Shown here: positions 1 through 30,079 of the stretch, one piece after another
How the letters are laid out: each line of letters opens with the position of its first letter
How positions within the stretch are numbered: position 1 is the stretch's first letter
Virus record (IMG/VR): IMGVR_UViG_3300028025_002687
Span: 1-30,079 of that record
DNA from: a virus
Direction: 5' to 3' (one strand)
Length of the DNA: 30,079 bases
Made by a program: the position numbers and the translations under genes
The notes under the pieces: generated by a model
Databases searched by the model: none
What the model was told of the DNA's origin: nothing
Seen by the model: the letters and a program-made list of their open reading frames with translations, nothing else

Positions 1-126
1 TCTTGAAGTTGCTTTGATCGCTTCGTGGATTGAAGGACCAAAGAAAGAGCAGTCCACCTCATGCAGAGTTAGGTGCTTGTGGATGGATTCTAAAGTTGGT
101 TCGATTTCTGATAGATATTCTTTTTT
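1..126. repeat. Direct repeat of the contig end (left copy; circular overlap)
   Basis: Bases 1-126 are identical to 29937-30062. Removing one copy and joining the ends keeps the DUF3987 gene in frame. The simplest reading is a circular or circularly permuted genome whose assembly overlaps itself, not a true packaged terminal repeat. The length is close to common assembler k-mer sizes. Confidence 0.95.
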
Positions 127-129
127 CAT
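1..129 (-). CDS. DUF3987-like P-loop replication protein, N-terminal 43 codons (continues at 29936)
   Basis: This is the true 5' end of the gene annotated at 28647-30062. The ATG at 129-127 overlaps the TGA of the upstream gene as ATGA, a translational-coupling arrangement. The first 43 codons (MKKEYLSEIEPTLESIHKHL and onward) reach exactly to base 1. Because base 1 equals base 29937, the frame continues without interruption into codon MNG at 29936. The joined protein is 472 residues. The start is supported by the overlap with the 141-residue gene before it. The other copy at the right end of the contig lacks this ATG because the sequence there diverges after the T6 tract. Confidence 0.85.
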   Translation of the reverse strand, partial: MKKEYLSEIEPTLESIHKHLTLHEVDCSFFGPSIHEAIKATSR

Positions 130-551
130 TTGTTTAATTCTCTTTCCATTCTTTTTCTTTCTGCCTTGATTTCAGATTTTGTTCTCCATACCCATTGGTA
201 TTTTCTGTAAGTCGCTTTGGCTTCTTCTGGAGTTTTACCAAATCCAAAGTCTTCAACCCAGATTCTTCTTTGACCAACCCATCTCTTTGCTTCCTTGCTT
301 GGTGGAATAAAAACTTCCAGATCGTCTCCATGTTGATCTCTGACAACTCCCATCGGGTAGAACAGAAAGGGCTTGTCATATCCAGTATACATGTATAGTG
401 GTTTATACTGGGGAAAGTTAAAGATAAATTGCTTCTCCCAATCAATAGGGGGAAATTTCATTTTTGGCTTGTCTTGATTAGCTTCCCATTCTAAAAAAGC
501 TTGGAACGAATTGCTGTCGTCTTCGTCGGGCGTAAATGTTGGTTTTTCCAT
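126..551 (-). CDS. Hypothetical protein, 141 aa, upstream partner of DUF3987 gene
   Basis: This soluble protein is not recognised. It is rich in aromatic and charged residues (MEKPTFTPDEDD at the start; repeated W, Y and F; a basic C-terminus ending KRMERELNK). No signal peptide, transmembrane segment or catalytic motif is visible. Its TGA overlaps the ATG of the DUF3987 protein by four bases, so the two are probably translated together, and a replication-linked role is an inference from that alone. The leader is A/T-rich with no Shine-Dalgarno. A strong terminator lies just upstream (582-633), so this gene probably has its own promoter in the short A/T-rich stretch 552-581. The contig end carries part of this gene inverted (see findings). 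Confidence 0.8.
   Translation of the reverse strand: MEKPTFTPDEDDSNSFQAFLEWEANQDKPKMKFPPIDWEKQFIFNFPQYKPLYMYTGYDKPFLFYPMGVVRDQHGDDLEVFIPPSKEAKRWVGQRRIWVEDFGFGKTPEEAKATYRKYQWVWRTKSEIKAERKRMERELNK
476..498 (+). repeat. 23-bp segment repeated inverted at contig end (30057-30079)
   Basis: The reverse complement of the last 23 bases of the window matches 476-498 perfectly. The match ends in an A6 run here and a T6 run there. T6 also occurs at 121-126, so 127-492 is flanked by 6-bp inverted homopolymers, and the contig end reads as this segment in inverted orientation. Confidence 0.9.
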
Positions 552-581
552 TTTTATATTTGTTTATTTTTGATTACCGAT

Positions 582-633
582 AAAAAAAAGCCAAGCTAAC
601 CTGGGAGGTGGGCTCCTCAGGAAAGTTGGCTTT
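582..633 (-). terminator. Strong Rho-independent terminator with two-part stem
   Basis: On the minus strand an outer stem AAAGCCAA/TTGGCTTT (633-626 with 594-587) encloses an inner stem CCTG-GGAG/CTCC-CAGG, followed by eight T residues. It lies after a first terminator at 707-736 and before the 141-aa gene. It therefore either backs up the first terminator or ends a separate short transcript starting between the two. Confidence 0.85.
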
Positions 634-706
634 CAATGTCTTTGTATTCTGCCCACCAGAATAACTTTGTTAAAGGTTATACTGCTATCTATCCGTTTTG
701 TTTCTG
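634..706 (-). other. Gene-free structured stretch between two terminators; possible small RNA body
   Basis: No credible gene lies in the 552-754 gap. On the minus strand this part can form an ATTCTG/CAGAAT hairpin (662-646) and a weaker CTTT/AAAG hairpin, and it then enters the terminator at 633-582. Being enclosed by two same-strand terminators is unusual and could mark an independent non-coding transcript of about 100-120 nt. No promoter is clear, so this remains a suggestion. Confidence 0.25.
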
Positions 707-736
707 AAAAAAATTCCGACCAAGATAGCCGGAATT
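707..736 (-). terminator. Rho-independent terminator after the GNAT-like gene
   Basis: On the minus strand the stem AATTCCG/CGGAATT (736-730 with 718-712) has an 11-nt loop and is followed by a seven-T run overlapping the stem end. It begins 19 bases after the stop codon of the 302-aa gene and probably ends the accessory operon. Confidence 0.8.
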
Positions 737-754
737 ATTAAGGACATTATGAGG

Positions 755-1663
755 TTACACATTGTAGATCATATAAGGTGAATTCTCTTCTGGGGTGAAG
801 CCCAGTCTTGTATACCAGTCTCTTAGCTTCTTGTGGTCGGTAAGAGTTCCCCAAAGAGTTTTATGTTCGATAGGACAAAGTCTAAGACCAATCCCGATTT
901 GGTTAGAGATGATCTTGCATAGTTCCATTAGAGAAGTTCCTTCGCCCTTGCCTTGATTTTTAACTGCAATGATGAAGATTTCCACCTGGCGATTTTCCCA
1001 GTCCCAAGATAGTTCTATATGATGGGTAGAAGATTTAACTTTGTAAGACATTGTGCAGAAAGCTTTGGAAATAAATTTGTCATCTTCGACAGTTGATAAG
1101 TGATTCCATCTTGCATCGTCTAACTCTAATTCAATACCTGAAATTGAACTAAAGATGGTAGCAAATTCATGGAAAGGTTTAGCAGTCTTGTCTAAGAAGT
1201 CATGAAAATTTTTACTTTCGTGCAGTGAAATTTTAGGACACAACCAATCAGCAGTAGGTGATTTAGGAAAATCTGAAACATCGAATCTGGATGCAAATGA
1301 TTTTAGATCTTCGGATGCAGAATCTGAAGTAAATTTGTATCTTGCATTTGCTTCGGATGGATCCTCACCTGCAACATTAAAGTAGTGATTTTCATAAATA
1401 AACATTTCTCTTTGCTCCAAAGCTTCTTGAGGAGTTGTTGGTGCAGGATTAGTTCTAAAAATTGACCGACGAATTTCGAATTCCATTTTTTCTGGAGTTG
1501 TCATTTTAGAAATTCTATTCTCTAAATCGTCCATGCCTTCTGGACCAAGACGGGTTAATAGAGCTTTGAATAGATTTTCAGAATTTGGCTTTTTAGTTTT
1601 GGCTGCTTCCCTTGCTTCGCGACGTGCTTTGTTTCTGGGACTTTCGAATCTTTTAATCTTCAT
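755..1663 (-). CDS. Protein with C-terminal GNAT-like acetyltransferase fold, 302 aa
   Basis: The C-terminal third looks like a GCN5-related N-acetyltransferase. A beta strand (VEIFIIAV) is followed by the acetyl-CoA pyrophosphate-loop motif NQGKGEGTSLM, matching Q-x-x-G-x-G, and near the end is the typical KLRDWYTRLGFTP segment. The N-terminal 30 residues are very basic (MKIKRFESPRNKARREAREA), which could bind nucleic acid or a partner. The middle region is unassigned. It is the last gene of the accessory cassette, behind one of the four AGAnCGTATATTCT boxes and followed by a terminator. The substrate is unknown; modification of a host protein or small molecule is family-based inference. Confidence 0.7.
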   Translation of the reverse strand: MKIKRFESPRNKARREAREAAKTKKPNSENLFKALLTRLGPEGMDDLENRISKMTTPEKMEFEIRRSIFRTNPAPTTPQEALEQREMFIYENHYFNVAGEDPSEANARYKFTSDSASEDLKSFASRFDVSDFPKSPTADWLCPKISLHESKNFHDFLDKTAKPFHEFATIFSSISGIELELDDARWNHLSTVEDDKFISKAFCTMSYKVKSSTHHIELSWDWENRQVEIFIIAVKNQGKGEGTSLMELCKIISNQIGIGLRLCPIEHKTLWGTLTDHKKLRDWYTRLGFTPEENSPYMIYNV

Positions 1664-1678
1664 AACTTATTTGTTTAT

Positions 1679-1694
1679 AGAATATACGGTCTTA
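1679..1694 (-). promoter_or_regulatory. Repeated box TAAGACCGTATATTCT, copy 1
   Basis: This copy lies 15 nt upstream of the GNAT-like gene's ATG and overlaps the stop codon of the preceding gene. It is identical to copies 2 and 3. Confidence 0.7.
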
Positions 1695-2390
1695 GAATCC
1701 AATATCGTGTAAATCCATTACTAATTCTAAATCTTCTTTGTCGTATTGATCGGGAGCAACTAAGAAAGATTTTGGAATATCTAATTGGTAAACTGATTTT
1801 TTGAAATAACGCTTTTTGGTAGAGTCAGTAAATTCTCTGATATAAGAACCTGGACGATCTTTAGTTTTCCATTCCACTTCGTGTTTACTGATAATCTCCT
1901 GGGGATATTTAGGATTGATTGGTTCGACGCGAACATTAACTGCTGATTTCCATACCACTTTGAAAAGAGAATCTGCGGAATAACCAGGACGCATAGAACC
2001 TGTTTTAATGCAAACTAAATCTCCAATCTTAACATTCATCTTTTCTTCTTTGCAAAGATAAACTATTTCAAAAGCATTAATCTTCCAAGTGCTATTGTCA
2101 TTAATACAAACATGAATATAATTTCCCGTTTTCTTTTCGATGATACATTCTTTATTGTGCAAGTTTAGATCATCTGGGGTATTCAGTCTAATTCTATCTC
2201 CTTTAGAAATAAGTCCCATAACCACATCATAAACAACCCATTTAGTTTTTGCGAAAGGCAGATCTAATGGATTTACTAATTCTCCGTTGTAATTTCTTTC
2301 TGGTCTTAATCTCCAGTTACTCATAATTTTCATTACAAATTCAGGAGAAGAATCTTTGTAAGTTTGGAAGATAAATTCTTTTGTTGTCAT
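1692..2390 (-). CDS. Hypothetical protein with two SH3/KOW-like segments, 232 aa
   Basis: The family is not recognised. Two stretches look like small beta-barrel (SH3 or KOW type) openings: ISKGDRIRLNTPDDLN near residue 80 and VKIGDLVCIKTGS near residue 120. Each is followed by alternating hydrophobic strands (IIEKKTGNYIHVCI; FKVVWKSAVNVRVE). Such barrels often bind nucleic acid or ribosomes, but that is only suggestive here. The C-terminus is acidic (KEDLELVMDLHDIGF). An internal ATG near 2037 is preceded by an A/G-rich stretch and could start a shorter form. The gene sits in the accessory cassette, with a copy of the 16-bp box on each side. Confidence 0.75.
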   Translation of the reverse strand: MTTKEFIFQTYKDSSPEFVMKIMSNWRLRPERNYNGELVNPLDLPFAKTKWVVYDVVMGLISKGDRIRLNTPDDLNLHNKECIIEKKTGNYIHVCINDNSTWKINAFEIVYLCKEEKMNVKIGDLVCIKTGSMRPGYSADSLFKVVWKSAVNVRVEPINPKYPQEIISKHEVEWKTKDRPGSYIREFTDSTKKRYFKKSVYQLDIPKSFLVAPDQYDKEDLELVMDLHDIGF

Positions 2391-2408
2391 AACTTTTTGT
2401 TGTATAGT

Positions 2409-2424
2409 AGAATATACGGTCTTA
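2409..2424 (-). promoter_or_regulatory. Repeated box TAAGACCGTATATTCT, copy 2
   Basis: This exact copy lies 18 nt upstream of the ATG of the 232-aa gene, just after the stop codon of the 93-aa gene. Confidence 0.7.
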
Positions 2425-2426
2425 GA

Positions 2427-2708
2427 TTAGAAGTGACTGCACATTTCTTCGAAACTTTCGTTTTCGATAAGCTTATTAATTTCGTAGGTTGCAATCATTT
2501 CTGCAATCTCTGGATCAGTTTGATCTGCTTGAAAGAAAACTGTTGGATAGTTAATAGCTTCCCAAGGCATAAAAATGCAGCAGGGTTTTGCAGAAACTCT
2601 TTCTAAAGTAATACCTTTGTTAGAAACAGCTTTCACGAAGGAGATCTTCTTTAGAGATTTAGTTACTTGAACGTAGTCGCCGGGTTTGAAAAATTCTTGC
2701 TTTGTCAT
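2427..2708 (-). CDS. Small SH3-like hypothetical protein, 93 aa
   Basis: The N-terminus (FKPGDYVQVTKSLKKISFVK, then ITLERV) has the look of a small beta-barrel and resembles the GDxV segments of the neighbouring 232-aa protein, so the two may be related by duplication. The C-terminal half is predicted helical and acidic (DPEIAEMIATYEINKLIENE). No enzyme motif is visible. The start is the ATG at 2708, five bases after a copy of the conserved box, with no Shine-Dalgarno. It sits in the accessory cassette between other short unknown genes; a host-takeover role would be a guess. Confidence 0.7.
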   Translation of the reverse strand: MTKQEFFKPGDYVQVTKSLKKISFVKAVSNKGITLERVSAKPCCIFMPWEAINYPTVFFQADQTDPEIAEMIATYEINKLIENESFEEMCSHF

Positions 2709-2713
2709 ATGTT

Positions 2714-2729
2714 AGAATATACGGTCTTA
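2714..2729 (-). promoter_or_regulatory. Repeated box TAAGACCGTATATTCT, copy 3
   Basis: This exact copy lies five nt upstream of the 93-aa gene's ATG and overlaps the TAA of the 77-aa gene. Confidence 0.7.
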
Positions 2730-2960
2730 CTTAGAAAGTTTAGCAATAATTTGATCGATAGTCATGCCAGTTGGTTCCCAACCTGCAATGTAACGGACTC
2801 CTCCGTTTCCAACTTGAACAAGAAATAATCCTCCTTTGTCGTCTTTTGTCTTGAAAGGATTTTGATACAACCAAACTCCAGGTTCTGCATTACCTAAAAA
2901 AGTAAAAACTGAATCGAATTTGTTAAGGGTCTCTTCTGTGAATCTAAATGTGTTTGTCAT
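2727..2960 (-). CDS. Small hypothetical protein, 77 aa
   Basis: The ATG at 2960 (MTNTFRFTEETLNKFDSVF) is preferred. A longer version starting at 3035 would run back through the conserved box and the end of the upstream HNH-like gene. The protein is a compact alpha/beta type with central GVWLYQNPFK and GGLFLVQVGNGGVRYIAGW strands and a helical end (TIDQIIAKLSK). No family is recognised. The ATG follows a partial copy of the 16-bp box by three bases, so very little leader is available and initiation does not rely on a Shine-Dalgarno. Confidence 0.65.
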   Translation of the reverse strand: MTNTFRFTEETLNKFDSVFTFLGNAEPGVWLYQNPFKTKDDKGGLFLVQVGNGGVRYIAGWEPTGMTIDQIIAKLSK

Positions 2961-2963
2961 ACA

Positions 2964-2979
2964 AGAATATACGCTCTCT
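2964..2979 (-). promoter_or_regulatory. Repeated box, degenerate copy 4 (AGAGCGTATATTCT core)
   Basis: The core AGAGCGTATATTCT matches the other three copies at AGAnCGTATATTCT. It lies three nt before the ATG of the 77-aa gene and overlaps the stop of the HNH-like gene. A small CTCTC/GAGAG inverted repeat adjoins it. Confidence 0.55.
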
Positions 2980-3691
2980 ATCGAGAGAGACCGCGATCCT
3001 TGACAACTTTTTTTACCCGCTGGTTTGTGGTCCAACCCATGACTTTGATGATTGCATACATGGTCATTCCATCTTTATACATTCTCTCAACTTCATCTGC
3101 TTGTTCTGGAGTTGTCCTGATACGGGTTCCGGCCAATCTGGTATACTTCTTTTCGGGGCCATCTAATTTTTGACGTGCAGCCATTAGCCAGTTAGGCAAT
3201 AAGAGAAAGGCATAAAGTTCATCTTTGCTCATCCCCATCTTCTCCATACGGACTTCTAACTTCATCAGATGATCAACGGATGCTTTAATAAATTTTCTTC
3301 TTGTTTCCTGGTAGATTGCCCATTCCTTTCGGGGAAGATCCGTTACGACTTTCATGTTGTCGAACCTCAGATCTAAGGGATTTCCGTTGACGTAAAGGAA
3401 ATGGGGACTGACAACTATTCTTCCCATGTAGCACTCCCAGATAACCCTTTGTTTGGTGCCTAAAGTTACTCGGGGGGTTGTTGCTGTTTCTATTTTACGA
3501 ACAACAGAAAATCCTGATTTTTCGTAGAATGTGTAGATGTTTTCGTCGAAATACAGAATACCAATCTGATTGCACTTGATTGCGTGCACTGGGTGTTGAA
3601 AGAAAACCTCTTCTTCGTGGTCCTCCAACTGGGGAAACTTAGCCTGGAAGTAGTGTTTAGCTGGGTGAATTAACATACACGGGTCTCCCAT
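2978..3691 (-). CDS. Degenerate HNH-type protein with C-terminal helix-turn-helix, 237 aa
   Basis: The middle (VIWECYMGRIVVSPHF, then YVNGNPLDLRFDNM) aligns by eye with phage HNH homing endonucleases, which read roughly VxHxNGNPxDNRxxNL. The metal-binding histidine expected before NGN is replaced (LYVNGN), so nuclease activity is doubtful. The C-terminal 45 residues (TTPEQADEVERMYKDGMTMY and onward) resemble a resolvase-type helix-turn-helix. The likely role is DNA binding, perhaps regulation of this cassette, from a domesticated homing endonuclease. The start could be the ATG at 3691 or at 3676. Both overlap or adjoin the end of the 61-aa HTH gene, so the two genes are coupled. Confidence 0.7.
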   Translation of the reverse strand: MGDPCMLIHPAKHYFQAKFPQLEDHEEEVFFQHPVHAIKCNQIGILYFDENIYTFYEKSGFSVVRKIETATTPRVTLGTKQRVIWECYMGRIVVSPHFLYVNGNPLDLRFDNMKVVTDLPRKEWAIYQETRRKFIKASVDHLMKLEVRMEKMGMSKDELYAFLLLPNWLMAARQKLDGPEKKYTRLAGTRIRTTPEQADEVERMYKDGMTMYAIIKVMGWTTNQRVKKVVKDRGLSR

Positions 3692-3855
3692 CTGATAATG
3701 CGTCCGATGTGAGTTTTGGAAACTCCTGCTTCTTCTGCCAGATGCTGATGGGTGTAACCTCCCTTTGCATATAGAAATCTAATGCATCTCACCTCGAAGT
3801 CGCTGAGCCTGCAGTTGCCGTTGTTTTCGTTTTTGAAATTTGCCCGAATTTTCAT
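3670..3855 (-). CDS. Small helix-turn-helix DNA-binding protein, 61 aa
   Basis: Residues 17-58 (LSDFEVRCIRFLYAKGGYTH followed by HLAEEAGVSKTHIGRII) form a clear helix-turn-helix of the kind found at the end of HNH homing endonucleases and in small phage regulators. There is no other domain. It is the first gene of the accessory cassette, overlaps the next gene, and lies directly downstream of a TATAAT-containing promoter-like stretch. It is therefore the best candidate for the factor that reads the four conserved boxes. An alternative is that this gene and the next are two pieces of one former HNH-HTH endonuclease. Confidence 0.75.
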   Translation of the reverse strand: MKIRANFKNENNGNCRLSDFEVRCIRFLYAKGGYTHQHLAEEAGVSKTHIGRIIRWETRVC

Positions 3856-3856
3856 A

Positions 3857-3876
3857 CTCTATATATTATAGTTTAA
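3857..3876 (-). promoter_or_regulatory. Promoter-like TATAAT stretch before the HTH gene
   Basis: On the minus strand AAACTATAATATATAGAGT precedes the ATG at 3855. It follows the terminator at 3882-3921, so the accessory cassette probably restarts transcription here. No clear -35 partner is seen. Confidence 0.5.
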
Positions 3877-3881
3877 CCCAC

Positions 3882-3921
3882 AAAAAAAGTCCCCAGAAGT
3901 TATGAGAAACTGGGGACTTTT
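3882..3921 (-). terminator. Strong terminator at the end of the structural operon
   Basis: The perfect 12-bp stem AAAAGTCCCCAG/CTGGGGACTTTT has a 13-nt loop and is followed on the minus strand by a T7 run. It separates the structural gene run from the accessory cassette. Confidence 0.9.
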
Positions 3922-3933
3922 AGATATGAAATT

Positions 3934-4016
3934 AGAAGGATGGGGAATTAAAAAATAAATACCAAATAAAATAATAAAATGTAGAATACCAACGGGTGTT
4001 AGTGTCCCATCCTTCT
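3934..4016 (-). repeat. 11-bp inverted repeat enclosing an A/T-rich loop
   Basis: AGAAGGATGGG (3934-3944) and its exact reverse complement (4006-4016) are 61 nt apart in the transcribed 3' region after the last structural ORF. No gene lies between. It may shield the 3' end of the structural transcript or bring the terminator into a compact structure. Confidence 0.6.
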
Positions 4017-4022
4017 GTTATA

Positions 4023-4139
4023 TTATATCTTCTTATCTGCAGAAAGTTTCTCTTTTGCAAAGAGATATTTCTTGAGCTTAGCCTCATTGGCCTCGGAAGA
4101 TTTATACACCTTGGCCAGTCTAACCTTAGGATCTTGCAT
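4023..4139 (-). CDS. Small charged ORF, 38 aa, after the connector gene
   Basis: The ATG lies one base after the TAA of the DUF6712-like gene (TAACATG). The frame encodes MQDPKVRLAKVYKSSEANEA followed by KLKKYLFAKEKLSADKKI: a lysine-rich, probably helical peptide without cysteines or membrane segments. The tight spacing matches the coupling used throughout this genome, which argues for translation. It is short, its codon evidence is weak and no family is recognised. It is the last ORF before the operon terminator. Confidence 0.5.
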   Translation of the reverse strand: MQDPKVRLAKVYKSSEANEAKLKKYLFAKEKLSADKKI

Positions 4140-4140
4140 G

Positions 4141-4782
4141 TTAGTTTACCGGAGATTGGTAGAAGTTAGGTCCGCATTCCATGCACTGCATACCGTTATC
4201 ATACCAGCCCACATTTGCAGCATCTCTGGAGGTGTAGCCTCCAAGCTTGCGCCAAGCGTATGGTTGTTTCGGAGTAACCAAAGAGTTGTAGTAAGGATTG
4301 CCTCTTTCTGGTAGCTGTCCGTCCAATACGTTTGGTGTGATGTATGCTGGATAATCCCCAGGATGAAGGGTCATCCATTCGATCATGCGCTTCGTGTAGG
4401 TTTCTGCTGTTCCTCTGCACTGTTCGATGAGGAAGTTTAACTCTTCGAGGGTGATGGATTCTGCAGATTCTGAAGACGGGGAAAGCACCGACTTGTTGAA
4501 CACCTTATATTTCAACCAAGGTAAAGCTTGCATCAGCGCCCAGTTGCAAAGAGCCGATCCAATATAGTTGTCCAGGAGAAATCTATTTTCAACGCTTACT
4601 GTGTTTGTTAGAACTTGCTCTTTCAACTGCATGTAGTAGGTTGCTCCGATGTAGTTTTGAAGGTAGATGTCCTGCGATTGTAGCACGTAGGGAATCAAGT
4701 CCAACGGTGAAACGTTGTTGTTGATGGAGGTGAATGACTTGAGCTTCTCCTCAGAAACGAATAAAACTTCTTGTAGTGCCAT
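4141..4782 (-). CDS. DUF6712-like head-tail connector protein, 213 aa
   Basis: The N-terminus (LFVSEEKLKSFTSINNNVSP, then a helical stretch containing QSQDIYLQNYIGATYYMQL) fits the DUF6712 proteins of Bacteroidota phages, which behave like head-completion or adaptor proteins next to the portal. The C-terminal part carries PYAWRKLGGY and a CMEC pair in MQCMECGPN. Three bases separate it from the portal stop, consistent with a head-tail junction role. By family logic it would sit between portal ring and tail. The assignment is by motif reading; the exact adaptor role is inferred. Confidence 0.7.
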   Translation of the reverse strand: MALQEVLFVSEEKLKSFTSINNNVSPLDLIPYVLQSQDIYLQNYIGATYYMQLKEQVLTNTVSVENRFLLDNYIGSALCNWALMQALPWLKYKVFNKSVLSPSSESAESITLEELNFLIEQCRGTAETYTKRMIEWMTLHPGDYPAYITPNVLDGQLPERGNPYYNSLVTPKQPYAWRKLGGYTSRDAANVGWYDNGMQCMECGPNFYQSPVN

Positions 4783-4784
4783 GG

Positions 4785-5954
4785 TTATACTATTGCGTCG
4801 ACTTGGGCTTCCCCGATTTGTTGGTTGTCTTCGTTAAAGAGACGAAGTGGCTCGATGTAGAGTTCTGTGTCATACCCGTAGTAGTAAAGGAGACGATCGA
4901 AAACCTTCAACAGAATCTTTTGGATTGGTTTGATAACTGTGGTGTTGAAGTGTTCCGATGCAACCAGAATTTCGTCCTTGTTGTTCGACAGGGAAGAACC
5001 TCCAGTGTCCTTAATTCCAAGCAGGAGGGGAGATGTAATTCTGTGTCCAGTTAGAATTCTTGATGAAATCCTTTGCTCCAATGTGATGTAGTATTCATCG
5101 TTGGCCCCTTCTATCGGAGTTATCTCTGTTTTGGTATCAGGCCCATTGCAGAACGATAGGAAAAACTTCCCGGCCCCTTCCACTCCGGAGAAGGAAGCAG
5201 CCAAATTCTGGTAGATGTCCTGACGTTCTTCTGGTGAAGGAATACCGTCCATCATCTGCACAAAAAGCGAAGGATTTAAACCGTTCATAAGGTTAAAATA
5301 GTGGAACGAACTGATCGATACGTCCACCTGAATATCTGTTAGAGAACCGGAATAACTTGGGAGCGGATAGTATTTTTGCCCTGGTGTGTGCAGGAAAAAA
5401 TACAGAATCTGGTTTGGATATAGATCTGCCTGAGCTGGATCGAATGCTCTAAATGCCTTGGGCTTATAGATGTCCTTTTTATACTTTGACCAATCTGCCG
5501 AGTAGTAGTAGAAATCCACTTCGTCGGTTTCTGGATTAATATGCCCCGAGCGAATATCGTTAAAGTCAAGATTATAGATTTCCATAATCTTATCTCCAGT
5601 TTGATTCCAGATAATGTTCAACGCAAAGCCTCCGTAGATGATGTAGTCCAGAGAAGCACGATCGAAGATTTCGTTCCAGCCCTCCATTTTAGAGTTTGCT
5701 CTCTTCAACACGTATTCCAGAGACTGGTCTTTGGTGCGAAGTCCTTCACCAACGGTGTAGATCTGCTTCGAATTAACACACGAGCGGTTCATCGCCGACC
5801 CATTGTAGAGCGGAGTAATAAGTGCGTTCGGATAGAGGTTGTCTATTCCATAGCTGACCCAACTGTGCCCGCGAACCTCAAAAACCTTTGGAAGGGTTGG
5901 ATCTGGAACTTGCTGAGAAAACTTATGAAAGTTGATGTTTGTTTTTTTGTCCAT
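4785..5954 (-). CDS. Portal protein, 389 aa
   Basis: The segments match a phage portal of the HK97/PF04860 type: SWVSYGIDNLYPNALITPLY near the start, an Asn- and Ser-rich NRSCVNSKQIYTVGEGL segment, a central IYNLDFNDIRSG strand region, and a helical part with ILTGHRITSPLLLGI followed by a Ser/Asn loop and the stem helix (ASEHFNTTVIKPIQKILLKV). The portal forms the dodecameric ring at the capsid vertex through which DNA is packaged. Unusually, the gene is not next to the large terminase but lies after the fibre genes at the far end of the structural run. A TGTCA-N14-TATACTTA element sits immediately upstream, so it may have its own late promoter. Confidence 0.85.
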   Translation of the reverse strand: MDKKTNINFHKFSQQVPDPTLPKVFEVRGHSWVSYGIDNLYPNALITPLYNGSAMNRSCVNSKQIYTVGEGLRTKDQSLEYVLKRANSKMEGWNEIFDRASLDYIIYGGFALNIIWNQTGDKIMEIYNLDFNDIRSGHINPETDEVDFYYYSADWSKYKKDIYKPKAFRAFDPAQADLYPNQILYFFLHTPGQKYYPLPSYSGSLTDIQVDVSISSFHYFNLMNGLNPSLFVQMMDGIPSPEERQDIYQNLAASFSGVEGAGKFFLSFCNGPDTKTEITPIEGANDEYYITLEQRISSRILTGHRITSPLLLGIKDTGGSSLSNNKDEILVASEHFNTTVIKPIQKILLKVFDRLLYYYGYDTELYIEPLRLFNEDNQQIGEAQVDAIV

Positions 5955-5960
5955 TTACTG

Positions 5961-5987
5961 TAAGTATAAATTTAAGAGAAACTGACA
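5961..5987 (-). promoter_or_regulatory. Late-promoter-like element TTGTCA-N14-TATACTTA before portal
   Basis: On the minus strand TGTCA (5987-5983), a 14-nt spacer and TATACTTA (5968-5961) precede the portal ATG by six bases. The same arrangement recurs upstream of three other genes, with a weaker fifth case. The predicted transcript would start at or near the ATG. Confidence 0.6.
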
Positions 5988-5999
5988 ATGTATTGTTTA

Positions 6000-7535
6000 T
6001 TAGTAAAGATTTCTTCCTAAAGCAGTTTGGAATGTGTTAATCTGTGCATCAATATCTTCAGCTTGAGCTTGAGTTAGATAATTTCCAGTAAAGAAACTTT
6101 GTAATCTTCCTGTAAAAGGATTATATGGAGACCCATTCAAATTTAGAGTAAACAAAAAATATGGAACGTTTACTAATTCTGAAATTCCCCCTGCAGTTGC
6201 TTGTGTAGATGCAACTCCATTTCTATAAAAATCTTTTATGTTAGATGATCCAAATGTTGCAATCCAAGATCCCTCGGGAGTTGATGCAAATCCATTACTT
6301 TGATTGCCATTTGCATATCCATATAATACCACATAACCACCTGCATAATAATGATTGTTAACAGTAACTTGTCCAGTGTCAGTTGTTGCTGCACCAAATG
6401 AATAAATTTCATTTTCCATATTTCCAGCAGTTTGATAAATTCCCCAAGAAGTGTCTGTTGGAGAAGATTGAACAGTAGGATTGTAGTTTGTGTCTCCGTA
6501 GCCAGAACCTGTGTTTGTTACTCCCTGATCATTGAATGTAAAATCTCCAGTATTATACCAATCTATGTCAAAAGCACTTTTTGTTCTTATTGCATTTAGT
6601 CCCGACGCAGCAGCATTTCCTCCCAAAAATAAATATAAAACGTTTAGTTCTGAATATAAACTTGATGCTTTTAGTCCGACGAATAAAGTGTTTACTGCAT
6701 CTTCTTCTGTTGAAGTTAAAGAACCTCCCGCTGCAATGACAGCATCAATATATGCCTGTGCATCAGGATCGTATGAAGGAATAGCATATTTAGTTTGCAC
6801 ATAATTCCACAAGTTACTTAGATCAGTTCCAGAAAGAACAGATCCTCTTGTAATAATCATTTCTGCAATAGAGCCAGTAAAATTATATCCAGGACTGTTA
6901 AAAGCGTCATAAGCTCCAATATTAAACCAAGGATTAGCATTTGGTGAATAAGAACCTGCAACGCCTGAAGAAGATCCGTTAAAATAAGTGTAAGCATCTG
7001 TAGAAGTAATCCCAACACCAGCAAGAATAGTTGTATTGAGAGTTGTTCCTGATATCTTGTTTAGATAACCACCTGCCAGAGCTCCTGTAAAGGGTTGAAC
7101 TCCGTCATCTGCTATATTAATAGACCAAGCTCCTCCTCCGATGTTTGCGTCCGAACCTCCCCCTGCTGATGCAAAACTTTGTGATGCAGTTTTTCTTGCA
7201 ATTACAAAACAGTATAGAGGAAGGCTATCAGAGTAAACAAAATCTGTATTGTTTACTAAATAAACTGGTGTGGCCCCCTCATTAGTAAAATCTAAAGTCG
7301 GTAAATTGTTGAAATCTGAATTGGAAGCTGTAAAAGTTGGTTGATTTGCAGAAGGTCCTTGTGTTACAGATTTAGAAGTTAAACTATCTCCCCAAGCAGA
7401 AACATTTGAACCTGAAAGAGTTACTCCGGTATCTGATTTGAACCAGTTTTCTATGCCAGGTAAATCTGCCGGTGTCCAAGATCCTCCCGTTGCTCCTGAA
7501 AAGTTTCCGAAAAAAAATAGATTTTGTGCGAACAT
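6000..7535 (-). CDS. LamG-like tail fibre/receptor-binding protein, 511 aa, two modules
   Basis: The N-terminal half (about 1-255) has the layout of a concanavalin/LamG-type sheet domain found in phage fibres: WTPADLPGIENWFKSDTGV, SAWGD, a PTLDFTN strand, and FTGSIAEMIITRG near its end. The second half (256-511) is a different module that recurs twice in the protein encoded at 7795-9390: SYDPDAQAYIDAVIAAGG, then NTLFVGLKASSLY, then LYLFLGGNAA. The hydrophobic start MFAQNLFFFG is short and is probably not a signal peptide, since the product is a virion component. A host-surface-binding role is inferred from fold and position among fibre genes. Confidence 0.7.
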   Translation of the reverse strand: MFAQNLFFFGNFSGATGGSWTPADLPGIENWFKSDTGVTLSGSNVSAWGDSLTSKSVTQGPSANQPTFTASNSDFNNLPTLDFTNEGATPVYLVNNTDFVYSDSLPLYCFVIARKTASQSFASAGGGSDANIGGGAWSINIADDGVQPFTGALAGGYLNKISGTTLNTTILAGVGITSTDAYTYFNGSSSGVAGSYSPNANPWFNIGAYDAFNSPGYNFTGSIAEMIITRGSVLSGTDLSNLWNYVQTKYAIPSYDPDAQAYIDAVIAAGGSLTSTEEDAVNTLFVGLKASSLYSELNVLYLFLGGNAAASGLNAIRTKSAFDIDWYNTGDFTFNDQGVTNTGSGYGDTNYNPTVQSSPTDTSWGIYQTAGNMENEIYSFGAATTDTGQVTVNNHYYAGGYVVLYGYANGNQSNGFASTPEGSWIATFGSSNIKDFYRNGVASTQATAGGISELVNVPYFLFTLNLNGSPYNPFTGRLQSFFTGNYLTQAQAEDIDAQINTFQTALGRNLY

Positions 7536-7549
7536 ATTAATAGTTTTAA

Positions 7550-7789
7550 TTATGCTCCTGTTGGCCCCGGAGGAAGTGGATCTGGTTCTGGTTTATATGG
7601 AATAAGAGGTAAATCTTTTACCCAAAGAAATTCTGGATTTACACAGAATTCTTGTTCTTGTGTGGAAATAATCCAGTTTCCGTCCGCATCCTGAATGGGA
7701 TTAAAATAGGAATCTGGACCATATTGCTGTCCAACTAATTGGTCTTTTTGTGCTTCTGTTAATAGAGCCACTAATTCGTTTGTTTGCAT
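7550..7789 (-). CDS. Small protein between fibre genes, 79 aa
   Basis: This small acidic protein begins MQTNELVALLTEAQKDQLVG, has a central YFNPIQDADGNWIISTQEQE segment, and ends in a proline-rich tail (KPEPDPLPPGPTGA). No catalytic motif or membrane segment is visible. It lies between two fibre-like genes with tight spacing on both sides, which fits a fibre chaperone or small virion protein. That role is inferred from context only. The C-terminal PPGPTGA could pack against the collagen-like fibre, but this is speculative. Confidence 0.7.
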   Translation of the reverse strand: MQTNELVALLTEAQKDQLVGQQYGPDSYFNPIQDADGNWIISTQEQEFCVNPEFLWVKDLPLIPYKPEPDPLPPGPTGA

Positions 7790-7794
7790 AATTA

Positions 7795-9390
7795 TTATAC
7801 TTGTCTTGATAAAGCTGTTTCATATGCTTGAACCACTGTGTAGAGGTTCGCAGCATCTGTGTCGGAAAGTCCAGTTCCAATAGAAGCCCAAGCCAGATTT
7901 CTATCCGAGAATTGCTGTGCTGTTCCATTGTTATTTAATGCAGAAATATAAGCTTTTGCTGTAGATCTTCCACCTGAAGCAACAAGTGGGGTTTTTGCCA
8001 GAGTTCCATTTCTGAAAATTTTGAATTCTGTAGATACTGTTCTGGAAGACAAAAAGAGACCCGCAGCAGTTCCAAATAAACCAACAGTAAGATCGTCGGA
8101 AGAGTTTACCGCAGAAGTAAATTCATTTGCTGCAGATCTAAGGTCCAGAGTTAACTGATTGCTTCCTGTTGAAAGTGTTCCTAAATCTTTACAGTTTCTG
8201 CCACCGCTTGTTCTGGAATAAACTGAAATGTGTTGGTCATTTTGAGAACCACTGGTAGACGGAGTATAAAAAGTATCTGCATAACCATTAGTTCCGTTTG
8301 GAGTTATTCCATTAGAATTTTGCGTAAATCCTCCGTTGAATGTAATTCTAAAAGATGCATCTGCATCGAAAGGAGATTTCAGATTGAACTTATGAGTTGT
8401 AGCTGAACCTCCAACAAATGGGTAAGCTGCCTGCATTTTAGACCAAAGAGAATAATACTTTAGACCTGCTGTTAAATTCTGAACTGCAGAAGCTTGAGTA
8501 GAATCTGTAATTTGAGCAGCCATCAAGAAATTCTGTGCATCTAAATCCTGAACTGCTGGAACTGCCACTATATTTCTGCCTTGCAAGAATTGGTATCTCT
8601 GCACAATAGAAGTAAGGGTTAAAACTTGTGCATCTGTAAGTCCCTTTCCTATAGAAGCAAATGCCACCTGTCTATTCGAATAAGATCCACCAGCACCTTT
8701 GGCGATCTGAATTGCAGTAGAACCAGAAAGAGTATAAGAGTTAGCAGCGGTATTTGTTGATCCTATCTGTAAACCGTTTTTATACAGTTTATGTGAAGTG
8801 GAAGAAGTTCTTGTGCCAATATAGAAACCTTGTGAGTCTGTGTTAGATGTAAAGACTTGTCCATCTATTTGTCCTGGCTGTGCAGGATCTGAATACTGTC
8901 TTGAAAAAGCAAAGTTTCCTGTAGATCTTATTTGTAAGTTATATTCTATAACAGGAGAAGAGGGATTGGTTGCGTTACCTATTTCGACGGGATAACCACT
9001 GGGGGTAGATTGTGTTCTGCTATAATAAGAAAGATGTGTATCGTTTGTAGTTGCATCTGCATAAGTATAACCCGTAGTAGCATAAGCATTGCTTCCATTA
9101 GGAAGAGCTCCTGAAGATGTGTGGGTCCAACCTCCAAAAAAAGTCAACTGATACTGACTTGGATTTTTTAGATTGTAAGAATTTGGTGTAGCAGTATCCC
9201 CTATGAATGGGTAGATTGCATCCATCTTATCCCAAAGTCCGTTCAACTTTAGATCTGTTACCAGATTATTAATTGCATAGTAATCTCCTGTTGTAGCAAG
9301 AGTTCCAACTGCGCCAATAAATGCTATGGTAGCAGGATCAAATTGGGCATCTTGAATACCCGCAAGCGCTATTCCTAATTTCGATGGCAT
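7795..9390 (-). CDS. Fibre protein built from two copies of a LamG-like module, 531 aa
   Basis: Residues about 14-274 and 282-531 are two copies of one module. Each has a helical lead (FIGAVGTLATTGDYYAINNL; FLMAAQITDSTQASAVQNL), an LW-KM-YPF-GG segment, NLK-P, then F-GG-T and a G-PNG-GYA-T motif, ending in SIG-GL-D. A third copy is the C-terminal half of the 511-aa protein downstream. The rest is beta-rich, Ser/Thr/Asn-rich and compatible with a receptor-binding jelly-roll. Stop and start signals are tightly packed on both sides (TAATATG after the collagen-like gene). Confidence 0.7.
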   Translation of the reverse strand: MPSKLGIALAGIQDAQFDPATIAFIGAVGTLATTGDYYAINNLVTDLKLNGLWDKMDAIYPFIGDTATPNSYNLKNPSQYQLTFFGGWTHTSSGALPNGSNAYATTGYTYADATTNDTHLSYYSRTQSTPSGYPVEIGNATNPSSPVIEYNLQIRSTGNFAFSRQYSDPAQPGQIDGQVFTSNTDSQGFYIGTRTSSTSHKLYKNGLQIGSTNTAANSYTLSGSTAIQIAKGAGGSYSNRQVAFASIGKGLTDAQVLTLTSIVQRYQFLQGRNIVAVPAVQDLDAQNFLMAAQITDSTQASAVQNLTAGLKYYSLWSKMQAAYPFVGGSATTHKFNLKSPFDADASFRITFNGGFTQNSNGITPNGTNGYADTFYTPSTSGSQNDQHISVYSRTSGGRNCKDLGTLSTGSNQLTLDLRSAANEFTSAVNSSDDLTVGLFGTAAGLFLSSRTVSTEFKIFRNGTLAKTPLVASGGRSTAKAYISALNNNGTAQQFSDRNLAWASIGTGLSDTDAANLYTVVQAYETALSRQV

Positions 9391-9391
9391 A

Positions 9392-11476
9392 TTATACTGT
9401 TAAGTTACCGAAGACATCCCATTCGTCCGTGTCTATTTTGATAAGAGAAGCTGCGGCATATTGGCCGTTTATTTTCAAAGCACCTCCAAGAGATCTAAGA
9501 GTTACTCCAACAGTTGCAACGATTGTAGTTGCTCCCGCTCCATATTGGGTAACCATTACCTGAGAACCTATAGGGAATGCCTGAGAAGAGTTTAGTGGAA
9601 CAGTTAGATTGTTTGCTGATCCAACGTTCATTTCAACTAATTTATCCTGGTCGGAAGTTACCAAAGAATAAGAGGCAGTTTGTCTGTTGGTTGTAATTAA
9701 AGTATTAGCGGAAGAACCACTTGTTCCCGAAGTTCCCGAACTTCCACTTATCCCAGAACTTCCACTTGTGCCCGAAGTTCCATCTGTTCCAGAAGAACCA
9801 CTTGTGCCCGAAGTGCCTGAGCTTCCACTTGTTCCCGAAGTTCCATCTGTTCCCGAAGAACCACTTGTGCCCGAAGTTCCATCTGTTCCCGAAGAACCAC
9901 TTGTGCCCGAAGTTCCATCTGTTCCAGAAGAACCACTTGTTCCCGAAGTTCCCGAAGATCCACTTGTTCCCGAAGTGCCGTTTGTTGGGGTAGTTACCCC
10001 GTAGTAGTTTGTTCCATCATAAAGAAATGAAACAAAGTCGGAATTACCAACAGTAGTTTGTAAAACCGGTGCAGATCCACCCGTCCAAATAACCGAACCT
10101 GGCCAAGTTACTGTATAAGAACCTGATCCTCCTTGAACCACTTTTGTTGTGTAAACTCCTCCTGCAACCCCATTAGAAAATGTAAGTGTAGTTGATCCTG
10201 TTAGGGTAAACTGTTGAACGTTAGAATTGTTCCAGTCAACTGTCCCAGTTCCTGTAAAGTTACCAGCGTTGTAAAATCTGGAAACTCCCTGACCTGTGAT
10301 CCCTAAGACAAAACCATCAAAAGTTAAATTTGCTTGAGCTATTGCTCCAGTTCCTCCTGCATTAGAAGTTAAAATTCTTGTTGCTCCGCCAGAAGTAATA
10401 TCAACAGAATTACCTGACGTTCCCGAAGTTCCATCTGTTCCCGAAGAACCACTTGTGCCCGAAGTTCCATCTGTTCCCGAAGAACCACTTGTGCCCGAAG
10501 TTCCATCTGTTCCCGAAGAACCACTTGTGCCCGAAGTTCCATCTGTTCCCGAAGAACCACTTGTGCCCGAAGATCCACTTACTCCACTTGTTCCTGAACT
10601 CCCCGAAGTTCCACTTGTGCCTGACGGAGTTGATACCAGGATGAATAGGACCTGATCGTTGTTGCTGAACGAATGTGTGGAAGTTACCAAAGTAACTGGA
10701 AGAGTCCAGTAGGTGGTGTTGTCCACTGGAGTTCCTATTGTCCAAGTTTGATAGTTTGCTTGATTTGCTTTATCTTGGATGGTAATAGTTGTCCCTGAAT
10801 TCAGATTTGCAAAGAAGATATCAACGTTGTTCCCTCCACCATCTTCATCGCTAATGTTTATCTGTGTAGCAGATGCTTGAGTTACATTGTTCCAAATAAT
10901 AAAACCAGCTCCAGGATCACCTGATTGAGAGTTAGTCTTAGCCTCATAGTTGAAGAATGAGTTAGAAAATCCTGGCTCACCTTGTGGTCCTGTTGCCCCA
11001 TTTATGCCAGAAGTTCCTGAGCTTCCACTTGTGCCCGAAGATCCATTTACTCCACTTGTTCCTGAAGAACCACTTGTTCCTGAAGAACCACTTGTGCCTG
11101 ATGAACCCGAAGTTCCATCTGTTCCTGAACTTCCGCTTGTGCCAGAAGATCCATTTGCTCCAGAAGAACCCGAAGTGCCTGAGCTTCCACTTGTTCCAGA
11201 AGAACCCGAAGTGCCGGAAATTCCACTTGTTCCAGAAGAACCCGAAGTGCCTGAACTTCCACTTGTTCCAGAAGAACCCGAAGTTCCTGAACCTCCAGTT
11301 CCTGAACCTCCTTGACCATAGACAATAACGTTGCCTGTAGCTCCGATGCTCGCCAGTTGTCCGTCATTATTGACGAATACATTTAGATAATTTGCTGATG
11401 CTGGATTTGGGGTAGTTCCTGAATATGAAATTTCTATCTGTCCACCCGTTGCTCCAAGTCTTAATCTTCCTGCCAT
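9392..11476 (-). CDS. Collagen-like tail fibre protein, 694 aa
   Basis: A short N-terminal head (MAGRLRLGATGGQIEISYSG, through about 56) precedes three Gly-X-Y blocks at about 57-169, 285-356 and 500-589, built from GTS, GSS and GTD triplets. The blocks are separated by two globular beta-rich domains. A C-terminal domain (590-694) contains a MVTQYGAGATTI strand and ends in DEWDVFGNLTV, like many phage fibre tips. Gly-X-Y repeats form trimeric collagen-like shafts, so a trimeric fibre is the natural reading. The first block ends in ATGPQGEPG, a more classical collagen sequence. It lies in the fibre cluster. Repeats make block length prone to variation and misassembly. Confidence 0.85.
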   Translation of the reverse strand: MAGRLRLGATGGQIEISYSGTTPNPASANYLNVFVNNDGQLASIGATGNVIVYGQGGSGTGGSGTSGSSGTSGSSGTSGSSGTSGISGTSGSSGTSGSSGTSGSSGANGSSGTSGSSGTDGTSGSSGTSGSSGTSGSSGTSGVNGSSGTSGSSGTSGINGATGPQGEPGFSNSFFNYEAKTNSQSGDPGAGFIIWNNVTQASATQINISDEDGGGNNVDIFFANLNSGTTITIQDKANQANYQTWTIGTPVDNTTYWTLPVTLVTSTHSFSNNDQVLFILVSTPSGTSGTSGSSGTSGVSGSSGTSGSSGTDGTSGTSGSSGTDGTSGTSGSSGTDGTSGTSGSSGTDGTSGTSGNSVDITSGGATRILTSNAGGTGAIAQANLTFDGFVLGITGQGVSRFYNAGNFTGTGTVDWNNSNVQQFTLTGSTTLTFSNGVAGGVYTTKVVQGGSGSYTVTWPGSVIWTGGSAPVLQTTVGNSDFVSFLYDGTNYYGVTTPTNGTSGTSGSSGTSGTSGSSGTDGTSGTSGSSGTDGTSGTSGSSGTDGTSGTSGSSGTSGTSGSSGTDGTSGTSGSSGISGSSGTSGTSGSSANTLITTNRQTASYSLVTSDQDKLVEMNVGSANNLTVPLNSSQAFPIGSQVMVTQYGAGATTIVATVGVTLRSLGGALKINGQYAAASLIKIDTDEWDVFGNLTV
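9710..9979 (-). repeat. Collagen-coding tandem repeat, block 3
   Basis: Short tandem repeats in 9-bp (one Gly-X-Y triplet) steps, partly organised in 36-bp units, encode residues 500-589 of the fibre protein. Confidence 0.85.
10409..10624 (-). repeat. Collagen-coding tandem repeat, block 2 (36-bp unit)
   Basis: About four consecutive near-identical 36-bp units (10427-10570) encode GTDGTSGTSGSS. Near-identity at the DNA level, including synonymous positions, points to recent expansion. Confidence 0.85.
10970..11308 (-). repeat. Collagen-coding tandem repeat, block 1
   Basis: Degenerate 9-bp and 18-bp repeats encode Gly-X-Y residues 57-169. This block is more diverged than blocks 2 and 3, as if older. 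Confidence 0.8.
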
Positions 11477-11486
11477 TTTTGTATTT

Positions 11487-12050
11487 TTATGCTGCGTTTA
11501 TATAAAGTTCCCCTGTTTCTGTAATGTAAAGTAGGCCGTCTCCTGCCACAAATAGTGGATCACAAGATGATTCTTCATAATTAGAAACTATATAGGGTGA
11601 ATTGTATGAGTTGATGATGCATCCAACGAAATCTCCAGAATAGTAAACAACAGATAAAGCATCTTCGTTGTCTGAAACGTAATCCACAAAAACAATCTCC
11701 GGTGGAGTGTATTCTTCCAGATACATTTGCCCCTGGTCGATTAGATCTCCAGTAGAAGGATCCAACGAAGGAGAAGTCATGTTCCAAAGTTTATATGTCC
11801 AGTTGCCTGGAGCAAATAACCATACCGAACCTCCTTCAACGTCGTCGATGTCTGCAGAAGTTACCGTAATGGTAAATTGGATAAATCTGGTGTTTCTAAC
11901 AGTATAGGTTGGGATAACGTAAGCCCACTGTTTAGAGTAAGTGTTCTGGAATCCAAATAGAAAATAATCTCCATAACTCACATCTGAGTTAGTGATTGTA
12001 TCTGCGTAGATTACAACTGTATTTACTTGTCCTGGTGTTAGATTTAGCAT
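11487..12050 (-). CDS. Probable virion protein, 187 aa
   Basis: This beta-rich protein begins MLNLTPGQVNTVVIYADTIT, continues with a YFLFGFQNTYSKQWAYVIP strand pair and an FIQFTITVT strand, and ends with short LYITETGELYINA repeats. The final repeats resemble the tip elements of fibre or adaptor proteins. No family name can be given with certainty. It lies between the probable tail tube and the collagen-like fibre, so a small virion or fibre-attachment protein is the best inference. A TGTCA-N14-TATACTTA element lies eight bases before the ATG, marking the likely promoter for the fibre genes. Confidence 0.65.
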   Translation of the reverse strand: MLNLTPGQVNTVVIYADTITNSDVSYGDYFLFGFQNTYSKQWAYVIPTYTVRNTRFIQFTITVTSADIDDVEGGSVWLFAPGNWTYKLWNMTSPSLDPSTGDLIDQGQMYLEEYTPPEIVFVDYVSDNEDALSVVYYSGDFVGCIINSYNSPYIVSNYEESSCDPLFVAGDGLLYITETGELYINAA

Positions 12051-12058
12051 CTTACCTC

Positions 12059-12085
12059 TAAGTATAGAATTAATCTAAACTGACA
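12059..12085 (-). promoter_or_regulatory. Late-promoter-like element TGTCA-N14-TATACTTA before fibre module
   Basis: TGTCA (12085-12081), a 14-nt spacer and TATACTTA (12066-12059) lie eight bases before the ATG of the 187-aa gene. The nine-base string TGTCAGTTT is shared with the portal copy at identical spacing. Confidence 0.65.
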
Positions 12086-12095
12086 TAATATCCAC

Positions 12096-12132
12096 AATAA
12101 ACCCCGGGAAATATCAAAAACCCGGGGTTATT
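12096..12132 (-). terminator. GC-rich hairpin after the tail-tube-like gene
   Basis: The stem AACCCCGGG/CCCGGGGTT has A/T-rich flanks that extend the pairing and a 12-nt loop. The T-tail on the minus strand is weak (TTTATT), so it may be a terminator or a transcript-stabilising 3' hairpin. A promoter-like element follows directly. Confidence 0.7.
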
Positions 12133-12155
12133 TAGGAAAATAGATGCGCTTAGGA

Positions 12156-12689
12156 TTAAGCGTCGACGAATGATGTTCCGGTTAGGGAAGCAAGGGTGTT
12201 TACCTGGTAAGCCATTGCTGGTTCCATCGCCTGTAGGACGAAAGAATACTGAGTAGCATCTCCAGGAGCTGTGCCGGTTGTGGTGGTTCCTGTTGAGATT
12301 ACGCAACCTCTGGTAAGACCAACCATCCAGTATAGACCGTTGTTATCTTCAAATACAACGCGAGACGCTCTGTTGTAAGCAAGCAACTGAATTTGTGCTC
12401 TCTTAGCAGAGGAAAGGTGTTGAACTGGGATAGTAACTTCCTGAGTGAAGAATGCTGTTCCGTTGGTGTTAGAGATGTTGAAAGTCTCTGTGAAAGACGC
12501 AACATCTTTTGCCACCTGCACCTGGTAGAATGTTCCAGTTGCTCCGGTCAATGCTGTGATACCTGCAGTAGCACCTGCAGTAACAGTAGCATATTCAAAG
12601 TCAGAAGATACCCAAAGTGTTTTAATACCCCCGATAGCATCTAAACAGTCTAAAGCGATTGCTGCTGATAAATTACATGATGTAGACAT
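12156..12689 (-). CDS. Probable major tail (tube) protein, 177 aa
   Basis: The protein begins MSTSCNLSAAIALDCLDAIG and continues GGIKTLWVS. Its C-terminal half has VVFEDNNGLYWMVGLTRGC, then a TGTTTTGTAPGDATQYSF segment and MEPAMAYQV, a pattern typical of tail tube proteins, where a glycine/threonine hairpin with GD-x-x-x-Y precedes a late ME-PA strand. Size, beta-rich composition and position next to the capsid gene fit. It is flanked by hairpins on both sides, as expected for a highly expressed gene. The alternative is a minor head or decoration protein; no search was possible. Confidence 0.6.
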   Translation of the reverse strand: MSTSCNLSAAIALDCLDAIGGIKTLWVSSDFEYATVTAGATAGITALTGATGTFYQVQVAKDVASFTETFNISNTNGTAFFTQEVTIPVQHLSSAKRAQIQLLAYNRASRVVFEDNNGLYWMVGLTRGCVISTGTTTTGTAPGDATQYSFVLQAMEPAMAYQVNTLASLTGTSFVDA

Positions 12690-12716
12690 AGTTTGTTTTA
12701 GATTTTTTTATTTAGT

Positions 12717-12742
12717 AAAGGGGAGTTTTTAGGCTCCCCTTT
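12717..12742 (-). terminator. Hairpin after the capsid gene
   Basis: The perfect 9-bp stem AAAGGGGAG/CTCCCCTTT has an 8-nt loop and starts eight bases after the capsid stop codon. No T-run follows on the minus strand, so partial termination or mRNA protection is more likely than full termination. Confidence 0.7.
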
Positions 12743-12749
12743 GGGGTTG

Positions 12750-13694
12750 TTAGATAGTAGAAACGAACTGCGATGGGTAAACCGAGGTCCCGAGACGGAA
12801 TTTTGACATGAAGTTTACAACGTCCTGAGATGGGTCGTAGTAGAACTTGAAGTTGTCAGCATCGTCAAGAAGACCAGTTCCGAAGTAGATATACTTCTTA
12901 GGCCCAAGGATGATGTGTGTATCAACGTTGATACCAGGAGCTGCAAATACAGTTACGTTAGTTCCAGGGAACACGAAAGTAGATGGAGCGTCGCCAGTTA
13001 CGTTGTTGATGTTAGGGTATTGGGTAATCAAAGAGTTACCTTCTGCCATGATAGCTTGAACAAGGATCTGGTAGTTGTTATATGACATATAAGCAACAAG
13101 ATCGTTCTCCTGCTTAAGAGCATTTGAAAGTTTGTTCACGATACCGAACATAGATGCGAATGCGGTGTTAACTGCGAAAGGAACTGTAATTCCTGCGCCG
13201 GTTCCAGAAAGACATCCGTTAGCAACAGTTGCTTGAGCAAGTAGACCATCAAGAGATGCTCCATCACCCTGCCAGATAGTGTTTTCAACGTATTGGCCGA
13301 TGTTAGCGATTTTGTTGTTAGCGATTTGCTCTTCGAAAGGAACGGTTGTAGCGTAAGCTGATGGGCTAAGCTGAGAAGACAACCAGTAGTTTCTTAGATC
13401 TTCTGGGCAAAGTTGCTCCTTAAGCATCTTAGATTGAACAACCAAGTCGATTTGGCTGAATACTGTAGAGTTACCTGTTGCACCACCTGGTCCAACGGTT
13501 GAAGCGTTAAATCCACACGTTGCATCTATGATGTATGCGTTAGAGTTAAGCAAGTTGATTGCAGAAGTTCCTGCAGTCTTACCAGCCATGATGGTAAGCA
13601 TTTGAACTGAGTATGGCTTCAAAAGAGCTTTTGATACCAGGTCAGTAGATAATTGGTCGGTGTAAGCTTGTAAGCTTCCTAATGAAAATGACAT
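12750..13694 (-). CDS. Major capsid protein, HK97-like, 314 aa
   Basis: The protein has the composition and motifs of an HK97-fold capsid protein. CPEDLRNYWLSSQLSPSAYA is followed by FEEQIANNKIANIGQYVENT and a TIWQGD segment, typical of the E-loop to spine-helix region. A later helix has DLVAYMSYNNYQILVQAI and the C-terminus reads DNFKFYYDPSQDVVNFMSKF. Its place directly after a scaffold-like gene and the XkdF protease supports the call. At 314 residues it has no obvious long delta domain, which matches a separate scaffold gene upstream. Leader A/T-rich without Shine-Dalgarno; hairpin follows. Confidence 0.88.
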   Translation of the reverse strand: MSFSLGSLQAYTDQLSTDLVSKALLKPYSVQMLTIMAGKTAGTSAINLLNSNAYIIDATCGFNASTVGPGGATGNSTVFSQIDLVVQSKMLKEQLCPEDLRNYWLSSQLSPSAYATTVPFEEQIANNKIANIGQYVENTIWQGDGASLDGLLAQATVANGCLSGTGAGITVPFAVNTAFASMFGIVNKLSNALKQENDLVAYMSYNNYQILVQAIMAEGNSLITQYPNINNVTGDAPSTFVFPGTNVTVFAAPGINVDTHIILGPKKYIYFGTGLLDDADNFKFYYDPSQDVVNFMSKFRLGTSVYPSQFVSTI

Positions 13695-13712
13695 AGTGTT
13701 ATTTGTTTATTT

Positions 13713-14330
13713 TTAGAATTTTCTTGTTTTAGTAAACTCTTCTCTTAGGGTCTTTAGTCCTTCAAGGCGAGCTTCCATTGGGTCTGTTGAAGCTGGTGCT
13801 TCGTTATTGAAAGTGCTGATCTTAGTTGCTCCTGGAGTTTTTGACATTTTCTCCATTTTGGATTTGTAAGAAGCCATTTCTTCTTTTACGATTCCAACCT
13901 CTTTAGCAACTTCTTCGATAGCCATCATCACCTTTTCCATCATGTTGTCCACATAGGACGCCATTTCTTCTTTGGTGATTGTTGCTTCCGACTTAGTTGG
14001 TTGTTCGGCTGTCTCTTCTCCTGCTGGAATTTCGGATTTTTCTTCGGCTGCTTTGATTTCAACTTCGATTTCCTCTTCTTCTTTTGGAGATTCCACTTGC
14101 GTGATCACCCCTTCTGCATCGACGTAGACGGTGGTGCCATCTTCTAATTCATGGATACCTTCGGGTGCTGGTGCTTTTTCTTCTCCTGAAACAACATAAA
14201 TTTTGCTGCCTGGTTCCAAAGCTTCAGTCATTACCTTAGTAACTCCATCTTTCAAAGTGGCTTCAACCATTCTTACTTCCATGCCAAGAGCGATCTTGAT
14301 TTGGTTTAGTTTTTCTTGATAAAAGTTCAT
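13713..14330 (-). CDS. Probable scaffolding protein, 205 aa
   Basis: An N-terminal small-strand region (GMEVRMVEATLKDGVTK, then GSKIYVVSGEE and LEDGTTVYVDAEGVIT) is followed by an extremely acidic linker (EEEEIEVEIKAAEEK) and a C-terminal helical, Lys/Glu/Met-rich segment likely to form a coiled coil (VDNMMEKVMMAIEEVAKEVG). The acidic, helical composition and position between protease and capsid genes are classic for a capsid scaffold removed after assembly. A 33-nt leader follows the TATACTTA element, and an 18-bp perfect palindrome lies beside that element, so this gene probably opens the capsid transcript. Confidence 0.7.
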   Translation of the reverse strand: MNFYQEKLNQIKIALGMEVRMVEATLKDGVTKVMTEALEPGSKIYVVSGEEKAPAPEGIHELEDGTTVYVDAEGVITQVESPKEEEEIEVEIKAAEEKSEIPAGEETAEQPTKSEATITKEEMASYVDNMMEKVMMAIEEVAKEVGIVKEEMASYKSKMEKMSKTPGATKISTFNNEAPASTDPMEARLEGLKTLREEFTKTRKF

Positions 14331-14363
14331 AGATTGTAAATTTTTATTTTGGGTTTACCTGAG

Positions 14364-14390
14364 TAAGTATAGACTAAATGTCATATGACA
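14364..14390 (-). promoter_or_regulatory. Late-promoter-like element before scaffold/capsid genes
   Basis: TGTCA (14390-14386), a 14-nt spacer and TATACTTA (14371-14364), with the same spacing as the portal and fibre copies. Here TGTCA is the left part of a perfect palindrome. The next start codon is 33 nt downstream. Confidence 0.65.
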
Positions 14391-14393
14391 TTT
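14376..14393. promoter_or_regulatory. 18-bp perfect palindrome AAATGTCATATGACATTT; operator candidate
   Basis: The sequence equals its own reverse complement over 18 bp. It covers the TGTCA element of the promoter preceding the scaffold and capsid genes. A dimeric regulator site is the natural reading, though no regulator is identified. Confidence 0.6.
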
Positions 14394-14395
14394 CT

Positions 14396-16150
14396 TCAGA
14401 TAGATTTTAAGATTTTTATTACCCTCTCGTAGAGAGCCTTGTCTTTTTGGTATGCTTCGTAGTCTTTCTTGTCCATGAAGTCTCCCTCGATCGAGAAGCC
14501 TTTTAGTTCGCCAGCCTTGATTTTCTTCCAAGTTTCTGGATCTTGAACTCTCATCTTAACCATCCATGTGCCCACTGGAACGTCCATATTGTAGAGAGAG
14601 TTTGCTTTGTCCTCTTCGTTTTCCACGATCCAAGTTTCCATGACATAAGTTCCAGCATCGTCTTTTGCTTCGTGCTGAATGTTGGTGTCGTGATTTCTGG
14701 TTTCACGCATAAACTTTTCTGCCACCTTCTGGATCACCTCTTTGGAAAACTTAACGTAGTATGGAAGTTTAGTCTTTTCGTCTTTGCGAAGAATTTCCAA
14801 GTCGGGAATCATTGCCGGTCCAACGACGATCTGCTGGTCTTCCGAAGCAAAGTAGTAACCCATCTTCTGCTCGGAGTGTTTAGGATGTCCTTTAGGCAGT
14901 AGATCGTTGTCCTGATTGTAGTCTTTGTCGTAGCCCGATCTGTTGCCAGCCAGAATGTTTAGGAAAGAATTAACTCTTGCCATTGCCCACTGTGATCTCT
15001 GCATGCCTCTCTTGCCAGGAGTTCCGACTGAATAAGCACCAGCTCCTCTTCTCCATACTGCTTTCAACATTCCAAGAGTTGCTTTCTGGGACTCCTGTGG
15101 ATTCTTCTTGTTGTGCTCCTCAATCTTATCCTTTAGGGTGTTCTCCACTTCTTGAGAAACTTCGATCCCTCCTCTTGTTGTTTTGGTGTCTCCCGGTTCG
15201 TTCTTTGCTGAACCTGTTCTGCCTCTTTCTTCTTTAGGTATTCTTGCCAGAGGTCTATCTCCTGCAGCAAATGCTTCTGTCTGCAGTTCTGGGTGGTAGC
15301 CGAGATAAACCAACTTACCAGATTTGGTGATGGTTTCTCCGTCGACTCTTATTTCTGCAGGTTCTATGTTATCGGGTGTGTCGAACCAATACTCGACATT
15401 ATAGCCACCTTCGGGCATAAGTTCAACTATTAAACCTCTGTCGTAGTCTTCGTCTTCTGCTTGTAGAACAACTTTCTGCCCTCGGGGAAGTGGAATTCCC
15501 TGCAGTGCAAATTGGTCTTTCTTCTTTGGAATTTCGTCCACATAGGGAGGAAGAGTTCCTGTGTCGTAGGACATTTCCTCTTTGCGAATGGACTTTAGTT
15601 TTCTTTCTGCCCATTCTATCCCAGCGTCTCCGCCCCAGGCATCCCACATTAGCTTGCCGCAACCTTCACCATAGGGTGTATCTGAATTTTGTCTATGTCT
15701 TTGGAATGCCGACATGCGAGCAATGGTGTCTTCTGAAATGGGTTCACGATTTGCCAGTTGGTTTGCTCTTGCTTTGCCAGGTCCCATACCGCAGTCTCCC
15801 CAACCATTCTCTTCCGCCCAAGCAAGTGCACGCTTAGCTGCGTTGACTGCTGCCTCGGGATAGTCGGTGTAGGTCTCTGCAAATTCTTCTGCACTTTGTT
15901 TTTCTCTGTAGGTGCTGTAGCAGATTGCTGCAGCCTGATCTGTTTCATAACCTTCGTCTCCAACAAGCTTTGCTATGCAACGGGGGATGAATTCGTCTTC
16001 TGATTCTCCTGCTCCAGGTTCAACGAACTCTTCTCTTTTGAAAGCCATCCAAAGCTTTTCGATTGCAGGAATATCGACCAGTGAAATTGCAGAAACACCA
16101 GATGTATCGACGTCTTCTATAATTTCAAGTTCTATTACTTTTTTTTCCAT
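14396..16150 (-). CDS. XkdF-type prohead protease with a large internal insertion, 584 aa
   Basis: Residues 1-38 (DVDTSGVSAISLVDIPAIEK) and about 430-560 (YYFASEDQQIVVGPAMIPD through GFSIEGDFMD) match the XkdF family of phage head maturation proteases. Candidate residues are H487 or H493 and S553 in GFSIEG. Between them lie about 390 residues with other modules. The first (50-85) has FIPRCIAKL and AAAICYSTYREK. The second (99-190) has GPGKARANQLANREPIS, then ISEDTIARMSAF and a WGGDAG segment. The third (about 330-425) has TLGMLKAVWRRGAGAYSVG and SQWAMARVNSFL. The protease should mature the capsid and scaffold encoded next. The inserted modules are seen in other phage proteins but have no assigned role here. 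Confidence 0.8.
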   Translation of the reverse strand: MEKKVIELEIIEDVDTSGVSAISLVDIPAIEKLWMAFKREEFVEPGAGESEDEFIPRCIAKLVGDEGYETDQAAAICYSTYREKQSAEEFAETYTDYPEAAVNAAKRALAWAEENGWGDCGMGPGKARANQLANREPISEDTIARMSAFQRHRQNSDTPYGEGCGKLMWDAWGGDAGIEWAERKLKSIRKEEMSYDTGTLPPYVDEIPKKKDQFALQGIPLPRGQKVVLQAEDEDYDRGLIVELMPEGGYNVEYWFDTPDNIEPAEIRVDGETITKSGKLVYLGYHPELQTEAFAAGDRPLARIPKEERGRTGSAKNEPGDTKTTRGGIEVSQEVENTLKDKIEEHNKKNPQESQKATLGMLKAVWRRGAGAYSVGTPGKRGMQRSQWAMARVNSFLNILAGNRSGYDKDYNQDNDLLPKGHPKHSEQKMGYYFASEDQQIVVGPAMIPDLEILRKDEKTKLPYYVKFSKEVIQKVAEKFMRETRNHDTNIQHEAKDDAGTYVMETWIVENEEDKANSLYNMDVPVGTWMVKMRVQDPETWKKIKAGELKGFSIEGDFMDKKDYEAYQKDKALYERVIKILKSI

Positions 16151-16157
16151 ATAAGTG

Positions 16158-16184
16158 TAAGTATATTTTGTTTACAATCTGGCA
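16158..16184 (-). promoter_or_regulatory. Late-promoter-like element TTGCCA-N14-TATACTTA before protease
   Basis: TTGCCA, a 14-nt spacer and TATACTTA (16165-16158) precede the protease ATG by seven bases. The upstream half overlaps the end of the tape measure gene and differs from TGTCA at one base. Confidence 0.5.
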
Positions 16185-18409
16185 AGAGCATTTAGTCTTG
16201 CGTTTGCTTCTTGCTGAGAAGTCATGTCGGTCGCAACCACATAGGTCTTGACGATTGGCATCTGAGCCATCGGAACATCTGCTGCTCTGGTGTTGCCCAG
16301 AGAATTGATTGCTTCAAGAAGGGGCATGAAGTTTGCTGTTGCTCTGCGGTTGACAACAAATTCACCTCCCTCAAGTTCTCCCATTGTGGTTCTGATACCC
16401 CCCAGGTCATGAGAAGGTCCACCAAGTAATCCACCTTCTGCGTAGGTAGACGGTGTTGATTTAGCACTGTCGGAAGATGTAGAAGAACCTGCTGTAGAAA
16501 CATATTGAGTTTGTTGGATTGCAGCCAACTGGATTGCTGTAGTTGCTGCAGAAAGAGCCAAGAATAGACCAGCAAGTGGAGGTCCACCGATTGCCATTCC
16601 TTTTTCGAATGCAGAAATACCTGCAGAAATACCTGAGATGACTGCTCCTGCATATTGGTAAGCTTTGTTCTTCTCAAAGTATTCTTTTCTGATCTTTTCT
16701 TCTTCTTCCTTGTTGCCTTTTGCTTCCGCAAGTTCTTTAGACATTCTGGCAGAAGATAATTGCTGAAGTCCGGTATTGAGGGAAGCAGCAGTTTGAAGGG
16801 CGAAGTCGACTGCTTCTCTCCTGTTTTCTTTTTCTTCCTCCGAATCTTTTTCTCTAATTTCTCTCTTCTTTCTGGCAATCTCGAGTTCTATGTTGACTGT
16901 GTCTTCACCAGCCTTCTCTGCTGCCTTTAACTGATCCTGAAGACGATTTAGTTCATTTTGTTCTTGAGCATCCTGTAATTCATTTTTGGACAGATTAGAA
17001 TCCAAGAGAGAAACTTCTTCATACTTGTAGTGGTCGTCGATGATGTTCTTGGTTCTCTCATACTTCTTCTGTTCTCTCTGCACCAGAATTTCAGCATACT
17101 CTTGAGCCTGTCTCTTGAGATCTTCGTTCTTCTTTTTCTGAATGTCAAATTCCAGCTTTGCAGTTTCTGCAGTTTGTCTTAGAATAACAACGTCAAGTTC
17201 TGCATTCAAGGCTTTCTTTTCTTTTACCTCTTCTGCAGTCAAGGCTCTCTTTTCTTTGGAAGCCTTTTCTTCGATGGCAACGGACTTTAAGATCAGTTCT
17301 CCCCTTTCGTTTAGCTGGTCGAACTCCAGCTTCAATCTGTTTCTATCGTCTTCAGAAAGCTTGGTGTCAAGCAGAGCAATCTGCTGATAAGTCTTGGTTT
17401 GTCTATCGTAGGATTCCTGAGTTAATCTCTTAGCAGTTTCGTTTGCTTCTTTTAGAATTCTTGTTCTTTCGTCCGACTTCTTTTTGAAATCATCAGTGAT
17501 TGCTTTCTGAGCGTTGATTGCATCGACTTTATTCTGTGTGTTTAGATTGTCGATGGTTGCATCGTTCTTTCTGGCAACTTCTCTGTAAGAATCTCCAGCT
17601 TTTTTGTAGGCTTCGTCGGTTTCTTTTAGTCCTTTGACTGTTGCCTTGAAGTTTGCATAAGCATCTGAACTTTCTTGTTTTAGCAGTGCGATGATTTTTT
17701 CTCTGCCTGCAATCTCAATGTTCGCAAGTTCTTGAGCAGATGCTCCTCTTGCCTGGGCTTGGGCAATGGAGATCTTAGTTGCATTTTCATAATCTCTGGT
17801 GTATTCTCCAACCAAGAAGTTTGTGTATTCCAGTTGGCCGTTATACTTTCTCTGAGCAGCATCGAGTTCTTCTGTAGATTTAGTTGCTCCACCTATTGCT
17901 GCACTGATGTCGTCCCAATAAGCTATAATGCTTCCAAGTGCAACCACCAGAAGACCAATCCCTGTAGAACCGATTGCAGCCTTAATGGAGTTGAATGCGT
18001 TGACAGCAACGCCCTTCAACTGGGTGAATGCTCGACCTAAGTCTTCGAGTTGTGCAAGTCCTTGAGATAGAGCAAGAGCAGATTGAACTCTGACCAGTGT
18101 TTTCTGTAGATCCTTAGATTCTGCACCAACAAGTCCCATTGCTCCCTGGATTGCTGCAAAACCTCCCGCAACACCCGAGATTGCCTTACCAACTGCTTGG
18201 AATTGTCCTGCTCCTGTAAATGCACTGACTGCGTCTCTCGCATCGTCTATTTGATCTTTCAGTTCTGCCGCCCTTAGTGCTGCACTCTGAACTTGCTGAG
18301 AAGTGGAACCAAATTGCTGGGTCAGCATCTGGACTTCTTGATTTGCCTCCCTTAGTTGGGCACGAAGGTTGGTAAACCCAGAGACTTCTAAAACTATTTC
18401 TTCTGCCAT
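16172..18409 (-). CDS. Tail tape measure protein, 745 aa
   Basis: The N-terminus is a long amphipathic helix region (NLRAQLREANQEVQMLTQQF). A hydrophobic segment follows near 150-165 (GIGLLVVALGSIIAYW), then about 400 residues of Lys/Glu-rich coiled coil. A second hydrophobic region (about 590-635) precedes a C-terminal GGLLGGPSHDLGGI and GELEGGEFVVNRRATANF segment, typical of tape measure proteins. It sets tail length: at the usual ~0.15 nm per residue, 745 residues suggest a tail near 110 nm, hence a siphovirus. It is encoded after the tail-tip genes rather than before them, which is unusual. Confidence 0.88.
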   Translation of the reverse strand: MAEEIVLEVSGFTNLRAQLREANQEVQMLTQQFGSTSQQVQSAALRAAELKDQIDDARDAVSAFTGAGQFQAVGKAISGVAGGFAAIQGAMGLVGAESKDLQKTLVRVQSALALSQGLAQLEDLGRAFTQLKGVAVNAFNSIKAAIGSTGIGLLVVALGSIIAYWDDISAAIGGATKSTEELDAAQRKYNGQLEYTNFLVGEYTRDYENATKISIAQAQARGASAQELANIEIAGREKIIALLKQESSDAYANFKATVKGLKETDEAYKKAGDSYREVARKNDATIDNLNTQNKVDAINAQKAITDDFKKKSDERTRILKEANETAKRLTQESYDRQTKTYQQIALLDTKLSEDDRNRLKLEFDQLNERGELILKSVAIEEKASKEKRALTAEEVKEKKALNAELDVVILRQTAETAKLEFDIQKKKNEDLKRQAQEYAEILVQREQKKYERTKNIIDDHYKYEEVSLLDSNLSKNELQDAQEQNELNRLQDQLKAAEKAGEDTVNIELEIARKKREIREKDSEEEKENRREAVDFALQTAASLNTGLQQLSSARMSKELAEAKGNKEEEEKIRKEYFEKNKAYQYAGAVISGISAGISAFEKGMAIGGPPLAGLFLALSAATTAIQLAAIQQTQYVSTAGSSTSSDSAKSTPSTYAEGGLLGGPSHDLGGIRTTMGELEGGEFVVNRRATANFMPLLEAINSLGNTRAADVPMAQMPIVKTYVVATDMTSQQEANARLNALARL

Positions 18410-18412
18410 TTG

Positions 18413-21202
18413 TTAGTATGTGATGTTGATGTATGCTGTGTAAGTATCGGAAGTGTTGATAACTGCCGGAAAGATTGCTGAAATTGGCTGGTAAGTTCCT
18501 GATCTGGAAGCTGTTGCTCCAGTCAGTCCGTTCGTTGCCAGAGAAATTTCTTGTGAAGCACAGGTTGCTCCTGGTGCTATATCTGAAGTTAGTTCCAACT
18601 TGATGCCAAAGCCAGCAGGAAGATTGGGCCATTCAACTTGGAAGTTGTTGTTTCCCTCCACCGTGTAGTTGTTGATTGGAATGTAAGTTCCTCCTGTTCC
18701 TCCAGTTGATCCAGATAGAATAACTGTTGTGAATGGAGATGGAACCCTTCCAACTGTATTGTCAGTTACTATCGTCATAACCAGATTGCCTCCCGTTGTT
18801 CCACAAGAGCCAAGATCTGACACGGTCCAACCTGATGGCAATGGATTTATCAAAGGATATAAAGCACATATTTCTTGTCCGCAAGCCAAAGGTCCAAGGG
18901 TAATTGATCTTAGATTGCTGTCGCAGTCCACATAAGTGTAGGTTGTTGCAGGATCTGTAATTGGATTGTTGTTGCAAAGTCCAAGAGTTCGACAGGAAGT
19001 TCCTGCTGTTGCTCCTGTTGCAGCCAAAGGAATTGGTCCTGGGATAGCCACAGCGGGAACTTTTACTAAGTCAACTCTGACCAAAGCAGTTTCACCAAGA
19101 GCATAATCTGCTATCTTCTGAATGAAATACCAGGTGTCCTTAATCCAGATGCGATCGTTAAAAGAAAGTTCTAAAATGTCTGCTGGATCTAATCTTAGTG
19201 TTAAGGAAACTTTTCTGTTGTAGGGGTCGTAGAGCCAGTCCACATATTCGTCCCAGTAGACTGTGTATAAATCTTGAGATGTGTTGTCCACTAAGGTGGA
19301 ATCTGCCGACCAAGGTTGTTCTTTAGACAAGAAGTTTAGATTCACTGTGGAAAACAAATTTGGAGGCCAAGATGAATATGGAGAAATTAACGGATAAGAG
19401 TTCTGGGCCTGTCCAGTTCCTGAACCAGAAACACCGTTAAATAGATACCATGGGATTGGGTTAGATTGTAAGCCGTTGTAGTGATACAGTCTTGGTCTTG
19501 GAACTATAGGTTCTATCCTTGCAGAGTTGGGTTGATCCTGATTGCCCGGTTGAAGTCTTCCCAGAGTTGGAAACACCCAGTTCGGATAGGAAGTTCCTTT
19601 GGACGGAATAGATTGCAGAGGATTAGCTCCGAACTGCACGTCGATCGGCTGTTCGTCTCTGATGAGTTTGATCCCTGAATCGAACTGACGATACCAGTAG
19701 TCGGCTTTGTTCTGCTCTTGATATTGTTTGTTCAACCAATCTTCGTCGTCCTGTGCGCCGAACTTTAGAATTCTCTGTTGCTCAGCAAAGACGGGCGAAG
19801 ACTGTAAATCCGCAGAACCGTCGTAAAGTCTTGTCCAATCTCTAATGTCTCCTGCTTGAACCCAGTCAATCCAAGGTTCGATAAGGAAAGTCTTCTGAAC
19901 AACTTTAGATGGTTCGAACACCAGATTGAACATGCGAACCAGAGATCTAATAAAGTCTATCTTCTTGAGGATTGTTTCGTCCGGCAGGAAAGAAGACACA
20001 ACGACCTGATTTGGTCCGCTGATACAGTTAAACGCAGAATCAAAGAAGACTGTGGCAGAATCTCCGAACGACATGTTTTCTATTCTGACATCGACCGTGT
20101 CCCCTTTGTTTAGTGAGATAGAACCAGAAGTCCAGTTCCAGTCTCTCTCGGTAACACCATAGGTTGTAAGAACTCCAGAATCGTAAACCAAGATGTCGTT
20201 GATGTATGCCTTGACCCTGAATGCAGCCTTTGGTCTGTTAATTTCAGACTGAGCCTTTCCCACAGCCACAAATTCATAGGAACCGTTTGCCGGTGCAGTC
20301 CATACGTGAGTTGTTGTGTTAAATGCCTGGTCGAAGTTGTTGAACGTTGTTCTAAACGGGATGATCTCGGTTGTTCCAAGATTGACCGTAAATGCATCTG
20401 CAGTTACTTGACAAGTTCCAGATGGATTTAGAAAGTAGGGTCTTGCCACAGAATCCGACACAAAGTAGAGAGACTGGAAATAGTCAGATTCTAAAAATGC
20501 AGATGTGTATGTGTAGCCAGCGTCGGACAGAATTTTATCCAACAGCCACTTAACCCTGATTGCAGGTTTCATCTGCTCCATCCTGATTGCCGAAGTTGCA
20601 CCTGCAGTGAAAGACTTGACGTAAGAATGGGAGAGAGTAGACTGCAGAGGAATGCCTTCGTTAGGACCTGTTCCGTAGGTGTAGCCCCACTCGCACAAAG
20701 GGTATAGAATGTTTCCATCCAGAAGACCTGCAGTTGCTCCTCCTGTTGCCGCCCATGATGCTGTTACATTCGCATAGGACAGCACGTGATTTAGCTCAGA
20801 TGCGTCGATGGTATTCATTCCATCTTCCCCGATGGAGGTAGAGAGATTTGAAGTGTCCCCCAGGAAGTAAACGTCATACTCTATGGACTTTGTCTGATCG
20901 TTGGTAACAACGGACTGCAGATTTAGATTACCAAAAGAGAACAAAGTTCCATCAGAAAGAATCCAAGCCTGTGCTGCTGCAGCCGGGTTGAACGTGCTCC
21001 CGTTGACCGAGTAGACGTCTTGGAAGAACTGGGTGTTCGGTCCAATGCCCGGAAGTCTAAATGTTTGCGAGAAGAAAGAAGATGGGGTGAACGGATTTAT
21101 CTCCGCCACTGAAAGATTCATCTTCACTGGAGAATCATCTGACAGTTGCAGAAGAACTGTTTCCCCCTGTGGGTTGACTGCGTAGAGTTGGACTTTGGAC
21201 AT
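18413..21202 (-). CDS. Large tail-tip/baseplate protein, 929 aa
   Basis: The ATG at 21202 (MSKVQLYAVNPQGETVLLQL) is preferred to the upstream option at 21250, because it follows the previous stop by one base (TAATATG). The N-terminal third has features of large Bacteroidota-phage tail proteins: SSFFSQTFRLPGIGPNTQFF, then FNPAAAAQAWILSDGTLFSF, then YDVYFLGDTSNLSTSIGEDG and HVLSYANVTASW. Beta-sandwich-like domains follow, and the C-terminus has Gly/Thr-rich strands. No hydrolase motif was found. It probably forms part of the tail tip; the exact part cannot be named from sequence alone. Confidence 0.65.
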   Translation of the reverse strand: MSKVQLYAVNPQGETVLLQLSDDSPVKMNLSVAEINPFTPSSFFSQTFRLPGIGPNTQFFQDVYSVNGSTFNPAAAAQAWILSDGTLFSFGNLNLQSVVTNDQTKSIEYDVYFLGDTSNLSTSIGEDGMNTIDASELNHVLSYANVTASWAATGGATAGLLDGNILYPLCEWGYTYGTGPNEGIPLQSTLSHSYVKSFTAGATSAIRMEQMKPAIRVKWLLDKILSDAGYTYTSAFLESDYFQSLYFVSDSVARPYFLNPSGTCQVTADAFTVNLGTTEIIPFRTTFNNFDQAFNTTTHVWTAPANGSYEFVAVGKAQSEINRPKAAFRVKAYINDILVYDSGVLTTYGVTERDWNWTSGSISLNKGDTVDVRIENMSFGDSATVFFDSAFNCISGPNQVVVSSFLPDETILKKIDFIRSLVRMFNLVFEPSKVVQKTFLIEPWIDWVQAGDIRDWTRLYDGSADLQSSPVFAEQQRILKFGAQDDEDWLNKQYQEQNKADYWYRQFDSGIKLIRDEQPIDVQFGANPLQSIPSKGTSYPNWVFPTLGRLQPGNQDQPNSARIEPIVPRPRLYHYNGLQSNPIPWYLFNGVSGSGTGQAQNSYPLISPYSSWPPNLFSTVNLNFLSKEQPWSADSTLVDNTSQDLYTVYWDEYVDWLYDPYNRKVSLTLRLDPADILELSFNDRIWIKDTWYFIQKIADYALGETALVRVDLVKVPAVAIPGPIPLAATGATAGTSCRTLGLCNNNPITDPATTYTYVDCDSNLRSITLGPLACGQEICALYPLINPLPSGWTVSDLGSCGTTGGNLVMTIVTDNTVGRVPSPFTTVILSGSTGGTGGTYIPINNYTVEGNNNFQVEWPNLPAGFGIKLELTSDIAPGATCASQEISLATNGLTGATASRSGTYQPISAIFPAVINTSDTYTAYINITY

Positions 21203-21203
21203 A

Positions 21204-23144
21204 TTAGTAGCTTTGGGTATTTGCTGGTAGAGACTCCACGAAGGAGACAAAGTATTGGAAGAGGTTCTCCCTGCGGATGGTCTGAACTGCGTATTCTGCG
21301 TCCTGGATTACAACAGCCACCGGTTGGGTTCTGCCAGGCAGATAAGCTATCACAGATGGAGAAGCGAACATGTCTCTCAACCAAGCCGACTGTGCTTCAG
21401 TCAACCAGTCAGTCGAAGCAGTCCAAGTGTTGGTTAGATCTGTCTTAAACACTGTTGTTCCGAATCGTGCAGGCTGGTTGTCCTTCACACTGTAAGAAGC
21501 TGCGGACCAGTAACCAGGAAGTTTATAGAGGGTAGATCTGCTTGCTTGTTGCACGAAGGTGTTTCTCTTGATGAACGTAAACCAATCTCTGCCGCCCAGT
21601 GGGTTTATCCAAGTAAACCTGATTGGTTCAAAGCCCCAACAGTTTGTGTCGTCTATGTTTAGACAGATAGTTTCTGAAGTTGCTGTCGCCCCCAAAGTGC
21701 AAGTTCCATATGTGTCGTATGGGTAAAGTGCTAAGCACATCTTGTTGAAAGGTGCTGTTAGAGTTTGGGTTATGTCCCACTTGTTGATACAGTCGGCGTT
21801 GGTAAAGGTTGGATAACCGGTTGGTCCAATCAAAACTTCGTTATACTGGGTGGGAGCAGTAACTTGGAAGCGAAGACCAAGTGCATAGTATTGTTTTGTG
21901 GTTGTGCCCGTGAACGTAAAGTAGGTGAAGTTGGTTGGCTGTTCCGAAGTTGTAAAGTCTCCAATCTTCTCCCAGTTTGCCCCAGTAGTCAAAGTTGTTG
22001 AAGTTGTTCCCCAAAGTTGTAGGGTTGGATAATCAGAACCCCAAGGACTTGAAGAACCTAATTCGATTGACAAAGAAGCACCAGTTGCTGCAACCATCGC
22101 CTTGTAGACAATCTCGGTAGATCCCGTAGATCCAGAAATTGGTTGACTGGTCAGCCAAGTGTCATCGTTGGAGCCAATGCTGATCCCTGAAACTGGTGGG
22201 GTAAGTCCAGAAGAAATCTGACTTGAGAACACATCAGCAGTTGGAGAGTAGTAGCCGAACGCCCAAGTGCTATTTGGCCAGATGTCGTCTTTGGTTCTGG
22301 TGTAAGTAAAAGTTTGTCCAGGATTTATCTTGAAGGACTCCAAGTAGTTCTGTGGTCCTGAAGCTCCCGTCGCAGAAGGTGCAACGGAACAAGATGGCCA
22401 GATTCCTCCATTAGCCACCGTGTTAAAGAATGTAGCAGAACCAATCGAAGTGTTGTTGTTGTAGAAAGACACCTTCATCGCATAAGGATAGGTCTGTGGA
22501 CCTGTTGCTGGCTCAAAGTTTCTGTTCAACCAAGTTAACGTGAAGTCTTCGTCGGATCTGATGGACTGTGGAGAATCTGGACAGTTAGTTAGAAACTTTC
22601 CGCCCGTGTCGTTGACTTGTCCAAGTGCCATCTCATAATCTAAGACTCCTTCTCCACCAAGAGCAATCCAGTTGTAGTATTCTTCAGGAGACTGAGCTGC
22701 CGCCCAAGATGCAACAGGGGTTGTGTTGTTCGGTGCAGGTCTGAAGTTTCCATCTGCGTAAAGACCATATGCTGGTTCTCCGACCAACCCTGAACCGTTG
22801 TAGATCACAGGATTTCCTGTGGGAGTTGTAGCATATTCTTCACCAGCCAGAATGTAGACGTTGGTCGCCAGATAATCTCCTGTGTAGAACGGGGTGTCCG
22901 AGAGCATCGGAAGGTTCAGTGGGATTTCCAACTCTGCCGCCACCAGTGCGTTGACGTCGATTAGACCTTTGCCTTCTGGATTGGGTGGAACTTTGAAACG
23001 CACTTTGGTCTTCCCGTAGACGTAAACGTCGAAGACATACCTAAACTTGTATTCGGTAGTCTTGTCCGACTCGATCATCCAGATGATTGGATTGTATGCT
23101 GCCGACCAGATTGGTGGTGATTGGAGGGTATTGGTGATTGCCAT
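21204..23144 (-). CDS. Tail-tip/distal tail protein, 646 aa
   Basis: The N-terminus (NTLQSPPIWSAAYNPIIWMI, then YKFRYVFDVYVYGKTKVRFK) and the C-terminal block (FEPIRFTWINPLGGRDWFTF, then WLTEAQSAWLRDMFASPSVI and LFQYFVSFVESL) fit a tail protein type common in Bacteroidota siphophages. The middle is Ig-like and Ser/Thr/Gly-rich. The C-terminal part resembles distal-tail-like domains by its pattern of a strand, a WL-containing helix and a V-Y-LP strand. The ATG overlaps the stop codon of the -1 frame of the upstream gene as TAATG, supporting that frame's reality. No enzymatic motif is seen. Confidence 0.65.
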   Translation of the reverse strand: MAITNTLQSPPIWSAAYNPIIWMIESDKTTEYKFRYVFDVYVYGKTKVRFKVPPNPEGKGLIDVNALVAAELEIPLNLPMLSDTPFYTGDYLATNVYILAGEEYATTPTGNPVIYNGSGLVGEPAYGLYADGNFRPAPNNTTPVASWAAAQSPEEYYNWIALGGEGVLDYEMALGQVNDTGGKFLTNCPDSPQSIRSDEDFTLTWLNRNFEPATGPQTYPYAMKVSFYNNNTSIGSATFFNTVANGGIWPSCSVAPSATGASGPQNYLESFKINPGQTFTYTRTKDDIWPNSTWAFGYYSPTADVFSSQISSGLTPPVSGISIGSNDDTWLTSQPISGSTGSTEIVYKAMVAATGASLSIELGSSSPWGSDYPTLQLWGTTSTTLTTGANWEKIGDFTTSEQPTNFTYFTFTGTTTKQYYALGLRFQVTAPTQYNEVLIGPTGYPTFTNADCINKWDITQTLTAPFNKMCLALYPYDTYGTCTLGATATSETICLNIDDTNCWGFEPIRFTWINPLGGRDWFTFIKRNTFVQQASRSTLYKLPGYWSAASYSVKDNQPARFGTTVFKTDLTNTWTASTDWLTEAQSAWLRDMFASPSVIAYLPGRTQPVAVVIQDAEYAVQTIRRENLFQYFVSFVESLPANTQSY

Positions 23145-23952
23145 TATCTTACTTGGTGTTTAGTTTGTTTCTGTATTTCAAGATTCTGTCTCCGAGTTTC
23201 GTCTTTTTTCCAACTAAGCCAGTTGAGCGCTTCTCTAATAGGGAGTTTTGCTGATTCACTAAATCTAAGAGGGTCTCCTCCAGAAAGGAGATTGAGGGTG
23301 TTCCACCATTCTCTTGCTGCAGAGAAAGTGCTTTTCTGATTTGGTCTTTTAGGGATGTCTCCACCGTCTTCATCAGAGGACTTTGCAGCAAAGATTCCGC
23401 TGTATTCCTTAGTGATGAGTTGGCGGACTGCAAAAAAAAAGCATTGGCTGATCTAACAGCAGAAATTGGAAGGTCCATAAATAGCTCCGCTCTCTGACGG
23501 AACCCTTTGGAATCGTAGTCTTCCAGAGTTAGCACTCCGTTGACGTCCTCCAAGACTGGTCGGTATAGAACTGCTGCAACTTCGTTTAGTTTGTTCTTTG
23601 CTCCCGGAGAAGACAGAATAACTTCCAAGTCGGCAAATTCACCCACTGTTAAATCTTCGATTGCAGGTAGACCATACTTTACATCTCTGAATTCCATTGT
23701 TGGCTTGATTGCATCGGTCTTGCCCGAAAGCTCGTTGATGAGCAGGATGGTCTCTTCCCAGATGATTAGCCAATCTTGGTATCTTAGTTTGGTCAACTGT
23801 TCTTTTGGACACCCAGTTAAACACTGGACTATCTCGAACTCTGAACCTTCTTTCTGCTCGACCAGGATTTCCTGGAGTTCATAGTAGTTTCGAAGGGTGA
23901 TATCTTCGAAAGTGTAGGTTTGGTCTTTTATTTTGAAACTTGGTTTGTTCAT
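23144..23952 (-). CDS. Probable -1 frameshift fusion of the tail assembly chaperone, 269 aa
   Basis: Shared residues 1-173 continue, after a -1 slip on T9 (23440-23432), into a 96-residue alternative C-terminus: FAVRQLITKEYSGIFAAKSS, later REWWNTLNLLSGGDPLRF and LPIREALNWLSWKKDE. The alternative frame is closed by TAG 13 nt before the reference codon at the tract and then stays open for 97 codons. It ends in TAATG with the next gene's start. U-UUU-UUU is an efficient -1 slippery heptamer in the correct phase. Tail assembly chaperones (lambda G/GT) are classically expressed by such shifts. The WW-LNLLSGGDP and ALNWLSWKK stretches look like a genuine folded domain. Confidence 0.65.
23149..23952 (-). 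CDS. Tail assembly chaperone-like protein, zero-frame product, 267 aa
   Basis: The gene lies between gp10-like and tail-tip genes. The N-terminal half reads FKIKDQTYTFEDITLRNYYE, then TVGEFADLEVIL and NEVAAVLYRPVL, a pattern found in chaperone-like proteins of Bacteroidota siphophages. Zero-frame reading passes through the T9 tract (residues 171-174, AFFL) and continues 94 residues to a helical, basic end (LGDRILKYRNKLNTK). ATGA couples it to the preceding gene. Because the two frames after T9 are both open and near equal in length, either could be the main product. A homopolymer indel in the assembly is the other explanation. Confidence 0.7.
   Translation of the reverse strand: MNKPSFKIKDQTYTFEDITLRNYYELQEILVEQKEGSEFEIVQCLTGCPKEQLTKLRYQDWLIIWEETILLINELSGKTDAIKPTMEFRDVKYGLPAIEDLTVGEFADLEVILSSPGAKNKLNEVAAVLYRPVLEDVNGVLTLEDYDSKGFRQRAELFMDLPISAVRSANAFFLQSANSSLRNTAESLLQSPLMKTVETSLKDQIRKALSLQQENGGTPSISFLEETLLDLVNQQNSLLEKRSTGLVGKKTKLGDRILKYRNKLNTK
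23432..23440 (-). other. T9 slippery tract (-1 frameshift site candidate)
   Basis: On the minus strand codons GCT TTT TTT TTG contain the U-UUU-UUU heptamer in phase. The -1 frame opens immediately upstream and ends at the next gene's start codon. Confidence 0.6.
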
Positions 23953-24320
23953 TTCTTTGTTCTAAATTCCTTCTTAATCTGCTTAGCAACTTCGCGAGCC
24001 AGAATTTGGTTCACGACCTGCTTTGTTTTTTCTTGGGTGTTCAGCCAGAAGCGGGGTTTTATTCCCATCTTGCCCTTGCCTGGACTTGGGTTCCAAGGTC
24101 TTCCTGTTGTGTCTTTGACTTTATATCGGCCGGTTCCTTCGTTGAGATAGGTTCCATACTTCAAGAAAGTCGGAATGAAAATTATTCCATCTGGGGTTTC
24201 CACTGCACGAACTTTAACAGATTTCTGAAGAGCCCCAGTTTTCACAGGAGCCTGATATCTCAAGGCAGCCTGGATAACTCTCTCCATCAGTTTCATTGCA
24301 GGTTTTAGATCTATAGCCAT
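23949..24320 (-). CDS. HK97 gp10-like minor tail/head-tail joining protein, 123 aa
   Basis: The ATG at 24320 (MAIDLKPAMKLMERVIQAAL) overlaps the upstream stop as TAATG and is chosen over a start at 24389. The motif APVKTGALQKSV, a YGTYLNEGTGRY segment and a helical basic C-terminus match the HK97 gp10 family of head-tail joining proteins. These small proteins typically follow the portal/connector genes or sit before the tail terminator; here the gene follows the terminator-like gene. ATGA overlap with the chaperone gene indicates coupling. Confidence 0.75.
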   Translation of the reverse strand: MAIDLKPAMKLMERVIQAALRYQAPVKTGALQKSVKVRAVETPDGIIFIPTFLKYGTYLNEGTGRYKVKDTTGRPWNPSPGKGKMGIKPRFWLNTQEKTKQVVNQILAREVAKQIKKEFRTKK

Positions 24321-24799
24321 TATGCTGGGAAGGCTGCTGAGCAAAGATCGAATGGAGACTGGATCTCCACAGAAATTTCTGCTGACCAACCTGTTAAGTT
24401 GTTGTTAAATCTCTCCACAAAAGGTGTGAGGTAGATTGGGGTTTCTATCTTTGCCCCGACTGTCAACCAGTCCGTCATGATAAACTTGGAGAAGATATCT
24501 TGAGCAATCATGAATGTGTTGTTGTGGGTGTCGATGGCCAACTGTTCGTCGTTGTCCTTGGCGATGTCCATCACAATAAAAGAAAACCCAAATAAGACTT
24601 TTCCGAAACGATCCATTGAAGACTGGGCTGGAATCATGAACACCAGAGGGAAACGCACGAACTTATGTTCGACGTTCTGGTTGTCTATGTCGGAGAGCTG
24701 CCCGACCTGGAATTGTCGGACTGCTAACTGCGAAGTGCAGATGCTGCGGAAAAGGTCTATCAGTTCCTTGTATGTTGCGATTGGTGCTGGAGTTGCCAT
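24320..24799 (-). CDS. Tail terminator-like protein, 159 aa
   Basis: This alpha/beta protein has ATYKELIDLFRSICTSQLAV at the N-terminus, strands around FVRFPLVFMIPAQ and GKVLFGFSFIVMDI, a central DNDEQLAIDTHNNTFMIAQD region, and a C-terminal TGWSAEISVEIQSPFDLC end. It resembles the tail terminator-type proteins that Bacteroidota siphophages place before gp10-like or chaperone genes. The call rests on size, pattern and position; another adaptor role is possible. TAATG overlap couples it to the gp10-like gene, and a weak late-type element lies seven bases upstream. Confidence 0.6.
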   Translation of the reverse strand: MATPAPIATYKELIDLFRSICTSQLAVRQFQVGQLSDIDNQNVEHKFVRFPLVFMIPAQSSMDRFGKVLFGFSFIVMDIAKDNDEQLAIDTHNNTFMIAQDIFSKFIMTDWLTVGAKIETPIYLTPFVERFNNNLTGWSAEISVEIQSPFDLCSAAFPA

Positions 24800-24806
24800 A
24801 TAAGTA

Positions 24807-24833
24807 TAAGTATGATTTAGTCTATTTCTGCCG
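24807..24833 (-). promoter_or_regulatory. Weak late-type element before the tail module
   Basis: CATACTTA (24814-24807) with CGGCA 14 nt upstream sits seven bases before the ATG at 24799. A second overlapping TATACTTA (24808-24801) lacks an upstream partner. This copy is degenerate and overlaps the end of the terminase gene. Confidence 0.35.
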
Positions 24834-26055
24834 AAGATTTTTGCGCACCCATAACAACATATTTTCTGGTGTTGCCTTTGTCTCTGCTCAGGGCGTATCG
24901 CAGAGCATCCATCAGGTGATTATAGTCGTCCACTGGTTTATCCGTTCCAGTCCTGTAGGCATAGTTATAGTATTCTTGGATTAGATTGGTGGATTCTGGG
25001 TGGACATGCACTTCAAAGGTCCTTAGTTTGTCTATGCCCGCCCTCACCGAATCTGGACCTTTGCTGGCCGGCTGAATGTTTCTATAGCCAAGTCTCCTTA
25101 GCGTCTCGATTGTCTTGGGCTCAGCTGCGTCCGCCATGATGGTGGCAGTAGATGGAATCTTTAATCTCACCAACCTCTGATAGATGTCTTCGTTGGTCAG
25201 TCCTGTTTCGTAGATTAGTTCTTCCACCCAAAGTCTGTTGCTTCTCTTCTGCACTCTCACCATAGCAGTTGGGTCTGTTGAAAACCCAAAGTCCAAGCCA
25301 TACAGGGTTTCACCCTCTGGATCTGGAGAGAAGTCGAAGTGCCAACCCTTGAACACCTGGCCTTCCCCAATGTCCCGCCATTCGCCAAGAATGTGATGGG
25401 AGAAGTAGTCTTCGTCTTCTTCTCGGAGGGCTTCCCACTCGGCAACCTTAGAAGCATCCAAGTTGTCCTTGTTGTCCATGTAAGTCGTGTGGAGGTAGCC
25501 GTGTGTGCTCAGCCACTTTGGATTGGGTTGCCCGTCCGGAAGATAAAATCTCTTGAACAGCCAATGGGACTTTGCAGTCGGGTTGAACAGAATGAAGATC
25601 CTTCTCTCTGCACCCTTCTGCCTGAAGGAATCTATTAGTTTCAGGTATTCCTCCTCAGAGGGTAATTCCGTTGCCTCATCCACAAGCAAATGAGTTACAC
25701 GGGCTAAACCCTTGCCCTTCGCAGTTATCGTTCCTTCGGCCAGCTTCATTGCGTGAGTCAGGATCAGATTGTCGTTTAGTTTATTTCGGATCTCATCTCC
25801 CTTGATTTCAAGGTAGCCTGTAAGTCTCCACTGACCAATAAGATCAAGGATGTCTCGGTAGATCGAGTTGGTCAGAGCCTTTGAGGTATAACGGGCGATA
25901 ACCCCTCTGAAGTAATCCTTACCCATCAGTCGCATCAGAAAGTAGGCTGCAATGTTTGTCGATTTTCCTGATGCCCTTCCCCCACTTATGACCCAATAAG
26001 TCTTGTCCTGATAAAATATCGGAGCATACGCCGGGAGGAAAGCAAAGGATGACAT
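24817..26055 (-). CDS. terL: Terminase large subunit, 412 aa
   Basis: The Walker A sequence GGRASGKST (residues 25-33), Walker B LLVDE (123-127) and coupling motif ILFNPT (155-160) form the packaging ATPase. The nuclease half has the three expected acidic positions, in YGLDFGFSTDPTA (D255), MADAAEPKT (D309) and NHLMDALRYAL (D383). The length is typical of PBSX/SPP1-like terminases. It overlaps the small subunit gene as TAATG. The protein powers DNA packaging through the portal, which in this genome is encoded far away. A headful mechanism would agree with the circularly permuted map but cannot be shown here. Confidence 0.93.
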   Translation of the reverse strand: MSSFAFLPAYAPIFYQDKTYWVISGGRASGKSTNIAAYFLMRLMGKDYFRGVIARYTSKALTNSIYRDILDLIGQWRLTGYLEIKGDEIRNKLNDNLILTHAMKLAEGTITAKGKGLARVTHLLVDEATELPSEEEYLKLIDSFRQKGAERRIFILFNPTAKSHWLFKRFYLPDGQPNPKWLSTHGYLHTTYMDNKDNLDASKVAEWEALREEDEDYFSHHILGEWRDIGEGQVFKGWHFDFSPDPEGETLYGLDFGFSTDPTAMVRVQKRSNRLWVEELIYETGLTNEDIYQRLVRLKIPSTATIMADAAEPKTIETLRRLGYRNIQPASKGPDSVRAGIDKLRTFEVHVHPESTNLIQEYYNYAYRTGTDKPVDDYNHLMDALRYALSRDKGNTRKYVVMGAQKSSAEID

Positions 26056-26369
26056 TAGTCTTCTGTGGACGGATTGGGCGGCAGGATAATCTGAACCGGT
26101 TCTATATTGGAACCATCTGCGTTCTGCAAGATGGTCGTAGTCATGTCAGGCAGAAACTTTGCAGACAACTTAGTCATGATCTGCACATAGTCCTTCGGGG
26201 ATTCTTGACGCAACCTCTCCAAGGCTTCCTTGAAGTGCTCCTGTTCGTCCTCCAAGATGTTAGCAAAGAGTTCACGAACAATGATGGTGGTCCTGTTCGG
26301 ATTTCCCTTTGGTCTTCCCGCAGGATTTCCGGACTGTCCCGGTTGAAATAAATGATTCCTGTTTTCCAT
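26055..26369 (-). CDS. Terminase small subunit-like protein (DUF5681-type N-terminus), 104 aa
   Basis: The N-terminus LFQPGQSGNPAGRPKGNPNR is the hallmark of DUF5681-type proteins found beside large terminases. Helices follow (REMLF-type region: VRELFANILEDEQEHFKEAL), then a QIMTKLSAKFLPD segment and a loose proline/asparagine-rich end. Its TAA overlaps the terL ATG, so position strongly supports a DNA-recognition subunit of the packaging machine. No classic helix-turn-helix is obvious. A 38-bp gap upstream holds AGTATAAC but no clear promoter. Confidence 0.75.
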   Translation of the reverse strand: MENRNHLFQPGQSGNPAGRPKGNPNRTTIIVRELFANILEDEQEHFKEALERLRQESPKDYVQIMTKLSAKFLPDMTTTILQNADGSNIEPVQIILPPNPSTED

Positions 26370-26407
26370 GTGATATCTGCAGTTATACTTTACAAATTAG
26401 GAAACTT

Positions 26408-26608
26408 TCACTTGACATATTTCTGTGCAAGCTTCTTTACTGCTGTGATTATATCTCTGCGACATGCTCCGCATCCAACATCTATCTTCATCGTTCCGAA
26501 GTGCAGATTGTAGATGTGGTAAGCAATCGCAAGTTCTTCCGGTTGGAAAACCTTCTTGTCCATTGGAAACAGATGTGCTGATTCTCTTAGTGCTTCTTCC
26601 CAACCCAT
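26408..26608 (-). CDS. Small CxxC-containing protein, 66 aa
   Basis: The sequence begins MGWEEALRESAHLFPMDKKV and has FQPEELAIAYHIYNLHFGT, then GCGACRRDIITAVKKLAQ. The CxxC pair inside GCGAC could bind a metal together with nearby histidines, although a full zinc-finger set is not evident. Comparable short proteins occur near terminases in Bacteroidota phages, but no function is known to me. The ATG is one base after the stop of the membrane protein gene (TAATATG). It lies immediately before the terminase genes in transcription order. Confidence 0.7.
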   Translation of the reverse strand: MGWEEALRESAHLFPMDKKVFQPEELAIAYHIYNLHFGTMKIDVGCGACRRDIITAVKKLAQKYVK

Positions 26609-26609
26609 A

Positions 26610-26879
26610 TTAGAATATCTTTGTGTGTATCTTATCCGATTCTTCTGTCAACCATGCCGTCATCGGTGCCCCCAAGCAGATCAAGATCGGGTGCATCTGC
26701 ATCAGTATCCCTGCCACTAAGGCTATCCAAAAGCCTAAACATGTCGCGCATGTCATCGGGGGTCGGTCCAACTTTGTTATCTTCAGCATCCATTTGTAGG
26801 GGTGTGAGTTCAGGATTGGCGGTATTGCCATTGCAAGTATCGCAGCCTGTAGAATTAGGTTCAGTAGTAAAAAATTCAT
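26610..26879 (-). CDS. Small membrane protein with CATCLGFW motif, 89 aa, overlapping another gene
   Basis: Three hydrophobic stretches are visible: residues 1-25 (MNFLLLNLILQAAILAMAIP), about 45-62 (CATCLGFWIALVAGILM) and about 63-77 (ILICLGAPMTAWL). The central RPPMTCATCLGFWIAL resembles small phage membrane proteins with a C-x-x-C-x-x-FW signature. Function unknown; a holin role would be a guess. The ORF shares 248 bp with the acidic 127-aa gene in another frame. The chain of tight spacings (one base before the 66-aa gene) and the clear membrane signature argue that it is real. Confidence 0.65.
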   Translation of the reverse strand: MNFLLLNLILQAAILAMAIPPILNSHPYKWMLKITKLDRPPMTCATCLGFWIALVAGILMQMHPILICLGAPMTAWLTEESDKIHTKIF

Positions 26880-27015
26880 TGATGATTTCTATTTTTCTTT
26901 TAGTTGGATCTATGCCCAATCTCTTTGCTTGTCTAAACACAGAAGAACTTAGTTTGTCTTCTGGTGTGATGAAACTGACTTCAGTTCCCTTAAATTTCCA
27001 TTTTATTTGTTTCAT
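26632..27015 (-). CDS. Acidic hypothetical protein, 127 aa, overlapping the membrane-protein gene
   Basis: The N-terminal 45 residues are basic and structured (MKQIKWKFKGTEVSFITPED, then FRQAKRLGIDPTKRKIEI). The rest is low-complexity and acidic, with a CDTC pair and DADAPDLDLLGGTDDG. Its ATG overlaps the previous stop as ATGA, which supports translation. From residue 46 on, the frame overlaps the 89-aa membrane protein in a different frame, so one product's sequence constrains the other. The disordered acidic tail is the part that overlaps, as is common where one gene is overprinted on another. No function is recognised. Confidence 0.6.
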   Translation of the reverse strand: MKQIKWKFKGTEVSFITPEDKLSSSVFRQAKRLGIDPTKRKIEIINEFFTTEPNSTGCDTCNGNTANPELTPLQMDAEDNKVGPTPDDMRDMFRLLDSLSGRDTDADAPDLDLLGGTDDGMVDRRIG

Positions 27016-27227
27016 AATACGTCTTCGGGGTTTATATCGTAGGACGGGAGCACTATGCCCGACTGTCCTGTTATTCTTACAGCCTCAGGGGTAACGTTTC
27101 TCACGTGAGCCATAGATTCCTGTAGTTCTTGAATCAGTCCATCGATCTTTTTACGCTTAGCAACTTTTGCAGCGTTGCGAGCCTGAACTTTCTTCTTGTG
27201 GTTTTTTCTTGTTTTAGATACTGGCAT
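27012..27227 (-). CDS. Small basic protein, 71 aa
   Basis: The start is strongly basic (MPVSKTRKNHKKKVQARNAA), suggesting nucleic-acid binding or a disordered tail. A short helix (IDGLIQELQESMAHV) and a loose end (DINPEDVL) follow. No fold is recognised. TAATG overlap with the sigma-like gene upstream and ATGA overlap with the acidic gene downstream place it firmly in the early operon. A host-directed or RNA-binding role is speculation. Confidence 0.75.
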   Translation of the reverse strand: MPVSKTRKNHKKKVQARNAAKVAKRKKIDGLIQELQESMAHVRNVTPEAVRITGQSGIVLPSYDINPEDVL

Positions 27228-27706
27228 TAGATGTTCTTTTTTAGGTATCGCCTTACTCTATTAATGGTTAGAGACACAGAAGTCCTTGGGATGCCAACAG
27301 AGCGAGCCAAGGAAGAAATGGTGTGTCCCTCATCGACAAAAGTTTCGAACAGTTTACGATCATACCAGGGGAGTGAGGCCAAGAGGGTCTTCGCTCTTGC
27401 AGCCAACTCTTCTGTTGGATCTTCTTCTTCGACAGCTTCGTGTGCTTCATGTAGAGGAAAGGGGTTATTTCTATAGGTATGGTAAAACGGAGAAGTGACT
27501 GACTTCCAGGAGTTAGTCATAATCTTTATACAGAACCAGCGTCCTGCTCCACAGTCTAAGACTTCTTCCATCTTGGGATTTGCCAAGAATGCGTCTAAGG
27601 TGTAGTGCAGTAGCTCCTCCGCTAAGTCAGAGTTGCCAGATATTCTAATCGAAGCCTCTTTGAGCGGAAGGTAGTGGTCGTGCATGAACTGTTCCGTCTT
27701 AGTCAA
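27227..27706 (-). CDS. Sigma-factor-like (ECF-type) protein, 159 aa, TTG start
   Basis: The N-terminal region resembles sigma region 2 (ISGNSDLAEELLHYTLDAFL). The C-terminal region resembles region 4 with a helix-turn-helix (LLASLPWYDRKLFETFVDEG, HTISSLARSVGIPRTSVSLT, ending NRVRRYLKKNI). Between them is an acidic linker (EAHEAVEEEDPTEELAARAK). The frame opens with TTG at 27706, eight bases after the preceding stop; an ATG at 27685 is the alternative. A phage-encoded sigma factor could direct RNA polymerase to the TGTCA-N14-TATACTTA late elements, an attractive but untested link. Region 2 is short, so it may be an incomplete or antagonist form. Confidence 0.65.
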   Translation of the reverse strand: MTKTEQFMHDHYLPLKEASIRISGNSDLAEELLHYTLDAFLANPKMEEVLDCGAGRWFCIKIMTNSWKSVTSPFYHTYRNNPFPLHEAHEAVEEEDPTEELAARAKTLLASLPWYDRKLFETFVDEGHTISSLARSVGIPRTSVSLTINRVRRYLKKNI

Positions 27707-27714
27707 ATTAAAGG

Positions 27715-28041
27715 TTATACGTCAACGTCAACGTCGAAGACGTCCGTTATGTCCCCGTAGCACGGGTCTTTCTCACCAGGAATGTTGATGGACATACAGC
27801 CATTAGAATGAGTTGTAATCCAACCTCTTCCTTCCAGCATTTGAATTAGCTGGTGGGTGAAAGGAATATCCCAACCGAAGTTGGTTGCAATCCAAGATAC
27901 AGGAGCAAAGCATCCCTTTTGCATGCGGGTGAAACCCCAGATGAACGAAAGCATAATCTTCTCCCTATCGTTTAACGAAGTGTCCTGCCAGATGATAGGA
28001 TCAACAACCATGTAGGAAGGGTCTTTTGAATTAGTGGACAT
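27715..28041 (-). CDS. Winged-helix replication-initiator-like protein, 108 aa
   Basis: The segment DPIIWQDTSLNDREKIMLSF followed by TRMQKGCFAPVSWIATNFGW and LIQMLEGRGWITTH matches the helix-turn-helix (HTH_36-like) domain at the front of phage replication initiators. The product is only this domain plus a short acidic tail ending DITDVFDVDVDV. The tail is coded by an iterated ACGTCA sequence (27719-27735). Initiators often carry such domains to bind origin iterons, so this protein may act on the inverted repeat at 28514-28631 just upstream. It overlaps the 76-aa gene by 11 bp. Confidence 0.65.
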   Translation of the reverse strand: MSTNSKDPSYMVVDPIIWQDTSLNDREKIMLSFIWGFTRMQKGCFAPVSWIATNFGWDIPFTHQLIQMLEGRGWITTHSNGCMSINIPGEKDPCYGDITDVFDVDVDV

Positions 28042-28261
28042 AGCTTGCTCCTTCTATTGTGTTGACTAATTCTTCTAAGGTGCAGATTGTGATAATCTGT
28101 CTCTGCTTAGATCTTGGTTCGAACAGATGTAAACAAATTCTGCCAGAAGCAGAAATGGTTAAGTTCTCGATTAGTTGTTCCGAGTTGTCCTTAAGACGGA
28201 CGTAGTTGCCATCAGGTCTAAATGTTCTCGGGTCGTTTGCTTTTTCAATACGAAATGCCAT
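28031..28261 (-). CDS. Small hypothetical protein, 76 aa
   Basis: The sequence begins MAFRIEKANDPRTFRPDGNY and has VRLKDNSEQLIENL, SGRICLHLFEPRSKQR and ITICTLEELVNTIEGASYV segments. It looks like a compact beta-strand protein with a C-terminal helix. No family is recognised. It lies between the 69-aa and winged-helix genes, one base after the previous stop and overlapping the next gene by 11 bp, typical of this dense early operon. Confidence 0.7.
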   Translation of the reverse strand: MAFRIEKANDPRTFRPDGNYVRLKDNSEQLIENLTISASGRICLHLFEPRSKQRQIITICTLEELVNTIEGASYVH

Positions 28262-28262
28262 C

Positions 28263-28472
28263 TTAATTTTCCTCTCTTGTTATAGTTAATCTGTCTCTGT
28301 TTGTTCCTTCGAGGATAACATCGTCGAAGTGTCCCATGTTGACGTTCATCCATACACCTCTTTCTTCATGATAGAATTTAGCCATGAGATAACCTAAATC
28401 GGAAATGTAGGTTTTATCTAATGACCAGATGCCTTCATAACCATCAATCGTGTAAGTTAATTTATTTTCCAT
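28263..28472 (-). CDS. Small hypothetical protein, first gene of the early operon, 69 aa
   Basis: The sequence is MENKLTYTIDGYEGIWSLDK, then TYISDLGYLMAKFYHEERG and VWMNVNMGHFDDVIL, ending in a charged RLTITREEN. It is a small, mixed alpha/beta type without known motifs. It is the first gene after the large inverted repeat, and its leader on the minus strand is very A/T-rich with a TATATACAAT-like stretch directly before the ATG, so transcription of the early/middle genes probably begins here. Confidence 0.7.
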   Translation of the reverse strand: MENKLTYTIDGYEGIWSLDKTYISDLGYLMAKFYHEERGVWMNVNMGHFDDVILEGTNRDRLTITREEN

Positions 28473-28500
28473 ATTGTATATATCTTTTTTATTTTTGTAA
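28473..28500 (-). promoter_or_regulatory. A/T-rich promoter-like leader of the early operon
   Basis: On the minus strand a TTTTTTAC stretch and an A-rich spacer precede TATATACAAT, which adjoins the ATG at 28472. It is the first possible promoter after the inverted repeat, but its match to any consensus is loose. Confidence 0.4.
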
Positions 28501-28513
28501 AAAACTGAAAAGT

Positions 28514-28631
28514 GTCACTGTCACTGTCACATAGGGGGAGCCCATAGGGTATATTATATAATAAAAAGATAAATCACTCGTTTTCTCTATATAGGTATAT
28601 GGGCTCCCCTATGTGACACTGTGACAGTGAC
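28514..28631. repeat. Large inverted repeat with TGTCAC iterations; origin or terminator candidate
   Basis: Left arm 28514-28546 and right arm 28598-28631 pair over about 33 bp, apart from a 2-base insertion and one G. Three tandem TGTCAC hexamers lie at 28513-28530, and three GTGACA copies lie in the right arm. The 51-bp loop is almost purely A/T. The element fills the only sizeable gap between the DUF3987 gene and the early operon. An origin with initiator iterons and an unwinding element is one reading; a long terminator hairpin is the other. Confidence 0.75.
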
Positions 28632-28646
28632 AAAGTTCATTTTTAC

Positions 28647-30062
28647 TTATTTTTTAGCAGGTTTCAGTAACGTAGTGTCACTTGACATGAATCTTAAGAA
28701 CCTCTTTTTAGCTGTTCTGTTGGGAAATTGGAATCCTTCAATAGCATTTTGCCATGAAGCAAGATCAAAATTTCCTCCTCTTTCTTCAAGAATTGTTACA
28801 AGTTTATTGTAAATTATTGTGGCTTGAGTTGGCTTCGTGACACTATGTTGCTTTAATTCTTTCTCGTCCACAGGAGGAACATCCAGTTGAATCATAGACA
28901 TCCAGCCAGTCCATACCTTTCTTGCCATCTGCCATCCAAAGTCTAATGCGTCCTTGTCAACCCGATTTAATGAAGGTGAACCTGGAATCTGGTATGGATC
29001 TAAATTCTGACTTACGATAGAATGGATGAGTGCACACTTGTCGATGATTGCTGGAAGCTTAAACAGCATAGTCGACATCAAAGGATTGTCGATAGAATTT
29101 GCAACCCATCTAATTTTATCCCAGATGTGAGTCTTGACTTCTAAAGCCTCTTTGGTGTAAGTGTAAGACCAGATGTCTCCTCTTTCAAAGTGAATCTTTG
29201 CTATGGACTTGAACAGTGCGTCGAATGCAGAAAAATCCGGAGGAGTAGTTCTGTTGGATGCTAAGAATTCATCAAAAGAAAGAGTTGTTGGTTCAGGGGT
29301 ATCGATGTTGATCCAGAATCTCCATGAACTTCCATCCGATCTCATCTTTTCAGAAATAAGATTCATTCCAAGAGTTGGAGTTCCATGGGCGTAAACACTA
29401 ACAGAAGAATCATCGATGCTTGCAGAACCTCTGCCGATTAGAACCTTTTTGATGCTGTGAGTTTGGTAGAGTTCTGTTAGATCTGTGATTGCATGATTTG
29501 TGCCCAAGAAGTTCGACACAAAGGTAAACAACTCATCGTAGAATAACAACATAGCTCCGTTGCCAGCATAGTGAAACATACTTTCTGGAGTTGCCTTAGA
29601 AATAATGGCGTTATGTTCTCTTAATCTAATTCTTGTAAGTTCGTTCTGCTTCTCTGTGGAGTTAACGATTGGACCATTCCTGTCGATAACAACAGCTTCT
29701 TGTTGTTGGAGATTTCTATCTCTCAGCATCTTGTCCAGAGGCTTCAAGGTGTTCTTCAACAACATGGACGTTATTGTGGATTTTGAACCTCCTGAGTTTA
29801 GCAGATTGATTGCATAGATGTTTGGTTTGGTTTCGAATGGATGAGTTCCTGCATTGATGTAGGTGTTCATCCCACAAGCAGTTCCCAGAATTGGCAGCAT
29901 AATAAACAGCACAGTTTCCTGAGTTACCCCATTCATTCTTGAAGTTGCTTTGATCGCTTCGTGGATTGAAGGACCAAAGAAAGAGCAGTCCACCTCATGC
30001 AGAGTTAGGTGCTTGTGGATGGATTCTAAAGTTGGTTCGATTTCTGATAGATATTCTTTTTT
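28647..30062 (-). CDS. DUF3987-like P-loop replication protein (main part; N-terminus at 1-129)
   Basis: In the full 472-residue numbering a P-loop-like NSGGSKST lies at about 90-97 and a Walker B-like LLFYDE at about 173-178. The general layout matches DUF3987 proteins, helicase/primase-associated P-loop ATPases of phages and mobile elements. The P-loop departs from the GxxxxGKS form, having SGGSKS, as DUF3987 members often do. The region after it (NLISEKMRSDGSSWRFWINI) fits the ATPase core. The true start is the ATG at 129 on the other contig end; within this copy the frame is open to 30079 but lacks the start because the sequence switches after T6. The gene probably runs the phage's DNA replication together with the nearby inverted repeat. 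Confidence 0.8.
   Translation of the reverse strand, partial: KKEYLSEIEPTLESIHKHLTLHEVDCSFFGPSIHEAIKATSRMNGVTQETVLFIMLPILGTACGMNTYINAGTHPFETKPNIYAINLLNSGGSKSTITSMLLKNTLKPLDKMLRDRNLQQQEAVVIDRNGPIVNSTEKQNELTRIRLREHNAIISKATPESMFHYAGNGAMLLFYDELFTFVSNFLGTNHAITDLTELYQTHSIKKVLIGRGSASIDDSSVSVYAHGTPTLGMNLISEKMRSDGSSWRFWINIDTPEPTTLSFDEFLASNRTTPPDFSAFDALFKSIAKIHFERGDIWSYTYTKEALEVKTHIWDKIRWVANSIDNPLMSTMLFKLPAIIDKCALIHSIVSQNLDPYQIPGSPSLNRVDKDALDFGWQMARKVWTGWMSMIQLDVPPVDEKELKQHSVTKPTQATIIYNKLVTILEERGGNFDLASWQNAIEGFQFPNRTAKKRFLRFMSSDTTLLKPAKK
29937..30062. repeat. Direct repeat of the contig start (right copy)
   Basis: Identical to 1-126. The bases after it (30063-30079) do not continue the repeat but copy 476-492 in inverted orientation. 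Confidence 0.95.
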
Positions 30063-30079
30063 AGAATGGGAAGCTAATC
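30057..30079 (-). repeat. Inverted copy of 476-498 at the contig end
   Basis: This is a perfect 23-bp reverse-complement match to 476-498. The switch point is the T6/A6 homopolymer shared by both sites, typical of a template-switch chimera or of an inverted variant of segment 127-492. Confidence 0.9.

Follow-up and report, generated by a model that had tools for sequence, protein, structure and literature searches.

A candidate late promoter, probably read by a phage-encoded ECF-type sigma factor, in an uncultivated phage clade

Short DNA elements of similar build precede several virion genes of an uncultivated phage, which raises the question of whether they act as promoters and, if so, what reads them. 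The window examined here is the whole 30,079-base stretch of IMG/VR virus record IMGVR_UViG_3300028025_002687, a phage sequence in which the assigned genes lie almost all on the minus strand in the order sigma-like gene, TerS/TerL, neck, tail, protease, capsid, fibres and portal (the TerS, capsid and fibre labels were assigned partly by position). A first-pass annotation had proposed that the elements, each composed of TGTCA, 14 nucleotides and an octamer, are phage-specified late promoters. We favour, with a probability of about 0.77, the explanation that the element is the late promoter of this clade, read by a phage ECF-type sigma factor on the host polymerase core to yield near-leaderless mRNAs; 'late' in this context is a presumed timing that derives from gene function.

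Five candidate sites in one window

The three copies of TGTCA-N14-TATACTTA that had been reported (P1 to P3, Table 1) are all present, exact and on the coding (minus) strand, whereas 100 dinucleotide shuffles of the window give an expectation of 0.00. The fourth site (P4) carries TGCCA at the same 14-nucleotide spacing, as had been described. When a single mismatch is allowed, five matches are observed against 0.01 expected, and the fifth of these is located at 28592, inside an inverted repeat, which is different from the fifth site of the first-pass annotation. That latter site (P5) is present and degenerate as claimed, but the window on its own gives it no significance, because the number of matches with up to three mismatches is close to chance (12 versus 9.4 expected); it is instead backed by the orthologous starts of relatives (Table 1). 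TGTCAC repeats are also present in the inverted repeat, which spans 28501-28644.

The distances from octamer to ATG for P1 to P5 are 6, 8, 33, 7 and 7 nucleotides, and the earlier statement that four of them fall between 6 and 8 is therefore correct; the 33-nucleotide gap belongs to the gene in the scaffold position. Among the modules that the sites were said to precede, portal and protease are borne out by phrog matches and P2 does stand at the head of the fibre module, whereas the scaffold label is a guess from position. The GC-rich hairpin directly upstream of P2, which was absent from a simple hairpin scan with a loop limit of 8, is a probable terminator of the capsid operon.

Table 1. Candidate promoters and associated features of the window (orthologue counts refer to the relaxed element defined in the text, unless stated otherwise).
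Feature	Position	Strand	Basis	Predicted start; leader	Remarks
P1, candidate late promoter (TGTCAGTTT...TATACTTA) before portal	5961..5987	-	exact; portal orthologues 15/17	5955; 1 nt	
P2, candidate late promoter before g11487	12059..12085	-	exact; orthologues 18/20	12053; 3 nt	
P3, candidate late promoter before g13713 and probable capsid gene	14364..14390	-	exact; orthologues 17/17	14358; ~28 nt	
P4, candidate late promoter, TGCCA variant, before protease gene	16158..16184	-	1 mismatch; orthologues 11/13	16152; 2 nt	upstream half overlaps 3' end of tape-measure gene
P5, weak candidate promoter, CGGCA variant, before g24320	24807..24833	-	3 mismatches; orthologues 11/18, octamer 17/18	24801; 2 nt	upstream half within 3' end of terL
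Portal gene	4785..5954	-	phrog_33693, 4.2e-39		first gene behind P1
g11487, 187 aa	11487..12050	-			behind P2; head of fibre module
g13713, 205 aa	13713..14330	-			behind P3; precedes probable capsid gene
Head-maturation-protease protein	14396..16150	-	phrog_3017, 3.6e-15		behind P4
g24320, 159 aa	24320..24799	-			behind P5; upstream of neck/tail-completion gene
GC-rich hairpin, 12-nt loop	12100..12129	-	sequence; similar hairpins at same place in relatives		directly upstream of P2
Probable ECF-type sigma factor (159 aa; start codon TTG)	27227..27706	-	TIGR02937, region 4, fold		candidate promoter reader

Conservation, spacing and predicted start sites

A search with TerL produced 48 related loci, twelve of which are 66-99% identical. 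Neither the capsid nor the sigma protein found a relative among 50,697 phage records, and a search of genome_contigs with the capsid protein likewise found no relative and hence no named host. The sigma profile gave one weak 38-residue match in genome_contigs, to a Bacteroidales MAG in which the 20 kb examined hold no copy of the motif. The one suggestion of Bacteroidota as host phylum comes from distant TerL and portal matches to phages of Nonlabens, Flavobacterium and Bacteroides, in searches that also match phages of other phyla.

The motif search of related phages that the first-pass annotation had proposed as a check revealed that the element is retained at the same five gene starts. Across 32 records, including the window, a relaxed form ([TC]G[TCG]CA-N14-[ACT]ATA[CT]TTA) precedes 72 of 85 orthologues, counts that, like those for spacing below, are not independent events because near-duplicates are included (e.g. 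G006/G027/c95, G009/c89 and G025/c63). At 322 starts of 30 further window genes in the same records the element is never present; TerS (0/16) and TerL (0/20) lack it at their own starts, though both products are needed late. The AAGACCGTATATT sequence recurs before presumed early-region genes, and these early elements differ from the late motif.

Conservation of the element contrasts with variation in its spacer, flanks and neighbouring genes. For example, the portal of one relative (G001) is 99% identical to that of the window, yet the DNA ahead of the promoter and some of the spacer differ. The g11487 orthologues of that relative and of contig c79 are without the element; here the promoter precedes a different gene of about 102 amino acids. 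Weak CGGCA variants predominate at g24320, where the upstream half is unrecognisable in 7 of 18 orthologues. Terminator-like hairpins occur just upstream at one promoter class. The element invariably points in the same direction as the genes, as each matching record has matches on a single strand only, and in 366 kb (15 records, including the window) only six matches of 12-13 out of 13 positions do not precede an ATG-started open reading frame (ORF): two lie before GTG-started frames, three in the sigma gene and one in the inverted repeat of the window.

A consensus was derived from 34 distinct sites and consists of TGTCAGTTT, a T-rich stretch ahead of the octamer and then YATACTTA; written as TGTCAGTTT-N10-YATACTTA, it places 14 nucleotides between TGTCA and the octamer. 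The TGTCA and octamer columns are constrained by the way in which sites were selected, whereas the sixth to eighth bases are free of that constraint and are G in 30/34, T in 26/34 and T in 29/34, respectively.

The spacing can be evaluated using the octamer alone. NATA[CT]TTA occurs at 102 sites no more than 41 nucleotides before an ORF in the 32 records, and in the 32 nucleotides upstream of these octamers TG[TC]CA is found 51 times, at exactly N14 in 50 of them; the remaining case is the same site counted from a second, overlapping octamer. In a wider scan of IMG/VR, 37 of 86 sites with the true spacing lie within 45 nucleotides before an ORF (80 of 82 stretches examined). The corresponding values are 4 of 80 among the matches listed when the spacing is shortened by one (at least 120 stretches, 80 examined) and 9 of 64 when it is lengthened by one (64 of 64 stretches examined). 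Eight contigs carry two or more matches at the true spacing, compared with one at the shorter and none at the longer spacing, among the stretches examined in each scan. Raw totals do not favour the true spacing (82 stretches versus at least 120 and 64), and thus the signal resides in position and clustering rather than in counts.

The claim that this spacing sets the element apart from known promoters requires some adjustment. A sigma70 scan (TTGACA-N16-18-TATAAT) of positions 3500-17000, a range that takes in P1 to P4, found 22 matches where 23.9 were expected, and these omit all four elements present there. Promoters of the Bacteroidota primary sigma have the spacing TTG-N17-23-TAnnTTTG, a pattern with six matches in the window and none at the five sites. 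The 14-nucleotide gap is confirmed, but the argument is weaker than it had been put: it stands out chiefly owing to the 8-nucleotide length of the downstream block, and the start-to-start distance from TGTCAG to ACTTA is 22 nucleotides, as in Salmonella phage 7-11. ECF sigma factors are described as requiring rigid spacing in the available text of PMC6411747, which fits the constant N14 of the element.

Predicted transcription starts were assessed with 60 distinct sites from 37 loci, 55 of which precede an ATG-started ORF. A purine is present 6 nucleotides past the octamer in all 55 (42 with short and 13 with long predicted leaders), and a pyrimidine precedes it in 42, a YR pair that likely reflects the transcription start. 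Relative to this predicted start, the octamer would occupy -13 to -6 and TGTCAG -32 to -27. Since the ATG follows the octamer within 9 nucleotides at 42 of the 55 sites, predicted leaders are mostly 0-3 nucleotides long; in the g13713 class the ATG is 22-36 nucleotides away, and leaders of about 17-31 nucleotides are predicted. Four of the five promoters would thus give near-leaderless late mRNAs, a prediction for both start site and mode of translation. Only 5.5% of mRNAs are leaderless in F. psychrophilum, according to the portion of PMC9723704 available. The authors of the AR9 study remark, in the part of PMC5312081 available, that phage transcripts are often leaderless, and near-leaderless phage messages as such are therefore not without precedent.

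The encoded sigma factor as candidate reader

The sigma-like protein suggested earlier as a possible reader is probably an ECF-type sigma, judged by family profile and predicted fold. All nine family members match TIGR02937 (sigma70-ECF; best 2.1e-8), with the window protein scoring 20.4, below the curated cut-off of 42.9; Pfam recognises region 4 in seven of nine members and region 2 in only one. The AlphaFold2 model (pLDDT 84, pTM 0.49) has two helical domains joined by a flexible linker, with helices in residues 3-79, a low-confidence segment at 84-96 and helices in 98-158. This arrangement of sigma2, linker and sigma4 with no sigma3 domain is the ECF (group 4) layout. In the PDB, the model matches ECF sigmas best, together with region 4 of sigmaE in complex with -35 DNA (Foldseek, VIA). 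The model aligns with sigmaE 1or7 from end to end (Z 10.3, with an rmsd of 13.1 across the two domains), and for sigma4 by itself the alignment with 2h27 gives Z 9.9 and rmsd 2.5. For the whole two-domain model, no Foldseek match in PDB reaches 1e-3 (best E 1.3e-3), probably because the orientation of the domains is free. Matches to viral structures, some of them annotated as phage sigma factors, extend down to 3.9e-7. A HMMER search of PDB sequences returned chance-like matches and no sigma.

Sigma gene and motif occur together. All 14 records longer than 10 kb whose sigma is at least 46% identical (G001, G004, G005, G006, G009, G012 and G021-G028) match the motif when a single mismatch is allowed, although G022 does so solely within its sigma gene. 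G002, G007, G029, G030 and G031, at 4-8 kb, carry a whole or fragmentary sigma with 42-82% identity and no such match; these five records are short and devoid of most promoter-bearing genes. Among records with distant homologues (G010 and G032-G053), some of which rely on short local matches, 1 of 23 has a one-mismatch match. However, sigma and motif share ancestry, so their co-occurrence does not prove recognition, and common descent accounts for it as well as function would. In the distant-sigma records, octamers before ATGs share no common upstream block except in G010, whose sigma is 24% identical and in which two sites share ATAGAAAA at the same place; because two sites are too few, no co-divergence is claimed. 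A de novo dyad search of single distant genomes had no power, given that the window's own motif count was equalled by shuffles.

Several known systems resemble the proposed one in part. T4 late promoters, which depend on gp55/gp33 (TATAAATA), likewise place an 8-bp downstream element before virion genes and use a phage-specified sigma, but they lack an upstream element and need a sliding clamp and a co-activator. In the available text of PMC8948821, the phage 7-11 sigma SaPh711_gp47 is biochemically proven to use late promoters of the form GTAAtg-(16)-aCTA. The resemblance includes a small phage sigma, a bipartite promoter before virion genes, a start 6-9 nucleotides from the downstream element and the 22-nucleotide start-to-start distance (PMC8948821, in part). 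The clade described here similarly has a bipartite, fixed-spacing element at virion gene starts (72/85 versus 0/322) and a sigma in the same genome. However, 7-11 is a phiEco32-like phage of Salmonella that we liken by promoter layout, its element sequences are different, and near-leaderless starts are not reported in the available portion of PMC8948821. The same text describes the phiEco32 sigma gp36, which similarly turns on middle and late genes as a phage-encoded factor, and whose promoter is a single element (tAATGTAtA) with no -35 part, a lack tied to the absence of region 4 homology (PMC8948821, in part).

Under the preferred explanation, the host RNA polymerase core would carry the phage sigma, with sigma4 reading TGTCAG and sigma2 reading YATACTTA, and transcription would begin at the purine 6 nucleotides past the octamer. 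Once made, the sigma would turn on five units, namely neck/tail, protease, scaffold/capsid, fibre and portal. With leaders of about 0-3 nucleotides in four of these, ribosomes would initiate on near-leaderless mRNA. Assignment as promoters is supported by orientation, by a constant gap whose sequence is free, by position at module heads, by the terminator-like hairpins just upstream at one class, by the YR signature and by conservation in the clade. The recognition of this DNA by the sigma, late timing, start sites and mode of translation are what we infer.

An extended version, in which the sigma gene of some lineages additionally holds its own internal promoter, is tentative, and we would sooner doubt than accept it. 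TGTCA-N14-YATACTTA is perfect within the sigma gene of three relatives, G021, G022 and G024, in the codons for S-V-T-S-P-F-Y-H-T-Y; every other perfect match in the 366 kb stands before a gene. The chance of each is about 1% given the amino acids, a value that applies to a post hoc observation in related sequences with about 70% identical DNA. The window copy is degenerate (11/13). The sigma gene shares a run of genes with the terminase genes, and an internal promoter, if true, would feed these downstream genes late.

Alternative readings and biological meaning

Among the alternatives, an unlikely one holds that the host primary sigma recognises in the octamer a poor -10/-7 box while a phage activator binds TGTCAGTTT at about -30, much as the DNA-binding activator MotA functions at T4 middle promoters. 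In its favour, the phage has genes for further small proteins that show weak HTH matches. The octamer (-13 to -6) also occupies nearly the same place as the Flavobacterium sigmaA box TAnnTTTG (-12 to -5), with A, T and T in common, in the available part of PMC9723704, whose consensus may not be that of the host. However, two positions of the octamer (C and the final A) depart from that box at nearly all sites, and TGTCAG is added. Moreover, the TTG of the -33 element is not conserved (the base before TGTCA is A in 15, T in 13 and G in 6 sites), and a protein with both sigma domains travels with the motif.

It is highly improbable that the motif serves as an operator for a regulator or as some other DNA signal, such as one for replication or recombination at module borders. 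Modules are swapped at these borders and the inverted repeat holds TGTCAC copies, but the motif is non-palindromic, always follows the orientation of the genes, and keeps a constant distance to the purine with ATGs close by. Slightly less probable still is a translation signal in which the octamer acts in the mRNA leader near the ATG. The short octamer-to-ATG distance at most sites would suit such a role, but the g13713 class retains the whole element 22-36 nucleotides before the ATG in 17 of 17 cases, and a rigidly spaced distant half makes little sense for RNA; an Rfam search gave no match. Chance, or the selection of similar AT-rich words, is a negligible explanation because the exact and one-mismatch counts, spacing controls and orthologue counts contradict it, even if matches with up to three mismatches do not stand out from shuffled sequences.

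There is precedent for phage-encoded sigmas that work with bipartite late promoters. Within the literature searched, the pair of element sequences and the clade appear new, as does a regulon with near-leaderless mRNA predicted at four of its five promoters. Among open-licence PMC papers found by searches on sigmas or late promoters of Bacteroidetes/Flavobacterium phages, on ECF-like and crAss-like phage sigmas and on leaderless late phage genes, no title or abstract describes the motif.

An uncultivated phage clade thereby gains a testable candidate for a late switch, comprising one short sigma, five promoters and a defined consensus, which would offer a clean case of sigma-promoter co-evolution across 41-99% sigma identity. 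The near-leaderless starts, if true, would provide a natural regulon in which to study leaderless initiation, possibly in Bacteroidota, a phylum with few leaderless mRNAs.

Genome ends and gene order

The left end of the window is repeated at its right end, which then continues beyond this repeat as a reversed copy of a nearby left-end segment (see table). The genome is circular or carries terminal redundancy, and its assembly has a chimeric end. The portal gene is unusually placed after the fibre genes, distant from the terminase and capsid genes, and one fibre-like gene carries short collagen-like repeats over a long stretch.

Features in the window and related loci
Feature	Record	Position	Strand
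End repeat, left	window	1-125	
Segment copied in reverse	window	~477-499	
AAGACCGTATATT element	window	~1693, ~2423, ~2728	minus
Portal gene	window	4785-5954	
Fibre-like gene	window	9392-11476	
Degenerate motif copy	window	27474-27500	
Inverted repeat	window	28499-28652	
Promoter-motif match	window	28592	
Right end: repeat, then reversed copy	window	29937-30079	
Perfect motif in sigma gene	L330	10207	
Perfect motif in sigma gene	L331	3054	
Perfect motif in sigma gene	L333	10195	
ATAGAAAA sites	L013	11306, 17961	

Additional recurrent elements

A second element, AAGACCGTATATT, recurs upstream of genes in the presumed early region at one to three copies per genome, and is also found in the related phages G001, G012 and G025. 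The DUF3987 gene is separated from the next gene by a large inverted repeat, which is imperfect and includes repeats of TGTCAC; within it sits a match to 12 of the 13 fixed promoter-motif positions.

Motif copies and the sigma gene

The sigma gene of three relatives contains a perfect promoter motif, each with a chance of about 1% given the amino acids encoded, and the corresponding copy in the window's sigma gene is degenerate. The intact copies are possible internal promoters for the terminase genes. In L013, a relative whose sigma is 24% identical, two ATAGAAAA...[CA]ATA[CT]TTA-N5-ATG sites share the motif's geometry and perhaps represent a co-diverged promoter.

Follow-up and report, generated by a model that had tools for sequence, protein, structure and literature searches.

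Introduction

Tail assembly chaperones of the G/GT class bind both the tape measure protein and the tube protein; they are absent from virions, and the ratio in which G and GT are present matters. Recoding is already known as a property of these chaperones. The described systems rely on ribosomal frameshifting (PMC5009743), and averages from annotated phage sets put the stop of frame 0 at 26-36 nt beyond the slip site (PMC10885494). Nine A or T residues in a row also promote efficient slippage of RNA polymerase in bacteria without any helpers, and transcriptional slippage on nine Ts gives rise to two products from the dnaX gene of Thermus thermophilus (PMC5009743).

Here we describe a gene from a virus record of 30,079 bases; this whole stretch of DNA is referred to as the window. 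The gene resembles lambda gpG/gpGT (as well as the HK97 and P2 E/E' systems) in its placement among the tail genes upstream of the tape measure gene, in its -1 slip site, and in the fusion to a second domain encoded in the -1 frame (PMC5009743). It differs from the lambda-type chaperones in that its tract consists of nine Ts (T9), that a Pfam match is undetectable, and that frame 0 runs for about 280-290 nt past the tract, across the T domain, compared with the 26-36 nt of the annotated sets (PMC10885494). The short overlap of the canonical G/GT layout, which is typical of the class and not its defining trait, is thus not found in the window. With T. thermophilus dnaX the gene shares the nine-T tract and the (here predicted) formation of two products (PMC5009743); dnaX, however, is not a phage structural gene and possesses no 0-frame tail dual-coded over a whole domain. 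In the literature that we searched, the coverage of which was incomplete, we found neither the T9-only family nor the fully overprinted 0-frame tail. The family to which the gene belongs adds a large, almost unannotated group of phage tail chaperones (96 non-redundant examples) with a near-invariant recoding signal, and in one of its clades two frames are under simultaneous selection over nearly 100 codons.

Architecture of the locus

The coordinates of the relevant features are compiled in Table 1. The original prediction had placed a U-UUU-UUU heptamer in phase within GCT TTT TTT TTG, and this holds on the minus strand: a heptamer of the X_XXY_YYZ type is present in phase as U_UUU_UUU (23440-23434), and a second one, U_UUU_UUG, occupies positions 23437-23431 of the T9 region. 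A run of nine A or T residues is by itself unremarkable, about one being expected in the window. As had likewise been predicted, both frames are open beyond the tract; frame 0 stops 96 codons from it, and the fused -1 product comprises 171 + 98 = 269 residues, so that the two lengths given in the prediction (267 and 269 aa) are correct. The -1 frame is indeed shut by a TAG upstream of the tract and open thereafter; the distance from this TAG to T9 is 12 nt, and the open stretch, counted from the first T of the tract, measures 98 codons. Its TAA (23146-23144) shares the last A with the ATG of the following gene (23144-23142), which yields the TAATG that had been noticed before. The +1 frame is shut within about 10 codons downstream of T9.

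Table 1. Features of the chaperone locus and of its client gene in the window.
Feature	Position	Strand	Basis
0-frame coding sequence, 267 aa	23149..23952	-	ORF read from the sequence, and homologues
Chaperone N-domain (residues 1-171) and 0-frame C-terminal tail (residues 172-267)	23149..23952	-	
T9 slip tract, phase GCT_TTT_TTT_TTG	23432..23440	-	Sequence; kept in relatives
-1 frame domain, 98 codons + TAA; T-like domain of the fused product	23144..23440	-	Family alignment
Doubly read region; -1 synonymous sites constrained, 0-frame stops avoided	23152..23431	-	
Following gene (646 aa, tail/virion protein), whose ATG has one base in common with the -1 stop	21204..23144	-	Conserved neighbour in the clade
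Tape measure protein, expected client of the chaperone	16172..18409	-	PHROGs tape measure matches (E 3.5e-5); synteny

These features lend themselves to a model in which a slip back by one base at T9 occurs in a share of the readings, so that one gene would probably specify two proteins with different ends; that the -1 product is made we regard as near certain. Most readings would keep frame 0 and provide the 267-aa protein corresponding to G, and a minority would slip by -1 at T9, most likely on the ribosome at U_UUU_UUU, and provide a 269-aa protein corresponding to GT, in which an ancestral, helical T-like domain would follow the same first ~171 residues. If lambda is a guide, the tape measure protein would be coated by G and GT, with recruitment of the tail-tube protein falling to the T part. 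In the clade of the window, the 0-frame stop is found at the end of the gene, as opposed to 24-49 codons past the tract in much of the rest of the family, and the whole T domain is hence encoded atop a second, selected 0-frame tail. The tract, the two frames, their conservation and the constraint acting on both are read from the sequences themselves.

Identity of the gene and its genomic surroundings

The gene is surrounded by tail genes, and two genes separate it from the tape measure gene, which lies downstream, in an order (terL - p159 - neck/tail-completion - chaperone gene - p646 - p945 - tape measure-like) that is kept across the clade. Neither the 0-frame nor the -1 protein matches any Pfam family, and a PHROGs search assigned the N-terminal part to PHROG 32199, a group of unknown function in which the Nonlabens phages P12024S/L are also represented. 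The AF2 model of the 0-frame protein reaches a mean pLDDT of 80.5, with a confidently predicted N-domain (about 90) and a tail scoring 41-78; the mean for the -1 domain is 73, with helices predicted for its residues 2-12, 41-52, 57-64 and 68-97. When residues 1-85 of the model were aligned with the PDB in a second look, the first two places on the list went to 3FGX (Z 4.0) and to 2OB9, the tail assembly chaperone of HK97 (Z 3.4), both values being weak; a PDB search with the -1 domain gave no convincing match. No match was obtained when the tape measure protein was compared by tblastn with phages, or in a search for a portal in the relatives, the latter result being uninformative. The gene order, the slip site and the second-frame domain fit the predicted tail assembly chaperone with a -1 shift, and together with the weak fold match they favor, well ahead of any other reading, a tail assembly chaperone of the G/GT type.

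Several other genes of the window deserve mention. The head genes (4141-16150) are located downstream of the tail genes and away from terL (24817-26055); they include the portal (4785-5954), a capsid-like gene (12750-13694) and a protease (14396-16150). The 945-aa open reading frame (18413-21250) begins with a TTG and has 47 nt in common with the preceding gene; its actual start probably lies further downstream. Positions 9392-11476 encode a protein with long GTSGSS repeats that resembles a collagen-like tail fibre.

Conservation of the tract among homologues

Since our first pattern search made use of the tract itself and was biased in consequence, profile searches were run with the N-domain alone and with the -1 domain. 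The profile searches without the tract and one pattern search, after removal of near-copies, provided the 96 non-redundant relatives on which our analysis relies. An in-phase U_UUU_UUU is present in all 96, embedded in T9 in 92 and in T10 in four of them, and never in T7 or T8 or replaced by another heptamer. The tract is followed by a -1 domain of 77-106 codons in every relative whose sequence was readable in this region, including those found without using the tract. The protein pattern of this domain, W...LA..D...L(N/T)(W/F)L (W, LA..D and FNWL/TFL motifs), is conserved throughout, in agreement with the earlier impression that the -1 C-terminus reads like a real domain. The homologue alignment that had been suggested as a check on the original prediction therefore speaks in its favor, and in the window's clade both frames are open along the entire domain or the greater part of it. 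The tract occurs in two codon phases, xxT TTT TTT TTz and xTT TTT TTT Tyz. In a codon-counted set of 51 members, the codon after FF (Leu or Phe) reads TTG in 40 out of 42 first-phase lineages, where TTG accounts for about 11% of the Leu codons.

Homopolymers are error-prone, and one might hence suspect that T9 reflects a sequencing or assembly error, or that the gene is a decaying frameshift mutant in which no recoding takes place. However, T9 is found in independent contigs, among them one near-identical genome and relatives down to about 25% identity, and both frames are under constraint. As the same layout is seen again in L002/L013, a separate and near-identical contig, and in relatives with as little as about 25-30% identity, an error in tract length is excluded, and we judge the absence of recoding to be extremely improbable.

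The family is almost wholly unannotated and contains a single cultured genus. The Nonlabens phages P12024S and P12024L (gp38-gp39; Inhavirus), the only cultured relatives found by sequence, share the T9 (CTT TTT TTT TAT), the same -1 domain and PHROG 32199 with the window but differ in their 0-frame tail, which is just 27 codons long. In the genome of P12024S (NC_018271; L005 7779-8473), the -1 frameshift has been missed, and gp38 and gp39 are annotated as two hypothetical proteins. With the family described, annotators can add the GT protein that has been missed. A first scan of a genome collection returned no relatives, and a second one returned three Bacteroidota MAG contigs with relatives and two contigs whose bin names point elsewhere. 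Judged from the Nonlabens phages and the Bacteroidota MAG contigs, the hosts are probably Bacteroidota. A protein of Flavobacterium phage 6H (L212 10352-10927) with a structural match (BFVD R9VW65) carries FFY near its C-terminus and T_TTT_TTC instead of T9, and its -1 open reading frame opens only past a TAG; should it be a relative, the switch would work differently there.

Selection on both reading frames of the overlap

Three tests addressed the overlap, and in all of them the part of the short-tail clade that lies beyond the 0-frame stop served as a built-in control; the lineages tested are non-redundant at 90% identity yet still related, and their individual probabilities are consequently not to be multiplied. 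When the -1 codons were exchanged synonymously, the probability that frame 0 of the window is open across the whole -1 domain was about 0.001. Across all 34 long-tail lineages, the corresponding chance never exceeded 0.041, and for 24 of these it was no higher than 0.002; stops in the control lineages were about as frequent as expected. In the second test, we made use of the fact that the third positions of four-fold degenerate -1 codons coincide with second positions in frame 0. Identity at these sites in the distal overlap exceeded that in the N-domain by +0.09 to +0.34, with column-bootstrap intervals above 0 in all four identity classes, whereas the control clade gave +0.01, -0.03, +0.08 and +0.04, with every interval including 0. 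Third, the similarity of the 0-frame proteins with the -1 protein held fixed yielded z values of 2.6-5.0, versus about 0 in the controls below 50% identity. A sister clade in which frame 0 is closed displayed no constraint at the -1 synonymous sites. Because 0-frame stops are avoided and -1 synonymous sites are constrained, and because neither constraint is seen in the sister clade with the closed frame, we conclude from these comparisons that the overlap in the window's clade is under selection in two frames.

Two-frame selection leaves room for the view that only the -1 fusion is a functional addition, and that the long 0-frame tail is non-functional read-through, kept open for coupling to the next start or against polarity. 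The avoidance of stops is the strongest of our signals, as such read-through would predict, and the offset of the clade's 0-frame stop from the -1 stop ranges from -50 to +31 nt, which places it beside the following start. Under a stricter null, for which the codons of the region were permuted in a stop-free manner, residue conservation of the 0-frame protein was small among distant relatives (z 0.6 at 20-40% identity). At 40-65% identity, however, residues are conserved beyond this stop-free, codon-matched null, with z values of 2.1 (control 1.1; few pairs) at 40-50% and 3.6 (control 1.2) at 50-65% identity. Moreover, in other clades of the family frame 0 terminates far upstream, and these manage without such coupling. 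We consider non-functional read-through possible, though less likely than not. As judged from the alignments, selection is stronger on the open frame than on the exact residues, the frame being open across the clade and the residues being kept mostly among nearer relatives. When the window is compared with its near-identical relative, 295 nt of overlap show 0 differences and the N-domain shows 13; this was dropped as an argument, since other 150-nt blocks nearby also show 0.

Ribosomal or transcriptional slippage

A downstream RNA structure or an SD-like stimulator is usual, albeit not universal, in programmed -1 ribosomal frameshifting. A downstream structure conserved across the family was not found (mean folding z about -0.2); the 86 nt of the window itself fold well (z -3.5), a value for a single sequence. 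No SD-like element was seen by eye, and Rfam gave no match. A stem-loop (AGTCCGC...GCGGACT) noticed by eye just past the tract in the closest relatives was rejected, as it follows from the FAVR and EYSGL codons and vanishes elsewhere.

The original prediction had raised transcriptional slippage on T9 as an option, and we retain it as a serious rival, possible though on the unlikely side. RNA polymerase would insert an extra U at T9, and the resulting T10 mRNA, translated normally, would give the same 269-aa product. The strict use of T9 or T10 in two codon phases, to the exclusion of T7, T8 and any other heptamer, would suit such a process, as would the failure to find a ribosomal stimulator. 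An A/T run of at least nine, the length associated with slippage without a helper structure, is present in 96/96 relatives; such runs slip efficiently in bacteria, and T. thermophilus dnaX does so at nine Ts (PMC5009743). Outside the chaperone gene, A/T runs of at least nine are apparently rarer than expected (about 8 versus 21 in a shuffle expectation for L024-L103, obtained by subtraction). On the other hand, the known tail chaperones use ribosomal frameshifting (PMC5009743), a search for an upstream hairpin found none, and the positions of +1-frame stops, examined as a possible sign of transcriptional slippage, are the same as in the background. Nor is the exact T9 decisive, because the U_UUU_UUU heptamer and a joint requirement for FFL in frame 0 and FFF in frame -1 would fix the same nine Ts.

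With these arguments in mind, we lean toward slippage on the ribosome. We likewise hold the explanation as a whole, in which G and GT result from -1 slippage at T9, most likely ribosomal, and a selected 0-frame tail overprints the T domain, to be reasonably probable. Counted against it are the lack of a conserved stimulator, the weak chaperone fold match and the modest constraint on 0-frame residues in distant comparisons; nine Ts where seven suffice and the two codon phases are also what transcriptional slippage would select. Rather improbable, in our view, is the combination in which polymerase slips on an invariant T9 in a deep clade of uncultured phages, probably infecting Bacteroidota, and the 0-frame tail forms another functional domain that overprints the T domain in full, with both products ending in working, different domains. 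The family offers a clean test case for distinguishing slippage of the ribosome from that of RNA polymerase.

Length of the 0-frame tail across the family

The 0-frame stop follows the tract after 24-49 codons in 41 of the 96 relatives, after 57-73 in 20 and after 78-107 in 35. With the exception of L203 (80 codons), the long-tail members, 34 of 35 and including the window, group together in the tree, which is read as unrooted. Within this clade, the 0-frame open reading frame spans the -1 domain wholly or nearly so, and the tails in the rest of the family measure 24-80 codons. The original prediction had regarded two alternative C-termini of equal length as an unusual variant. The long 0-frame tail is borne out for the window's clade, but it is best read as an overprinted addition to an ancestral G/GT system and not as one of two equivalent alternative domains. 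The series of tails (24-49, 57-80 and 78-107 codons) provides natural material on how an overlapping gene grows. Tails of intermediate length, 57-80 codons in frame 0, characterize a second clade (L158, L166, L210 and the L145-L203 group), and some of its members carry T10; growth of the 0-frame tail may accordingly have occurred more than once.

Follow-up and report, generated by a model that had tools for sequence, protein, structure and literature searches.

The window, by which we mean the whole 30,079-nt stretch of viral DNA analysed here, represents a phage whose closed, circular genome measures 29,936 bp. An exact 126-bp terminal repeat (1-126 and 29937-30062) closes the genome, and the last 24 nt of the record (30056-30079) copy 476-499 in inverted orientation; this artefact of the contig end cuts the DUF3987 gene short in the linear form. 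The best GenBank matches of the window terminase are from Nonlabens phages (34.6%), which makes a Bacteroidota host likely. Between the stop of the DUF3987 gene and the start of a 69-aa gene of the same direction lies a large inverted repeat of about 120 bp, centre included, whose nearest hexamer begins 15 nt behind the DUF3987 stop (Table 1).

The DUF3987 product matches PF13148 with an E-value of 9e-11 and 42 bits, against a curated cut-off of 27. Its last 97 residues have no Pfam match, and no DNA-binding domain was recognised in them; the C-terminal part aligns too weakly with other DUF3987 proteins to be of use, and structure prediction without an alignment gave no usable fold (pLDDT 34.5). 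A PDB sequence search returned chance matches only, close relatives of the protein were found in none of the viral contigs, genome contigs, phage collection or plasmids, and positions 28001-30079 showed no DNA similarity to GenBank phages. A Pfam scan covering 31 ORFs of the window, all but three in the tail region and some of the small ones, recognised no primase, polymerase or HUH endonuclease. A rolling-circle origin would call for an HUH-type Rep endonuclease, which was not recognised among these ORFs.

Table 1. Features of the window that bear on the inverted repeat and its surroundings
Feature	Position	Strand	Remarks
Late-promoter sites	5961-5987, 12059-12085, 14364-14390	-	TGTCA-N15-ATACTTA
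Conserved 69-aa gene	28263-28472	-	fixed landmark outside the cassette, not part of the origin
Cassette border, where homology resumes	28488-28498		G001, 28488; G004, 28495; G009, 28498; G012, 28498
Left arm	28513-28546	+	TGTCAC at 28513, 28519 and 28525; inner stem ATAGGGGGAGCCCATA
A/T-rich centre	28547-28597		51 nt, 76% A+T (23.5% G+C); presumed melting role
Right arm	28598-28632	-	GTGACA at 28613, 28621 and 28627 (spacings 8 and 6)
DUF3987 gene, presumed initiator helicase	28647-30062, across the circular join to ATG at 127-129	-	PF13148
Outlying TGTCAC	28676-28681	+	within the 3' end of the DUF3987 gene
Outlying GTGACA	28837-28842	-	within the DUF3987 gene

Architecture of the inverted repeat

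Each arm is 34-36 nt long and carries three TGTCAC hexamers; the arms contain two small bulges and flank a 51-nt centre. Inside the hexamers, both arms share a matching stem, ATAGGGG(G)AGCCCATA. The left arm has one extra G and the right arm two extra bases; as the arms are not identical, the structure is no simple assembly foldback. The first-pass annotation had described a near-perfect 33-bp inverted repeat around an A/T-only-like loop. Its position, the three TGTCAC and three inverted copies, and the extra copies at 28676 and 28837 were all confirmed, with arms slightly longer and bulged; the centre, roughly a quarter G+C, is not A/T-only. The two outlying copies form a further 16-nt inverted pair (28666-28681 and 28837-28852).

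All eight TGTCAC/GTGACA copies of the window are confined to 330 bp, whereas in 50 order-1 Markov shuffles hexamers limited to one 340-nt span never exceeded three copies. In an inverted-repeat scan that allowed gaps, the repeat scored 24, the highest value of the window (runner-up, 14), and the same scan on 20 shuffles of the window gave maxima of 11-17.

As RNA, the repeat folds at -69 kcal/mol (z -11.3). Given this high stability, its location between two genes of the same direction and the T-rich stretches on both of its flanks, it could be read as a hairpin in the leftward operon transcript that, at the boundary of the DUF3987 message and the genes downstream, terminates transcription, is cleaved by RNase III or protects the RNA. 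However, a loop of 51 nt is unlike those of intrinsic terminators, a terminator scan finds none here, and the Rfam matches all fall far below gathering scores. An RNA hairpin would also leave unexplained the tandem hexamers, the two outlying copies inside the gene, and, as described below, a TGTC core shared across phyla and the absence of the repeat in DnaB-type relatives. We regard this explanation as unlikely, although the repeat may have a side role in termination.

Exchange of the repeat together with the replication gene

Terminase relatives were collected from viral contigs, and the 12 closest of 48 loci were studied; the inverted-repeat scan covered these contigs except for the short G002, G007, G008 and G011. 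The DUF3987 protein of the window occurs in none of the 12, several of which are fragments. The contig G001, the closest relative, which matches the window at about 96% identity across the shared DNA, stops within the replication-gene region, G003 does not reach it, and no replication gene was found in G006. G001 also carries three extra genes between its DUF5681 and terminase genes (2562-4373) that are absent from the window, one of which resembles a DNA methylase by eye.

In each of the four relatives whose sequence spans the border (G001, G004, G009 and G012), homology sets in again 15-25 bp beyond the repeat, and the adjoining replication gene differs from that of the window, indicating that the repeat and the DUF3987 gene move together. 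The slot is occupied in G009 by a BT4734/DUF5906 protein of 775 aa, in G012 by a DUF5906 protein of 433 aa, and in G004 by a DnaB_C helicase and an HTH_36 protein, with similar proteins in G005. No viral relatives of the G009 and G012 helicases were found beyond their source contigs. Behind the G009 gene lie nine TGTTAC/GTAACA copies in about 340 bp and a long inverted repeat (score 19), and behind the G012 gene six TGTTTC/GAAACA copies and an inverted repeat whose centre measures 42 nt (score 17). The more distant G010, with a 745-aa DUF5906 protein, has behind the gene for it an inverted repeat with a centre of 36 nt (score 17) and no clear hexamer. A score of 17 by itself is borderline, since one of the 20 shuffles reached it, and it is the position that makes the G012 and G010 repeats noteworthy: in the window, G009, G012 and G010, the best inverted repeat of the contig lies directly behind the single large helicase gene (DUF3987 or the SF3-type DUF5906). 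The best inverted repeats of the five other scanned contigs score 11-14, as shuffles do, and in the DnaB-type G004 and G005 only about 30 nt, with no inverted repeat, separate the helicase gene from the 69-aa gene. The repeats thus accompany a single large helicase, and they are missing where DnaB is paired with a separate HTH protein.

These relatives bear on the proposal that the structure is a packaging site, a miniature transposable element or, after all, an assembly foldback. The terminase gene begins some 2.4 kb from the repeat, which would suit packaging, and the short inverted artefact at one contig end (30056-30079, copying 476-499) would suit a foldback. Yet the arms differ by bulges, the window genome holds no second full copy, the exact 22-nt core of the repeat has no match in the viral contigs, and the corresponding slot of the relatives holds the same layout with other sequences. 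A packaging site, moreover, would not be expected to follow the helicase family. Taken together, we consider these three explanations very improbable.

Candidate readers of the hexamers

The first-pass annotation proposed a candidate origin from the iterons, the A/T-rich segment and the adjoining P-loop replication gene, and as a candidate this reading is supported. It further suggested the 108-aa winged-helix protein as the reader of the iterons, and a single protein reading both the iterons and the late promoters; neither suggestion is supported by the comparison of relatives. Orthologues or positional homologues of the 108-aa protein also occur where the repeats differ or are lacking (G001, G012, G004, G005, G006 and G009), and because the protein is kept in place while the repeats are replaced or lost along with the helicase gene, it is not a likely reader. 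As a string, the TGTCA core is indeed present in the late promoters, at three window sites before structural genes, although the window holds 51 copies of TGTCA in all. The promoter motif stays constant while the iterons are TGTCAC, TGTTAC, TGTTTC or absent, and the iterons have no ATACTTA partner, so that a shared reader is unlikely. The likelier reader of the iterons is the predicted DUF3987 product itself.

The late-promoter-like motif, TGTCA(GTT)-N-ATACTTA with a length of exactly 27 nt, was found at 19 sites in eight of nine contigs, always on the coding strand and ending 4-35 nt before an ORF start; many are near enough to it that their messages may be leaderless. A 159-aa protein encoded at 27227-27706 on the minus strand and kept in the relatives matches sigma-70 region 4 below the threshold (E 0.001), making it a candidate phage sigma factor for these promoters.

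The repeats might instead form an operator that regulates the cassette or the downstream operon, with the DUF3987 or the 108-aa protein as its reader. Initiators often control their own genes, and just past the repeat, on the minus strand, there is a promoter-like TTTACA-17-TACAAT. Such promoter-like sites are no commoner than in shuffles (3 vs 2.4), however, the repeat is located behind rather than before the helicase gene, and relatives that lack these repeats also encode counterparts of the 108-aa protein. The A/T-rich centre and the mirror symmetry are better suited to an origin, and we consider an operator very unlikely.

A TGTC core behind DUF3987 genes of Bacillota

Searches with PF13148 in partly overlapping draws of 299, 391 and 398 Bacillota genomes yielded 30 loci. 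For the inverted-repeat count, L112 and L132, with no DNA behind the ORF, were left out; the 28 remaining rows include L105 and L106, which have an in-frame stop within the match and do not cover the true gene end, L110 and L124, which fall below the curated cut-off, and L123 and L127, which are one gene counted twice. A score of at least 14 within 400 nt behind the ORF was reached in 8 of the 28 rows (L107, 32; L111, 23; L109, 19; L125, 18; L114 and L119, 15; L113 and L131, 14), compared with 7 of 315 upstream windows, which are mostly coding and may therefore understate inverted repeats between genes. The other 20 rows have no strong inverted repeat.

Tetramers were counted at 23 loci, with the window excluded and L105, L106, L110, L112, L124, L127 and L132 left out. 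The most enriched tetramer in the first 300 nt behind these genes is GACA/TGTC, with 101 occurrences against 44.7 expected, and the excess is gone in the next 300 nt (41 vs 39.0 expected, 21 loci). The observed ratio of 2.26 compares with a ratio never above 1.42 in 500 resamples of upstream windows. Individually, eight loci show the excess at p <0.02, six of them with an inverted repeat too, and the other 15 show no significant excess; L109 and L125 have an inverted repeat without a TGTC excess, and many loci have neither. The TGTC copies are often arranged as inverted repeats around an A/T-rich core. At L119, TTTTTGTCACGTTGTC is followed by an A/T-rich centre and then by GACAGCTGTGACAACGTGACAAAA, the layout and hexamer being those of the window. 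A TGTC core is thus common to the window repeat and to repeats behind DUF3987 genes of unrelated bacteria.

DUF5906 genes served as a control, which covered 30 loci out of the DUF5906 places found in 249 Bacillota genomes. An inverted repeat scoring at least 14 was found behind the gene at 10 of the 30 loci, against 1 of 277 windows. The hexamers vary by locus (CGTCTA 13 times, GTAGCA 12, AGTGGC 9, CCGTTC 8), and no GACA excess was detected behind these genes (58 vs 49.3, p 0.12). Both helicase families therefore share the layout, and the TGTC core belongs with DUF3987. The loci L137, L139, L159 and L160, all from Bacillota, each carry a different hexamer in 8 to 13 copies within 400 nt behind a DUF5906 gene; these strong iteron clusters are likely origins of mobile elements.

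Among 11 GenBank phages with SF3-type proteins, a wide-loop repeat lies directly behind the gene in two, Halomonas phage H4907 (score 16) and Achromobacter phage ehaak_LB5 (score 14). The repeat of Donnerlittchen (score 14), with a 4-nt loop and 325 nt away, is terminator-like, and in the remaining eight no repeat reached 14. The viral contigs G022 (score 9) and G040 (score 13, 7-nt loop) have no comparable repeat. In BPP-1, a relative of BIP-1, for which a stem-loop behind the replication gene has been published, nothing rises above background within 400 nt (score 9), and a palindrome with an 8-nt loop (score 24) lies about 470 nt downstream of the replication gene. The H4907 and ehaak_LB5 repeats coincide with unannotated iteron clusters, CAGACA/GTCTGA behind position 3541 and CGACTA behind position 3640, respectively, and these clusters, directly behind SF3-type primase-helicase genes, are likely origins.

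Comparison with known replication systems

SaPI Rep and SCCmec Cch2 are described as self-loading initiator helicases whose iteron origin immediately follows the helicase gene (PMC7581432). The window likewise has its iterons directly behind a P-loop helicase-like gene, combines direct with inverted repeats and appears to use a single initiator. The helicases differ, being of the DUF927 or D5/Primase_Cterm types in these elements and DUF3987 in the window, as does the arrangement of the window hexamers in mirror-image arms with a TGTC core. Binding has been demonstrated for Rep and Cch2, whereas for the window it is proposed from sequence.

In pRN1, a stem-loop of about 100 bp (21-nt stem, 58-nt loop) located 3' of the orf904 primase/SF3 helicase gene is needed for replication; relatives keep this layout with low sequence likeness, and the authors find no iterons (PMC4234260). 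The window shares the large stem-loop directly behind a replication gene, but its iterons form the arms. The pRN1 protein joins an archaeo-eukaryotic primase to an SF3 helicase; because DUF3987 is the only domain recognised in the window protein, with no primase, we propose that the locus works like a pRN1-type replicon and do not class it as one.

The same paper describes the P4 alpha protein as a winged-helix-bearing helicase that binds origin repeats and then unwinds (PMC4234260). Phage P4 is the system to which we liken the proposed order of events in the window, although alpha also carries a Toprim primase. No large single hairpin behind the gene is known for the P4 origin repeats.

DUF3987 domains are reported to be fused to primases in mobile elements and are predicted to be replication helicases since they replace known helicases next to primases (PMC5862659). 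The window protein belongs to the same Pfam family but, unlike those proteins, has no recognised primase. In the available portions of PMC5862659, PMC10803314, PMC8004638 and PMC6893835, no origin is assigned to a DUF3987 protein. As far as these partial sources extend, the logic of a helicase with a downstream origin is known; what is new is a helicase family for which no origin is described, together with the shared TGTC core.

A candidate origin and its proposed operation

Our analyses make it probable that the inverted repeat is the replication origin of the phage, situated directly 3' of the gene for its own initiator, DUF3987. In its favour we count the confinement of all eight TGTCAC copies to 330 nt, the rank of the repeat as the top inverted repeat of the contig, its exchange together with the helicase gene, and the presence of repeats behind single-helicase genes, with none in the DnaB_C plus HTH_36 relatives G004 and G005. 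The inverted repeats and TGTC excess behind Bacillota DUF3987 genes point the same way, as do the precedents of SaPI Rep, SCCmec Cch2 and pRN1, in each of which the origin comes immediately after the helicase gene.

Against an origin we count the GC skew, which the first-pass annotation had offered as a check and which changes direction in the closed genome at places other than the repeat; since all genes run one way, the skew is weak evidence and the check proved uninformative. To this are added the 15 of 23 loci without a TGTC excess, the 20 of 28 rows without a strong repeat, the mostly coding comparison windows, and the wide-loop repeat in only 2 of 11 SF3-type GenBank phages. For the protein itself, the lack of a close DUF3987 relative, of a recognised C-terminal DNA-binding domain and of a usable predicted fold also weigh against it.

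We infer that the DUF3987 protein, a predicted ring-forming P-loop helicase, would bind the TGTCAC hexamers of both arms. As the arms are mirror images, we propose two oppositely oriented rings, which would assemble face to face, melt the A/T-rich centre and launch a fork in each direction. Polymerase and probably primase would come from the host.

Implications

A broader proposal has two parts, namely that DUF3987 proteins are self-loading initiators reading the TGTC core of mirror-image iteron origins, from phages to Bacillota elements, and that related phages swap whole initiator-plus-origin cassettes, with three unrelated helicase types (DUF3987, SF3-type, and DnaB plus HTH), at a fixed junction. 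Taken as a whole, we judge it evenly balanced between right and wrong. Similar TGTC-repeat hairpins lie behind a good share of the DUF3987 genes checked in bacteria. If the proposal is true, DUF3987, a domain of unknown function in mobile elements, would gain a job, and origins could be found by a simple rule, as TGTC repeats in inverted arms behind the DUF3987 stop. At a fixed junction, a phage clade would then swap initiator and origin together as a unit; this bears on the ways in which phages change replication systems, and such exchange would perhaps allow escape from competition or host interference.
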